Shown here: positions 1 to 64,000 of the stretch, piece by piece
Position numbering within the stretch: the stretch's first letter is position 1
Layout of the letters: the number at the start of each line of letters is the position of its first letter
DNA from: Bremia lactucae
Taxonomy: Eukaryota; Oomycota; Peronosporomycetes; Peronosporales; Peronosporaceae
DNA: 64,000 nucleotides
Assembly (NCBI RefSeq): GCF_004359215.1
Contig: NC_090622.1
Span: 1,128,518 to 1,192,517, forward strand
Direction of reading: 5' to 3'
The notes under the pieces: generated by a model
What the model was told of the DNA's origin: nothing
The model's database searches: none
Seen by the model: only the letters and a program-made list of their open reading frames with translations
Translations under genes and position numbers: made by a program

Positions 1-340
1 TTTCAGACTGATTTATATTTAATAGAATTAAATACAAATACCTAATTTTACCAATTAAAATGATATCTCTATAGATATCATTTAATATGTATTACGAGCG
101 TATCTTTATAGATACCTCGCGTAACTGATGACGCTAGCCGTCATCATGGATGACGCTGGGCGTCATCCCTCCTAATGTGAATGCACCCATGTGCATCACA
201 TCCACAAGGGTTGGTCACAAATGTGCACCACACCCGAGTGTTGGGTCTAATTACTATTATTTAGTAATTGACCATCCCCTTAAGTACCAAATGTACTTAA
301 TGGGGACTGTGTAACATTAGGGCAACTTTAGCCCGTTACA
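1..340 (-). repeat. LTR-a fragment (reverse orientation), cut by the window edge
   Basis: On the - strand this begins at 340 with TGTAACGGGCTAAAGTTGCC and follows the same sequence as the LTRs at 24153-24672 (-), 8829-9167 (+) and 44494-45036 (+). The inner part and the 3' end lie outside the window. It ends abruptly against gag-derived sequence of Ty3-1, so it is probably the flank of a separate insertion or a rearrangement. Confidence 0.8.
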
Positions 341-539
341 CGTGATGTGCACGCTTATGCCCAACATATACGACTCTAAGCGAGCTGTATTACAACCAAC
401 CAAGTCCATGAACACACGTTGATTACGGTGTTCATGCAAGGTCTGACGTATGGTCCCGTAAAGACCCACCCCACCTGTCCCCCTGGAACTGGATACACTT
501 GAAGAACCAATATCCGTCGCGAAACAGGAGGACTTTAGC

Positions 540-854
540 TTGAGTAAGGCTCAAGAAAGTTCGTCATCGTGTCGCCCACTAAGACGACACGAGCTTGGAG
601 GTCCAGAACCTATGGACCTCTCTTATGTCGAAAGCGAAAAACCTCGTTTTTTGAATAATAAGCGATTGCAGAAATGCAATCGCTGTCATAAGTTAGGACT
701 CTACGCTCATGAGTGTAGAGCCCCACGCCCAGTACCGAGAGGTACTAAACGTAACTATGGACCTAATGACAAAACGGGCAACGGTCGCGGGTACGACGTT
801 GTTGCAAAATCGCAACAGGGAGGCGGGCCGCCAAAAATCGGACGGGGTCAGTGA
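540..854 (+). pseudogene. gag fragment with damaged zinc knuckle (Ty3-1)
   Basis: This open stretch matches the gag C-terminal part of Ty3-2 (14261-14602, -). It has a retroviral-type CCHC knuckle, CNRCHKLGLYAHEC, in which the conserved His (GHYAHEC in Ty3-2) is Leu, so zinc binding is probably lost. No ATG opens the frame. Upstream gag sequence from about 345 is present in broken frames. In an intact element gag forms the virus-like particle and the knuckle binds RNA. Confidence 0.7.
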
Positions 855-930
855 AGGCGCAACACCCTATTGACCCAGCAACCTCAAGAGAATTGGCAAA
901 TCTCTTGGCGATGAGGTATCCTTCATCACC

Positions 931-1128
931 TTGAAGTTTAAAGTGACAAATGACTTGTCACATAGAGCCCTAGTGGACTGTGGGGCGTCGAATTACTTTA
1001 TTAGACACCAGTCACAAGAGGGTCGCATCAAATATGTTGAGCGCGACATGCCTCCAACAAGGATGACGGTGCGTCTAGCGACAGGCGCATCGATAACAGT
1101 ATTGAAACTCGTAGTGAAATTTCATTAA
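931..1128 (+). pseudogene. Aspartic protease fragment (Ty3-1)
   Basis: The fragment contains the retropepsin active-site context ALVDCGASNYFI (the D-[ST/C]-G-A motif) followed by a conserved downstream block, RMTVRLATGASIT. It ends at a stop after VVKFH and the remaining protease continues in other frames to about 1300. The frame is disconnected from gag by frameshifts. Family assignment is firm; the copy cannot be functional as read. Confidence 0.65.
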
Positions 1129-2316
1129 AGTTTAAAAGATTTACAGTACGATGATGATTTCATCGATCTGGATTTGAATGACAAATTTGGTGTCATCCTA
1201 GGTTTACCTTGGCTCAGAAAATATGAGCCAAGAATCAGCTGGCAGCATCGATCTGTAAAGATTCCTGCCACTTTGCTCATCAGATGGCCAGCTGATGAAC
1301 GTATTGGGGCGTCCACAAGCGTGTTGATGAACTACGAGTGAGTGCGATGGCCTCACTTGTGGTACGGTCGTTAGTACAACTGCACAATATCACAATGTGA
1401 TTACTAATCACACTGTGGGGTCAGCTGACGGCGACTGTGCGAATGCACAAGCAGCGCCGAAGGTCCAGCACTCGAATAAATCGAGTAGGTTGAGATATAA
1501 ATGGACGCCTAGCAGGCGACATCCAAAAAAAAAGAACCGGCTGTCCAAAAGAGACAACACGATGATCCTAGGTCGAATAGAGAGTCGACTGAGAGGACCC
1601 TACTGTGATAGCGCAACCACAGTCGAAAGACGTTGAGGGAAGAGGTCCCCACGTACTTGAGGAGAAATCTCCTCAAATAGTTAATGCTGAAATGACTAAA
1701 ATTCAGCATCCCGAGGTATTAACCCTGTGGATAAATCTTGGGAAGAAACCGAGACATTGAATGTATTGGTTAATAACGGATCAAGAGTAGACGCTTCTAC
1801 TCTTGAGCTGTATGCGCCTCCGAAGTAAACTTTGGAGATAACTCAATTACCAACCCTAGAACCCAAGCGGTTCTTGAGAGATCTGCAAGTGGTAAAATCG
1901 AGCAGTTCTACGCACCCGTCCCAGAGGACTAATACGTAACAGATAATCGGTCAGCGGTAATTTTCGCAGAGAAAGAACGTAATCTCAGCAGCTCATCGAT
2001 GGACGAAAATGTCCTCGATGTGAAGACTCGGATTGAGAGATATACTGCTCAATCCTGGGAGTTACTTAAGTAAAATCCTTTATACAGGGACTTGATTGAA
2101 TCAGGGATGTATTCCCTGAAGCAGTTCCATGCGAGTTGCCTAAGGATTAAGGCACTTGACATGAGATCGAGCTCAGACCGGGCTCAAAGTACTGTTTCAT
2201 GAAGCAGTGGCCACTGCATCGTGAATAAGTTCTTGCGATCGATAAATTCTTTATCGATCAATTTAAAGCGGGCCATGTAAGGAAGTCAACCTTTCCACAT
2301 AGCCTTTCCGACCTTC

Positions 2317-2900
2317 TGTACGAAAGGCTACAGGAGAGTAGCGGATAGTGCACGCATTAACGGTACCGGATCAAACGCCGATACCTAGAAAAGACGTAAT
2401 CATAGATGGTACATCTAAGAGTACCATCTTTTCGTCTATAGATCTGTGGATGGATTTTATCAGATGCGTGAACAGGACATCCCGTACACAGCAGTGAGCA
2501 CTCCCAGTGGGATGTTCTAGAAGTCTCTAAGAATCCCACAGGGGCTTAGGAACGCCCCTGCAACATTCAACAGATGCGTAAGGAATCTGTTGTGACCGGT
2601 GCCAGAATTCGCATTAAGTTATTTCGACGATGTACTCGTCCATAGACGGGCTGTGGACGGATAGACGGACAAGGAAGCTCATAAAACTCACGTTTGCCAG
2701 GTTCTTACACTTATGCGAAAGCATAAGCTGTACAAAAATCTCACGAAGTGTATATTCGCTGCAAGCAAAATACCACTTCTCGGGTGCATCGTCGGTAAAC
2801 ACGGCGTGCGCCCTGACCCTGATCCCGAAAATTTCAAGTCAATCACCGACTGGCCAGTTCCAGTCGATGTCAAGGGACTTAGAAAGTTTTTGGGCTAGCG
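2317..2900 (+). pseudogene. Reverse transcriptase, broken (Ty3-1)
   Basis: Pieces in several frames match the Ty3 reverse transcriptase seen intact in Ty3-5. The catalytic box is present as YFDDVLVH at about 2615-2640, followed by THVCQVLTLMRKHKLY and a C-terminal palm/thumb block ending VKGLRKFLG. Stops and frameshifts interrupt it, for example between 2357 and 2630. Compared with Ty3-2, this copy keeps the 207 bp that carry the catalytic box. Confidence 0.75.
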
Positions 2901-3059
2901 CCGTACTTGCACAAGTACACACGCAATTATGCCGAGATGACAGTTCAACTCTCTCGTCTCTCAAAAAAAGACAAATTGGTTATGGAACGCTGATTGTCAG
3001 CATTCCTTTGAAGGTAACGGGCAAAGCATGATGGAAACGCCCATCTTGGCGATAGCAGA

Positions 3060-3650
3060 TTAAGACAGACCTTTCCATGTGGTCTGTGACGCCAGCAATT
3101 TTGCAATCGGCTGTGCGTTAATGCAATACGACACAGACGGCGCGGAGCGCGACGTCTGTTCCCAACCGCGTCAGCTGCAACCAAAAACCAGCTGAGCGCA
3201 ATTACCCAGTGCATGACAAAGAAGTTCATGCCATGATACATGCACTGGCTAAATTTAGGGTCTATCTTCGAGGAGATGAACCGTTCATCGCATCCTGACC
3301 ACGCGTCATTGCGCACGGCCGTAAATAGCATAAACCTCTCGCAAAGAATGGCAAGGTGGCTATCCTTCTTCGCGGAGTATAATTGCTCCGTGAAATGTCA
3401 GGTAGGACGACTTAATGTCGTCGCTGATGCGTTATCACGCCGACCCGATTTCGAGTCGACTGCGCATAGAAACAGTGAAAATAGTCCTACTGTTGCAACA
3501 CTCATTTCAAGTGTTCCGCCATCAACCTTGTTTAGTGACATAAAGAAAGCCTACGCAGAAGATAAAGACCTTCTGCGTTCAATGGATCATCCAACGAATT
3601 TATCCCTCATCACGAAAAGCGTGATTTTTCCTTTCGTACTCCAACATTGA
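3060..3650 (+). pseudogene. RNase H and spacer, broken (Ty3-1)
   Basis: RNase H blocks are visible: FHVVCDASNFAIGCALMQYD near 3070-3140 (first catalytic Asp) and, further on, NVVADALSRRPDFES at about 3414-3460, the standard end of Ty3 RNase H. Between them the frame is lost. The spacer toward integrase (SSVPPSTLFSDIKKAYAEDK) follows and ends near 3630, where the element jumps to the antisense region; integrase is absent. Confidence 0.75.
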
Positions 3651-5124
3651 TTACGCACTCTTCGAACGGTTTTCTATTCGTTCGATGAAGTGAGCCTGCA
3701 CCGTCTGCTCCAGCAAACGACGCTTACCGCGCTCGTGTTCAAGACCCTCCTCCGATACATGGAGGTAGCGGTCGAGTTTCTCGATCTTCGACTCTAAATC
3801 CGACACACGATTAGATCTAATATTTTCTTTTACAACACAACCATTGGTGGATTCCCACAGTGATAAATGTTTCCTTGTGGAACGTTTTCTAAGCCACCGT
3901 GACGTGAAGGGGCAGCAAATGAGTTTTCTGGTTCGCTAACGCGGTTATCCACCTTTGCATGACAGCTGGGAGCCTCGTTCCCAGCTGGTTGTTGACGTTA
4001 AGGGCCTCGTCCGTCAGTATGACGAGACCCATCCGATGGATCCGAAGGTACATTGGTAAACACGCCCCCTGGCACTTGTAAATCGATTGCAAAACGTCAA
4101 TCGCATCGCGCATCTCGATAAAGATGCGAGCCGTTCCCAGGGCGAAAAAAGGGAATACACATTCTCTTTCACTCGTTTCGTGTGGTCGACACAGCGCGGA
4201 CAGGGATCATTGAAGTCCTTCCTCACGTGACAACCGATGCAATTTAAACCTTGCACCCGTTATTCAAACTTAAGCCTAATCGTGTTAAGGTTTTAAAGCC
4301 TGGCTATGCGTCCAATCTTTGACATTGCGAATAATTGCGTTCCAGGCTTGCATCAACGATTTTTTATCTCGCCTGTTGTTGCCACTGTTCCATCGATTAA
4401 GAAAAGCATCAAGATAAAATTCTTCCTCAGCGCGAAAGCTCTTCGCGCAGGGATGAAGGCCATGTAGCTTTGTCGCAATAAATAATACTTTTTGTGAGAA
4501 GTAGTCTCTCCAGACAAGCTACTGACTAGCCTTTCAGGCAAAAGCCACGGCTTCTTCTCAGGGGCAAGACGAGACATTTTATTGTCTTCGCCTCCTGAGT
4601 GGTACCCACTGAAGCAAGGGTACCACAAAACCTTTTATTACGATGGCTTGTGCCATCGTCATTACCACACGCAGAGATAAGTGCGGGTCAAGCACGGGAG
4701 ACGGTCCTGGCGACGAGCAATCATCCTTTTCGTCGGAACCAAACATGCTAAAGTGAACGCTATTAGCAGGACTATCCGCTTGAGCCCTCTCATTCGAAGG
4801 CTCATTTTCTGTCGCCTGCCGACGTTCAGGCGACTGTATCACTCTCCCCGAGTCGGCCATTTCGTACAACTCGCATTCATTGTCGACCTCCAAAGAGGGG
4901 TCGCATTTACGTTGTATATAGCTACGTGCACCCGCAACATTCAGAGTTGCGGGAGAAGATGACACTTCGGCTGACGAAACGTCTCCCGCAAGAGACAATA
5001 ATGCGTCGCCCGCGGCTGCATGTACCGCGGCCGAGATTTTCGCACTATCCGCAAACCTCATGGACTTGTTAACTATGCTATAGAATTGAAAATGATAATT
5101 CGGACCAATTACTATCGTTTCCAA
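3650..5124 (-). pseudogene. Antisense accessory ORF of Ty3-1 (broken)
   Basis: The frame runs opposite to gag-pol. Its best open part is 4579-5124 (181 codons). An inner start at 5061 aligns with the start of the Ty3-2 copy (AAVHAAAGDALLS here, AAVHAAAHDALLS there). It then has an acidic Ser-rich part (GSDEKDDCSSPGPSP) and continues in shifted frames to a Cys-rich block (NDPCPRC) at about 4190-4210 and a C-terminal hydrophilic part near 3700-3800. It starts about 130 bp inside the 3' LTR. No known domain is recognised. Homologues sit at the same place in Ty3-2, Ty3-4 and Ty3-6. Confidence 0.65.
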
Positions 5125-5180
5125 ATAAGTGGTCTCATAGTGATCACTCTCTTCAATGACAGTCAGAGTGATTGTCGTTT

Positions 5181-5193
5181 AAGGGAAGGGTGA
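5181..5193 (+). promoter_or_regulatory. Polypurine tract of Ty3-1
   Basis: AAGGGAAGGGTGA lies directly before the 3' LTR start TGTAACGGGG. This is the expected site for plus-strand DNA priming and it fixes the orientation of Ty3-1 as +. Confidence 0.8.
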
Positions 5194-5636
5194 TGTAACG
5201 GGGTGTATTATTACATGAAATTAACACTTAAAGGTTCTTAATTAATATATTATCTAAAAGGTAGATATTATTTGGAGAATATTACTTTACACAGTAATCA
5301 TATAAAAGCTTATCCATTGAGAAGCTTTTATAAGATTACTGTGTAAAGTAATATTCTGAGAAAGACAGATAAGACCTAATTACATGTTTGGATTAGATTA
5401 TAATTAAGTTAAAATTAAGTGATAGACAAGAAGAACTTCATTTTTATTAACACAGTTTTTAATTAACCCTCTTTACAGCAAGTGTTTTAAAGAGAGCCTT
5501 CCTCTCCACGTACTAGTGTACGTGAAGTGACGTGAGGCACCACTCGCACTGAAAAGCAGTGCAAAGTGGGTTTGTACTGTAGCAGTGCAAAGTGGACTTG
5601 TACTGTAGCAGTACAAGTCGGCAGTGCCCCGTTACA
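5194..5636 (+). repeat. 3' LTR of Ty3-1 (LTR-b, 443 bp)
   Basis: The LTR begins TGTAACGGGGTG and ends GCCCCGTTACA, so its ends are short inverted repeats. Other copies are at 9168-9604 (-), 15815-16249 (-) and 42744-43160 (+). It contains a long hairpin at 5276-5357 that the other copies do not keep intact. Confidence 0.85.
5276..5357. repeat. 36-bp inverted repeat (hairpin) inside LTR-b
   Basis: Arm 5276-5311 and arm 5322-5357 are reverse complements with one mismatch, separated by a 10-nt loop. The arm starts AGAATATTACTTTACACAG. In other LTR-b copies the same site holds one arm or a short form. Confidence 0.85.
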
Positions 5637-6361
5637 CGACATGGAAACGAATTGGGTTTTCAAAACCGATTTTGCTTTGAAATTTCTGGATTAATATTAA
5701 AGATTCAGAATATCTTTACAAATTGATAATTTGGAACAGCAAGAATAATCTAAAACCAAAAAATTGATAACTCGGCATTTATTGGGATCAATAAGTTGCG
5801 TGGATGAAACAATCGTACAAGGCTTTCCCACCTTTTCGAAGCTTAAAAGCCAAAACTACAACTGAAAGTTACTACTTCTAGAATAGCGTGCAGTAGGAAG
5901 TTGCAAAGATTGCACTGAAGGGTTGACCTCAAAGAGCATGTGATTCATTGCATTTACTAGAAGTAGCTCTTGCGCGCTGTAACGCCGACAAACGTAAATT
6001 GCAAAGTGATGGTGTTGCTGCAGTTTCCTTGCGGTTATGGTGGCTAGGTCCAATGACACCACGTCGATCTATCGATTACAAGTCTCCAATATCTATAATT
6101 ATTAGTAATATCTTGATAGGTCCGCGTGTCCTCCTAAGTATATAAATTTCTGACAAGGGAAGTCGAAGATGAAAATTGACGAACATTGTGCGAAGGCTAC
6201 GTGAATAAACGAGCTAGTTTATGAAAATCGTTGCGTGTGCGTTATGTTGACATTTAAATGGGTAAGATCATCACATTGCGACTCTGGAAGCCGTGGTGCT
6301 GATTTATCAAGTCAATTCTTACATAATTAATTCTCAATTAATAATCAACGGTAAATTTCTA
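5637..6361. other. Gene-free stretch between Ty3-1 and the LYR gene
   Basis: No convincing coding frame, RNA gene or repeat is seen. The short open frames near 5856-6145 show no family signature. The 3' UTR of the LYR gene should fall in its right part. Confidence 0.4.
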
Positions 6362-6896
6362 TTAAAATATTGGGCGGGGTGGGCCGCCTTTGCGGTCCAT
6401 AAAGTGCTGCCGACGCAACAATTGGTGGTGGCGCTTCAGACCCGCCTTTATATCCTGCGTCTTCCACCGTGCGGGTTCGCCCTCTTTCGCTTCGAATTCA
6501 GTAGCAGACACGCGCTTTCCATTGCGATAGACAAAGCGCTGGATGCCTGTGTCTGTGAGTACGAACTGGAGTCAACGTAGCGAATATCGAAAAGTAGGCG
6601 ATGAAGCTTACGGGACTCAGTGCGAGGCGTGATGATTTTCAAGTAGCTAAGAGAAGATTGCGCGCGTTCAATAAGCTCCGAAACCCTGCAGGACCAACAA
6701 AGTGAGACCTTAATTCATAAAGAAGCCTTAAAAAAGTATAGCATGTTTCACACTTGGAGTCCGTCAGGTTTTCATGGCAGCGAAACTCGCGACGAATTTG
6801 GTCAATTGATGATTGGCGCTTGGGTGCTGGAAGATTTTGTGCCATCCTCAGCAACTTTTTGTACAGCGGTCGCAGCTCGCGCATGGCCTCCGCCAT
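6362..6896 (-). CDS. LYR-motif (Complex1_LYR) family protein, three exons
   Basis: Read on the - strand as exons 6896-6754, 6685-6612 and 6552-6362, giving 135 aa. The introns are 68 nt (GTGTGA..CTGCAG) and 59 nt (GTAAGC..TCACAG), and both joints keep one continuous frame. The start ATG at 6896 precedes the family block: LYKKLLRMAQNLP near residues 11-23 (LYK in place of LYR), IRREFR near 34-39 and LIERAQSSLSYLKIITPR after exon joint 1. LYR proteins are small helical adaptors for mitochondrial Fe-S delivery and respiratory-complex assembly, binding acyl carrier protein. The third exon adds a basic tail of about 60 residues (KAGLKRHHQLLRRQHFMDRK) not typical of the minimal family. Which LYRM type this is cannot be settled. 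Splice sites are inferred from sequence only. Confidence 0.75.
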
Positions 6897-7326
6897 TGCT
6901 TTATCTTGCTTGAGACAAAAAGATGTATCGAATTGTACCACATACATAGTTGCTATTATACTCGACTTGCCACCTATTTTGGTATGTGTAATGACTACAA
7001 ACAAGAAATTGGGTAAACGTCTAATTTTAGAGTCATTCTTGGAATTGGCATAAAACAATCAGGGTGCTGTGATTGCGTATGCCCTTGCTAATCCGGCGCG
7101 ACGCATATAGAAGCCTTTCGAGAACTTTTGTAGTAACAAATAAATCCTCAAGAAAAAAACAATTGTCGCGTTGATGTGAAGAAATTGCTCCATCGAGGTC
7201 AGCGAGCAAATTTTTTTCACTGGTAAATAGGCTGTGTGAGTGCCAATTTAGAAAGAAAAAGCTGGCAACTAATCAACACTAAATTAATAATTTCTATTAT
7301 TGTTTAGAAAAAAGAGCTCCGATATA

Positions 7327-8130
7327 TTACGTTAGAGCTACCGGAGATCGCAAGGACTGGTACTCTGGCGTGTAAGAAATAACGCCTTCCTTCGTACAGG
7401 CATCGATTTTCGGTGAGAGAATAACTGATAAAGCGATTGGATCTTCCTCCATGGCTTCATAATCGATTTCGAGCGTTCTCCGTCGAGTAAAGACGACGTA
7501 CATGGTCCATGCAGCTACGTGAAGTGCAATGACAAATACCTGCGGCCCAGCTATAATCCAATTAAAAGTCACTTGTCCATATGTAAACCATCCTAGCGTA
7601 TTTACTGTCGTGACAGCCAGTGCGCGTGTGTCAATTAATGCCACGGACTGCTGTTTAAATACTTGCACGAGTTTCTTAAGCATGGGAGTGTGTATCGAAA
7701 TGACAGTAACATCGCAAAAACATAGACCGTGAGTCTTCCAGATCTCTGGGCGAGATTGTCCTGTTAACCCTAAACTGGCAACGATGACGTAAAAGGTGGC
7801 TACAACAAGCCAACTAAACATAAAGCCAATTGTTTTGGCCACTGCATGTCGTTGTTCAGAGTATCGCCAGTAAATGAATAAGTAGCATAGCGACACAACG
7901 TCACCGATGAAAAAGACTGGGAAACTCGGGAACCAGACTCGGCCTAAATAACCGTAAAGCATCCAGACGTGAGAGTTGGCGAGCACCACAAGAATAGGGT
8001 CGATAGACGCTGACCCAACAGCGCGTTCGCTGTAGATACGCCGAACGAACCGCGAAGGCATGTAAATTGTAGCTAGTGTGCTAAACCAGATCCAGACACG
8101 CACTGCCATCACCACATTGGTGCTCACCAT
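7327..8130 (-). CDS. SWEET (MtN3/saliva) family sugar transporter
   Basis: 267 aa with seven hydrophobic segments, at about residues 8-24, 44-62, 68-88, 98-122, 135-150, 167-187 and 189-214, the usual 3-1-3 layout. The MtN3/saliva signature is seen as MPSRFVRRIYSERAVG after TM1 and HVWMLYGYLG at TM2, with a second repeat LGWFTYGQV at TM6. SWEETs move mono- and disaccharides down their gradient across plasma or vacuolar membranes; in a plant pathogen this would fit sugar uptake from the host, which is inference. The frame is open 24 codons further upstream, but only from a GTG; the ATG at 8130 (MVSTNVVM) places TM1 normally and is chosen. The C-terminal 50 residues are hydrophilic and cytosolic. 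The gene appears intact. Confidence 0.8.
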   Translation of the reverse strand: MVSTNVVMAVRVWIWFSTLATIYMPSRFVRRIYSERAVGSASIDPILVVLANSHVWMLYGYLGRVWFPSFPVFFIGDVVSLCYLFIYWRYSEQRHAVAKTIGFMFSWLVVATFYVIVASLGLTGQSRPEIWKTHGLCFCDVTVISIHTPMLKKLVQVFKQQSVALIDTRALAVTTVNTLGWFTYGQVTFNWIIAGPQVFVIALHVAAWTMYVVFTRRRTLEIDYEAMEEDPIALSVILSPKIDACTKEGVISYTPEYQSLRSPVALT

Positions 8131-8828
8131 TGTGGTGCAATTGGCAAAAGGTAGAATACTTTCGTGGTAGCGTGCGACTGGCAAATCAAGAACGATTGCC
8201 ACCTGCTAATCTTGCCGATGTGGTGACAATGTCACATTCTCTTGACAATTGATAGGTATATAAACACATGTGACCCCGCAGCATACCACGTATTCTAAAT
8301 AACCCGTTTAATACAGGTTGTTAGTAAATCGGTTTAGGAAGGTTCTATTTTTAACGATGACTCATGAACGCTTTTGGACAGCTGGTCTTCGCCGCATTGT
8401 GGGCCGCAGAAATATGTTCGTATACTTTAGTGGCACTGCCTTAGGCACGTGAGCATTCGCCAGTAAAAGCGCCCATAAAAAATGTTGCTGGGACGTCTGC
8501 ACAGGGAATGTCGTAAGCAGCAACAGGTCGCACTCATTTAATTTACGTTGCACATAAGGTAATTAATAGTTTAACTAAAAGATTGTGCTCAATTTGATTT
8601 AAGTGAGATATATCAAGGATGGAATCACGTTTGGCACATGATGTATATTTAATTCTCTGCGTATAATGTAGCCAAGTAGCACACTTTATTTGATTACAAA
8701 ATATTAAACTTGCTACGTCGTTCTGCAAAAGCAAGAATTTTTCCGATCATGAGGAAATTTTTCAAACTCAATATATATATATATTGTTTTTAGAAACATT
8801 CAGTTTGGCAATATTTAAGGACTCATAA
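8131..8828. other. Gene-free stretch upstream of the SWEET gene
   Basis: The presumed promoter of the SWEET gene lies at the left of this stretch. A short AT dinucleotide run sits at about 8770-8784. No coding frame is supported. Confidence 0.4.
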
Positions 8829-9167
8829 TGTAACGGGCTAAAATTGCCCTGTGTTACACAAAACCGTTAAGTACACTTCATGTTCTTAACGGGATGGTCA
8901 ATGACTTCATGAGAATTACTGGTGCACAAAGTGACCACCCTTGTGCATGTGATGCACATAGGTGCATTCACATTGAAAGGAATGACGGCTAGCGCCATCC
9001 GCGAGCAGAGGTATCCGGAACAATACGCTCGCCATATTGGGAAGCACATCTACAGAGCTGGCATCTATTCATTGGTTAAAATCGTTTTATATTTGATTTG
9101 ATTGAATACAAATAAATCTTATAGCCACTTTCTAATTTTAAAGTGCGCACGTGAAGCCGGATTACCG
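8829..9167 (+). repeat. LTR-a fragment, + orientation, truncated
   Basis: It starts TGTAACGGGCTAAAATTGCC as in the full LTR-a copy at 44494. It follows that LTR through AAGCCGGATTACCG and is then replaced by the left end of LTR-b of Ty3-2. No polypurine tract precedes it, so it is more likely a solo LTR that was later cut than the 3' end of an element. Confidence 0.75.
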
Positions 9168-9604
9168 AACCGGACACTACCGACTTGTACTGCTTCGATA
9201 CAAGTCCACTTCGCACTGCTTCAGTGCGAGTTGTGCCACACGTCACTTCACGTACACTAGTACGTGCTGAGGAAGACTCCCTAAAAAACACTTGCCTTTA
9301 AGAGAATTTAAAGTAAACTATATTGTATATAATAAAATTCTTCTGTTTCGATCTATTTAATACTAAGTCAACCATATATACTAATACTAAACCTGAAATA
9401 AAGTCTTATCTATCTATCTCTTTGCGCGTCCAGTGCTGACTGGACCGCTGAGCAATGAAATTTAAAGGCCTTTATCTTTCAATGAATAAGCTTTTCGAAT
9501 GTTACTAGGTTAAGTAATACTCTTCAAATATTATAAACCTTTCAAATAATGTATTAATTGATAACCTTTAAGTATAAATCTAATGAAGCGAGACACCCCG
9601 TCAC
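9168..9604 (-). repeat. 3' LTR of Ty3-2 (LTR-b)
   Basis: The reverse complement matches 5194-5636. The polypurine tract, reading CCCCCCCCCCC on the + strand at about 9605-9615, lies immediately inside it and gives the - orientation. The outer end (AACCGGACAC) has lost the first TGT. Confidence 0.75.
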
Positions 9605-9728
9605 CCCCCCCCCCTTAAACGACAATCAATCTGATTTTCATCTAATATAGTGGTCACTATAAGACCACTTAAGTAAAACGGTGCTGATTGGTCACAACCA
9701 TTATTTTGATTGCAAGGTTAACGAGTAC

Positions 9729-11127
9729 ATGCGGTCAGCGAACTGTGCAAGACTTTCGGCTGCGGTACATGCAGCCGCACACGACGCATTATTGTCTCAT
9801 GCGGCAGACAGCTCGTCTACCGTGTAGACAAGCTGTACTAATGTTGCGAGTGCACTGGTGAGTCACCACGTGAATTCGACTCCTCTTTGGAGGTCGACTA
9901 TGAATGCGAGTTGGACGAAGTGGCCGACTCGGGGTGAGTGGAACAGTCGCCTGAACGTCGTCAGGCGATTGAATATGAGCCTTCCAACAAGAGGGCTCAA
10001 GCGGATGGTTCTGCTAATAGCGTTCGCTATAGAATGTTTAATTCCGACGATGAGGATGATTGCTCATCGCCAGCACCGTCTCCGGTGCCGTCACCCGCAC
10101 ATATTCTGTACGTGGTAATGACGATGGCATAAGCCATCGTAATAAAAACTCTGGTCATACCTCTGCTTCAGTGGGTGCCACTCAGGAGAGTGCAGACAAT
10201 AAATTGTCTCGTCTGCGAACTCAGAAGAAGCTGTGGTTTTTGCTCGAACGGCTTGTCGATGGCTTGTCTGGAGCGACTACCCCTCGCAAAATGTATCCCT
10301 TATTTATTGCGAAAAAGCTAAATGGCCTTGATCCCAGCGCGAAAAACTTTCGCATATTTTTATCTTGATGATTTTCTTCATCAATGGTATAGTGGCAACA
10401 ACAAGCGAGATAAATAGGTCGTTGATGCAAGCCTTGAACGCAATTATTCGCAATCTCAAAGATTGGGTGCATGCTCTCGCTTTAAAAACTTACCGCGATT
10501 CGCGTTAAGTTTGAAAAAAGAACTCCAACCTGTGCAAGGTTTAAATTACATCGGTTGTCTCGTGAGGCAGGAATTCCATGCCTCACATGGGGTGATCCCT
10601 GTCCGTGTTGTTTCGACAACAAGAAACGAGTGAAAGAGGATGTTTACTCCCTTTCTTCGCCCGTGGGAAGGGCTCGCTTCTCTATCGAAATGCGCGATGC
10701 GATTGACGTTTTGCAATCAGTTTACAAGCGCCAGGGGCGCTTGACTTTGGATGTACCTTCTGATTCATCAGATGGGTCTCGTCATACTGACGGACGAGGC
10801 CCTAAACGTCAGCAGCCAGCTGGATCCGAGGCTTCCAGATGTCCTGTTGAGGTGGATAACCGCGCCAGCAAACAAGTTCACTCGTTCGCTACCCCTTCAC
10901 ATCGTAGTGGTTTACGATGCGTTCCACAAGAAAACGTTGACCATCGCGGGAATCCACCAATGGTTGTGGTGGAGGAGGAGAAATTAGATCCGACCTATAT
11001 GTCGGATCTGGAGTCGAAGTTGGAGGAGGGTCTTGATCACGAGCGCGGTAAGCGCCACTCCTTAAAACAGAAGGTGCTGACTCACTGTATCGAACGGTTG
11101 GAAGACCGTTCGAATGGTGCGTATTAA
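9729..11127 (+). pseudogene. Antisense accessory ORF of Ty3-2
   Basis: An ATG at 9729, 125 bp inside the 3' LTR, opens a frame on the strand opposite gag-pol. It is interrupted by stops or frameshifts near 9826, 10100, 10368 and 10505. The last part, to 11127, is open for about 190 codons. Order: Ala/Ser-rich N-terminus, acidic Ser region (SDDEDDCSSPAPSP), central block around KLWFLLERLVDGLSG, Cys block CLTWGDPCPCCF at about 10580-10615, REMRD-like helix (EMRDAIDVLQSVYKRQG), a Pro/Arg linker and a charged C-terminal helix (LESKLEEGLDHERGKRHSLK). No known domain is recognised. Homologues are in Ty3-1, Ty3-4 and Ty3-6. Function unknown. Confidence 0.7.
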
Positions 11128-11175
11128 ATGTTGGAGTACGAACGGAAGTATCAGGCTTCTGGTGACGAGCTGTCG

Positions 11176-11667
11176 TCAGCTCATCGCAATTTCAAATAAC
11201 CTCGGATTCGGCATGAGAGTCTGGCTCGTGGTCAAGAATCTTTTGAGGATTTTTGAAAGGGGTGGTCTGATCCGTCCACGGAAAAAATTGCGTACTGATG
11301 GTACGGGCCTAGCTGACCGACGTAAACGTTGGATGCGTTCGAATCTTTTGTGGAAATTATAGTATGTACGCATTGCCTCTGCGATGCAGTACAGTGAATG
11401 GCTCACAGAACTTGGGTAATAGTTTACTACTACCCACATTAGTGACTACACGCTTAGGTAAGTTTACCGTAGAAAGTAGTACTAGGTCATTAATTTCAAT
11501 GAAAGAACGTTTGCTCTTCCATGTTTGTCTACTTTCCGTTTTTGGCTTTCCACTGCGTTAGCAATGGAATCCTGTAAAAGACGGATTACTGATTCTCGAG
11601 TCGGTAAGAATTCCTCTGCTGACTCATTTATTCTGTCATTGTATGTGCGCTTTGTGTGCGCTGCCAT
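11176..11667 (-). pseudogene. Integrase C-terminal region, broken (Ty3-2)
   Basis: The - strand shows fragments matching the post-core integrase segment of Ty3-4: a helix with EEFLPTRESVIRLLQDSIANAVESQKRKVDKHGRANV at 11482-11667 (split here for reading only) and a downstream SH3-like strand region in shifted frames to about 11180. The antisense ORF ends just beyond it. Confidence 0.55.
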
Positions 11668-11742
11668 GAGATTTTTCTCATCTATGATGTCAGTTGCTTC
11701 GACATCGAGATCATTCGCGCCGTTGGTAACTTCGACGCGTGA

Positions 11743-12711
11743 TCAGCATGAGCCAGAAATGGTTTTGCTCGTGCGAGTCCCCCCCCCCTTTAACGTGAGA
11801 ATCTCTCTAATTGCGTTCGTATGCGTTGTAGACGCATGCACAGAGTTACTAATGACGAATTCGACCATCGGTAAAAATTGGCTCCACTTCGGATACGATT
11901 GGACGTAACCTCGAAGCATCTCTTCGAGGACGCGATTTACGCGTTCCGGCTGACCATCTGACTCTAGATGATCAGAAGTTGACATTGTCAGCCGTGTTCC
12001 GAGAGATCGGAAGACGATCTGATACTGGCGGGGCCAGTAAAAGTCGCGACTTACTTTGAGGTAAGTCTTCTCACGTCCACGATGTCCACTTGTTGGTGCA
12101 TCGTGACACTCATACATGATTAGCAAGCGCAAATCATTGTGAGTTGGGACGAGGACATGTGGAGTGTCACCGGCAACGGCTGTGTAATACAACAAGCCGT
12201 TGCGTGTTGTGTATCGATCGGATGACGATTGATATAAAGCCAGTAAATCTTTATAAGATTTATTGGATGGATTCATTAGATGAACCATTAAACATAGAAG
12301 GTCCTTATCTTCTTTATAGGCTTTCTTTATTTCATCAACTAAGGTTGATGACGGAACACTCGTTGTGAGTGCTGCAACAGTAAAATCACTTTCACTGTTG
12401 GAGTGCACTGCTGACTCGAAATCGGGTCGGCGTGATAACGCATCAGCGACGACATTTTGTCGTCCTGGTTCATATTCGACGAAGAAGTTATACTCCGCGA
12501 AGAAGGATAGCCACCTCGCCTTTAATTGCAAAAGGTGTGCGCTGTTTACGGCCGTGCACAATGATGCATGGTCCGTATATATGATAAACGGTCTATCTCC
12601 GAGAAGATAGACCCTAAATTTAGCCAATGCATATTTCATGGCAAGGAGTTTCAGCTGGTTGGAGCCGACGCGATTGGTAACAGACGACGCGCTCCGCGCC
12701 GTCTGTATCAA
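11743..12711 (-). pseudogene. RNase H to integrase, integrase core deleted in frame (Ty3-2)
   Basis: A 322-codon open frame covers the second half of RNase H (IIYTDHASLCTAV; NVVADALSRRPDFES), a spacer, and the N-terminal HHCC zinc region of integrase (LLIMYECHDAPTSGHRGREKTYLKV). At FYWPRQYQ it jumps directly to the block after the core (GTRLTMSTSDHLESDGQPERVNRVLEEML). The CC of the zinc finger and the first two catalytic Asp are therefore missing, though the frame stays open and the Glu helix is kept. It ends beyond SNSVHASTTHT. This product cannot integrate DNA. Confidence 0.75.
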
Positions 12712-13351
12712 ATTGCATTAATGAGCAGCCGATTGAGAAATCGCTGGCGTCACAGACCACATGGAATGGTCTATCTTGATCTGCAATCGCCAATATGGGC
12801 GATTGCATCAAGCTTTGCTTGATACCTTCAAACGAACCCTGACAATCAGCTTTCCATAACCATTTCTCGTCTTTTTTCAAGAGACGAGAGATATGAACTG
12901 TCATCTCTGCATAATTGCGAGAGTACTTGTGCAAGTACGCCGCTAATCCAAGGAACTTTCTAAGTCCCTTGACATCGACTGGAACTGACCAGTCGGTATT
13001 TGCCTTGATCTTTTCGAAATCAGGGCGCACGCCGTTTTTACCGACGATGCAGCCAAGAAGTGGTATTTCGCTTGCAGCGAATATACACTTATTAAGATTT
13101 GCGTACAACTTATGCGTTCGCATAAGTGTAAGAACCTGACGAACGTGAGTTTTATGAACTTCCGCGTCCGTCTTTCCGTCCATGGCGTCCATAGACGAAA
13201 AGATGGTACTCTTAGACATACCATCTACGATTACGTCTTTCCTAGGTATAGGTGTTTGAGCCGGTACCGTTGCAGCATTCAGTTTATAGAATGCATGCAC
13301 TATCCGCCACCCTCCTGTGGCCTTTCGCACACAGTTCGATGAAATCATCAT
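12620..13351 (-). pseudogene. Reverse transcriptase with in-frame deletion of the catalytic box (Ty3-2, left copy)
   Basis: The 243-codon frame starts with ATGGWRIVHAFYKLNAAT, the RT fingers, and runs to STIFSSMDAMDGKTDAEVHK. It then continues through the palm/thumb block (GVRPDFEKIKANTDW), the connection and early RNase H (FHVVCDASDFSIGCSLM). Compared with Ty3-1 and Ty3-5 the segment holding DLxDGYYQ and YFDD is gone. The missing length is 207 bp in Ty3-1 coordinates (2444 to 2651), a whole number of codons. The frame ends near 12620, where RNase H continues in another frame. Confidence 0.75.
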
Positions 13352-13439
13352 CGTACTGTAAATCTTTTAACGGTTAATGAAATTTCACTACGAGTTTCGA
13401 TGCTGTTATCGATGCACCTGTCGCTAGACGCACCGTCAT
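12726..13439. repeat. Contig-end overlap 1, left copy (714 bp)
   Basis: It is collinear with 13613-14326 (offset 887). It ends exactly at the N gap and its partner begins exactly after the gap. The part from about 12960 to 13439 appears identical; several substitutions are in 12726-12960. Confidence 0.85.
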
Positions 13440-13612
13440 NNNNNNNNNNNNNNNNNNNNNNNNNNNNNNNNNNNNNNNNNNNNNNNNNNNNNNNNNNNNN
13501 NNNNNNNNNNNNNNNNNNNNNNNNNNNNNNNNNNNNNNNNNNNNNNNNNNNNNNNNNNNNNNNNNNNNNNNNNNNNNNNNNNNNNNNNNNNNNNNNNNNN
13601 NNNNNNNNNNNN
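13440..13612. other. Assembly gap (173 N)
   Basis: A run of N inside Ty3-2. Flanks are copies of the same sequence, so the gap length is not informative. Confidence 0.99.
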
Positions 13613-14238
13613 CAGCCGATTGCGAAATCGCTGGCGTCACAGACCACATGGAATGGTCTGTCTTGATCTGCAATCGCCAAGATGGGCGATTGCATCAAGC
13701 TTTGCTTGATACCTTCAAACGAACGCTGACAATCAGCGTTCCAAAGCCATTTCTCGTCTTTTTTCAAGAGATGAGCGAGATGTACTGTCATTTCGGCATA
13801 ATTGCGTGAGTACTTTTGCAAATACGCCGCTAAACCAAGGAACTTTCTAAGTCCCTTGACATCGACTGGAACTGACCAGTCGGTATTTGCCTTGATCTTT
13901 TCGAAATCAGGGCGCACGCCGTTTTTACCGACGATGCAGCCAAGAAGTGGTATTTCGCTTGCAGCGAATATACACTTATTAAGATTTGCGTACAACTTAT
14001 GCGTTCGCATAAGTGTAAGAACCTGACGAACGTGAGTTTTATGAACTTCCGCGTCCGTCTTTCCGTCCATGGCGTCCATAGACGAAAAGATGGTACTCTT
14101 AGACATACCATCTACGATTACGTCTTTCCTAGGTATAGGTGTTTGAGCCGGTACCGTTGCAGCATTCAGTTTATAGAATGCATGCACTATCCGCCACCCT
14201 CCTGTGGCCTTTCGCACACAGTTCGATGAAATCATCAT
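13613..14238 (-). pseudogene. Reverse transcriptase, second copy across the gap (Ty3-2)
   Basis: This is the same reading frame as 12620-13351, with the same in-frame loss of the catalytic box, running from an ATG at 14238 to the gap. It probably duplicates one gene region through the assembly rather than representing a second RT. Confidence 0.7.
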
Positions 14239-14326
14239 CGTACTGTAAATCTTTTAACGGTTAATGAAATTTCACTACGAGTTTCGATGCTGTTATCGAT
14301 GCACCTGTCGCTAGACGCACCGTCAT
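13613..14326. repeat. Contig-end overlap 1, right copy (714 bp)
   Basis: Partner of 12726-13439, beginning at the first base after the N gap. The most economical reading is that two contigs overlap by 714 bp and were not merged. Confidence 0.85.
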
Positions 14327-14602
14327 CCTCGTTGGAGGGATGTCGCGCTCAACATATTTGAGCCTGCGACCCTCTCTTTCTGGCGGTCCGCCTCGCTGTT
14401 GCGATTTCGCTACAACTTCGGACCCGCGCCTGTTGCCCTTTTTGTCATTAGGTCCAAAATTATGTTCAATACCTTTCGGAAATGGGCGTGGGGCACTACA
14501 CTCATGAGCGTAGTGTCCTAATTTTTGACAGCGGTTGCATTTCTGCAATCGCTTTTTGTTCGAAAAGTGAGGTTTCTTGCTTTCGACATGAGAGAGGTCC
14601 AT
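14261..14602 (-). pseudogene. gag C-terminus fused to protease remnant, active site deleted (Ty3-2)
   Basis: The frame has an intact zinc knuckle (CNRCQKLGHYAHEC, CX2CX4HX4C) and a basic linker. It then passes straight into the protease tail (KYVERDIPPTRMTVRL). In Ty3-1 the same positions are separated by the protease active site ALVDCGAS; here that segment is lost and the frame stays open. Downstream of the stop a further deletion of about 1.1 kb (relative to Ty3-1) removes the protease-RT linker. Confidence 0.7.
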
Positions 14603-15790
14603 AGGTTCTGGAATCCCAATTCGTGTTGTCTTGGAGGACGATATGATGACGAACTAGCTTGAGCCTGTCTCAAGCTTAACTCCCCCTGTTCCACAACGGA
14701 TATTGCTTCTTCAAGCGTATTCAGTTCCAAGCGCAACAGGTGGGTCCTTACGGTACCATCCGTAAGACCTTCTCCAAGTCCTATTCGTGGAGGGAGGATT
14801 CAGTCTGGTAGCTTTTCGCCTTCACCGCCCCCCTCACCCGAACGACGCTCGACTCACAGTCGGCGTCACCATCGATCTCCTTAGCCAGATGGGGATATGT
14901 GACTTCATTTGGGTCCACGGTTTCAGACGACGCACGTAAAATACGGGGTGCGTCTTCATATACGGGGGAAGGATTGCCTATAATTTAGGTCTCCAACCTC
15001 ATCAACCACCGTAAAGGGCCCAATGAAACGCGGCAGCAACTTCGTATTATTTCCAGGTAGTACAGAAATTTGCATGAACACCGTGTGTCCATGGACTGGG
15101 TTGTTTGTTATACAACTCGCTAAGAGTCGTATGTGCTGGGCATATGCATGAACATCGCGCTTGTCTTGCTTGAGTTTCAGAAGCACTGAATGAGCTCAAA
15201 ACTCAGCCCTTGGCGGTTCAAACGTCTGTTTGAGCCGGGCTTTAAAAGCCTTTAGCGACGCAAAGACGTATGGGTCGCGCAACTTAAGGCCCAATGCCCA
15301 AGTTTTGGCACGACCTGCCAAATTTGATTGTGCGAATGCGACTTGCATTTGTTCGTCGACGATGTGACGTGCCCTTATGGCATCGTCCAACTCGAAAAAA
15401 CATCCTAAGAGGGAGTCTTCTTCGACTCCCCTATACTAGAGATATTCATCTTTAGAGTTTCGGGACGACGCATATGCGTCATCTTAGGTACAGGGTCTGT
15501 ACCTGTTGTAACTTCAACAGTTCTGCCTGTTGAGAGCCTTGCTGATTCAGCAAGGCTACCTTCTCCTTCCATCTCGTCAAGTTCATGTTGTATGAACTTG
15601 GCGATGGCTGGATGGAGGGCATCTCTGTCCAAACCGGACAGCATGGCCAAGATGGCATCGCTTTCTACGGTCGAACTCATTCGTTCGACCGCACTTCTTT
15701 GTATATCACTTAGAAAGAGTAGCTATCACGTGAAACGTGATGCGTATTCCCATCATATGCTTATGAGTGGGATCGAATCTCAATGTGCGC
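14518..15790 (-). pseudogene. gag N-terminal and middle part, broken (Ty3-2)
   Basis: Fragments on the - strand: MSSTVESDAILAMLSGLDRD at 15680, a capsid-like block with QVAFAQSNLAGRAKTWALGL (15196-15390), then short pieces to the knuckle at 14602. The capsid-like block resembles the Retrotrans_gag pattern. Frameshifts separate all pieces. A copy of the segment to the right of 15513 recurs at 18116 onward. Confidence 0.65.
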
Positions 15791-15814
15791 CGTGTGCGGA
15801 TAGCTTGCTATGCG

Positions 15815-16249
15815 TGTGTTTCAGTACAAGTCCACTTCGCACTGCTTGAGTTGCGAGTAGTGCCTTACGTCACTTCACGTACACTAGTACGCGCAGAGGA
15901 AGACTTCTCTTTAAAGACAACTACTGCAACGAACTACCTTAAAGAGGGTGAAATGAAAACTGTATTAATATAATTAAGTTTCTTCTTCTTTTTATCTGTT
16001 AATGCTGACTTAATTATAAACTAATACTAAACGTGCAATTGAAATCTTATCTGTCTCTCTCTCTTTGTTTACGATTTCAGCTGATTAATCTGCGGGATAA
16101 TTAGATATAACAACTTATACCTATTTATGGATAATATTTCCGAGCATTACTTTATAAAGTAATACTCTCCAAATATTATCTGCCTTTTAGATAATATATT
16201 AATTAACAACCTTAAGTGTCATTTTCATGTAACGATACACCCCGTTACA
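15815..16249 (-). repeat. 5' LTR of Ty3-2 (LTR-b)
   Basis: On the - strand it begins at 16249 with TGTAACGGGGTGTATCG. The inner end lacks the usual GTGCCCCGTTACA and primer site, so its left border is approximate. The second copy from the assembly overlap is at about 18417-18851. Confidence 0.75.
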
Positions 16250-16796
16250 CGGTTGAATCGCGGGTCCAGCAAATGAGCGGCTCCGATTGTTTAAATTTAA
16301 GTATTTCTTTGTGTTTTCAGCAAGTATGGAAGCCAAGAACGGTCGAGCTGCGACTGCGGAGGCGGCTTGTCGGCAAACAGCTGCGTCGACGCTATTTCGC
16401 TAAGTACAGTGCATGAAGGTCGTCTCGAAGTGGCAAAATCGAAACTGAGTAACCAGAAGTATCCCGGACGCAACGGTAGTACAAAACGTAACTTCCGCTT
16501 TGCACGGGATTGCGGAGCCCCCCCCCAGCTTTTGCTGTTTACGGCAGCACAAAGCCGCGGCGACTGAATAAATTTAGACATTCGGTAGCTGAAAATTGTG
16601 GCAGGTTTCGGGCAACCTCTCCATTGACGAGGATTTGATACGTTTGCCTCACGTAGCGGTGGGCAAGCTACCTTCCAACGAGGAAGCGTTGATTCACACC
16701 CGCATCCTTCAGTGCATGCGGCGTTCGATAGGAGTTTGCAATAACTTCGTAGTACCTCCAGGTATTATAGTAACTGCATTTTTAGAGTAGCAGTAC
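16250..16796. other. Unassigned sequence between Ty3-2 and Ty3-3
   Basis: About 550 bp between the LTR of Ty3-2 and the pol tail of Ty3-3, also present at 18852-19398. A short + frame starting at 16332 (ATGGAAGCCAAG) has no recognised family. It could be leftover 3' sequence of Ty3-3. Confidence 0.35.
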
Positions 16797-17021
16797 TTAA
16801 TAGTACTTTTCGCCCACTTTAAAGCGTTCATTATTGTTGGGACCATTTCGGTCCGCATATTCTTTTTGCTTGTCCTGTGCGCTTGCCATCGCGTTACGGA
16901 CTTTAAGTGTGATGGCTAATCGCTCATCCACAGAGCGTTGAGTCTCGCTAGCGCTTGTAGCATCAGACTCGCGTATGATTCCGCCGAGAGGTCGGTGATA
17001 AGGCGTAGTTTTAATAACCAC
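16797..17021 (-). pseudogene. Post-integrase fragment of Ty3-3 (left overlap copy)
   Basis: Identical to 19399-19623. It contains the family block MASAQDKQKEYADRNG, matching DSQDKQKEQADAKG in Ty3-5, in the helix that follows the integrase core. It ends at a stop after KVGEKYY. Confidence 0.6.
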
Positions 17022-17338
17022 TGCTAAAAAAAAATTTTGGCAGGGTCACAAAGGCATTTTTCAGTCGTTGTGATGATACCTCACGGGTCATCGTCATATT
17101 GACGAAACTATGTTCCTCTTTCGCACCGAGTATTGTGAGGGGCCCTCCTCCACTAAGACTCGGGCTGCGAACAAACGAGTGGCGTCCGAAGATGGCGCAC
17201 CCGTTTATACAAAACGGTGTCTCACTTGTACTGGCGTTGAACTGATATTTATAGCGAACTCCATAAAGGGCAATGCTTGCTCCACTCTTTGGGTGTTGCT
17301 ATAGTGCGTAAGACATCCGCCACGACCCGATTCGCACG

Positions 17339-18110
17339 TTATGCTTGGTCATCGGACTGGGGATGATCTGCGGTCGACATGTGGAGCTTGCTACCTAGCA
17401 GCTCAAACACATGTCGCCAAAATCCAGACGTAAACCGAGGATCCCGGTCCGATACTATGGACTCGGGCATCCCGTGAAGTCGGTAAACATGATCCAGGAA
17501 CAAGATATCTGCCTCCTTGCCTGTGATCGATGTCTTACATGGTGCTAAATGCACCATTTTACTTCGTCTGTCCGCAAAGACGACGAGCCCCTTCCGACCC
17601 TTATGATCGGGCGGCATGCCAAACATGAAGTCCAGACTTACTGACTTCCAACAGTTGGTTGGAATCGGTAGCGGCTTTAGTGGCGCACTGCTGGACGGTG
17701 CAGGCTTAATGCGCTGACACCGTTCGAAAGAGCGAATAAGTTGGCCAACCATCTATATAAGTGTGGCCACTAAAATTCCTCTGACACTCGTAAGAATGTC
17801 TTTTCACGGCCCAGATGCCCACTAGATGGTGCATCATGGAGCTCGTGAAGGATCATCAACTTGAGATCTGTATCATGAGGCACATAGGTTCTCAAGGGAT
17901 CACAAGGTGACAGCTGATGCCATAACAGGCCATCGCTGTAGCTAAAGCGATTGAGCTTAGCTTTCAGGTGCGACGGAAGGGAAACCTTTCGTCCACCGAA
18001 GTGATCCAACAGCAGGCGACAGTGGTCGTCCTGACTGTAGCTCTCTTTTATCTCAGAGGCCAATGAGCTCGTCACGTGGTATGCCTTCATGGCTGCCAAC
18101 GTCGACGGCT
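17339..18110 (-). pseudogene. Integrase of Ty3-3 (left overlap copy)
   Basis: This repeats 19941-20715 with scattered substitutions, all near its right end. Zinc region (ELHDAPSSGHLGREKTFL, FERCQRI) and core (SLDFMFGMPPD, SDRDPRFTSGFW) are readable. It ends at the single N at 18115, where the sequence returns to gag of Ty3-2. Confidence 0.65.
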
Positions 18111-18114
18111 GAAA

Positions 18115-18115
18115 N
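18115..18115. other. Single N at a contig joint
   Basis: The N marks a jump from Ty3-3 integrase back to Ty3-2 gag, with the preceding 2.6 kb repeated afterward. Confidence 0.95.
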
Positions 18116-20716
18116 TCAACAGTTCTGCCTGTTGAGAGCCTTGCTGATTCAGCAAGGCTACCTTCTCCTTCCATCTCGTCAAGTTCATGTTGTATGAACT
18201 TGGCGATGGCTGGATGGAGGGCATCTCTGTCCAAACCGGACAGCATGGCCAAGATGGCATCGCTTTCTACGGTCGAACTCATTCGTTCGACCGCACTTCT
18301 TTGTATATCACTTAGAAAGAGTAGCTATCACGTGAAACGTGATGCGTATTCCCATCATATGCTTATGAGTGGGATCGAATCTCAATGTGCGCCGTGTGCG
18401 GATAGCTTGCTATGCGTGTGTTTCAGTACAAGTCCACTTCGCACTGCTTGAGTTGCGAGTAGTGCCTTACGTCACTTCACGTACACTAGTACGCGCAGAG
18501 GAAGACTTCTCTTTAAAGACAACTACTGCAACGAACTACCTTAAAGAGGGTGAAATGAAAACTGTATTAATATAATTAAGTTTCTTCTTCTTTTTATCTG
18601 TTAATGCTGACTTAATTATAAACTAATACTAAACGTGCAATTGAAATCTTATCTGTCTCTCTCTCTTTGTTTACGATTTCAGCTGATTAATCTGCGGGAT
18701 AATTAGATATAACAACTTATACCTATTTATGGATAATATTTCCGAGCATTACTTTATAAAGTAATACTCTCCAAATATTATCTGCCTTTTAGATAATATA
18801 TTAATTAACAACCTTAAGTGTCATTTTCATGTAACGATACACCCCGTTACACGGTTGAATCGCGGGTCCAGCAAATGAGCGGCTCCGATTGTTTAAATTT
18901 AAGTATTTCTTTGTGTTTTCAGCAAGTATGGAAGCCAAGAACGGTCGAGCTGCGACTGCGGAGGCGGCTTGTCGGCAAACAGCTGCGTCGACGCTATTTC
19001 GCTAAGTACAGTGCATGAAGGTCGTCTCGAAGTGGCAAAATCGAAACTGAGTAACCAGAAGTATCCCGGACGCAACGGTAGTACAAAACGTAACTTCCGC
19101 TTTGCACGGGATTGCGGAGCCCCCCCCCAGCTTTTGCTGTTTACGGCAGCACAAAGCCGCGGCGACTGAATAAATTTAGACATTCGGTAGCTGAAAATTG
19201 TGGCAGGTTTCGGGCAACCTCTCCATTGACGAGGATTTGATACGTTTGCCTCACGTAGCGGTGGGCAAGCTACCTTCCAACGAGGAAGCGTTGATTCACA
19301 CCCGCATCCTTCAGTGCATGCGGCGTTCGATAGGAGTTTGCAATAACTTCGTAGTACCTCCAGGTATTATAGTAACTGCATTTTTAGAGTAGCAGTACTT
19401 AATAGTACTTTTCGCCCACTTTAAAGCGTTCATTATTGTTGGGACCATTTCGGTCCGCATATTCTTTTTGCTTGTCCTGTGCGCTTGCCATCGCGTTACG
19501 GACTTTAAGTGTGATGGCTAATCGCTCATCCACAGAGCGTTGAGTCTCGCTAGCGCTTGTAGCATCAGACTCGCGTATGATTCCGCCGAGAGGTCGGTGA
19601 TAAGGCGTAGTTTTAATAACCACTGCTAAAAAAAAATTTTGGCAGGGTCACAAAGGCATTTTTCAGTCGTTGTGATGATACCTCACGGGTCATCGTCATA
19701 TTGACGAAACTATGTTCCTCTTTCGCACCGAGTATTGTGAGGGGCCCTCCTCCACTAAGACTCGGGCTGCGAACAAACGAGTGGCGTCCGAAGATGGCGC
19801 ACCCGTTTATACAAAACGGTGTCTCACTTGTACTGGCGTTGAACTGATATTTATAGCGAACTCCATAAAGGGCAATGCTTGCTCCACTCTTTGGGTGTTG
19901 CTATAGTGCGTAAGACATCCGCCACGACCCGATTCGCACGTTATGCTTGGTCATCGGACTGGGGATGATCTGCGGTCGACATGTGGAGCTTGCTACCTAG
20001 CAGCTCAAACACATGTCGCCAAAATCCAGACGTAAACCGAGGATCCCGGTCCGATACTATGGACTCGGGCATCCCGTGAAGTCGGTAAACATGATCCAGG
20101 AACAAGATATCTGCCTCCTTGCCTGTGATCGATGTCTTACATGGTGCTAAATGCACCATCTTGCTTAGTCTGTCTACAAAGACGACTAGCCCTGTCCGAC
20201 CCTTATGATCGGGCGGCATGCCAAACATGAAGTCCAGGCTTACTGACTTCCAACAGTTGGTTGGAATCGGTAGCGGCTTTAGTGGCGCACTGCTGGACGG
20301 TGCAGGCTTAATGCGCTGACACCGTTCGAAAGAGCGAATAAGTTGGCCAACCATCTATATAAGTGTGGCCACTAAAATTCCTCTGACACTCGTAAGAATG
20401 TCTTTTCACGGCCCAGATGCCCACTAGATGGTGCATCATAGAGCTCGTGAAGGATCATCAACTTGAGATCTGTGTCATGAGGCACATAGGTTCTCAAGGG
20501 ATCACAAGGTGACAGCTGATGCCATAACAGGCCATCGCTGTAGCTAAAGCGATTGAGCTGAGCTTTCAGGTGCGACGGAAGGGATATCTTTCGTCCACCA
20601 AAGTCATCCAACAGCAGGTGACAATGGTCGTCCTGACTGTAGCTCTCTTTTATCTCAGAGGCCAATGAGCTCCTCACGTAGTATGCCTGCATGGCTGCCA
20701 ACGTTGACGAATGAAA
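18116..20716. repeat. Contig-end overlap 2, right copy (about 2.6 kb)
   Basis: Partner of 15513-18114, starting at the first base after the N. Gene pieces at 18194-20354 in this stretch duplicate those at 15592-17752. Confidence 0.85.
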
Positions 20717-20737
20717 TTGTACTAAAGCACTAGACAC
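19399..20737 (-). pseudogene. Integrase and post-integrase of Ty3-3
   Basis: 20372-20737 holds a spacer and the HH half of the zinc finger (ILHELYDAPSSGHLGREKTF). After a stop, 19941-20354 gives the CC half (SFERCQRIKP) and the core with the first catalytic Asp (VSLDFMFGMPPD) and the second (VSDRDPRFTSGFW). At the position of the catalytic Glu (QTERVNR in relatives) the codon is TAA, followed in frame by RANRVVAD. The tail block DKQKEYADRNG is at 19399-19623. The copy is therefore dead by a nonsense change at the third catalytic residue. Confidence 0.75.
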
Positions 20738-20787
20738 ACTTTCCTGGTGTCTAACCTCGAAGTCTGGTCTGCGCGATAAAGCGCAGC

Positions 20788-21189
20788 CTAAACATTCGAC
20801 TTACCCGGCTTGTATTCAACTTTAACATTAAATTTAGAGAAGTATAAAAGCCATCTTGCTATTAAAGGCGAGAGGTGCGGTGAGTTTATTGCGGTCCGCA
20901 GTGATGCGTGATCCGTATACACCACAAATGGTTTGGTGCCCAATAGGTGCACACGAAACTTGACAAGAGCATATTTTATTGAAAGTAGCTCTTTGTCATG
21001 CACAGGATAAGTCAGCTTCACGGCTTTCAAAAGCCGGAACTGATAAGAGATGACACGGTCAACGCCATCGTCATCCTTCTGCATGAGAGCGCTGCCATTT
21101 GTAAAACAACTTGCATCGCAGACGACGCTAAAGGGCTTACCCGCGTCTGGCAATGTCAAGACCGGTGCCTCTACAAGAAATTGCTTCAC
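20788..21189 (-). pseudogene. RNase H of Ty3-3
   Basis: An open frame of 133 codons carries FSVVCDASCFTNGSALMQ (catalytic Asp), HDKELLSIKYALVKFRVHLL, FVVYTDHASLRTAIN (catalytic Asp) and VEYKPGKSNV. This is a complete Ty3-type RNase H, connected to RT and integrase only through frameshifts. Confidence 0.75.
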
Positions 21190-21299
21190 TGATGTGAACG
21201 CATTTTCTTATTCTTTTAACCAAACCCATTATGCGTCCTTTTTAAGAAGGTCAGATAATGGTTCTATTTGCTCAGCATAATTCTTGCTATATTTGTGCA

Positions 21300-21840
21300 A
21301 GTAATTCGGGAGCCCTAGGCTGTGGGATTGGCCTTTCTTTAACTGATTTTATCCTGTCTGGGTCTGCTCGTACACCATATGTACCTACGATGCAGCCAGC
21401 ACAGGTATTCGAGGGACCTCAATGACGCACGTTTACAAGTTGTGTACAATTGGGCGTCACCCAAAGTCTGCAACACAGCGTCTAAATGACGTTTGTGCGT
21501 CTTTATTGCGGTCAGCCGTCCTCGGCCCTACTATGCACGAATACAATGTCAAATGTCGCTGGTGCAATTTTCAACCCTAGAGGCATCACAAGCCACTCCC
21601 AAAGCATACCGCTTGGGGTGCTTACAGCTCTTTTGGCTACATCGGACTCGCTCATGAGTAACTGATGGTAGCCACCCTTCAAATCCAACGCGGAAAAAAT
21701 AGTTGACTTTCCCATTGAGCTCTACAAAACATCTTTCCGCGGGATTGGCATTTGCGCCGGTATGGTAGCCGTATTTAGCTAAATGTAAGCATTAACCACG
21801 CGCCATCCACTTGTGGCTTTACGCACTAAAAGGCGGGCTG
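21300..21840 (-). pseudogene. Reverse transcriptase of Ty3-3, catalytic box deleted
   Basis: 21512-21715 reads [34 protein letters not shown] and then [17 protein letters not shown]. In Ty3-5 the matching stretch is APATFN, about 20 residues, then YFDDIFVHSRAEQG. Here that middle part, including most of YFDD, is lost without breaking the frame. Fingers sequence is upstream (about 21720-21830) in other frames, thumb downstream to about 21300. Confidence 0.7.
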
Positions 21841-22073
21841 CAGTGAAGCGATTTGCTCACACGCACATGTCCCGCCTTGGCTCACTTGTCCAAGAACTCA
21901 TTGATATAATCGACTTGTTCTTTCGACAACGGTTATTGTATGGTCATACAATACTTGGTGCCACGTTTGAGGTCAATTACTGCTGGTAGGCGGCTCGGCA
22001 CTTCTCCTGGGAGCACATCGCGATATTTTCACAGAACCTCAAAGAACCGACTGTCTCTCAAGGCATCCCAGCC

Positions 22074-22736
22074 TTAAGCAGCGAACCCTTTCTTTTTGTC
22101 CGTTTCTAGAACGCTTTCGTCGATTGTGGACGATGAGCAACAGTCCACCAAGTTCTCTTCTGGATTTGATGTGACTATTTCGTAAATCTTTCCTTCCTTT
22201 AATTCGGCAAGGAACAGATCCCACAACATCTCCGGGAGTTTTACTATCTCCTCGGCAGATTTAAAGACTTGCCGGAGCACCTCAACTGAGGATGGCTCCG
22301 CAATTTCGTCTTTGACGGCATCGAACACCTCGTTCGACGGCCTGTCCTCTTTATTAGAGAATGATCCAAAGGTCATTACTTTAGACATGCCTTTGATCGT
22401 CCTTATCTGTCGGGTACTCGTTCTTCGAGTCACCACAACCTCTTTCTGAGAAGCAAGTGCCGTTGCTCTCCTGGCTAACGCACCCCTTTCAATCGCACCA
22501 GGCTCTGGGTACTGTGCTGGTTCATGCGACGCATGGCTTCCTGTCAGGTCGCCGTCTACTGCCACAGGCTCTCGGATCTGTGCAGGACATTCGGACGCAT
22601 GACTACTTGTCATCGTCCTTTTCACTACTCCAGTCTCCACAAGCTGGGTAGGAATTGGTGACGCTTTAAATCCCGTCAAGGCACCCTCAAATGTGTTCGA
22701 CACGACATCAGTTGCATACGCTTCTCGATGGAGCAC
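22074..22736 (-). pseudogene. gag-pol linker region of Ty3-3
   Basis: A 220-codon frame, rich in Ser, Glu and Val, with no catalytic motif recognised. Position between gag and RT and the acidic end (SSSTIDESVLETDKKKGFAA) match the linker before RT in Ty3-1, Ty3-4 and Ty3-5, where SSSMDESVLDEKT-like wording recurs. The protease active site is not identified with confidence. Confidence 0.5.
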
Positions 22737-23223
22737 ATCCTTTCCGGTGTCCTGCGTAGAGTTCGCAACTTTGCGTGTACGCCGGTCTATCCATGGTTGG
22801 AGTTATACCAACCATGGCATGTCGAGGATGAGGTTATGCGGACTATCCATACCTAGTACTGTGATCTTCTCTTTTCAAGAGAAGTCACTTAAGCTGAAGG
22901 CGAGTTCTACCTGAACTCCCTCTGACTAAACAAGCGCGCCGCTCGCTAAACGAACAACCGCCTCTTCTTGCTTGCCAACCTGGCAAAGCGACTCAAATAT
23001 CGCCGGTCTATTTCTTAGAGCCGCGAACTTATCACAAAATTTTGTGATGCATCCGAATCCACGAGAAGGGTCATCACCTGGTCATAGCCTCGTACTTGAG
23101 CGCTACAGACCAGCAGGGTTGAGGTTCGAAATTTCGAGACCTCAGGTACTGTGCTACCCATTTATTCGACAACTCTGAACTTTAAGGTAGCTTCAGAGTC
23201 CGCGTTAGTATAGCATCCCGCCC

Positions 23224-24089
23224 CTACTGCACTCCTGCATTTCCCGACCCCTCACTGGTCGATGCAGAACTCACGCGTCTCGCACTCTGGATCTTGCCAT
23301 CGCTTTTTGGGAAGGGAGACCTCTTGCTGGGCATCTTTGCCCCAGCAGGGACCCTGGCATAGCAGCGAGCCATCATATGGCCGCGCTTGCCGCATTTATA
23401 GCATGCGACGTCTGCAGTGCCCATTTTCATGGGAGTGGCATCTGACCTCTCGGCCGTCGGCTTATATCAAGCTGTCGCCAAGGCACTTTTGTAGGATTGC
23501 TTTTCAACTGAGGCAATTAGATTGCCTTTTCCATCGTCGACGGCACCTTTCTTAAAAAGGCGTGTCGCGATGGGTCATGCCGTAGTCCGTTCATAAATGT
23601 GGACACCTTAATGTGCTGCGGAATCGGACCTACGGTTGTCGACGCCGACAGCGAGCGCATATCTTGCACATACTCTTGCATTGATCGCTTCGCCTGTCGC
23701 GCTCCAAAGAAGCGTGTCTCAAGCAGCACTTCGTTGTTCGGCGGCTGAAACATGGCGCGATTTTTGTCTTTAAGATCGCCCATGTAAGGAACGGCTTAAC
23801 ATCCGCCATAAGCGCCGATTAAGCCCACTCTAAGGCCTTAAGGCGCAGATGCGACATGGCGTACGATACCATCCGGCTGTCGTTCTCGATGAGCTGCGCG
23901 ACACTGCATCGCTTCACGGCTATCAGCCAGTGGACAATCGTGTGCGCCGCAGTTCCATCGAACTTGGGCAGGTCCATCCGAACGGGCCTTGGCTGATGTG
24001 GCCGGGCAGAGAGATCTCAACAGATCTGTTGAGAGCCTCGCACCGAGCCTTCTCATGCCTCAGAGGGAAATGAGCCCAATCGATGTTGA
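23224..24089 (-). pseudogene. gag of Ty3-3
   Basis: Reading leftward: capsid N-terminal block LPKFDGTAAHTIVHWLIAVK (frameshifted, about 23970-24030), then 23517-23783 with ARQAKRSMQEYVQDMRSL and FMNGLRHDPSRHAFL, typical of Retrotrans_gag. At 23224-23430 is an intact zinc knuckle, CYKCGKRGHMMARC (CX2CX4HX4C), with a basic Ser-rich tail. This knuckle is clearly different from the CNRCQKLGHYAHEC type of LTR-b/LTR-c elements. Confidence 0.75.
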
Positions 24090-24140
24090 GGCTCATCCTC
24101 ACGCACACACGCAGGGATGCGGGTCGTGAAAAGGATTTCA

Positions 24141-24152
24141 AGTGCTACCAAG
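24141..24152 (-). promoter_or_regulatory. Primer binding site of Ty3-3
   Basis: Directly after the LTR on the - strand is CTTGGTAGCACT. The same TGGTAGCAC follows the LTR ends of LTR-b (43161) and LTR-d (34877), so the elements share one tRNA primer type. The tRNA itself is not identified here. Confidence 0.6.
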
Positions 24153-24672
24153 TATAGGCGGGCACGTCTAAATGCGGCCACGCTCTACTTAGATACATAC
24201 ACTAGCAGAGCGAGGAAGCGGTTAGACCGTCTTCTCTTGCGTAGTTATGGTAGGCGCTTTAGCGAACTCACCAAACGCACTAAGTACATTAGTAAAGTGT
24301 CGTCACGAGAGCGGTAATCCGGCTTCTCGTGCGCACTTACTAAATAGGAAGTAGTTTTCAGACGGATTTGTACTTTTTGGAATTAAAAATGTAAGTACCT
24401 ATCTTTACCAATCAATATGTCATCTCTGTAGATAGCACTAATATGTCTGCCGAGCTTATATTTTTAGATTTTTTGCGTAACGCATGGCTAGCGGCATCCC
24501 TTCTAATGTGAATACACCTTTGTGCATCACATACACAAGGGTTGTTCACAAATGTGAACCACACCCGATTGGTGGGTCTAATAACTTTATCTAAGTAATT
24601 GACCATCCCTTTAGTACACCAAGTGTACATAACGGGGACTGTGTAAAATTAGAGCAACTTTAGCCCGTTACA
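24153..24672 (-). repeat. 5' LTR of Ty3-3 (LTR-a, 520 bp)
   Basis: It begins on the - strand with TGTAACGGGCTAAAGTTGC (24672) and ends GTGCCCGCCTATA (24153). The + copy at 44494-45036 matches along the full length. It abuts the truncated LTR-c of Ty3-4. Confidence 0.85.
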
Positions 24673-24956
24673 ATTGTGCAATGTGCAAGGAGGCGCTATA
24701 CTTAGTTAGATATCAATATAACTAGCTCAGTAGTAGATAGAAGGTCGTGACGTAACAAACTTAATACATTATTACAGTTGTACTTTTTCCTAATTCGAAT
24801 CCATTGAATTACCTCCGATAGCTAAAAACCCTTGGCTGCTTAAAAACCTTTCTCTGTTCTCTTGTATAAATGAAGTCTTGAGGCATCCTATCCACATTGT
24901 AATCAGTGTAAGGTTAACTAGTACTGATCAGCACTAGTAAAAGGGGTGCCGTTGCA
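24673..24956 (+). repeat. 5' LTR of Ty3-4 (LTR-c, 5' part missing)
   Basis: It matches the right part of the 3' LTR (31985-32243) and the - strand LTR at 60061-60508. It ends GTGCCGTTGCA and is followed by the primer site CCTGGTACCAC at 24957. Confidence 0.75.
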
Positions 24957-25007
24957 CCTGGTACCACTTTGTAGTCTGTTGAACGGCCCACACACATTCC
25001 ATTCAAC

Positions 25008-25346
25008 ATGGACATCTTGGATGAAGAAAGGAGGAGATTTCCAGCCCCTCAAGAAGGTTATCACCCAACGCGAGATAGGTTTTCTCATTTAAGCGACCTC
25101 GAATGGAGAGCGATCGAACGAATGAGTTGGGTAGTAGGCGGGCCAGCCGTTGGCGCTATGCTATTAATTCTGGGCAAAGATGAACAGCATGCGTCTATAG
25201 CCGAGCTCATTCAACACAAACTCGACGGGGCTCAAGAGAAAATAACCTTGCTTCACCAGCAATGCTCTCAATTCACGCGAAGGTGTCGAGAGAAAGGGTG
25301 CTCCACAGTTGGAATTCTTGAGACAGCAGTATGTATATGCTGCTAA
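25008..25346 (+). pseudogene. gag N-terminus of Ty3-4
   Basis: An ATG 52 bp after the LTR opens MDILDEERRRFPAPQEGYHP and continues with HLSDLEWRAIERMSW. The LTR-b fragment at 43211 begins with the same MDILDD, so this is the native gag start. It is open for 112 codons. Ends with a charged helix and then a stop; the capsid follows in broken frames. Confidence 0.65.
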
Positions 25347-25630
25347 TGGGCCGACGCTTCTGCGTCGACCCGAAAGCCTAAATATAGTAATCTTTAAATT
25401 TGAGGCAGTCGAAGGCAACTTCCTTTCAGATAGCTCGTCGAGTTAGACACCATAGAAGCTCGTCTTATCAGTGATGTTGCAACGAAAGTGTTATTTGGCA
25501 TGTCCAACTTAGCCGGACGTGCCAAATCTGCGCCTTGGGGACCAAGCTTTACATACAAGATACTTGGTCAGGTATATCGTAGTCGTCCAACTGACGAACA
25601 AACACATGTAGCCGTGTTTATTATAACGTC

Positions 25631-25939
25631 TTGCAGACGGTCCCGCTCTTAAGCTACAAGCAATTACAGAAGTGTAACCGTTTTCAAAAAATGGGCCACT
25701 ACGCCTATGGGTGTAGTGCCCCAGGGCCAGTGCCTAAAAATATTGAGCAAAAAGATCGACCTCTCGCAAGGAAAAGCGGTAAACGCGGATCGACGCTGTT
25801 GCGAAATCGCAACAGCGAGGCGGTTCGTCAAAAAAAACAGACGGGGTCAGTAGGTGCGGAGCGCCCTACTGATCCAGCAACGTCAAAAGAGTTTGCAGGT
25901 CTTTTGACGAAAGTGGCTCCTTTTAAATTAAAAATATGA
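25631..25939 (+). pseudogene. gag C-terminus with damaged zinc knuckle (Ty3-4)
   Basis: The knuckle reads CNRFQKMGHYAYGC: the second Cys of CX2C is Phe, so zinc binding is likely lost. It is followed by the basic linker shared with Ty3-1 and Ty3-2. Confidence 0.65.
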
Positions 25940-26989
25940 TGTCATCCGTGGATTACCATGGCTCAGAAAGAACGAGCCCAGTATAAATTAACAGCATCAA
26001 GCCGTGACGATGCCAGTCTCTTGCTCATCAGATGGCCAGCTGATGAATATCTTGGAGCGTCCACAAGCGTGTGGATGTACTACGAGTGAGTGCGATGGCC
26101 TCACTTGTGGTTCGGTCGTTAGTATGACTGCATTCTCAGTGTGAATACCCAACACACTGTTGAGTTAGATCACTACGGCTGTGCACAAGCACAGGCAACA
26201 TCGAAGGTCCACCATTGTGACTTAGACATAGTTACTAACGGCAGTGCACAAAGCATAGGCAGCATAAAAGCTCCATAACTCGAATAAGTTGATTGACACG
26301 AAACAAGAAAACTTGATTGAAAAGCAACATCCAAAATTTTTTAGCACGCCGTGTCTATAAGTGACAGAGCAAATGTGCCTCATGGACCGGAGAGCCGATC
26401 GTAGAGGATCTCGCTGTGATAGCTCAACCACAGCTCGAGTCAGTTGGAGAGGATAAAATTCCCAAATAAAACTTGGGGGAACAAGTCGTGAAGAATCTGT
26501 TGGATTAAGTCCCCGAACCCTGCGGTCAAAGGTTTCTAGGTACCTTTATAAATAAGTTCCAAAGAAGAAACTGATATAATCAATGTCTAAGTAAACAATG
26601 GATCAAGTGTTGGCGCTTATACACTTGATATATAGCGCCTCCGAACTTAGGTTTGGAGGTGAGTCATTGACAACGCTTGACTGAAAGTGATCTGCGTAGT
26701 GGTAACGTCAAGCAGATTTGCGTACTTGTCACAGATGAACACTACTTGGCCGATATTCGGTCGGCAATAGTATCTCCTGAGAGCGAACGGGTTGTCAGCA
26801 GCTCATCAATGGACGAAAGTGTCCTCGATGAGAAGACTCGGACTGAATGTTTACGTTCCGATCTTAAGAGTCTTTGAAGACAAGTTCTTTATATAAGTAT
26901 TTTATCGAACTCAAGGATGCTTTCCCTGAATCAGTATCGTGCGAGTTTTTCAAAAGATAAAGGCACTCGACATGAAACTGCCTAATCCC

Positions 26990-28200
26990 CACTGTGACGC
27001 CAGCGATGTTGCAATCGGATGTGCGTTATTGCAGTATGACATAGACGGCGCACAGCGCGTCGTCTGTTATCAATCGCGTCAGCTTTAACCAGCTGAACGC
27101 AACTATCCAGTGCATGATAAGGAACTCCTTGTCATGAAATATGCACTGGTTAAGTTTAGGGTCTATCTCGTGGAAGATAGACCGTCTATTACCATGCGTC
27201 CTTATGCACAGCCGTAAACAGTGCACACCTCTCGCAAAGCATGACGAGATGGTTGTCGTTCTTCGCGGCGTAAAACTCTTTTGTGGAGGATCAATCAGGA
27301 CGTCTTAACGTCGTCGCTGTAGCACTTTTGGCACCGGCCCGATTTCGAGCCGTCTCCGCAAATCAACAGTGAGGCCACTGTCGCAGCAATAAATGTTACG
27401 TCGTCAACATTACATGACGACGTTAGAAGAGCTTATGAAGAAGATATGGCTTTCAAAGGGTTGATGGATTACCTTAAGAATACATCCCACCAACCTTAAA
27501 AGGGTTGTCGAAATTGCATCGATCTTCAACAGATCGATATACAACACGCAATGGTTTGTTGTATCATTCAGCCATTGCAGGCAACAAACCTCCTGTCGCC
27601 ATCCCCCCCTATAATGATTTGCGATTACGCATCATATATGAGTGCCTAGATGCACAGATAAGAGGTCATTGAGGACGTGAGAAGACTTATCTTTCAATAA
27701 GTCACGAGTTATACTGGCTACGTCAGTATGAATTCGTCCGCAAATACATACGGGCTTGCGAGTTTTGTCAACGGATGAAGCCCAGCGCTTTATTCCGAGC
27801 TCCGTTACAACCTCTGTCTGTTCCGGCAGAGTGTTCGCAGTCTGGATCATTGGACTTCGTCTTCGGTTCCCCGAATACAACTACAAGAAAAATGGTATTC
27901 TTGCTTTCGTTGATCGTTTTAGCAATATGGTATATCTTACTGCCGTCCTGGAGTCGATCACAGCCAAAGGCTGTGCTCGTGTCTTTGATGACACGATATT
28001 TCGACTCCATGGGGATCCCTGTGAACTGGTTTTCGATCGAGACCCTGATTCACGGCAGGGGTTTTCCAATATGTGTTAAAATCACTTAAGATACAGCTGA
28101 AGGTATCAGCTTCTGATCATCCCGAGACAGATGGTCAGACGGAGTGGGCAATCGTACCCTCAACAGAAACTTCGCAGATACGTCCACACTTTTAAGAGTT
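26990..28200 (+). pseudogene. RNase H and integrase of Ty3-4, broken
   Basis: RNase H is entered at its first Asp (DASDVAIGCALLQYD) near 26995 with no RT before it. Integrase pieces follow in several frames: zinc region around 27640-27780 (WLRQYEFVRKYI, CEFCQRMKP), core with SLDFVFGSPN at about 27850-27870, DPDSRQGF at about 28040-28060 and the Glu region (DGQTEWAI) near 28130-28150. Stops and frameshifts are frequent. Confidence 0.7.
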
Positions 28201-28317
28201 TGAGCGAGTTCTTGCCGATGGTAGAATTTGCCATCAACAATCCATTGCATGCTTCTTCATAGCATACACCGTATTCCGTGAACGGCTTAGCCATCCGCGT
28301 GTACCCAACTTGTTTAA

Positions 28318-29190
28318 GTGAAACTCTCATTCAAGGGGATGAGGACTCACTCGAGCAAAGAACAATCTAGCTCTTGCTCATCACGCATTGACCCTACGGT
28401 CATGGCGAAGGATGCCAATGTTGATATAATCGAAATTGAAGTTGAGAAATTTAGAAATGACAATATTGCTATCATTGACTTTAGTAATGATGTTAGTGAG
28501 AACAATAACGCTCTCATTAAAGAGGAAATGACATCTCCGCAGTGCAAACCAGTCGCACTAATAAAAAATAAAACCGAGCCAACAGGATATTTCTTGCTGG
28601 CTAGAGAAGCAGTGGTCCGTAATACACGGGAATTTATCGCTGATGCGGTAGCCCGACAGAAAAACAGAACTCTGATAAACATGGAAGAGCAAACATTCTT
28701 CCATTTAATGTTAACGATCTTGTCCTGCTGTCAACGGTAAACCCTACCAAAACATGTAGTGACATATATAAGCAGTAATAAATTACTGCCAAGGTATATC
28801 GGCCCGTTTTGTGTACTGCATTGTGAAGGCAATGCGTACACGATCGATCTGCCTCGTAGGATACGTAGGCATCCTACGTTTTATGTAAGGCGTCTCTGCC
28901 CGTACCATCTGTACGAGGCTTCTTCCGATGCCGAATTAAACCTATACGGTCTAAAGAATCCGCCCAAGCTGTATGGTCCTGAGCCAAAGATTGAAAGTCT
29001 CGGGACAGAATTTGGTCCTTATAAACCAGAAAATTCATTCTTTCCTGTAAGAAAGAATTTTTTGGGCGAGCTATCACCAGCTCGTTTCGAAGGGAGTGAT
29101 GCGTCCTTTTGCTCGCCAGTTAATCGGTGGCAACCTGTGAACAATTTCTCAACTGGTCACGATAAAAACAGTATCGACGGTCAGCGCTAA
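28318..29190 (+). pseudogene. Post-integrase region of Ty3-4
   Basis: 28318-28740 is open for 140 codons and has the helix FLLAREAVVRNTREFIADAV found after integrase in Ty3-2 and Ty3-6. 28759-29190 has an SH3-like block (KLLPRYIGPFCVLHCEGNAY, TIDLPRRIRRHPTFYVRRL), the integrase C-terminal domain. No chromodomain is visible. The last part faces the C-terminus of the antisense ORF. Confidence 0.65.
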
Positions 29191-30687
29191 GTTGCGGCGA
29201 CGGGATCGCTCGTGATCCCTGTCCTTCCTCAAAAAATAAAAGAAGCGGTCCAAATTACGATGTTGATACGAGTTCGTCAAAGAGGCAAACCCGATTTTCC
29301 CACCTCCTCCAATTCATTAACGGACTCGACTGGTGGAAACCGTTTTCTTGTTGAAAGCTTTTCTAACCACCGAGAGGTGAAAGGGGCTCGAACATGTTAT
29401 CTTGTTCGTTGACGAGGGTATCCACCCTCCCGGATAGTTGAGAATCTCGTTCCCAATTGATGATGGACGTTCGGGGTCTCGCTCGACAGTACGACGAGAA
29501 CTAACCTCCTCGACAAAAGGCCCATCCGAGAACGAGCGCTTCCCCCACTCGTACAAACATTGGAGGTTATAAATTCCTTCTCGCATCTCATAAGCGATAA
29601 GCATCCCCCAATGAGGATCTTTAAGGGAGGGAGCATGCCTTGTTAGGGGTAACCTGCACCCTTAGAAGAGCATGGCCACAAGTCCCCCACGAAAGGCAAG
29701 ATTACCCTTCCTATCTAGACAAACGGTGAAGCTTGTAGCGTACACCGACTACGGTCCGTTTTTCGAGCCGTTCACGGAAAGCATCCAGTTTGTCAAGCCA
29801 GATCTAGCGGCCTAGGCTTTGAACATTCTGTACAAATGCGTCCCAACGGGAAAAAACGAGTGACATCCTTTGCCCGCCTACAAGTGTACCTCCTGTACCG
29901 AAAAAGGTATCATTTAAAAAAATTGTTTGGTCCTCACCAGGCTTGTGAAGCCTGGTTCAGTCGAACAACGGAACATGGCGCCGATCATTGGTCATACCAG
30001 AACAACAGGTTAGGTTGCCCTTGGAGGGCAACCAAGGCTTCTTTTCGGGATCAAACCGCAAAACATTGCGGTTCCTCACCCGTTGGTTTTCGTTAACATT
30101 AGTGCTAACATTACCCTCGTGGAGTTTCTAAGATTCACTCCTTCGCGGTGATGCATACTAGCACTACCAAAAACATTCTCTATGAAGTGGTCTTTGCGAT
30201 CACTTCGTTTTCAAAGATGCATACTTAAACGACGATCAGAGTGGTCGTCGTTTATGGAGTCATAACAAGATGACTACGCGCCAAATAGGTCTGGCTTAAA
30301 CAGCTTCGTCATCATATCTTTGGTAGTTACGTGCGATCCCAAAGGTTACACAGACGTAACCCCGGTTAAATCGGAGGCGTTGACAGTTTTCCCCGAGTTG
30401 AGCGAGGATGCCGACTCACAATGGAAATAGCAGGTGACTTGTTACTGCCACCTGCAATGGAAGCAGCAGATGCCATCCAGAGTAGACGCATTAGCGACCA
30501 CTGAAACATTTGCACTAGCAACAGCTGCCCTGATCCGTGCAGCTGTCAGCTTTGCGGTCTCACGGGTTACCCGCACGAACTTATTTAACGGCATATTGAT
30601 TTCTGAATAAATATCAACAATGCAATTTCTAATAAAAAACGAAAAATGCAAATTACGGCGGAAGACATAATAGTGTTTTCTCATCAC
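28874..30687 (-). pseudogene. Antisense accessory ORF of Ty3-4 (broken)
   Basis: The N-terminus is in 30442-30687: an inner ATG near 30594 starts MPLNKFVRVTRETAKLTAAR, followed by ANVSVVANASTLDGI. Ty3-6 has VRVGRVAAAAARISVAV and ANVSVDADVSTAGGI at the same place. Later blocks, in shifted frames, match Ty3-6 closely: YKLHRLSR near 29670-29750, then EWGKRSFSDGPFVEEVSSRR (29317-29604). The C-terminal charged helix (DFQSLAQDHTAWADSLDR, within 28874-29077) lies opposite the integrase C-terminus. No recognised domain. Confidence 0.65.
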
Positions 30688-30716
30688 TCCACATCAGTCA
30701 CAGTTGCGACGGTATT

Positions 30717-30729
30717 TAAGGAGGGGCGG
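30717..30729 (+). promoter_or_regulatory. Polypurine tract of Ty3-4
   Basis: TAAGGAGGGGCGG directly precedes the LTR start TGTAACAGGGTG, fixing the + orientation. Confidence 0.75.
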
Positions 30730-30908
30730 TGTAACAGGGTGTCCCGTTACAACAATAATATTTCCTTAAGATAAATATAAATATAATATTATTGACTATG
30801 AGAGTAAATAAATGAAGAAGTACAAAATCATTGTCTCTTATTAATTTGTTTTAATTGTTTCAATATTACCCAATTTGGTAATATTGACGCAATAAGACAT
30901 CACTTCTA
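30730..30908 (+). repeat. 3' LTR of Ty3-4, left part
   Basis: It starts TGTAACAGGGTGTCCCGTTACA. The sequence runs in line with the LTR-c copy at 60061-60508 up to the insertion point TA at 30907-30908, and resumes at 31933. Confidence 0.75.
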
Positions 30909-31932
30909 GGGAACCGGTATAGGCCCACCCCCTTTTTGGTATAGTCACATCCCCTCCCTGTCTGTGTTGAATAGAAATGTCACATGAAATATTTTCACTG
31001 TACCGTCATTCCACTGCAACCAAAAATCTGCAGTTTGTTTTGCAATCGTCTTTTGATCGCCCTTTGCCCCCCCCAATTACATTTGGGAGACGATATAGCC
31101 AAACTCCTTAATTATCTCTTTCTGTAATTAAAAAAGTAGTGTAATGGTAGCAACTTATTGATAACAAAATTTTATATGAGAAACCTTTACGCAGGCGTCC
31201 CAGCTTCAGTAGCTCAAAATGTCTGCAAAACACTTCTCAATATTTGTGTAATTTCTTTGTTTAAGAGCAAGATGCTTTATCAACAAAGAAATTACGAACG
31301 AAAGCTGACAACACCTGCAACATGAGGAAATTGTGGCTGGCTTGCGCTCATGGTAGGAACAAACAAAGACCGCTGAGATTTGCCTATTTGAAAGGTAAGT
31401 ATGCACTTCCGATAAAGTTGGTAGGAGTAAAGTAAATTGAATTCATACTTAGCTTGACCGCCAAAGACTAACTAACATGCATTGCGCAAGAGTGCACCTC
31501 CGACCCTTGTCGCTTATTTCCAGCTCAACTTCTCCCTTGTGCTCGAGGGAGAAGTTGCTGCTTTTTCTTTTCACTTTGGTATGACTTGCCAATCAAGTGC
31601 GGGCGCTCTTGGCTTTTTCTCACCTGTACAAAACAGTAATTTAACATCGCCAAACGAAAACACGGTTTCTGATGTGCTCAGGAGCAGTCACACCCATTCA
31701 CTACTCTCATGTAGATAATTAAGGTGTGTGGCGATAACGATTCTTTAACGTAATATAGGGGGTGGGATGGTGTATCAAAGTCCAAAAGGATCTAACTACG
31801 GCACTAAAGGACTATTTTTTTTAATTTTGCGATATAATGGAATAGTAAAAAGTGTTTATGCTGTCATTTTTAATCTGTGGCTTTCGTATTATTAAAACAA
31901 TTAAACGAGGGGGGGTGCCTAGACTAGTTCCC
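30909..31932. mobile_element. 1,024 bp TA-flanked inverted-repeat DNA element inserted in LTR-c
   Basis: The left end reads GGGAACCGGTATAGGCCCAC and the right end, reverse complemented, GGGAACTAGTCTAGGCACCC. These are imperfect terminal inverted repeats of about 24 bp. TA lies on both sides (30907-30908 and 31933-31934). The LTR sequence is continuous when the insert is removed. No transposase is recognised inside; a 78-codon frame at 31482-31718 has no known family. TA target choice is that of the Tc1/mariner/pogo group, so this is best called a non-autonomous member. Confidence 0.65.
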
Positions 31933-32243
31933 TACAGCTATTGGTTGGTTGATTTAAGTTTAAATTAACCTCGCCAATCGTTATAAGACACGATCGTGCG
32001 GTGAGCAAGTAGGCGCAATACTTAGTTTGTTATGAATATAATAAAGTCAGTAAAAGAAGATCGTTACGTAGGAACTTAATATTTTAATACAGCTTTTACT
32101 TTTTCTATATTCTAAAGCCTTAGAATTAACCTTTGGTAGCTAGGACTTCCTAGCTACTTAGAATCTTCCTCTCTACGTCGTGTACGTAAAGTAATCGAGG
32201 CGCTTCATCTTCATGTAATCAATTTAGGTTGACTAGTACTTTT
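31933..32243 (+). repeat. 3' LTR of Ty3-4, right part
   Basis: It resumes LTR-c with CTATTGGTTGGTTGATTTAA and follows the 5' LTR copy to GACTAGTACT at 32243, where similarity ends before the expected LTR terminus. Confidence 0.7.
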
Positions 32244-33297
32244 AACAATTATTTCGAAAATGGCATTTATTCACAAAGGGAATTGTATCAATTAACGGTT
32301 TTCCACGCGAAATTGAATAGCATGTTCGTAAACTCAAATTGTAATTTGTTCACATCGGTCGTCAATTGGAATACTTAGTGTTTTTTTACGTACTGTGCGC
32401 AAATTTTAAAATCAGCATTTTATTTGCAAGTACAGAGAATCGAAATTTTCGAGGCGTCTTTGTGCAGGAATTTGTATACTGACTATAGAATGCTTATAGT
32501 CTGCATGACTATTTATAAACAATAATTTTGCCTTCATTGTCTGGACGATGGTCCTTCAGACTGAAGAAGTTTTAATTGCGCAGGTAAGAAAGTGCTCGCT
32601 TACTTGCTCGCCTGCCACGCTACGACCTCGAAGTAAGTGCTGCGGTTTTTTTTATAAAAAGTTGTGCTCAGTCGCTCAGCTCCAGGGTATTGCTGGTCGC
32701 TAATCGTTCCTCAATGTATCTCTTTTTACCAAAGAAAGTCGCTCAGCTGGTGGTAGGTAATTTGGGTCAAATCGGAATCTGGATGCTGTGCAAAAATAGC
32801 ATACAAAGATCGTTACCGAATTAAAAACATGCTTGACCGTCATGACGCAGCAAGCAAAACCCTACACAGGTCGAGATAGTGGCAGTCTGGGGAACTCGCT
32901 ATACATTACAAACAAGTGACAGCTGCTTGCGACAATCCGCTAGATGATTGGAAGTACGATTGACCGAATATTTATCGACATGGCGACGGATCATTTAGAT
33001 AGCAGCGCAGTAGGAATGCTACGACTAGCGCATCAATTCTGTTGAAACGAAGCTACATCTTCGAAGTAAGCTCTTGTAATAAGTTTCAGTAAAATATCAG
33101 GTCCTTTCAATGTTTCTTCCGCTTCTGCAGAAGTGATACAAATATTGTACTATTGCCCAATAGAAGATAACCTAACCTCGCAAACAAAGAAGTCGAGCAG
33201 GTGTGACAGAAAAGGAGTCTCTTTAAATGCTCAAGTGAATTAAAGTTTCATTACCATCTCTGTCACTTTGCCTTAAACTATCGTGCGAATCAACGTA
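32244..33297. other. Gene-free stretch upstream of effector 1
   Basis: No supported coding frame or repeat is seen. The promoter of effector 1 should lie at the right end (about 33150-33290). Confidence 0.4.
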
Positions 33298-33861
33298 ATG
33301 CGCGTGCATTTGGTGTTCTTGGCACTGTTTGGGGCCCTTGCAACCCTTGCGGTTTGCTCAAGTACGGATGATTCGAAGGATAAAGTTTCCAACGAATTTC
33401 TGACCTCTGCCTATACGAATTCGGCCCGCCCACTTAGAGCCTTACGAGTCGAGATTGACGCAAGACATGGCACAAAAAACGACGTCAACGAGTCGAGATC
33501 TGCTCGGTCGGTGTATCAAAGTATGCTGTATACCGTGGCACACAAGATGAACTTATCTCCGACCAAGGTGCTTTCTTACACGCATTATGCGCCTGACTTA
33601 TCCGAAATTGAGATGCTAAGAAGGTGGTTTCTCTACGTGAAAATGTACGAGAAAGTGTACCCAAAGTACAAATTTCCTGTTAAGAAGGTTATCAAAATGA
33701 TGATGAGAAGGACAGAGCCGAAGCAACTGAAGGCGATATTGGAGGAGCTTTCTGGCGACGCGAGGACGCGACAATTTGCCAATTTATTGTTGGACCGTAT
33801 GGACAAACCGAAGAACGAATCATTTTGGAAGTGGCTACTGAAGATCTCTAAGTTATCATAA
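33298..33861 (+). CDS. RxLR-type secreted effector candidate 1
   Basis: 187 aa. The ATG at 33298 is chosen because it starts MRVHLVFLALFGALATLAV, a clear signal peptide aligned with the paralogue at 45887; the frame is open five codons further only from a GTG. After the likely cleavage near residue 20 comes a Ser/Asp-rich linker and RPLRALR at 44-50, which holds two overlapping RxLR motifs (RPLR, RALR). No canonical dEER follows. From about residue 73 the protein is helical and shares many positions with the paralogue: YQSMLY, MLRRW, LKAIL, LLLDRM, FWKWLLKI. RxLR proteins are secreted through haustoria and act inside host cells. The position equivalent to the paralogue's RFLR is NEFLT, so the original motif is lost and the present one is shifted about 9 residues. 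Host target is unknown. Confidence 0.75.
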   Translation: MRVHLVFLALFGALATLAVCSSTDDSKDKVSNEFLTSAYTNSARPLRALRVEIDARHGTKNDVNESRSARSVYQSMLYTVAHKMNLSPTKVLSYTHYAPDLSEIEMLRRWFLYVKMYEKVYPKYKFPVKKVIKMMMRRTEPKQLKAILEELSGDARTRQFANLLLDRMDKPKNESFWKWLLKISKLS

Positions 33862-34389
33862 GAGTCATGTAAGAATAATTTGAAAACTTTTAACAACACC
33901 GCGATCGTTGCCAGTAGCAGTTTATTTTTTTCTATTGGATGCTTTTAAATACATGACTTTTGCTGGTCTGACAGCAATATTATTGATACAGTCTGATTGG
34001 TGCATGCATATGTCAAGAATAACGTCATTTCATCTACCACCGCCTATATTCTCTTTGCTAGGTTGTATTCCGGAATTCCTCGGTCAAGATTGAAAACTTG
34101 TTAGGGCAGGAACAAATTTAACAAAAGAAAGACGCTGATGGAACGCAGCAATCGAAATTTGTGCGTTTGTACGCGCACGAAACAAATACAAAAGATTTAG
34201 CATAAATTCCTTTTACAACTGAGCAATTGTAAGCTACAGTCATTCCTAAGCTATCTTATTCCCCTCTACTTGAAAACCTTTGTAAATTTATGGAGTATGT
34301 CATCTAGCGTCATCGATTCTATCGGGACAACTTATATCTAATACTCATAAGGTTTTAATGGAGATATTATGTTACAGAAGTAGAGCTTT
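33862..34389. other. Gene-free stretch between effector 1 and Ty3-5
   Basis: 3' flank of effector 1; it ends with the target-site copy GCTTT (34385-34389) of Ty3-5. No coding frame is supported. Confidence 0.4.
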
Positions 34390-34876
34390 TGTGATGGGGC
34401 ACACATCGGTTGGAGAACCGTTGTTGCGGTACATTTACTTATGGGTAAAATACCCTTTAATCTAATTTTAAAAATAGCTAGTTACTTAAATCTCATTTAT
34501 GATGGGTAATAAATGTGGTCGCCGCCAGATATAAATCTGGCGGCCACAATCTATTTTAATTAGCTAGGGTAAGGTTTTTAGATTTAAATAATTAAATAAA
34601 GTTCAGTTCCCCTTTTGATCTTAAAGCGTTAAGTGCCTTCCTAAGGCTTGCGCATTGATCTGTAAGAGATAGAAGCCTTTCTGAGGTATATCCTCTTGGG
34701 CACTACTTGAAACTTGGTCTACGAACCCCTGAATCCCTTGAACTAGGATTCCTTAAGCTTTGATAGCTTGTACGACTCATTGAGTTGTTAAACTCATAAG
34801 TTTAATGGAACGAAGTGACTCTCTGAGTCTGAAAGTCTTCCTCCTCTGACTTTATAAGCGAGTTAGCTCCGCTACA
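34390..34876 (+). repeat. 5' LTR of Ty3-5 (LTR-d)
   Basis: It begins TGTGATGGGGCACACATCGG and ends CTCCGCTACA. Target copy GCTTT precedes it. Primer site CCTGGTAGCACTCG follows at 34877. Confidence 0.9.
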
Positions 34877-34890
34877 CCTGGTAGCACTCG
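34877..34890 (+). promoter_or_regulatory. Primer binding site of Ty3-5
   Basis: CCTGGTAGCACTCG follows the LTR end. The TGGTAGCAC core is the same as in LTR-a and LTR-b elements. Confidence 0.65.
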
Positions 34891-34935
34891 TAGTCAATCT
34901 ACGCAGAGTCTTTACAAGACTAATTTCTCACGAAA

Positions 34936-35789
34936 ATGGAAGAGATTCCAGAATTGTCAGAAGCGCAACGCGCCGCTTATGACAAGCTCAAAACCTTATT
35001 CGGGCTTAAGCACGTGAAATTTATTATTTCCCAAGGAGCACAGGTCCTGCATGCAAGGCTTGAGGCCTTCATGCGGTACGAAGCCACCCTGATCGGTCAG
35101 GTACAGGAACATTTAGCAGCATCTATGCTAATCGGTATATCTCTGTACCTGACCCAGAGCCGACGACTCGCCATCTAAATGTTATCGTGAAAACAATTGT
35201 GGTAAAAGAGGGAGAAATCTCCCTTAATGGATTAAGCAGATGGAAATGTCCATTGATTCCGCCTTGTTCTTAACAGAACGGCAACAGGTGGCCATGGCCA
35301 TTTCCAAACTTGGAGGTAGAGCCATGGAATGGGCACGATCGTGCGGCACGTCCATAAACGACGCTTTTCCCTCATGGGATTCGCTAAAACAGCAAATGAC
35401 GAGCAGGTCTCAATTAGGGCGTTTCCCGGACGGAGTTGTTCCGATCTCATCCGGCTACATTCGAAGAGGCAGTTGCCATAGCGCTACGCGCCGAGTTTGA
35501 CTTTAAGTCTGCTCGCGTTAGCACGCCTATTTACCGAATAAGCTCCTCGAGCACATGGGTTCCGTATAATAGAGCGGAACCTATGGATTTGAGCCTCGTT
35601 GAGGAAGGAGAAGAGGCTCTTCAAGCTGTGAAACAGCATAAGACCATCCGAAAATGTTATATGTGCGGAAGCACGAAACTTTTACGCCCTGCCTGTCCTC
35701 TTCGAAATTTGCGTAGAGCTCGAAAGAGCTCCAACTCCGACCTATACCAGAGATCTGGGACGGTGCGGGAAAACGTCGATACCCAGTAG
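34936..35789 (+). pseudogene. gag of Ty3-5, broken
   Basis: 34936-35178 starts MEEIPELSEAQRAAYDKLKT after an ATG 59 bp inside the LTR. Then 35240-35500 has the capsid block ERQQVAMAISKLGGRAMEWA and SWDSLKQQM. 35436-35789 carries TFEEAVAIALRAEFDFKSA and the knuckle remnant CYMCGSTKLLRPACP, in which the His is missing. Three frames are needed to read it. Confidence 0.7.
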
Positions 35790-35939
35790 GTGCGGGGTGC
35801 CCTACTGGGGAAGACCTAGGCTCTGTTCAACCTCAAGGAGGTGAGAATAAACAGAACCTAGCCCCGATTAGCTCGGTCCTCAATGGCACGGGGCGAGAGT
35901 ACAAGCCTGGCTTGCTAGTCGCTCAAGCGACTGTAAAGG

Positions 35940-36440
35940 GCTTTGATAAGCCGTAGTCAATTTTATTTGACTCAGAAGCGTCTTGCAATTATGCTCGACG
36001 CCTTTCCCTTGAAGGAAGTCAACATTACGTTGAGGCGCTTAGAGCGCATGAAGGTGATACAATCACTGTTCGCTTAGCGACTGGGACTCGTGTCACTGTT
36101 CCCAAAGTTCCATTGAACTTAGGTATAAAGTTTCTGGACTTTGACAGTATGGATTACTGTCTCGTCCTTGATATGGCTCGAGATATGATCTCATCCTTGG
36201 TATGGCCTGGTTAAAACACCATGAGCCATGGATCGATTGGAGGTCTAAGACCTTAGACGCCACGCGCAATGTTCCTAGCAAAGTTTTGGAGAGTCATGAA
36301 CCCACCTTTGCTAGGCAACAAATGCGCTATTGGCGCGGATCATTGAACGAGTCTGTCAGTGCTTTAGACATTGGCATGTCTGCGTTAATACACTCTAATG
36401 TTAAAAAAATAATTCTGAGCCCGGCTCAGCAGAAATAAGT
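35940..36440 (+). pseudogene. Protease of Ty3-5, active site altered
   Basis: The active-site region reads ILFDSEASCNYAR at about 35965-36000: the Gly of DSGA is Glu. Downstream is TITVRLATGTRVTV and DFDSMDYCLVLDM, then VLGMAWL-like sequence near 36200. Frames shift twice. Confidence 0.6.
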
Positions 36441-37209
36441 GGAACGGCACGTACTCCGTCGAGTTACACTCGTCATAATAACGATTCACCAAATGCTGAA
36501 AGCATTGTTGGCCTAAGGCCGAATCATCAAGGGTGCAATATCCCTGAGATACGTGGAGTGGCACGTCTAAGTCCACCGAGTATGATCGGCCGAGGTGGCA
36601 TCATACTATGTGTCAGTAGTGACACTGTTGGCAGGTCGCCAGGGTATTTTGGGTCAAACCCTCCTAATGCACGTGAAGCAACACGTAAACGTTCGCTGAA
36701 TAAGGAAGTTGAGTTACCTAACTCCTTGTCGGATGACAAATTAGACACCATGTCTTGTATTGAACCAATACAGGCTGCAAATTCGGGGGCGTGAATGTCC
36801 CGGCCTCTAAGAGGCGTATTGTTTCCACTCCAACACGGGTGGACACGAAGGGTGTATACCCTCACAAAGTGGTACGAGTGAGCAAGTACATACGCTTTTA
36901 AATGGCGTAACTGGTAACATGGAGGGGGAATTTAGCCTTGCGGCAATCCCTTCATTACATGCACTTTTAGAGCTTAACCGAAATGTCTATTGATGAGTCC
37001 GGTCGAGCCTTAAAAGCTGGTGACTTATCCGAAATGGTGGTCATTCGACCTATGGTTGAGTTAAACTCATCCTCACTTCTCGACGAAGCTGTCCTGGATG
37101 ACTTAAAAGCTGCTCTTAGTGCGCGAAATGGGTCATCGATCCTTAAAGATCATACGATTCATTTTATTCCTTAATAAAGAAATTCCTAGATGTGATGTGA
37201 AATAATCCA

Positions 37210-37818
37210 CCATCGATTTTACCTTCGAATAGAGGTGTTCGTCATGAAATTGACTTAGTTCCGGGAACCAAATATTGTGTCACAAGACAATGGCCTTTAC
37301 CAAGGGAGCAGTGTGACGTCATTGACGATTTCTTCCGTGCTAAGCACGAGGCTGGAATGGTAAGAGAGAGCAAATCTCCTCATTCGACACCAACATTTTG
37401 TGTCAAAAGCCAAATGGTAAATGGCGCATTGTACATGCTTATAATAAGCTTAATGCTGCCACTATACCAGCACAAACCCTCATTCCCAGAAAGAATGTTC
37501 TTCAAAACAATATGGTGGGATGTACAATGTACCTTGCATTGGACTTAGTCGATGGTTACTACCAATTGCTGATGCGAGCTAGTGATATCCCGCTTACAGC
37601 GATTAGCACCCCAAGCGGCATGTTATGGGAGTGGCTGGTTATGCCCCGGGCTTTCCAACGCCCCGGCAACATTTAATCGTACAGTGACGCAACTGTTTCG
37701 CCCTCATCGAGATTATGCACAGACTTATTTCGATGACATTTTTGTCCATAGTCGTGCGGAGCAGGGTCAGTCGGATATAGAGAACCATTTAGACCATTTG
37801 CGAGCAGTGCTCGAGTGA
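37210..37818 (+). pseudogene. Reverse transcriptase of Ty3-5
   Basis: Fingers: KHEAGMVRESKSPHSTPTF and KPNGKWRIVHAYNKLNAAT. Palm: MYLALDLVDGYYQLLMRASD (first catalytic Asp), [23 protein letters not shown], and the catalytic box YFDDIFVHSRAEQG at about 37726-37770. One frameshift lies near 37660 (inside WLVMP..SNAP). This is the best-preserved RT in the window and the reference for the deletions in Ty3-2 and Ty3-3. The thumb is shortened after HLDHLRAVLE. Confidence 0.8.
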
Positions 37819-37909
37819 TACAAATATAGCGAAAATTACGCTGATATGGCTAGGCCATTATTTTATCTTTTTAAATAGGATACAGAAGGGTGCTGAACTA
37901 GCACCGAAA

Positions 37910-38350
37910 AAAATGCTTTTCGAGCACTTAAGGATAATCTTATCCATGCCCCGATTCTGGCACTGCCAAACCCAAATTGGCCTTTCACTGTCGTCTGTGA
38001 CGCATCACATTTTGCCATTGGCAGTGCTCTGTAACAAATAGATATTGATGGGCATGAACGTGTTATTGCGTTTGAGTCAAGACAGCTCAAAGCTGCGAAA
38101 AATAACTACCCAGTTCATGACAAAGATTTACATGCTACGAAGTATGCTCTCGTCAAATTCAGAGTTCATCTGCTCGGCTCTAAGCCGTTTGTGATATATA
38201 CGCGTCATTACGCATGGTGACTAAGTCGTCCCATCTCTCACAGAGAATGGCCCGATGACTATCTTTTTTTCGCGGACTACAACTTCAAGGTTAAGTATAA
38301 GCCTGGCAAGCAGAATGCTTTGGCAAATTATGAGCTCTCTCATTTGACAA
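37910..38350 (+). pseudogene. RNase H of Ty3-5, broken
   Basis: Readable blocks are FTVVCDASHFAIGSAL (stop follows), FESRQLKAAKNNYPVHDKDL, YALVKFRVHLLGSKPFVIYT and YKPGKQNAL. The catalytic Asp of the first block is kept; the TDHAS motif is replaced by TRHYA through a frame change. Confidence 0.7.
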
Positions 38351-38454
38351 CTATCATGTCACGTATTCCTGAATTAATCCGCTCAGCTTACGCCAAGGAT
38401 GAACAGTGTGTAGCTCTGCTACGAGCGTTAATGAACTCTAATTCAGGTATTTAA

Positions 38455-39655
38455 TTGCCGGCACGTTTGCGTGCAAGGTTACATCGATTTTCTATCGATA
38501 ACAACCTGTTGCTTTATTGCACAGACATCGCGGACCTTCCGCGTGTCGTTGTTCCTAATGATGAGGATTTAAGTACCGGATCCTCTATGAGGCACATGAT
38601 ACTATCCTTGGTGGTCATCTCGGTAGAGAAAAGACCTGCGGCTCTATCAGCCAGAGTTATTGGTGGCCCAAACTATATAAATGGGTCAGCACATATGTTC
38701 GCACATGCGAAATGTGCCAACGGGTAAAACCCACGGCACATGCTGCTGCGCCACTAGCGAGTCTTCCAGTCCCCATAGGATGCTGGGAGTCTATTAGTAT
38801 GGATTTTGTTTTTGGCTACCGAAAGATTCAGCCGGTAACTCCGGTATAGTGGTCTTTGTTGACCGTTTTTGAGCAAAATGGTTCACTTAGCGGCCGTGCC
38901 GGATTCCATTGATGGAGAGGGTACAGCTAAGCTGTTCATCGATCGCGTGTTTCGACAACATGGTTTGCCAGTGGCAATTGTCTCTGATCGGGATCTTCAT
39001 TTCACGGGTAAATTCTGGAATCAATTTTCCGAGTGCTGGCACCAGATTTTTTATGTCCACTGGGGACCATTCGCAGACCGATGGTCAAACTGAACGTGTC
39101 AACTGCGTCATTGAAGACGTTTTACGCAGCGTGTGTGCTCAGACACCAAAGCGCTGGAGCTCAATGCTCCCAGTAGTAAAATATGCGTTAAATAACGCTG
39201 TTCATGCCTCTACAGGCTATACTCCGTTTTAAATAGAAGGTCTTACCCACTCGCGCGTTCTGTTAACGACACCACTGCGTGGTTCAGGGCTTGGTGGGGG
39301 AGAATTGGCCGATAGGCTTGCTGATATCAGCCCTGTTACCGTTCGGAAACAAGAAAGCGAGTTTCTCGCGACGCGATTTAGTTTCTTAAGACATGTAAGG
39401 GATACGATGGCTGATAGCCAAGACAAACAAAAAGAACAAGCAGATGCCAAAGGCAGAAGCTGTATTTATTCTTATATGGTCGGAGACCGACTTTTACTAA
39501 ACGCTAAAAACCTTCCTACCATCTTGGTTTCCGCGGTCTTCAAGACCAAATTGAGCCCGCGCTTTATTCCACCATTTACGGTCGTGGTCAAGAAGGGCCT
39601 AGCCTATACGCTAAACCTTTCAGCAAGCTGCGTACACACCCAGTGTTTTACGTGA
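38455..39655 (+). pseudogene. Integrase of Ty3-5, broken
   Basis: Zinc region: GGHLGREK-like sequence near 38610-38640 and TCEMCQRVKP near 38705-38730. Core: ISMDFVFGYRK near 38795-38825, SDRDLHFTGKFWNQF near 38983-39030 and DGQTERVNCVIED near 39080-39117, so all three catalytic residues (D, D, E) are present in different frames. 39305-39655 is open for 116 codons with the helix TMADSQDKQKEQADAKG and SH3-like strands (LSPRFIPPFTVVVKKGLAYTL, split by one residue limit here). Confidence 0.75.
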
Positions 39656-41145
39656 CTTGCATAAGCCATATCGGGACCCTTCCCACGTGGAATTGAAGGC
39701 GCTTGCGCCGAGACAGGCGGTCGTGTCGCAGATTGCTGCATCCTCACCAGGATGTTCAGCTGGCTCTCTAAGCGAGGCTGCTGACGCTCCAGCGTCGAAA
39801 GACGGTCCTGAACCGCCTCAAAAGAGCTCTCAACCCGAGCAAGGACCTCACGAAGAAGTTGCACCTCGTGCCGAAGAGCATCAAATGCTTCCTCCAAAAT
39901 TTCGGCCCCCTCCCGCGCTGTTTGATGCGCGGGGGAACCTTCAGTTTCATATGAAGAAACCTTTAAAGCGATGTCGTCGTGAAGGTCAATACCAGTATCT
40001 GATGAAGTGGCTAGGGTACCCCTCTTCTGAAAACTCTTGGGAGTTCGAGGTACCTCTTCGGCAAGATTGCCCGTACGCCGTTGACGTTTTTGAGCGCCAA
40101 GCTCAGAGTCAACTCGCGTCAAACGATGCTTCCCACTATTAGTCGTGGGATTAGGTGGATCTATAGCCTCACTGCGGCTTTGATGTATGGTTGTACGGTC
40201 AGCCGAAGCACTGAAATATTGGCTAGGCCTTCCTTCGTTTTGTGGCATAAATGCCGAACGTAACTGGCCTTTGGCTTTAAGCTTAGCAAAGTCGAAGCGA
40301 AGCTTTCGTTCCAAACGAACATCATCTCTATCCACAACCTCTCTGATATTCCAGATGTTACGGAGTTTGCGGTGAACCCATTTCTGAAGTGAGACTTCAT
40401 TTTCAGTTCTTGTTTCGTTTGGAAACAAAACGAGCGGAATTTTCCTCATGGAGGTCACCGAAGCCCCAGGGGCTTGATCACGCAATCGCGTCAGATACTT
40501 GCTTCGCGTCATTACCTTCGGCGTAAGGTATTGCTCATGAAGAGCGTCGCGAGCAGCGATCTCCTCCGGCATCCTCGCCGGGTCATCAGAGATCCAGATG
40601 GCCAAGCTATGACCCGCAATCTCTTTGAGACGCTCGTCAGCACTAAGCGGAGTGAATCTATATTCACTATGAGCCTTAGCTTTCGCTATTTCGGCATTTC
40701 GACGACGAGCTCTTTCCTCTATGAGGATTATCTGCTCTTGCTCTACATCGAGCGGATTCATAATAATGTTGGACTCAGGGTCCCGTGTCCTGCTCAATGC
40801 AATTAATACATCAGGGCCACCACGTTCTGGGAGCGGATTCGGGGCTCGCCGACGTTCGTCCGGAGGAGAAGGCGTGAGCGAACACCGCTCTTTTTCCACC
40901 TCCTCTGATTGAAAGTGACTTTTAAAGTCCACCATTTTCTCATCGTCGAGGAAGGTGCTCAGAGTCTGTGACTCACGCTTGAAAGTCATTAGACAAAGGA
41001 ATGAAAAACACAACCAAACGGTTAGCTGTTTAGGTTCCAACCTCAAAGAGGAAATGAAGCGAATGTTGTCACTCGGTGTCAACAATCTGATGGGGGAGGG
41101 CGTAATGGGGCACACATCGGTTGGAGAACCGTTGTTGCGGTACAT
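39604..41145 (-). CDS. Antisense accessory ORF of Ty3-5, 513 codons, uninterrupted
   Basis: The frame opens at an ATG at 41145, 45 bp inside the 3' LTR; an alternative ATG at 40989 lies outside it. Visible parts: a hydrophobic stretch at about residues 40-53, an acidic Pro/Arg-rich region, a long charged helical region (about 130-300, with LIEERARRRNAEIAKAKAHS), a basic nuclear-signal-like cluster (QKRQRR, about 345-350), and a strongly predicted coiled coil at about 412-471 (LREVLARVESSFEAVQDRLS). No enzyme motif or known family is recognised. Residues about 349-402 are encoded opposite the chromodomain. The frame has no stop although gag and pol on the other strand have many. Position matches antisense ORFs of other elements here. 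Could be a chance frame in a GC-rich stretch, but 513 codons makes that unlikely. Confidence 0.65.
   Translation of the reverse strand: MYRNNGSPTDVCPITPSPIRLLTPSDNIRFISSLRLEPKQLTVWLCFSFLCLMTFKRESQTLSTFLDDEKMVDFKSHFQSEEVEKERCSLTPSPPDERRRAPNPLPERGGPDVLIALSRTRDPESNIIMNPLDVEQEQIILIEERARRRNAEIAKAKAHSEYRFTPLSADERLKEIAGHSLAIWISDDPARMPEEIAARDALHEQYLTPKVMTRSKYLTRLRDQAPGASVTSMRKIPLVLFPNETRTENEVSLQKWVHRKLRNIWNIREVVDRDDVRLERKLRFDFAKLKAKGQLRSAFMPQNEGRPSQYFSASADRTTIHQSRSEAIDPPNPTTNSGKHRLTRVDSELGAQKRQRRTGNLAEEVPRTPKSFQKRGTLATSSDTGIDLHDDIALKVSSYETEGSPAHQTAREGAEILEEAFDALRHEVQLLREVLARVESSFEAVQDRLSTLERQQPRLESQLNILVRMQQSATRPPVSAQAPSIPRGKGPDMAYASHVKHWVCTQLAERFSV
39657..40142 (+). pseudogene. Integrase tail with chromodomain (Ty3-5)
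   Basis: 161 codons open. A Pro/Glu/Ser-rich linker precedes a chromodomain at residues about 95-147 (39939-40097): LKRCRREGQYQYLMKWLGYP, then SSENSWEFEVPL and DCPYAVDVFERQ. The aromatic and W-E-P type positions (YLMKW, SWE) agree with chromoviral integrase tails, which direct insertion to marked chromatin. The upstream part (KPYRDPSHVE) continues the SH3-like block after one frameshift. The whole stretch lies opposite the antisense ORF. Confidence 0.7.
41091..41100 (+). promoter_or_regulatory. Polypurine tract of Ty3-5
   Basis: TGGGGGAGGG immediately precedes the 3' LTR. Confidence 0.75.
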
Positions 41146-41585
41146 TTACTTTATGGACAAAATACCCTTTTATCTAATTTTAAAATAGTTAGTTACTTAA
41201 ATCCCATTTATTATAGGTAATAAATGTGGTCGCCGCCAGATATGAATTTGGCGACCAAAATCTATTTTAATTAGCTAGGGTAAGGTTTTTAGATTTAAAT
41301 AATTGAATAAAGTTCAGTTTCCCTTTTGATCTTAAAGCGTTAAGTGCCTTCTTAAGGCTTACGCATTGATATGTGAGAGATAGAAGCCTTTCTGAGGTAT
41401 ATCCTCTTGGGCACTAGTTGCCACTTTGTTCTACGAACCCCTGAATCCCTTGAACAAGGATTCCTTAAGCTTTGATAGCTTGTACGACTCCCTGAGTTGT
41501 TAAGCCCATAAGTTCAATAGAAATATGTGACTCTCTGAGTCTGAAAGTCTTCCTCTGACTTTAGGAGCGAGGTAGCTCCGCTACA
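41101..41585 (+). repeat. 3' LTR of Ty3-5 (LTR-d)
   Basis: It begins CGTAATGGGGCACACATCGG (first T changed relative to the 5' LTR) and ends CTCCGCTACA, followed by GCTTT. Confidence 0.9.
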
Positions 41586-41899
41586 GCTTTATTCCAAAAT
41601 GGTATAAAATTAGGTAATGGTGGGAGGGATCGGGGAGAAACCATTACAAATTTTAAAATTCAAGAGTACTTTGCACAGTGCTACCATGGCGGAGATCATG
41701 TTGCATTTTGCGAGCTACTTTACGAGCATTTCGGTGCTCAGGTTTGTAATATCAAGCAAAGAAGAAGAAACGCCAATACCTGGAGCTTTTCTGCCTTTGA
41801 AAATACGACCATTTCCTTTTTTCATGCATCTCCTCATCCTGCTCCTCAGCATGCTGTACATATGCCAAAATGTCATCATCAGCTAAATTAGTATGAGCT

Positions 41900-42330
41900 G
41901 CCTCATCCTCTACAACGAGATTCGGAATTTTTCAACCGACAAGGGATTGCGCTGTGGGAGCTGATAAATAACAGCTTGAAGTTCTAGCCAATAGCTTGCT
42001 TATCCAGATCTCCCATAGCTGTATGTGGCACTTCCTGCTGTCTTCCCGGGTTGAACAGACCAGACCAGTATGGTGGAAGGAGTTTGGCATCGGTTTAACT
42101 TGTGATATCGTCCCAGGCTGCCATTGACCAACGCATTTCTGTAAGCTGGTCCACCTTGTACATCTCAATTTTCTCACGCTCGTCACGGCTTAGGGCTTTC
42201 TGAAGGTTATGGCGGCAATAATGGCGCTAGAATGGTGAGATGATGCTGGCATCCATTGGCTGAATGTTGTATTTTGCATTGGGCGGAAAGGAGGAGAACA
42301 TTGACGTGATTAGGTTAGAAGTCCTTCCAA
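41900..42330 (-). pseudogene. pogo/Tigger-type transposase fragment (DDE_1)
   Basis: The - strand reads FSSFPPNAKYNIQPMDASII, then after one stop RHYCRHNLQKALSRDEREKI, and further AAWDDITSQVKPMPNSFHHT-like sequence with small frame changes. PPNxxxxxQPxDxxII followed by K/RxxYRxxL is the last conserved block of pogo-family DDE transposases, and SFHHTGL is the usual end. Only the C-terminal third is present. No terminal repeats are found around it. Confidence 0.6.
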
Positions 42331-42743
42331 TGGCATTTTATAAGGAGGAGAAGGATCATGCACTTCTGTTTATGGAAGACAACGGGTGATAAATCGAATT
42401 TGCATGACTAACAAGCCTTCATGTCAGTTTCTAGCTACAGCAAACATTCCTGGAAAAATACACCGGTCACCCAAGCCCTTTTTTGTCCTAATAGTAGTAT
42501 CCCAGTTAAGCCAAGTATTTTTTTCGAAAACACGCGCTTTTTCGCATGCTAATGAAAACGGACGGTTGCTATCCGCATTTCCTGTTGAGGCGAGAGTAAA
42601 GCGGGTCTAAAGACATTACATATACTATGGGGATTTTTTTAAATTTATAACACGAGAACATCTATCAAACGTTGGTTAGAACACTTCGCCCGAGAAGTAC
42701 TGGACGTAATTATGGACCAAATACCGAAAAGGGCAACGGTCGC

Positions 42744-43160
42744 TGAAACGGGATGTATCGTTGCATGAAATTGCCACTTAAAGGTTGTAATAAATATATT
42801 CTAAAAGTTAGATAATGTTTGGAGAATATTACTTTCTACATAGTAATACTCGAAAAGCTTATCTATTGGTAGATATAGGTTATAATATATCTACTTGCTC
42901 CGTGGTCTAGTCAGCACTGGACGAGCGCAAAAGACATATACGACTTTATTACGTGTTTTGTATTATTATTTAATTGAGTTAGTACTAAATCGATGAACTT
43001 TTAATTATATTACATACAGTTTACTTTAACCCTGTTTAAAGAAAGTGTTTTCAAGAGAGTCTTCCTCTGCACATACTAGTAACGTGAGGCAACGCTCGCA
43101 CTGAAACAGTGCGAAGTGGACTTGTACTGAAGCAGTAGTAGTCGGCAGTGCCCCGTTACA
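42744..43160 (+). repeat. LTR-b copy with primer site, + orientation
   Basis: It starts TGAAACGGGATGTATCG and ends GTGCCCCGTTACA, followed by CCTGGTAGCACTTTGTAG, so it is a 5' LTR. Directly before it (42705-42743) is a gag-like stretch matching 750-790 of Ty3-1. Confidence 0.8.
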
Positions 43161-43178
43161 CCTGGTAGCACTTTGTAG
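43161..43178 (+). promoter_or_regulatory. Primer binding site after LTR-b
   Basis: CCTGGTAGCACTTTGTAG adjoins the LTR end. This is the longest intact primer site in the window. Confidence 0.65.
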
Positions 43179-43210
43179 TCCGACCAAGGACCACGGTTCT
43201 ATCATCCAAC

Positions 43211-43340
43211 ATGGACATATTAGATGATAATGGAAATACGCATCACGCTTCGCGTGATAGCTGCTCCTTTCTAAGTGACATAGAAAGGAGTGCGGTCGAA
43301 CTCATTCGTTCGACCGTATGGAATGATACCATCTCGTTTT
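43211..43340 (+). pseudogene. gag N-terminal stub of an LTR-b element
   Basis: An ATG 50 bp after the LTR opens MDILDDNGNTHHASRDS and SDIERSAVELIRSTVWND, matching gag starts of Ty3-2 and Ty3-4. It breaks off near 43340, where sequence of an LTR-a element begins. Confidence 0.6.
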
Positions 43341-44385
43341 GACTCTTGGGAACCGATTGATACCCTACGTATTGACGTGCCCGGCTCGTTTGCTGCCTAT
43401 GAAACGGAGCACCAGCTGAGGCCTCTCCGTAAGTCTTAAATGGACTAGTAGAATTAGCGTTGTGAAAAGAAACAAAGCGTACAGTACCGCCCATGATGTA
43501 TTTCATACGCAAGTGGGCAAAATTAATTCGCTGCGACCGCTAGTTCATCGCATCGGAATGCGGATAAATGCGCCGCGTGAATTCCGCCTCGTATTGGTTG
43601 AGCGTTTTATTTGAGCGCAACACGACCGGGATCGGGAAAATACGCCCAAACAATTTTCCCTGAGCCTTTTATGATTTAAAGACGCCATAATATCGATGAG
43701 CGTCTAGAATTGCGCGCTCTAGGAGCGACGCTTTTGCCCCGTGTAAATGAGATCATTTAGATGGAGGAAGCATAAGTGATATGCCACCCGTCACATAGCC
43801 ACGTTCAAAACGACAGGCTTTTGACAACGACTGAGCACGTTCACGTGTCGTCTGCGAAGCTTTAGGATCAGATTTCTCTATGTCGGAACCATTATGGATA
43901 ATGGTCTGATCATAAGGCCTTGTGGTTTGACCCAGCGAAGAAGCGGCTGCGCCTTTATGGGTAGCGCTCTCATTAACCGTCGTTGCGCTAATCAGCGCAG
44001 ACGACGAGACAGCATTCGTGAATGTTGCTGTCTTCATGTTGTGAATCATAATAAAAGTTTGGATGGGCAATAATGCGCCATCATCCTTCCTCATGAGCTC
44101 GCTAACCGCATCAATTCTATGAGGCGACGGCAACGGTGTCGACTCATTGTAGTCGTCGACAATAAGCGACAGATCAACATCGTCACTGTTAAAGTAAGAT
44201 GAATCCTGAATCGCTATTAACGCGACAGCATCAGTAGCTGTCGGCGTTTCGACTAATGCATTAGACGCTACCGGCGTGCTAACACGGTGCGTGCGCTTAG
44301 TCTGATGTTGAGTGGGCGTCTTCGCAGACGACCCACCAACGCGACACCTTTTCGGTGACATCTTTGGCGCCGTGTATGTGAACAC
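43340..44385 (-). pseudogene. Antisense accessory ORF of an LTR-a element
   Basis: An ATG at 44385, 108 bp inside the 3' LTR-a (44494), opens 210 codons to 43753: a basic Thr/Ser-rich N-terminus (PKRCRVGGSSAKTPTQHQTK), an acidic patch (NSDDVDLSLIVDDYNES) and a Ser/Ala-rich middle. After two stops the same frame continues with KLFGRIFPIPVVLRSNKTLN and EAEFTRRIYPHSDAMN to about 43340. No known domain. It shows that LTR-a elements also have an antisense ORF at the 3' end, though its sequence is not clearly alignable with the LTR-b/LTR-c type. Confidence 0.55.
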
Positions 44386-44482
44386 ATGTCGCTAGGGTGA
44401 TTGAGTGAACTTGCGGCGCGTTAAGCAGCTCGGAGTTCCCTCTTCCTCTTTGACGATTTTTAAAATGTGAATTCGTTCTTAA

Positions 44483-44493
44483 AGAAGGGATGG
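44483..44493 (+). promoter_or_regulatory. Polypurine tract before LTR-a
   Basis: AGAAGGGATGG directly precedes the LTR start TGTGACGGGC, marking this LTR as the 3' LTR of a + strand element. Confidence 0.65.
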
Positions 44494-45036
44494 TGTGACG
44501 GGCTAAAATTGCTCTAATGTTTCAAAATTCCCCGTTACGTACACTTGGTGTACTTAAAAGAATGGTCAATTTCTTAAATAAAAAAAGTAATTAGACCCAC
44601 CACTCGGGTGTGTTTCACATTCGTGACCAACCCTTGTGTATACGATGCACATAGGTGCATTCACATTAGGAGGGATGACGGCTAGCGTCTTCCGTTACGC
44701 AAGGTAATCAGAATGATACGCTCGCAATATGTAATATTGTTATCTTATCCACAGAGATGACATTTTTGATTGGTTAAAATATGTACTTATATTTTATTCG
44801 ACTAAATATAAATCAGTCTGAAAACTACTTCCTACTTAGTAAGTGCGCACGAGGAGCCGGATTTTCGCTCCCGTGATGACACCATACTAGAGTACTTAGT
44901 GCGTCGGGTGAGGTCGCTAAGGCGCCCACCAGAACTACCTCACTGCACGCAAGAGAAGACGGTCGAACCGCTTCCTCGCTGTGCTAGTTTGTGCGTCTAA
45001 GTAGAGCGTGGCCGCATTAAGATGTGCCCGCCTACA
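44494..45036 (+). repeat. 3' LTR-a (543 bp, fullest copy)
   Basis: It starts TGTGACGGGCTAAAATTGC and ends GTGCCCGCCTACA. It matches 24153-24672 in reverse and the fragments at 1-340 and 8829-9167. Confidence 0.85.
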
Positions 45037-45039
45037 ACA

Positions 45040-45480
45040 ATCGTGTATAGTAACGATTAGCGGGGTTGGTTTAAACTTAGATCAACCGATCAATAGAGCT
45101 AAATGTGTTATTGCATCAGTAATATCAATTTTGGTATTATTGGAATCATTGGAGTTAAAATTGATCAAGATTTTAATTTTGTACTTTTTTGTTTATCTCC
45201 TCTTATAGGAAATACTTATTGTAATTCCTCTTATATGAAAATAGTACTTATGTAACGGAACACCTTATTACACTCATCGTGTATTGTAAAGATTTGCGGA
45301 GTTGATTTAAACTTAAATCAACCAATCAATCGACTAATGTCTTATTGCGTCATTATTAAAGATTTAATAAAATTGGGACTATTAAGTCCAAGTTTATAAA
45401 GATAAAAAAAAAAATTTGTACTTCTTTATTCATTTCCTCTCCTATGAAATAATATCATTTTTCTCTTATAAGAAATAATT
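45040..45480 (-). repeat. Two partial LTR-c copies in tandem
   Basis: 45040-45252 and 45275-45480 each resemble the first part of LTR-c read on the - strand (compare 60330-60508): GATCAACCxATCAAT, TTATTGCATCA, then CTCTTATxxGAAATA. Both end near a TGTAAC/TTACA-type terminus. They look like successive truncated insertions. Confidence 0.6.
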
Positions 45481-45853
45481 TTTATGTTAAGGCAAGCGAA
45501 AGAAAACTGTTGTAATGCATGCATAGAATCGCAGCGTACAAAGCCATTCATGAGCTACTTCTTGACATGCTGCGATCCCAATGCGATAAGTTGAAACACT
45601 AGATGCAATTCCCCATTCTATCCTTGATTCTGAAGACGGTTTATCACAAAAGGATGCGTTCGGTGCATGGCGCATCTCAAGATGCACAAGTCGCATGTTT
45701 TTGAAAGGGTCTCGAAAGAGCGATGTCACACTTTATATAATTGAATTCAGTTTAATCTGGTCGAACATGCATAAACGATACGACCCCTCATAATTAGCAG
45801 GTTTTCCAATGCGCTCCAAGACTTTTGGCTGCTAAAAGCTCCTCTCTCAACAC

Positions 45854-45869
45854 CTCATTTCGTTTCTCG
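45854..45869 (+). promoter_or_regulatory. Oomycete initiator-like core promoter of effector 2
   Basis: CTCATTTCGTTTCTCG, 18 bp before the ATG, resembles the TCAYTTYY initiator plus pyrimidine-rich flank known from oomycete genes. A pyrimidine-rich leader follows. Confidence 0.4.
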
Positions 45870-45886
45870 TTTCTCCGTCTCACCCC

Positions 45887-46438
45887 ATGCGCGTGCACGT
45901 AGTTCTTTTGTACTTGACTCTCTACGGGGTCATTACCACCCTCGCGCTTCATGCAAGTGACGAACTATCCCCGAACTCGCTTTCCAACCGCTTCCTTCGC
46001 GTTGACTCGACCGTCCACGAAATTGCCTCGTTCAAAGGCCCAAGCGACAGAAGCACCGAAGCGAGGTCTACGACGCCATTCCGCACGTTCTATCAGAACA
46101 CGCTGTATGGCTTTGCGAAATCGCTTCACCTGAAGCCCAAATGGACACTCTCTCTCTCGTATCTATTACGTGAACACGACGAGACGAATATGGTGCGAAG
46201 ATTTACCGAGTATTTAACCCATCACCACCAATTCAGTTTTAAAGTCAAGGAAAAACTTATAAAGAAACTCGTAAACAAACTACGACATCACCACGAATTG
46301 ACTAATTTAAAAGCAATCCTCCTAAAACTTCAAGACGAACCCAAATCAAGTGCAGCTGCCGCCTTACTATTACAAAGAATTCATCATATCGAAAATGGCC
46401 TCTTTCGCAAATTTTGGCACGTCATGAAAGAAATATAG
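45887..46438 (+). CDS. RxLR-type secreted effector candidate 2
   Basis: 183 aa from the ATG at 45887. A signal peptide (MRVHVVLLYLTLYGVITTLA) is followed by a short linker and RFLR at 35-38, the usual distance for RxLR effectors. A weak EER-like stretch (DRSTEAR) is at about 54-60. The C-terminal part is helical with clustered His and Lys and aligns with effector 1 (33298): FYQNTLY/VYQSMLY, NMVRRF/EMLRRW, NLKAILLKL/QLKAILEEL, ALLLQRI/NLLLDRM, FRKFWHVMKEI at the end. It is a compact single-exon gene, 150 bp before the Rab-GAP gene on the same strand. The C-terminal fold might be WY-like, but the diagnostic Trp/Tyr spacing is not clear. Host target is unknown. Confidence 0.8.
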   Translation: MRVHVVLLYLTLYGVITTLALHASDELSPNSLSNRFLRVDSTVHEIASFKGPSDRSTEARSTTPFRTFYQNTLYGFAKSLHLKPKWTLSLSYLLREHDETNMVRRFTEYLTHHHQFSFKVKEKLIKKLVNKLRHHHELTNLKAILLKLQDEPKSSAAAALLLQRIHHIENGLFRKFWHVMKEI

Positions 46439-46588
46439 TGTTTTTTTTGTATTTTTGAGTTTTTCGTTTCAACCAATCACAAGCTCTTTCTGAATTCCAT
46501 TTGCTCTCGAGCGACGATTGGCTGTCCCTTTTCCTTTGAAACGGCACTTGATTCGATAAAATTCAACACCGACACCTTTCACAAGATC

Positions 46589-49500
46589 ATGGGCGGCTTG
46601 GGCTTTAAGCAGCTCACACATGTCGAAATGCGGGGCTATTACCACGCCCAGCACGTCCCGGACGGCAAGCCTTTTCTCGCCTACGTCTTGCAAGTCCATA
46701 CGCTTACCTCACCATTCCTCATCTACCGTCGATACTCGCAAATTGCGTCACTTAGTGCCAAACTCCACTTCCAATCGTCCGTGGGATTACCACCCAAGTA
46801 CGCGCTTCAAGTGTTTCCATTAACTCAAGCGCAATTGCAGCAACGATATGACGGTCTTGCCCGATTCATGCAGGAACTTGTTACGTATCTCACTCAGCAA
46901 TACACTGATGGAAAACACCACGACACGCGCTCGAGTGCGGGACACGACATGCAAATGTTCACGGATTTTGTCTTGCATCATGAGAATCGACCCCCACGAC
47001 CTGTCAATAACAATGCATTGCCTACGTGGGCACAACCACCACCGCTTGACACAACGACAACGACGTGGGCCGATAATGAGAGTCTCTCAGAGAGTGATGA
47101 AGTCCTCGAACAACACATCCATAATAACGACAATAACGACGATGACACGTTTGTATCGACAAGCTTTGAAAACGAAGTCCTTCAAGTGGAAAGGAACGTG
47201 AGTGCCTTGTGGCATTGTATCCGTGCATACGTGCTTGCAACAACGACGTATTGGGAAGCAACGACGGCGGTCTTGACCGAGTACAAGCGATTTACCGAGA
47301 CGTCCTTGTATGCCCATGGAGACCAGAATATTGAGAAAGAAACGATTGATATTGTGGCAACGTGTGATACACTAGCACGTGCGTTGGCATCGTTTGCACC
47401 AACGCAAGCAAATTCCTGTTTTGAGCAAATACTCCGTCCACTGGAAACCCTCCGTCAAGACGTATTGCCGGACCTTCAAGAGACCTTCTGGACACGTCGT
47501 GACACTCTTACACCAAGTGTTCGTCGAATGCATCACGAGCGTGCAAATATAAACATTCAAGTCCGTCACAAGGTTCACGAAAGTCTTGATGCCTTTGTGG
47601 CATTGCAAACCGCGCACTTTCCAATAGAAAGTCCACACGGTACGGATACCGGTATGCCCGAACCGAGTGTACATCGTACCGGTTCTTTCGAGTCACTACC
47701 GGTTTCTCTTGTCCATGCCACACATCAAAATCTAGCAGAAACGGTCGAAACCCATGACGTGAAGAATACGTGTAAAGTGTATCTTTGGGGTCGTGTACCA
47801 AGCCAGGAGACACCATGCTCATTAATTGTACGTCCCCAATCCATAACAATTGAAACGGGACAGCCAATTGTCCAAGTGGCGTGTGGTGGCGAGCATCTCT
47901 TGTACCTCACGTCCACAGGAGATGTCTATAGCTACGGCGAGTCCGACGACACCACACTTAATACGTTCATCCAATCTCCCCCATCGTCTTCATCTCCACT
48001 TCCACTTCCCACCACCACCTTCTGTACACCGCGTCTGGTTCAAGCATTGGCACTGGAAAAAGCTCTTCATCAAACACGAATCGTCTCAATTGCGTGTGGC
48101 GCCCACCACTCGATTGCCATTACCCATACAGGTCAAGTTTTTACATGGGGACGTGGGGAAGATGGACGTCTTGGTCACGGCGATGTACGAGATCGAATCG
48201 TTCCTCGTAAAGTCATGACATTACTCAGTGAACGAGTCCTTGAAGCAAGTTGTGGCGGCGCACATACAGCCGTAGTAACAGCCGTCGGCACGGTGTATAC
48301 CTTTGGACGTGGACGTCATGGTCGTTTAGGCCTTGGAGACCTGAAATGGCGGGCAACACCGCACGAAATCCAGACATTTCCAGTTTGTACACGCATTTGT
48401 CGTGTCGTCTGTGGATGGAACTTTACTGCCGCTATTGACGATCAGGGTCGTGTGTTTACATGGGGCAAGACGGGAGAAGGACAGTGTGGGATTGGATACG
48501 TGACGGATGATCAAGTGGTGCCACGTGCGCTGGGAGGGCTTGACGATGGCGCGGTGGTGGATGTGGCGTGTGGGTATACACACACGCTTGCGGTGACGGT
48601 CACGGGGGTCGTGTATTCTTGGGGACTGGGCGAATACGGGCAACTTGGGACGGGAAATGTGTACCAACCCGTGCCATGTCGTGTACCAATGATGTGGCCG
48701 AGGAGTTGTCCTCGGTGGGATCCGGTGTATCGCGTGAATTGTGGGGCCTTTCACTCATTCGCAACGTCGAAAGCGCGGGTGGTGTTTGCGTGGGGATTAA
48801 ATGCCTATGGCGCATGTGGTCTGGGGGATACGTTAAATCGTGACACCCCTGAACGTGTTGATGCCTTTGCACCCGATTGCGATCGTGTCTTGGCGTGTGG
48901 CCACAAGTACACAGTAGCCATTGAGAGACCAAACGTGTTGGCAAGTTTAAACGACACGGCAACAACACCAGAGCCGGTGGTGCAAGAGGATATGCAAGAG
49001 AAAGAAGAAGAATTACGTCGTATCAAGAAATTATGGCGTACGCGTGTTTTACGAGGATGGGAAACGAATCGGGCGACGCCCTTGGCCCATGCATTGTGGC
49101 GGCAAGGCATTCCGCCTTCGATCCGCGCACAAGTGTGGCCCTTGGCCATTGGCAACAAGCTGAAAGTCACGCCCGAGATGTTTCACATTTACCGTCGACG
49201 GGCGGCTGCGTACAAGCGCACGATTGCTACGCCCTTGGACGGCGGACGCGAACACACGGTGGCGCTCATTGACACGGACTTGCCGCGGACGTTTCCGACG
49301 TTCAAGCTCTTTGATGCCAGTGGTCCGTATTATGCGTTTTTACAGGAACTCTTAGAAACGTATGCATGGTATCGTCCGGATTTAGGGTACATTCAAGGCA
49401 TGTCGTACTTAGCAGCAATGCTTTGTTTGCATATGCCACAGGACCGGTACTTGGCGTTCCAGTGCCTTGCGAACCTTTTAGTGAACGAGCACTTGTTTAC

Positions 49501-50098
49501 ATTCTACTTGCTGGATGTCGACCTTGCGCGTGTGTATTATACGCTCTTTGATGCGTTCTTGCAGACACGAAATGCGCGCTTGTTGACGCATTTTCGAGCC
49601 ATTGGGATCCATTCGTGCTCCATGTACTTGATGAATTGGCTTCAGACGCTTTTTTTACAAGTGCTACCCCTTGAGACCGCAGCAAGAGTGTTTGATAATT
49701 TCTTACTTGATGGCACGGTGTTTCTATTTCGTACAGCCATGGCAATTCATGAACTCTTGGCACCACAGTTGCTTGAAGCCGACATGGAAGGCGTGCTTCC
49801 GTTGCTGCAACATAATATTATGTTTCACGACACGTGGCATCAGCACGTATCCGAACAAGCACTATTTGCTACAATCGCAACAATTGCTGTTCCAAGCGAG
49901 ATCTATGCGGCCCTCGATCGGGTCGTGAATGACGTGTTCTTTTATGAAAAACGCTCCGAGTTGGACAGTGAAGGAAGCGCTCATTTGATGGCACTTGCGA
50001 GCGGGGGACAGAGTGTTGGCATTGGGCGCGTGAAGAACGAACGACGTCGGATGTACGCGATTAGCGACACGCTTAATGGCGTGCTCGGCGGCTTCTGA
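46589..50098 (+). CDS. PX-RCC1-TBC domain protein, putative Rab GTPase-activating protein
   Basis: 1,169 aa, one exon. Residues about 14-130 form a PX domain with the phosphoinositide-binding RRY motif (47-49). About 195-345 is a helical region. About 390-780 holds RCC1-type repeats (ACGAHHSIAITHTGQVFTWG, CGGAHTAVVTAVGTVYTFGR and four more), expected to form a seven-bladed propeller. About 840-1080 is a TBC domain with both catalytic fingers, Arg900 in IDTDLPR and Gln936 in YIQGMSY, so it should be an active Rab-GAP that ends Rab signalling on endosomal membranes selected by the PX domain. The Asn/Asp-rich stretch near 178-187 is a low-complexity linker. The C-terminal 80 residues are unassigned. 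The Rab substrate is unknown. The GC-rich third positions and lack of breaks mark it as an expressed host gene. Confidence 0.9.
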   Translation: MGGLGFKQLTHVEMRGYYHAQHVPDGKPFLAYVLQVHTLTSPFLIYRRYSQIASLSAKLHFQSSVGLPPKYALQVFPLTQAQLQQRYDGLARFMQELVTYLTQQYTDGKHHDTRSSAGHDMQMFTDFVLHHENRPPRPVNNNALPTWAQPPPLDTTTTTWADNESLSESDEVLEQHIHNNDNNDDDTFVSTSFENEVLQVERNVSALWHCIRAYVLATTTYWEATTAVLTEYKRFTETSLYAHGDQNIEKETIDIVATCDTLARALASFAPTQANSCFEQILRPLETLRQDVLPDLQETFWTRRDTLTPSVRRMHHERANINIQVRHKVHESLDAFVALQTAHFPIESPHGTDTGMPEPSVHRTGSFESLPVSLVHATHQNLAETVETHDVKNTCKVYLWGRVPSQETPCSLIVRPQSITIETGQPIVQVACGGEHLLYLTSTGDVYSYGESDDTTLNTFIQSPPSSSSPLPLPTTTFCTPRLVQALALEKALHQTRIVSIACGAHHSIAITHTGQVFTWGRGEDGRLGHGDVRDRIVPRKVMTLLSERVLEASCGGAHTAVVTAVGTVYTFGRGRHGRLGLGDLKWRATPHEIQTFPVCTRICRVVCGWNFTAAIDDQGRVFTWGKTGEGQCGIGYVTDDQVVPRALGGLDDGAVVDVACGYTHTLAVTVTGVVYSWGLGEYGQLGTGNVYQPVPCRVPMMWPRSCPRWDPVYRVNCGAFHSFATSKARVVFAWGLNAYGACGLGDTLNRDTPERVDAFAPDCDRVLACGHKYTVAIERPNVLASLNDTATTPEPVVQEDMQEKEEELRRIKKLWRTRVLRGWETNRATPLAHALWRQGIPPSIRAQVWPLAIGNKLKVTPEMFHIYRRRAAAYKRTIATPLDGGREHTVALIDTDLPRTFPTFKLFDASGPYYAFLQELLETYAWYRPDLGYIQGMSYLAAMLCLHMPQDRYLAFQCLANLLVNEHLFTFYLLDVDLARVYYTLFDAFLQTRNARLLTHFRAIGIHSCSMYLMNWLQTLFLQVLPLETAARVFDNFLLDGTVFLFRTAMAIHELLAPQLLEADMEGVLPLLQHNIMFHDTWHQHVSEQALFATIATIAVPSEIYAALDRVVNDVFFYEKRSELDSEGSAHLMALASGGQSVGIGRVKNERRRMYAISDTLNGVLGGF

Positions 50099-50685
50099 AC
50101 TCGCGTGTTTTTTTTCATGAGGTTACGAGGGTACATGTTTTTTAAATGACTTAATTATTTTAATAACGGTAAAAATGGGTTCAATTGACGAGTAAATGCT
50201 TTGATGGGTACAATTTTAATTTGTAAGAAAAACCTCAGCGGCAACTCCGACTGTTTATCGAACTTTAGGACACGCGAAAATGATGTGTGTACTGCCGAAA
50301 CCTACCGTCTTAAAGTAACCTTCTGAACACATCTCGGCCGCCATGTTCTCATTTTGCGACCGTTTTGTTTAATTTTTAAGCACCGAATCTTAACGCCCAC
50401 TTGCCTAAGACAGTACACAACAGGATGTCGTGTTAACGGAACACGACACGTCCTTGCTGTAACGACTCTAACAGACCGAAACCTGTTGCTGTAACCTCCT
50501 TTTATGAAACGGGAATGATCGTCCTCTGCGACAAGTCGGTCAATTCCTCACATACGGGTGATCAGCAGAAATTGCCATCCCAACCCGAAAAACACGGCAA
50601 CTTTTGTCAGTATAAATTGCAGATGAGTATTTATTTACAGCTATCTTTAAGAAAAATGGCATCTAAGCTACAACGCAAAGTCTTG
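50099..50685. other. Gene-free stretch between two convergent genes
   Basis: 3' flanks of the Rab-GAP gene and of the zinc-finger gene. A 71-codon frame at 50515-50730 has no family signature and overlaps the end of the zinc-finger gene. Confidence 0.4.
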
Positions 50686-51780
50686 TTAGACTTGCAGTTC
50701 AAACGCATCGCATGGGCTTCGTGTGACTAGAATATCGTCAAATTTGGTCATCCCCGTGCTACTTGTTTTGTTCGTGTGTTTTGTGGCCATCGTAAGACTA
50801 TAATGAAGGCGACAGAGACCTTTAATTTGCCCATTTTTGTTGCAATCCGGCAACCGACATAATCGTGCACCTCCATGCAATTTGCACAATCCTTTGGATT
50901 GGGCGGATTTTTGACACCCTATAATAGAACACCGTCGGCCACCTCCATGCGCGATACAGTGACCGCCACCTTGGTCACTAATTTCGCACCCGGGCGTTGT
51001 ACACCGTCGTCCACCGCCGTGGGCCTTGCATAATCCGCGGGACCGAATGCCTTTGGTACACCCAGGCATGCGGCAAATTCTTGATGCGGGTTTTTTCTTT
51101 TGCATGCGGGCCATTCGGCGGTAATTTCGACGCGTGGTTGGGGACGGAAACAAGAGAGACGGGGGATGGGCGTTATAATGTGTCGGTATGTTGCGTACTT
51201 TTGGGTCGGAAAGCATGGGAAAAAACACGGAAGTGGACCGCGTGGAATTTGTGTGCATGGAGAGCGGGGATCGAAGGGAGACGGTCATATTGGGGGAAAT
51301 GGACCCGAGCGAGGCCGAGGGGATACTCCCACGACGTTGTGAGGTCGCGAGTTGCGGAGTGGACGGAGCGGACGAGGATGCCACAATGGGACTTAAAAGC
51401 GCACTTGTGGCGGAGATGGGAAAGGAATGAAGGTCATTGGAATGATGGTGATTTGGGGGGTCTTGGGGACCTGGGGACATGATTTCTTGGAAGATTTCAT
51501 CGAGCATATCGTCGTCACTAAGGCCCAAAGGTGGTTGTCGAGGGGGTACGACGACGGGGTACGATGTAGTGGATAGATATGGGGGCGTGGTCGACGGGCG
51601 CGGGTCGGGATGAAAGAGCAGGAAGGCGTACTCGGCGTCATCGAGGGCGTTAGCGCGCCAGTCGGACATGGACATAATATACGGCCCGGGACGTGAAGAA
51701 GTGGCAATTGGCCGGCGGGAGTTAGAAATAGGGCAATTTGAAAGTGGCAATTTGTCTTGGTTGCGTTGTGGTCGATGCAT
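50686..51780 (-). CDS. Repeat zinc-finger protein (WRKY19-like CxxxxC..C..H type)
   Basis: 364 aa from an ATG at 51780. The N-terminal 230 residues are low-complexity, Pro/Ser-rich, with an acidic patch (SDDDMLDEIFQEIM). Residues about 233-328 contain four tandem units of about 25 aa of the form CxxxGCxKxxxxxGLCxxHGGG (CRMPGCTKGIRSRGLCKAHG first, CRLPDCNKNGQIKGLCRLHY last). Such Cys/His units are widespread in oomycetes and annotated as WRKY19-like zinc fingers, with a presumed but untested role in nucleic acid or protein binding. An AT-rich TATA-like stretch at about 51790-51808 is too close to 51780 for a start there, so translation may begin at Met36 (51675, MSMSDWRANALDDAEY), which opens the better conserved-looking part. 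Confidence 0.75.
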   Translation of the reverse strand: MHRPQRNQDKLPLSNCPISNSRRPIATSSRPGPYIMSMSDWRANALDDAEYAFLLFHPDPRPSTTPPYLSTTSYPVVVPPRQPPLGLSDDDMLDEIFQEIMSPGPQDPPNHHHSNDLHSFPISATSALLSPIVASSSAPSTPQLATSQRRGSIPSASLGSISPNMTVSLRSPLSMHTNSTRSTSVFFPMLSDPKVRNIPTHYNAHPPSLLFPSPTTRRNYRRMARMQKKKPASRICRMPGCTKGIRSRGLCKAHGGGRRCTTPGCEISDQGGGHCIAHGGGRRCSIIGCQKSAQSKGLCKLHGGARLCRLPDCNKNGQIKGLCRLHYSLTMATKHTNKTSSTGMTKFDDILVTRSPCDAFELQV

Positions 51781-51786
51781 TCGTTT

Positions 51787-51808
51787 AGAAATATATAAAT
51801 ATATATTT
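51787..51808 (-). promoter_or_regulatory. TATA-like AT-rich stretch upstream of the zinc-finger gene
   Basis: On the - strand it reads AAAATATATATTTATATATT, 7 to 28 bp before the first ATG. Most oomycete promoters lack a TATA box, so this is only a possible promoter element. Confidence 0.3.
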
Positions 51809-53559
51809 TACATAACCGTTTTTGTTTCGTCGACGGCTTGCCTCGTTTTTCACGGATCACGATGGAAGGTGGCCAGTAGTGGCTCTTGGAGAAGATGGCA
51901 GCTTTTTGTGTTGCTGGCAACTGAAAATCGACATTACGATCTTGCAACTTTGATTTTTTGGAAAACGAGCCACGTCGGGCTGGTGGAAATGGTGGCAACG
52001 CACTGACGATAATGAGACTAGGGCGACAAGCGTGCTCACACATGTGAGCGCACTGACCTGTTGAAGTGACAGCGCGCGGACGTTGTGTATCGCTCGTCAT
52101 TTAGACGCAAGAACCTCGCCCGAATGGTTCTGTTACACGGTTAGCAACTGGCTCGAAGCTGAAAAGATCGCGAACAGGTGCAAAAGTTGGCACTTTTCGC
52201 AACACGAAAATACACAACGATTTTTAACCTTTTTTATAAAATAGAAACAGCGTCTTCGACACTACAGGTGGGAGGTCCTTCCTTGGTGCAATTCCGTGTC
52301 ACATGGCTCGATTACGACATCACGAGGGTGAACTTCAAGTGGCTTGATTGCCAGACGGACTTGCATCTTTTTTTATCGAAAGGCACAAACGTGTTTTTTT
52401 TTTCTTTAGCTTTTTAGAGGTACAATACACGTGGCAGTAAGATTCGTTTACAAGTGGGTACAATGTCCGTAACTTGGAAAAAAGCGACATTTAACCTACA
52501 CACACACTTCAAGAGCAGCTAATTGAATTACAAGATTTGGATTATCATTTACGTTTCGTGAAAGTAAAAAAACCGTTTTTAATTCGTTACGATAGCTATC
52601 AGTTTACATTTTTGGAAAGAGTCAGTGTAGAAATGAGTATCATATCTTGGGGAGGCACGGGTCAAGTGGTCGAGTTTTATTATAAAACGGCAAAGGGTGG
52701 ATGATACGGTGACGACAGCAGATTTATTCAGGAAGAGGCGCGGGTGCGCGATATGAGCGTTTCTTTTTAGGATCGAAGGAATAACGAATGAGTGTCCGAG
52801 TATTAGTCTTAAGGGATGGAAGCGTCGACGTAATCACGTTTTGTCATCGTAAGAGTGGCTTTGCTTTCCGACGCCCAAATCCTACTGATCTCTCTGGTGT
52901 AAGATACCGCCGATCAAGAGGCCCAGGCTGTGGGGCTTCATGTCGTTGTGAGCGATGACAGAAATAATACTTTGTAAGTATTCTTCTGAAGCTTGGTATA
53001 AAATGAATGGTGTATTGAATTATTTAATGAGAAGGCTTGATGTTCCGTTAAAAGTCGCTTATCCTCTTAGACTGATCCTGGGTCAATTGTGAATAGCAGC
53101 GACGCTTTCAGAAAGGGATGATCAACGACTTTTTTATGGTTATTTAGATATTTTGATAGTATTTTAGAAGAGGATCTTATACAGTCCCGTTCCTGGGACC
53201 GAGTCACATAGCACAAGCACGAGGAAGTGTGCAGAAACAAGCTGCACTTTAATTTACTATTGATCGATATATTACCTTTTTAAGTATACGGCTAAAAAGT
53301 TGCAAATCCAAGACGGTATTTTCGTTTTTTTTCTTAGGTATCCCTGTTTTTACTTTCATGGTAACGGCTCCGACCCATGTCCGAATGCAAGCTATAGAGG
53401 AGAGTGTCGCACCATGTGCCTAGCAAGCCACAGCCGTGCCGAATATATTGCGGCTCTTATAAAGTTTTTTTATCTCAAAATAGCCGTTATAAGCATTATC
53501 CGTTTCCATGTTAACTAATTATTGTATCATCAAACTCATTTAATGCAAATAAATCTTCA
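51809..53559. other. Gene-poor stretch
   Basis: Several short frames (for example 52178-52417 and 53300-53518) show no family signature. The reverse strand of 51800-52100 continues the low-complexity upstream region of the zinc-finger gene. No RNA gene or repeat is recognised. Confidence 0.35.
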
Positions 53560-53887
53560 TGTAATATTCCCGTTACATTACCGGAAATTCAATCACCTGT
53601 TTTCCGCCTCAATTAAATTGTGGATTTATGTAGCTTTAATTATATGTAATATCATATTAATTTAAGGTGTGATACACGTGTTAGCCACTAGATATAGCAG
53701 GGTAAGGTATTTCACCTAAATTTATTAATAAATTTAGCCCGTTTTGTTCTGTCTTGTGCCTTGCATAGTGAAGTATAAGAGTCGGCGACCTTATTAACGT
53801 ACATCTTTGCCTATTGATTTCTACAAATCATTGAGATTAAGTCGATAAGTATTTCTCCGACCTAAGAAGCGATTTAGCTTCGCTACA
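53560..53887 (+). repeat. Diverged LTR with primer-site remnant (LTR-d-like)
   Basis: It starts TGTAATATTCCCGTTACA and ends TAGCTTCGCTACA, followed by CCTAGTAGCGCTT, a mutated primer site. The end and the leader (an ATG at 53954 after TTGTGAGGTTAAA) resemble LTR-d at 34860-34940. No gag-pol follows. Confidence 0.6.
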
Positions 53888-54451
53888 CCTAGTAGCGCTT
53901 AGTTTCTACGTTACGCTTTACTCTATATAAGACTGATCCTTTGTGAGGTTAAAATGTATTGTAGACCTCTCGGATGCTAAACTTGGCTTTTGTACAACTG
54001 AAAGCCTTCTTTGGGAAATATGAATTTTAAATATTTATAATGACCGTTTTGAAAACAATAAAAACATGCAATTAATTCGGATTTGACTTCAAAAAAAAAA
54101 TTCTTTCCTCATAAAATACTAAACAAAGACTATTTTGCACCAATCGTCATTGGTAATCAATATGTCAGACAGAAATAAAACAGTAATATAGAAAAGCTCT
54201 ATTTAATATCAAGATGTACGATATTTTGGTACAATAGCAAAGAATCTTTAAAAAAATCATGCACCCTCATATACATCTGATAACCAAGTTGATAGAACTT
54301 TAGAATATGAGCGATCAATAGGATGGAAAATCAAATTTGAGACTTCTTTGCGTATGTCACCACCGATCATCAAACATTAATTAGAGCTCCCACAACAATA
54401 AAATTAAATACGCAAATTTTCCTTACGTATTCCAGATGATAAATAAAAGAA

Positions 54452-57087
54452 GGGACCACCCAAACGGTAACCATCCCTCCCCAAATTGATTTAATTGGCT
54501 GTAATCCACCCTTCCGATTGGCTACAGCTAGAGGTGAAGTACGGAACATTGTGCTTCTGATTGGTCAAAGAGAATGAACGCAACAGTAAGAATCTCAACA
54601 CTTACCTTCAAATTGCAACCTTCCCTGCTACAACAACTATATCAAAATGAACACCCTTGCTCCCTCCCACATATTTGCACATGCTTCTCTTGCTGAGGAT
54701 CAAGCTGTTGTAAAGGCCCATGCAACATCACAGGGATATGTCATTGTTGTCAAGCATACCAAGAGGGTTGGCAACAGGAAGGAAGGCAATGTCAAGGTGG
54801 TATACTATCAGTGCTCACAATCAAACGCTCCTGTAATGCACAGTGGCCCAGGCGAGCGTATGAGGCCAAGTCGGAGCAGTGGCTGCCTTCAGAGCCAGCA
54901 TACGCAAATAAGAAAACCAATGGCTTGTTAAATTATAAACGCTGAACACAAACATGAGGCGTTTGCGCATCCGAGCGCGCATCCGCAGGGACGCACTGGC
55001 ATGCTCACATCAGAACAAAACCAAATTGTATTGGGGTTTCACGTGCGCTTGTTTCAAATAGCCGTATCCTCCACCACAATTCAACAGAATGAAGGTGTTT
55101 GGCTGACAGGACAAGACGTTCGCATTATTAGGAAAAAAGAACTGGCCATGATGCTCAACGGCCGCTCACTTATTTCAGCTCTGCTGGACAGCCTTGGTGA
55201 TGATGCCCGCCACTTCTCACAGGTTGACAGGGAGCATAAGCTCACCCGCCTTCTGGTTATTTCACCCTGCGCTCGTGAGATCTGCCAAAAGTCCGTGCCT
55301 GTAAAAGTGTTGCTACTGAATGCAAGATACAAGACAACAAGTTTGGAAAGCCTCTGTTCCATGTTGCTGGTGCCACATCTTCCCACCAGAGCTTTACCTT
55401 TGCATTTTGCTTTATGCAAAGAGAGAAAGCTGCAGATTACCGTTGGGCCGTGCACCACCTTCGAGATGTGTTTAAAGAATACAACCTCCTTACCAACAAT
55501 GTCATCTTTGTGACCGATCATGAGCTTGCGCTTATGGGTGCGCTTGATGACACATTTCCCACTGCCAACATGCTGCTGTGCAGGTGGTATATCAACAAAA
55601 ATACCCTCGCCAAGCACAAAGCAGGCTCCAGCAGAAGCATTGGAGGCATTTATGAAGGCATGGTATGCTCTGATCAGTGCCACCACCGTTGAATGTTACC
55701 AAAAAAAAACTCCAGGTAAAGTTTTGTCGATCTTTTCCAGAAGGATTCTTAACCGTGATTTATTCTAATAGTTGTCACCAAATCCGGAACATCCAAGCAA
55801 CGCATGAGGGAGAGATCCAAGCGCACGTTGTGCGCTACTGCAATGACACCTGGCTGGTGTAGAAGGAGAGGTTTGTGTCAGCATTCTTGCGCGGAATGAA
55901 GCATTATGGGCACATCTCAACGTCACGTGTGGAGAGCGCACATGCAACCCTTAAGAAATGGATCAAGACATCAACAGGTATGTGTATCTTTCATTTAAGT
56001 CACATGACGTCCATGCTTTTGCGAACAGATAAGTGCATTTTTAGGTCACCTACTGGTAGTGGATGGCGCAGTTTCGCTTGCATGTGAAGATCAGCTGGCT
56101 GCTATTGTACAGCAAAATGCAGCAGAGCGGGCAATGGTCAACTTGGGATTGGGATCGTTTCTTTGCAGGTGATGGAAAAGATCTCTGTGCATGCACTGCG
56201 CGGCGCATACCAGCTACTTTATTTGCAGGAGCAAAATGAAGAGGTCAGCAACATATGTCTTGGTCTTTTAAATGAAAAATGGGGTATCCATGTCACCATG
56301 AGATGCGCCGCGCAGCCTCAGCCGGCCAATGGTACCGCTAACTTTCAATGACTTCGATCAGCATTGGTGGTTGGTCCAGCCATAGCCACCAAATGTTGCA
56401 GATGTTGTTCTGCCATCAATGGAGACAGCGTTGAAGAGAGCTGTAGATGACTATGACGATTCTGAGGGTTACCGCAAGCGCATGCTTCTTGAGCGTGTGC
56501 TTGCGGTCTCCAATAATGTTATTGTCAGTGATCCTGTGCGAGCAGAGACTCGAGGCCGGCCAACAGGGTCAACACGCCGGTTGCCATCCGCGTTTGGGCT
56601 CGCAGATGCAGCTGCTAATCCTGCACCTCGTCGATGCTGTGGATGGTGTTCCCAGTCAGGGCACAATGCACGTACATGCCACACAGTTTTAAATGTATAT
56701 ATAGAGCCAGTGGAGAATTTAGAAGTAGCAGATGTGTAAGTTAGACCATTTTTGCACACATTTGGCAGCAATTACATATCCCTATGGTGTTGCATGGGCC
56801 TTTATAGCAGCTTGACCATCAGCAAGAGAAGCATGTGCAATTGTGTGGGGGAAGCAAGAGTGTTCATCTTGATATAGTTGTTGTAACAGGGAAGGTTGCA
56901 ATTTGAAGGTGAGTGTCATCTGGGTGTTGAAATTCTTACAGTTGGGTTCATTCTCTTTGACCAATCAGAAGCACAATTTTCTGCTCCTCACCTCTAACTG
57001 TAGCCAATCAGAAGGGTGGATTACAGCCAATCAAAATTAATTTTGGGGGGATGGTTAACGTTTGGGTGGTGGATGGATAATGCTTCC
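54452..57087 (+). mobile_element. Mutator-like element (MULE) with long terminal inverted repeats
   Basis: Left 54452-54757 and right 56761-57087 are inverted repeats of about 300 bp with many substitutions (for example GTAATCCACCCTTCYGATTGG on the left and in reverse on the right). Outermost ends differ: left GGGACCACCC, right (reversed) GGAAGCATTATCCATCCACCACCC. Near-identical ATAAAAGAA (54443) and TTAAAAGAA (57088) may be a 9-bp target duplication. A degenerate transposase lies between. Exact ends are uncertain. Confidence 0.75.
54647..56739 (+). pseudogene. MULE transposase, degenerate
   Basis: The ATG at 54647 lies within the left inverted repeat (MNTLAPSHIFAHASLAEDQA) and starts a FLYWCH/FAR1-like DNA-binding region (GYVIVVKHTKRVGNRKEG, VVYYQCS). 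The DDE core appears at 55414-55692: VIFVTDHELALMGALDDTFP (catalytic Asp) and MLLCRWYINKNTLAKH; the usual CRWH is CRWY. A stop (TAG, 55859) precedes SAFLRGMKHYGH and TSRVESAHATLKKWIKTSTG (Glu region). Two intron-like gaps follow: GTATGT at about 55978 to TTTTAG at about 56045, rejoining GHLLVVDGAVSL; and further on. The C-terminus (56419-56739) ends in a knuckle, CGWCSQSGHNARTC. Frameshifts near 54870-55000 and the stop show it is inactive. Confidence 0.7.
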
Positions 57088-57580
57088 TTAAAAGAAATAT
57101 ATCTACATGTAAAAATATAAAATTTAGTTTTTATAGAATAGTTGTTGCTTTTTATGTTATATTTATTCATTTTTTTTTATTCTAATTAATGTTATATATA
57201 ATTTGCATTGATCAAACAAAAGATGATTTAAAGTTTCGACAAACACTTTTTTCTAAACTTTTAATTCAAAATGATGCTCTAAAGTATTCTACCGATGACT
57301 CAGGTCTAATAATACTGCCAAACTCATTCTATTGATTATTATTGCCGTATTTTCAAGACTGAATGGGAGCAAATCTCGCTACAAGACAAGGAGGCCATAC
57401 GGGCAAAATTTGCTTAAATGATCGAGCTCTCGACGCAGCCTTTCAAGTCAATACTAAATGACATATTTTCTTGTAAACATCGTCTTCTCATTAAGTGCGA
57501 AATTAAAAACATTTTTTTACAAAATTTACAGCATCCACTACAGACAGGGGCAACTTCACGTAGTCTGTGACTCTAGCTTA
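57088..57580. other. AT-rich gene-free stretch
   Basis: 3' flank of the PH-phosphatase gene. Nothing coding or repeated is recognised. Confidence 0.4.
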
Positions 57581-58969
57581 CTATACCTCGGTAAGTTGCG
57601 CGGTCTCCAAGTGACCCGTTTGGTTCATGTACGTGAGCTGCACATTGCCGACGCTGTCAATGTCCATGGCGGTAATACCGCAGTGGTTATAGCGCATGCG
57701 GCCCCACGTCCCATCGGGATCGACGCCGAGCGCCTTGCACACAAACCAGCGAATGACATTAGCATGGCACACGACGACACGAAATCGGTCCTTGGGTCGC
57801 GTTTGCGTCGAATGGACCCCAAATGTCGATGCATAGAGCTTTTGATCTTCTTCACTCAATTCCCGCTCGTCGACTTCGAGATCCTGTGGAATCAAGTGTC
57901 GAAACATCATGCGATACGCCATCTTCAGGCGCGCGCAATCGGAGACCATATTGTCAAGTTTCTCTCTCGCAAGTTGTTGCCGATTACTATTCGGGAGGGG
58001 GTTCCCCGGCCACGCTTCTCGATACAATTTATTTTCCCCAAAACGTACCTTCCCTGTGGGAAAAGCGTCTCCAATTGTTTGTGCCGTTTCGACGGCACGA
58101 CGGATGCCACTATGGTAAATAGGAAATGTAGGGTATCGTTTAAGTACCATTCGGTCGGACAAATATTTATACAAAAAGGTTCCGGTGGCACGAGCCTGCT
58201 GAACCCCGAGCTCCGTCAAGGGACCGCGCAGGTCCGTCGAGGGCGTCGGAGACGTATTGTAATGTCCGTGACGCACGAATATGACGTGCGTGGAACGGCT
58301 TTGGTCCACGAGTGACAAGTTGGAAGATGGAGCGATTACACGAGCCTCAGCGGCCACGGCAATGGCTGTCATCCAGTCCATTAAAACATGCACGCTTACC
58401 GCCGCAAGATTGCGTGTACTACCATTGGCCAACTTTAGACAAAAGGACGAATTGTCTTGGCGGTCGACAGTAGCCCCACTAATGTCCCACGCCCCCTTGA
58501 TCGCGCCATATCGCTGCTTGCTGTCGATCGTGTAGTACGACAGTTCTTGTCCTCGTAGTACAAAAATCCGCTACATATCGTACACTTTTAGCTGAATACA
58601 TGTCCGCACATATTTGAAAAAAATTGATCGTACATTTTTCCAGGATTGCAAACCAGACTCGCCTTTTTTCAAGAGCTGGCCCTCCATGAGCACGTCGGTC
58701 TTGAAAATCTGGACCCGAGCGTCCTGGAGTTTCGATTCGGAGAAATTGTTGCTCAAGTCCGTGACCACGGTCGAACGCATCATCGAAGACGGGCGTAGGA
58801 GAGACGCCATCATGGACGGTCGAGGGGCGTGGGAGTCGTTTGCCACTTGCGAGGCACCAAGGCCACCACTGGACGTGGGTGCAAAGTGATTGAAATTCGA
58901 CAGACGCGAGTTTAGCACATGCGACGGTCGCACGTCCTCCTCGGTTTGATCTGGCGACATTATTGGCAT
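57581..58969 (-). CDS. PH domain-histidine phosphatase (PGAM5-like) fusion, two exons
   Basis: Exons 58969-58634 and 58570-57581 on the - strand, 441 aa. The 63-nt intron (GTACGA..ATGTAG, 58571-58633) lies inside the PH domain: exon 1 ends SGLQSWKN and exon 2 starts RIFVLRGQELSYY, together the standard PH sequence. PH covers about 93-195. The phosphatase follows: RHGHYN at 212-217 with catalytic His213, Arg269/270 in the GIRRAVETA block, and VVCHANVIRW with His381; the end (MRYNHCGITAMDID) is typical of PGAM5, a Ser/Thr/His phosphatase of the histidine phosphatase superfamily rather than a glycolytic mutase. PGAM5 is anchored to mitochondria by an N-terminal segment; here a PH domain replaces it, suggesting phosphoinositide-directed targeting (inference). 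A Ser-rich, unstructured N-terminus of about 90 residues precedes. Without splicing, the two frames are separated by a stop. Confidence 0.85.
58571..58633 (-). other. Intron of the PH-phosphatase gene (63 nt)
   Basis: It has GT..AG ends, is in phase 0 between codons AAT and CGG, and its removal restores the PH core. The length fits oomycete introns and matches those inferred for the LYR gene. Confidence 0.8.
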
Positions 58970-60060
58970 TGTTTTTATGCACGGAGCTTGATCGTTGGCA
59001 ACGTTGCAAAAGAGCGTTTGAGGGGCCCCATCTGGGAACGAAAACTTGCTAAAGGACTGACGGCATGATTTTGTGGTCTAAGGCCACATAAATTCACAGA
59101 TGGTTTAATTTTCTGGTCAAAAGACACAAAAAAGACGCGTATGGGGTGTGGAAAAAGTTGCTGGCCTCTCCCGTCTCTACGAAAGAACTAAAATAGCACT
59201 TGATTGGCTATGCTAATAATTTGAGGCTAATTAAAAGGTTTCATTAAATTTGCCTCTCTTTTAAACAATTTCTAATATATACTTGTTACTTTGCATTAAA
59301 ACTTGTCAACGCGCAAACTTTTAAATTTGGATGATGTGGTTGTCGTCCGTCACCCACTGATGAATTATTCGTAATTATATTTGACGATGTAGTTTCAACT
59401 ACATATTAAGCTGAAACACGTAGAAGTTGTGACGAGCTCAAGCACGGAGAGAAGGTGCGACGCAAGATAATTTATTTACTATGATATAAGTATCAATAAC
59501 GTGGCTCCAACTTCTTAACGCGTGAGAGGCTTTGTTTCATCAACTTACTAATGTTTCATGTTATGTCTTCAATGGAAATGGTAATTTGAGGACACAGACC
59601 TTCTCCATGTGTATTTTAGGGTCGGTCATCGCACCCTTGGCTTTCGACTCGTTCGGGACATTTTTTGGCTATTTTTACAAGCTTAAAAAAACATTTTTTA
59701 GATCATTTTTCTTTGAAAACTTGAGTTGGCAATTTATGTGGCGGACTAATTACACAATATAAATGCTCGGGCAACATAACGATAAACCTCCAACTTCACA
59801 ATTTGGAAACAAAAAAAAAGTATTTTAACGGAAGGGATTTCAAAACAGAGGGGTTCTAATTTGTTTACTTTTGTTGCTAAGCCGCGCCTAGGAACTAAAA
59901 AATTTCTTCTGCACGTCGTGAGCGTGAATGATAATCCGAAGGTACTATTATTAGTGTGGATTAGCTTGTACTGAAGCAGTGAACAGAGCCCGTACTATAA
60001 TGGTATGAATCAAATGAAGAGGAGAGATAAGAAGAAAATTAAAGAAAATTAAATTATTAT
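58970..60060. other. Gene-free stretch between the PH-phosphatase gene and Ty3-6
   Basis: Promoter of the PH-phosphatase gene is expected at the left. Around 59965-59985 a scrap resembling LTR-b (CTTGTACTGAAGCAGTG) is seen. No coding frame is supported. Confidence 0.4.
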
Positions 60061-60508
60061 GGAACCTTTACTAGTACTGGTAAGTATTAGTTAACCTTAC
60101 ACTGATTACAGTGTAGGTAGGGTGCCTCGGAACTTCACGTACACAAGAGTACAGAGGAAAGTTTCTAAGTAATTTAGGAGCTTTGGCTACCAAAAGGTAA
60201 TCCAATGGATTTTAGAGTTAGGTAAAAGTGCAACTGTATAAATAGAATTAGCTTCCTACGTAACGATGCTCTATCTACTACTAAACTTATTTTACTAATA
60301 TCCAACTAAGTATGGCGCCTCCTTGCGGGTTGATCTAGACTTAAATCAACCAATCAGTAAAGCTAATATTTCATTGCATCAATAATATCAGATTTGGTAT
60401 TATTGGAACCATGTAAGTCAAAATTACTAATAATGATAATAATTTTGTAATTCTTTGCTTATTTCCTCTTATCGGAAATAATACTTATGTAACGGGACAC
60501 ACGTTACA
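60061..60508 (-). repeat. 3' LTR of Ty3-6 (LTR-c)
   Basis: On the - strand it starts TGTAACGTGTGTCCCGTTACA at 60508 (two residues longer than quoted elsewhere) and continues as in Ty3-4. The left end is set where similarity to 24956 stops. Adjacent GGGGGGCGTGA on the - strand is the polypurine tract. Confidence 0.75.
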
Positions 60509-60720
60509 TCACGCCCCCCTAACGGACATTCACTTAAGTGATTGATGTAGGGTGACAGGCGAGATTATTAAGTCTTTCCCTGTAATTCGCATTATTAGTT
60601 TTAATCAAAATACCGATTTCAATTGCTTTTTAATTTTAGTCAAAGTACCGATTTTATTTGCATTTTATTTCTAATCAAAATACCTATTTTATTTGCATTC
60701 TTCATTTTTACCAGAATCAA

Positions 60721-62457
60721 GATGAGTCTGTGCGCGTCGGCCGCGTGGCCGCTGCAGCTGCACGGATTAGTGTAGCTGTCTATAAGGCAAATGTTTCAGT
60801 AGACGCTGATGTGTCTACTGCGGGGGGAATAGCTCCTTCTCCTCCCATTGGAGGCGACTGGTATATCATCTGTTGATGGCATTGCAGGTGGCAGGGACAA
60901 GTCACCTGCTCCACCAATTGTAGGTGACTGGACCAAGTCACCTGCATCGCCCGACTCAATGTCTACTGAGAAGGCCGCCGAATCACCCGGGGCCAAGTCC
61001 GTTAAACCTTTGGGTTTTAACATGACTATTAAAGAGGTAATGACGAGGTTGTTTGACTAATCGGACCTCTTTGGTGGGAAGTCACATCATTTGACTCCGA
61101 GGGCGATGACCACTCTATTGACTCAAGTATGCGTCACCAGGAATTAAGTGGTCGCGAAGTTAAGAGCGCTGCTTGTGGTGCTAGTTTGCATCACCAGAAA
61201 AGAAGTAAATTTAGGGATTGCTTCCAACGTCAATTTAACGCTAACGTTATCATAAGCCAGCAGGAGAAGGACCGCAATACGTTGCGGTTCGCTCCTGAAA
61301 AGAGGCCTTGGATACCCTCTAAGAAAAATTGCATTCGGTGGTCTGGTATGACCAACGATCAATATCATATTCCGTAATTCGACTCATCCAGGCTTCACAA
61401 GCCTGGTTGGTTACCCACTAAGAAAAATTGCATTCGTTGGTCTGGTATGACCAACGATCAATATCATATTCCGTTATTCGACTCATCCAGGCTTTACAAG
61501 CCTGGTGAAAATAAAACAGAATTTTTCATCGATGCCTTTTACGGTATCGGTGGTATGCTTGCAAACGGGCAAAGGAGGTCAAACCTTTGTTGCAAGTTTG
61601 GACAGCTGTTGTACAGAATGTACAAAATATAGTCTGTGAGGTCTGGCTTGACGAGCTAAATGCTTTTCGTGAACGGTTCGACAGACGGACCGTAGTCGGT
61701 CCACGCTATAAGTTGCACCGTTTGTCTAGAGAGGCAGGGACTCCTTGCCTCTCGTGGGAGGACTCATGCCCATGCTGTTTCAAGGCAGGTGATGCCCCTA
61801 AGAAAGCATATTCTCTCAAAGATACTCATCGGAGGACTTTTATCTCTTACGAGATACCTTAAAGGACCATCATTTCACGAGCGCGGAAAGCGCTCGTTCT
61901 CCGATGGACCTTCTGCCGAGGAGGATGGGTCTCGTCGCACTGCAAGTCGAGATCCGGAACGTCCAACATCAGTTTGGAACGAGGTTCCCAACTATAATGC
62001 GATGGTGGATACCCTCGCCAACGAACGAGATAATTCGTTCGAGCCCCCTTTGCCTCACGGTGGTCCAAGAAACTTTCAACAAGAAAGCGCTTTTACCACC
62101 TGTATTAATCAATGGTAATAAAGGGGGAGGAAGATCAGGTTCGCCTCGTTTGGCGAGCACGATTATACATCGTGATTTGGATCACACCCTTTCTTATTTA
62201 AGGATGAATCTTTATCCGCGCGATCCCGTCGCCGCGAGTTTGCGGTGACGGTCGATAATGTTTCTCGGGGCCAGTTAAAATGTGGTGCGCAGTGTGCGAC
62301 TGAACAACTAACGAGCGAAAGAACAAATCAGTCCCTTCAAAACGAAATGTTGACAGCTCGTCAGAAGATATCTTCCTTGGAGGAAAGAGTGTATCGTCTG
62401 GTTCAAGAGAATCGAACCATGTTCCGAGACAATAAGTCTTTGGCTCAGAACCATTAG
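60721..62457 (+). pseudogene. Antisense accessory ORF of Ty3-6
   Basis: It reads + while pol reads -. N-terminus 60658-60876: ESVRVGRVAAAAARISVAVY and ANVSVDADVSTAGGI, matching Ty3-4. A central block follows (61129-61632), including IPLFDSSRLYKPGENKTEFF. Then 61587-61862 is open and holds ELNAFRERFDRRTVVGPRYK, LHRLSREAGTPCLSW and EDSCPCCF. 61789-62118 continues (HERGKRSFSDGPSAEEDGSR). 62245-62457 ends with a coiled-coil-like part (EMLTARQKISSLEERVYRLV). A near-exact direct repeat at about 61317-61400 and 61420-61500 duplicates the KKNCIRWSGMTNDQYHIP coding stretch. Frame changes separate the pieces. Function unknown. Confidence 0.65.
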
Positions 62458-62556
62458 GCTTTGGCTGATGCTCTTGACCGTTCGGTGTAATCCGGAATCA
62501 GAAGGAGTTTCGTACTGATAGTACGCCCAACATAAAACGTAGGATGCGTACGCATA

Positions 62557-63124
62557 CTATGAGGCAGCTCGTTGTCTATGCATTGCCTTGGCGATGTAGT
62601 ACACGAAACGGGTCGATATACTTGGGCAGTTATTACATCTGTCTACATTCATCACTGCGTGTTTGGTAAGTTTTAACGCAAGCAGTAGGACGGTCATTAA
62701 CAATACATGAAAGTATGTTTGCTCTTCCATTTCTATCTGAGTTCCGTTTCTGTCGGTCCACTGCATCAGCGATGGAATCTGTACAAAACAAACCACAGCT
62801 TCTCTAGCCAGCACGAATTCACCTGCTGACTCGGTTTTATTTTTTTTCAGTGCGACCGGCTTGCACTGCGGAATTATCAATCATTTCTTTTTTGAAAGTA
62901 TTATGATTCTCATTAATAGTATTGTTTTTGATACTGAGTCTTTCAGCATCGTTGTCTACTTTAATTTTATTTAACTCAACATTGGTATTCTTCGCATTGA
63001 CCTTAGGCATAATGCGTGATGAGCAAGAGCTAAAAGGTTCTTTGCGTGAGCGGCCCCCCCCCCTCACCGCATAAGAGTTACTTTCAAACAGCGTCAGTAT
63101 ATGTAGGTAGCGTAATCCGTTCAC
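62557..63124 (-). pseudogene. Post-integrase region of Ty3-6
   Basis: Two - strand frames (62837-63124 and 62557-62880) match 28318-28740 of Ty3-4: SSCSSRIMPKVNAKNTNVEL, QCKPVALKKNKTESAGEFVL, LAREAVV and MEEQTYFHVLL. A poly-C run at 63055-63063 (+) sits just upstream. Confidence 0.6.
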
Positions 63125-63169
63125 AAAAATGGTGTATGCTTTGTAATACCATGCACTGAATTGTTGATG

Positions 63170-63990
63170 GCAAATTCTTCATCGGCAAGAACTCGCTTCA
63201 ACTCTATAAAAAGTGGACGTATTCGCGAAGGATCTCTTCGAGAAAACGGTTTGCACGCTCCGACGGACCATCTGTTTCAGGATGATCAGCGGTTGACATT
63301 TTTAAATGTGCTCCAAGTGATTTGAACACTGTTTGCCAAAAAAAAAATTCGCCGAGAATTCAGGGTCTTATTCTAAGACCAGTTCACGAAGTAATCCATG
63401 GAGTCGAAATATCGTGTTAATAAAGACACAAGCACAGCTTCTAATCGTGATCGACTCCAGGACGGCAGCAAGACGTACCATCTTGCTAAAACGGTCAATA
63501 AAAATAAAAATACCATTATTCTTGTGGGTGTCTTCGGAATCCGAAGACGCTGTCCATAGCTACGGACTGCCATCATTATGACGAAACAGGCAGAGGTTGT
63601 AACGGAGCACGGGATGAAGCTTTGGGCTTTACCAGTTGACAAACTTTACAAGCACATACATACTTGCGGACGAACTCATACTGGCGGGGCCAGTAGAAGT
63701 CGCGACTCATCGTGCGATAGCTCGTCTCACGTCCACGATGCCCGCTTATTGGTGCATCGTGGTACTCACGCATGGTGCGTAATCGCAAGTCATTACGGGT
63801 GGAAATGACGATACGAGGTGTTTCGCCAGCAATGGCTGTGTAATACGGTAACCATTGCGTGTTGTGTATCGATCTGTTGATGATCGATATAATTTTTGCA
63901 GTCCTTTTAAGGATTGCTGGGATTAATTTTTAAGATTATCCATTAGCCTTTTTAAGAGCCTTATCTTCTTGATAAGCTCATCATACGTCG
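63170..63990 (-). pseudogene. Integrase of Ty3-6, broken
   Basis: 63576-63788 has the zinc region: MREYHDAPISGHRGRETSY, SRDFYWPRQYEF, CACKVCQLVKP (HHCC complete). 63373-63642 gives part of the core (FLFLLTVLARWYVLLPSWSR is a shifted-frame reading of the Ty3 core). The DGP..ERANR region with the Glu is near 63240-63290. Spacer toward RNase H reaches the window edge. Confidence 0.65.
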
Positions 63991-64000
63991 TCGAGTAATA

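What the first reader, a model, noticed from the sequence alone, without database searches (positions are those of the whole stretch)
3650..62457. A conserved antisense accessory ORF in the 3' part of Ty3/gypsy elements
In Ty3-1 (5124-3650, -), Ty3-2 (9729-11127, +), Ty3-4 (30687-28874, -) and Ty3-6 (60721-62457, +) a frame opposite to gag-pol starts 0.04-0.22 kb inside the 3' LTR and reads toward integrase. Orientation is fixed in each case by the polypurine tract and the gag-pol order. The four share an N-terminal block (AAVHAAAGDALLS / AAVHAAAHDALLS; ARIRAAVASANVSV / ARISVAVYKANVSV), a Cys block (CLTWGDPCPCCF / CLSWEDSCPCCF) and a charged C-terminal helix. Two further LTR families (LTR-a at 44385-43340; LTR-d at 41145-39604) have a frame at the same position. 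Antisense extra ORFs near the 3' LTR are known in some plant Ty3 elements; I know of no named family for this one in oomycetes. Inference: an LTR-driven antisense gene, perhaps controlling the element or chromatin.
Basis: partly seen in the sequence, partly recalled or inferred. Interest (0 to 1): 0.86.

Follow-up and report, generated by a model that had tools for sequence, protein, structure and literature searches.

The report
Antisense gene inside oomycete retrotransposons
Jumping genes in this oomycete genome carry a second, backwards-reading protein gene that partly shares its DNA with the element's own chromatin-binding domain and shows signs of natural selection, so it is very probably a real accessory gene and not chance.

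Summary
The antisense frame is real and protein-coding. In the window the frames of the four named Ty3 elements are broken; only LTR-d has a long open one (41145-39604, -; likely ATG 40989). In 30 own-genome copies of the LTR-d family and 30 of the Ty3-2 family, variants shared by four or more copies are enriched for synonymous changes in the antisense frame outside pol (OR 3.1, p=1e-4; OR 3.5, p=4e-5; singletons as baseline); an LTR control shows nothing. No sense frame is open there. The gene runs tail-to-tail over the sense chromodomain (opposite strand in 36 of 36 and 30 of 30 loci); in the integrase-chromodomain linker of the Ty3-2 family the antisense frame is the constrained one. Named protein relatives come from Peronospora, Hyaloperonospora and, for LTR-d, Phytophthora sojae, nearly all labelled uncharacterized. 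LTR-a has a frame at the same place, but its selection test was inconclusive. Layout: acidic N-terminus, basic helical core, disordered segment, long predicted coiled coil. Best reading: an accessory, probably nuclear, oligomeric regulator working like plant antisense extra ORFs or HTLV HBZ. Transcription, LTR promoter and function are untested. New variant of a known kind.

The parts
39664..40989 (-). LTR-d antisense gene (family D): ATG at 40989; stop shared by relatives near 39664 is lost in this copy, which stays open to 39604
   Evidence: open frame 41145-39604; P0001, P0003, P0004 and P0010 end at 39664; P0001 and P0003 begin at 40989; selection
39615..40142 (+). sense C-terminus of LTR-d pol (linker and chromodomain), overlapped tail-to-tail by the antisense gene
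   Evidence: PF00385 Chromo, E=9e-8 (32.4 bits, cut-off 25.1)
39969..40097 (+). chromodomain of LTR-d pol
   Evidence: residues 119-161 of window:39615-40139
41092..41100 (+). polypurine tract of LTR-d
   Evidence: sequence
41103..41588 (+). 3' LTR of LTR-d
   Evidence: 91.4% identical to the 5' LTR over 491 columns
34392..34879 (+). 5' LTR of LTR-d
9729..11127 (+). Ty3-2 antisense gene (family B), broken; ATG 9729, open piece 10486-11127 with HC3 motif
3651..5061 (-). Ty3-1 antisense gene (family B), broken; ATG 5061, open piece 5178-4579
28874..30594 (-). Ty3-4 antisense gene (family B, second subgroup), broken; possible ATG 30594
60721..62457 (+). Ty3-6 antisense gene (family B, second subgroup), broken; no in-frame ATG seen at the start; HC3 motif intact
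61859..62092 (-). sense chromodomain of Ty3-6, opposite the antisense frame
   Evidence: PF00385, E=4.5e-11
43756..44361 (-). LTR-a antisense frame (family A), ATG 44361; a relative continues it (433 codons open in L076)
44494..45034 (+). 3' LTR of LTR-a, preceded by a polypurine tract

Best explanation
Chromodomain-bearing Ty3/gypsy elements of this oomycete and of its relatives carry a conserved antisense accessory protein gene. It starts about 114-136 bp inside the 3' LTR, reads back towards integrase, and ends opposite the integrase-chromodomain linker, so the end of pol is coded on both strands (shown for families B and D in this genome; for relatives inferred from protein). The protein has an acidic N-terminus, a basic helical core (with an H-x9-C-x6-C-x2-C motif in family B), a disordered segment opposite the chromodomain, a long coiled coil and, in B, a basic tail (predicted). 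Most likely it is translated from an antisense RNA that starts in or next to the 3' LTR, enters the nucleus, forms oligomers through the coiled coil, binds nucleic acid through the core, and regulates expression or integration of the element (all inferred).
For: Open antisense frame outside pol in the least decayed copies: D L001 0 stops against 19, 29, 8, 9, 22 in the other five frames; B L035 0 against 3, 20, 11, 5, 7. Shared (4+ copies) against singleton variants, synonymous/other, antisense frame: D from the ATG to the end of pol 29/27 vs 142/406, OR 3.07, p=1.3e-4; B whole non-overlap 29/27 vs 103/332, OR 3.46, p=3.8e-5; a B core stretch, picked, OR 6.64, p=2.6e-7; in the B linker the antisense frame has OR 2.01, p=0.03 (2.54, p=0.008 at 6+ copies) and the sense frame 1.07, ns; beyond the antisense stop the sense frame has OR 4.41, p=0.01. 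D codon positions 12/14/34 shared, 217/184/227 single, LTR-side control 22/24/20. Chromodomain opposite in 36 of 36 D and 30 of 30 B loci. Relatives: 193 B proteins, 37 D proteins by profile. In relatives known only as protein, differing residues fit an opposite chromodomain better than shuffles: B 12 of 12 rows tested, D 17 of 19 with 0 of 300. AlphaFold2: B core residues 171-270 about pLDDT 88-93 and a helix 429-536 mostly over 90. Core pI 9.8 and 10.0, N-terminal pI 4.5 and 4.7.
Against: No RNA or protein data. No fold or Pfam match names a function. Nuclear entry rests on short basic motifs only. Overall model confidence is low (mean pLDDT 58.7 and pTM 0.36 for B, 56.1 and 0.29 for D); only parts are well predicted. 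D linker selection not significant (OR 1.91, p=0.26). LTR-a selection test not significant (p=0.14-0.49 over the stretch tested). The protein-only shuffle test is inflated by conservative replacement: control z up to 3.8. A sense frame whose third positions coincide with the antisense ones also scores (D OR 2.12, p=0.009; B OR 3.11, p=1.4e-4), as expected from the coincidence; like the other sense frames it has stops in each row.
Confidence: 0.62

Rival explanations
1. The similarity comes wholly from the sense protein: the chromodomain end of pol is conserved, and its reverse strand happens to stay open.
For: True in part: in the chromodomain stretch the antisense frame shows no significant selection of its own (B OR 1.49, p=0.45; D 0 of 5 deep variants synonymous), and residue changes in relatives follow the chromodomain.
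Against: About 0.85 kb of coding sequence (D) and at least 0.58 kb (B) lie beyond the end of pol, where all sense frames have stops and the antisense frame is the selected one. In the B linker the antisense frame, not the sense frame, is constrained.
Confidence: 0.03
2. The product that matters is an antisense RNA (double-stranded RNA feeding small RNAs), and the ORF is a by-product.
For: Convergent overlapping transcripts would give double-stranded RNA; small RNAs map to Gypsy elements in both orientations in Phytophthora infestans (PMC3522703, passages seen); PMC7264820 raises the idea for plants.
Against: Codon-level selection and full-length relatives at about 40% identity in other named species. 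It may act beside the protein.
Confidence: 0.12
3. The antisense protein acts in particles or integration (a nucleic-acid chaperone or targeting partner of the chromodomain integrase) rather than in gene control.
For: Basic core plus long coiled coil recalls LINE-1 ORF1p (recalled; the PDB profile hit to its coiled coil, E=0.22 is not significant); the gene lies opposite the chromodomain in all 66 D and B loci checked.
Against: Antisense coding gives no direct route into Gag particles; basic NLS-like clusters point to the nucleus, weakly.
Confidence: 0.25
4. An old nested insertion or captured gene lying backwards, passively carried.
For: Origin is unknown; P0016 bears the automatic name Core-binding (CB) domain-containing protein.
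Against: Fixed position relative to the LTR in five elements, same phase to the chromodomain in D and B, continued selection; a passive insert would decay.
Confidence: 0.04

Closest known systems
Antisense additional ORFs (aORF-3R) of plant Ty3/gypsy elements: maize Grande gene23, rice RIRE2, Silene Retand, PvRetro13 (PMC7264820, PMC11963269)
   Same: A conserved protein gene between pol and 3' LTR, antisense to gag-pol, in most copies; function unknown, nuclear for Grande
   Different: No TRP28 (PF04195) domain found; host elements carry a chromodomain (Retand is non-chromovirus); the gene overlaps pol; pol-to-LTR space in LTR-d is about 1 kb, not the 2.9-6.6 kb of Retand
Antisense ORF of fungal Boty (cited in PMC7264820)
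   Same: Same position and strand, outside plants
   Different: No sequence was available to compare; not tested
HTLV-1 HBZ and HTLV-2 APH-2 (antisense genes of retroviruses; named in PMC11963269; HTLV antisense promoter in PMC7264820)
   Same: Antisense gene near the 3' LTR; acidic, basic and coiled-coil layout (HBZ layout recalled)
   Different: No bZIP match; no sequence comparison made; promoter not tested
Chronos group of oomycete Ty3/gypsy elements (PMC5348765)
   Same: Oomycete Ty3/gypsy with a chromodomain in pol
   Different: The held main text has no occurrence of 'antisense'; presence of its extra RNase H was not tested here

Membership tests
Antisense additional ORFs of LTR retrotransposons (aORF-3R, general class) | ORF between pol and 3' LTR, antisense to gag-pol | tested here: met
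   it also overlaps the end of pol
Antisense additional ORFs of LTR retrotransposons (aORF-3R, general class) | conserved as a protein across copies and species | tested here: met
   (families B and D); LTR-a inconclusive
Antisense additional ORFs of LTR retrotransposons (aORF-3R, general class) | antisense transcript from its own or an LTR promoter | not testable with these tools
   no expression data held
Retand antisense ORF | TRP28 / Transposase_28 domain (PF04195) | tested here: not met
   no PF04195 row among 10 antisense proteins at E up to 10 nor 6 antisense frames at E up to 1; HMMER's filters can drop weak matches. A genome search found none, but its control also rang nowhere
Retand antisense ORF | non-chromovirus host element | tested here: not met
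   chromodomain present
HBZ-like antisense retroviral protein | bZIP domain | tested here: not met
   no bZIP row among 10 proteins at E up to 10; long coiled coil predicted
HBZ-like antisense retroviral protein | antisense promoter in the 3' LTR | not testable with these tools
   only position known: ATG 114-136 bp from the LTR
Chronos (host element) | chromodomain in pol | tested here: met
Chronos (host element) | additional plant/archaeal-type RNase H | not tested
   only the ordinary Ty3 RNase H models appeared (some window ORFs); several genome copies hold long N stretches
Tyrosine recombinase core-binding domain (from the name of P0016) | Pfam or fold match to a recombinase | tested here: inconclusive
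   no Pfam row for P0016 at E up to 10; no confident fold match for the B model

The most novel reading that the evidence does not exclude
All three antisense proteins (A, B, D) descend from one ancient gene that became locked opposite the chromodomain when oomycete Ty3 elements gained it, making a retrotransposon analogue of HBZ whose coding sequence cannot be separated from the element's chromatin-targeting module. Hints: same position; the same phase to the chromodomain and the same domain layout in B and D; a shared short N-terminal VDYxxS-like motif in D, B and A (6 of 12, 66 of 77, 13 of 19; shuffles 0-5% for D and B, not run for A; many B rows are near copies of each other); and weak D-A similarity (E=8e-4, probability 24%).
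Probability: 0.33. Interest if true: 0.8.

Novelty: new variant of a known kind. Interest (0 to 1): 0.62.

Why it matters
Antisense extra genes in LTR retrotransposons are known mainly from plants. Here they appear in oomycetes with new protein families, at least about a hundred matches per family in one genome, and codon-level evidence of selection, part of it inside a two-strand overlap with pol. Large numbers of 'uncharacterized' proteins in downy mildew proteomes (two 90%-identity clusters named after Peronospora matthiolae hold 524 and 1335 member sequences) are probably this gene and should be labelled as transposon-encoded. The repeated opposition to the chromodomain makes a testable link between element control and chromatin targeting.
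Full report
What was checked. The window is G000:C13:1128518-1192517 of a 115.9 Mb genome. The quoted amino-acid blocks are present on the strand opposite to gag-pol, but in the window the four Ty3 frames are split by stops and frame changes. LTR-d alone has a long open antisense frame, 41145-39604, 513 codons. Its LTRs are 91.4% identical (36 mismatches and 6 gaps over 491 columns), so it is an old insertion.

Anatomy. LTR-d is a Ty3/gypsy element on the + strand with a polypurine tract at 41092-41100 and the 3' LTR from 41103. Its pol ends at 40142 with a chromodomain (PF00385, E=9e-8). Relatives P0001 and P0003 align from 40989, an ATG, and P0001, P0003, P0004 and P0010 end at 39664; the window copy has lost that stop. 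So the natural gene is about 40989 to 39664, with about 480 bp tail-to-tail over pol. In family B (Ty3-1, 2, 4, 6) the reference copy L035 has pol ending in a chromodomain (E=3e-14), and its antisense frame overlaps pol by about 700 bp, chromodomain and linker together. LTR-a was first suspected to be a sense gag; L067, L068 and L069 show RNase H, chromodomain and integrase pieces on the other strand, and a polypurine tract precedes its LTR in the window. ATG-to-LTR distances read from sequence are 114 (LTR-d), 130 (Ty3-1), 126 (Ty3-2), 136 (Ty3-4) and 133 bp (LTR-a). A chromodomain on the opposite strand was found in 36 of 36 D loci (some are near-identical duplicates) and 30 of 30 B loci; one locus in each set also had one on the same strand.

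Abundance. The genome search counted 101 matches for the D protein, 151 for B (Ty3-2 piece), 150 for B (Ty3-1 piece) and 150 for LTR-a, lower bounds because only the best candidates are scored. 16 of the 30 best B copies and 2 of the 30 best D copies have no stop in the matched stretch.

Selection test. Copies decay after insertion, so variants seen in one copy are close to neutral, while variants shared by four or more copies largely predate insertion. D: 36 loci were available; 6 identical or near-identical ones were dropped, leaving 30. Outside pol, shared variants fall 12/14/34 on antisense codon positions 1/2/3, singletons 217/184/227, and shared variants in the LTR-side control 22/24/20. 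Classed by effect, from the ATG to the end of pol, shared 29 synonymous and 27 other against singletons 142 and 406: OR 3.07, p=1.3e-4 (with 111 bp upstream included OR 3.17, p=3.2e-5). The sense frame in the pol phase gives OR 0.74 and the LTR control 1.43, both ns. B: 30 loci (the best 30 of 151). Whole non-overlap: 29/27 against 103/332, OR 3.46, p=3.8e-5; sense frame in the pol phase 1.41, ns. A core stretch chosen: 24/12 against 72/239, OR 6.64, p=2.6e-7. Another sense frame, whose third positions coincide with the antisense ones, also scores (D OR 2.12, p=0.009; B OR 3.11, p=1.4e-4); but every sense frame has at least 6 stops in each D row and at least 3 in each B row, so coding there is not a workable reading. 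LTR-a: 20 rows (window plus 19 loci, all 19 chosen for having no stop); OR 1.27-1.45, p=0.14-0.49, inconclusive.

Two-strand overlap. In the B linker, antisense position 3 falls on sense position 2 and antisense position 2 on sense position 3. Variants shared by six or more copies fall 9/9/23 on antisense positions (23 of 41, p=0.004): sense position 2 varies most and sense position 3 little, the reverse of what a constrained sense protein would give. Antisense OR 2.01, p=0.03 (2.54, p=0.008 at six or more copies), sense 1.07. Beyond the antisense stop, the sense frame becomes the constrained one (OR 4.41, p=0.0097) and the antisense one not (1.29), a positive control. In the chromodomain stretch of B neither frame is significant alone (antisense 1.49, p=0.45; sense 2.11, p=0.1). 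In D the chromodomain and linker stretches give nothing significant in either frame (linker antisense 1.91, p=0.26).

Relatives. The B protein (L035, 427 codons) found 193 proteins, of which 120 are listed, including Peronospora matthiolae, P. effusa and Hyaloperonospora arabidopsidis; two clusters named after P. matthiolae hold 524 and 1335 sequences. The D profile found 37, including Phytophthora sojae, P. effusa, P. destructor, P. matthiolae, H. arabidopsidis and H. brassicae. Except for the CB-domain name of P0016, the named ones carry only labels such as uncharacterized, unnamed or hypothetical. Since their DNA was out of reach, I asked whether residues that differ from the reference still allow a chromodomain on the other strand more than the same residues shuffled among those places. 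B: 12 of the 24 aligned relatives were tested, z 3.8-6.9, 0 of 300 shuffles in each; linker z 0.1-2.5 (8 rows); non-overlap control z 0.1-3.7 (8 rows). D: 19 of 22 rows evaluable, 17 with 0 of 300, exceptions P0142 (26 of 300) and P0146 (2 of 300); medians 4.6 chromodomain, 2.1 linker, 2.3 control. The control is inflated by conservative replacement, so the evidence is the excess over it. The P. sojae row gives z 3.6 against 0.5 in the control.

The protein. 25 B rows share 12 invariant residues, and H-x9-C-x6-C-x2-C stands in 24 of 25 rows and 99 of 120 listed proteins; zinc binding is inferred. AlphaFold2 on B: helical core 171-270 at pLDDT about 88-93, an almost unbroken helix 429-536 mostly over 90, the rest low, mean 58.7. 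D: helices and coiled coil at moderate confidence, mean 56.1. Both have acidic N-termini (pI 4.5, 4.7) and basic cores (9.8, 10.0), and the 9 proteins looked at hold K-K/R-x-K/R clusters. No antisense protein reaches the cut-off of a Pfam family (in one search the best E-values of the 25 families shown of 47 are 0.00025 and weaker). No fold match is confident. D and B do not match by profile over the cores; D and LTR-a match weakly (E=8e-4 at 24% probability; 0.017 at 3% with a longer frame). A short VDYxxS-like motif recurs near the N-terminus of D, B and A.

Mechanism. Shown: a conserved, selected antisense protein gene of chromodomain-bearing Ty3 elements (D and B), with its end on the other strand of pol. 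Inferred: antisense transcription from in or near the 3' LTR, nuclear entry, oligomer formation, nucleic-acid binding, and regulation of the element. The plant literature offers the same general idea for its antisense ORFs: Grande's protein is nuclear and made from its own promoter, and Retand's TRP28 domain is predicted to bind DNA (PMC7264820 and PMC11963269). An RNA-level role may coexist.

Verdict. Real, protein-coding, a new variant of a known kind (antisense accessory ORFs), with new protein families and an overlap with the chromodomain that I did not find described in the searches named.

Noticed in passing
window 15514-20716: A 2.6 kb stretch stands twice in tandem at 99.1% identity (15514-18114 and 18116-20716); both copies hold pieces related to LTR-a elements.
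   Followed up: no
window 61308-61506: A 99-bp tandem duplication (95% identical), a whole number of codons, lies inside the antisense region of Ty3-6.
   Followed up: no
window 60595-60708: A 35-bp tandem array just inside the 3' LTR of Ty3-6, near where the antisense start would be.
   Followed up: no
window 12726-14326: A 714-bp duplication (97.6%) of the RT/RNase H part in Ty3-2.
   Followed up: no
window 46439-50098: Likely host gene with RCC1 repeats and a RabGAP-TBC domain, 1219 codons open.
   Followed up: no
window 7330-8205 (-), 57584-58570 (-), 50689-51807 (-): Other likely host genes: SWEET-type sugar transporter (PF03083), histidine phosphatase with a PH match just under its cut-off, WRKY19-type zinc fingers.
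   Followed up: no
P0016 (Hyaloperonospora arabidopsidis): Family B relative bears the automatic name Core-binding (CB) domain-containing protein, though no Pfam row was returned for it.
   Followed up: partly
L035, L046, L068: N stretches beside the antisense gene in some genome copies, long in L035 and L046 (towards pol) and 100 bases in L068.
   Followed up: no
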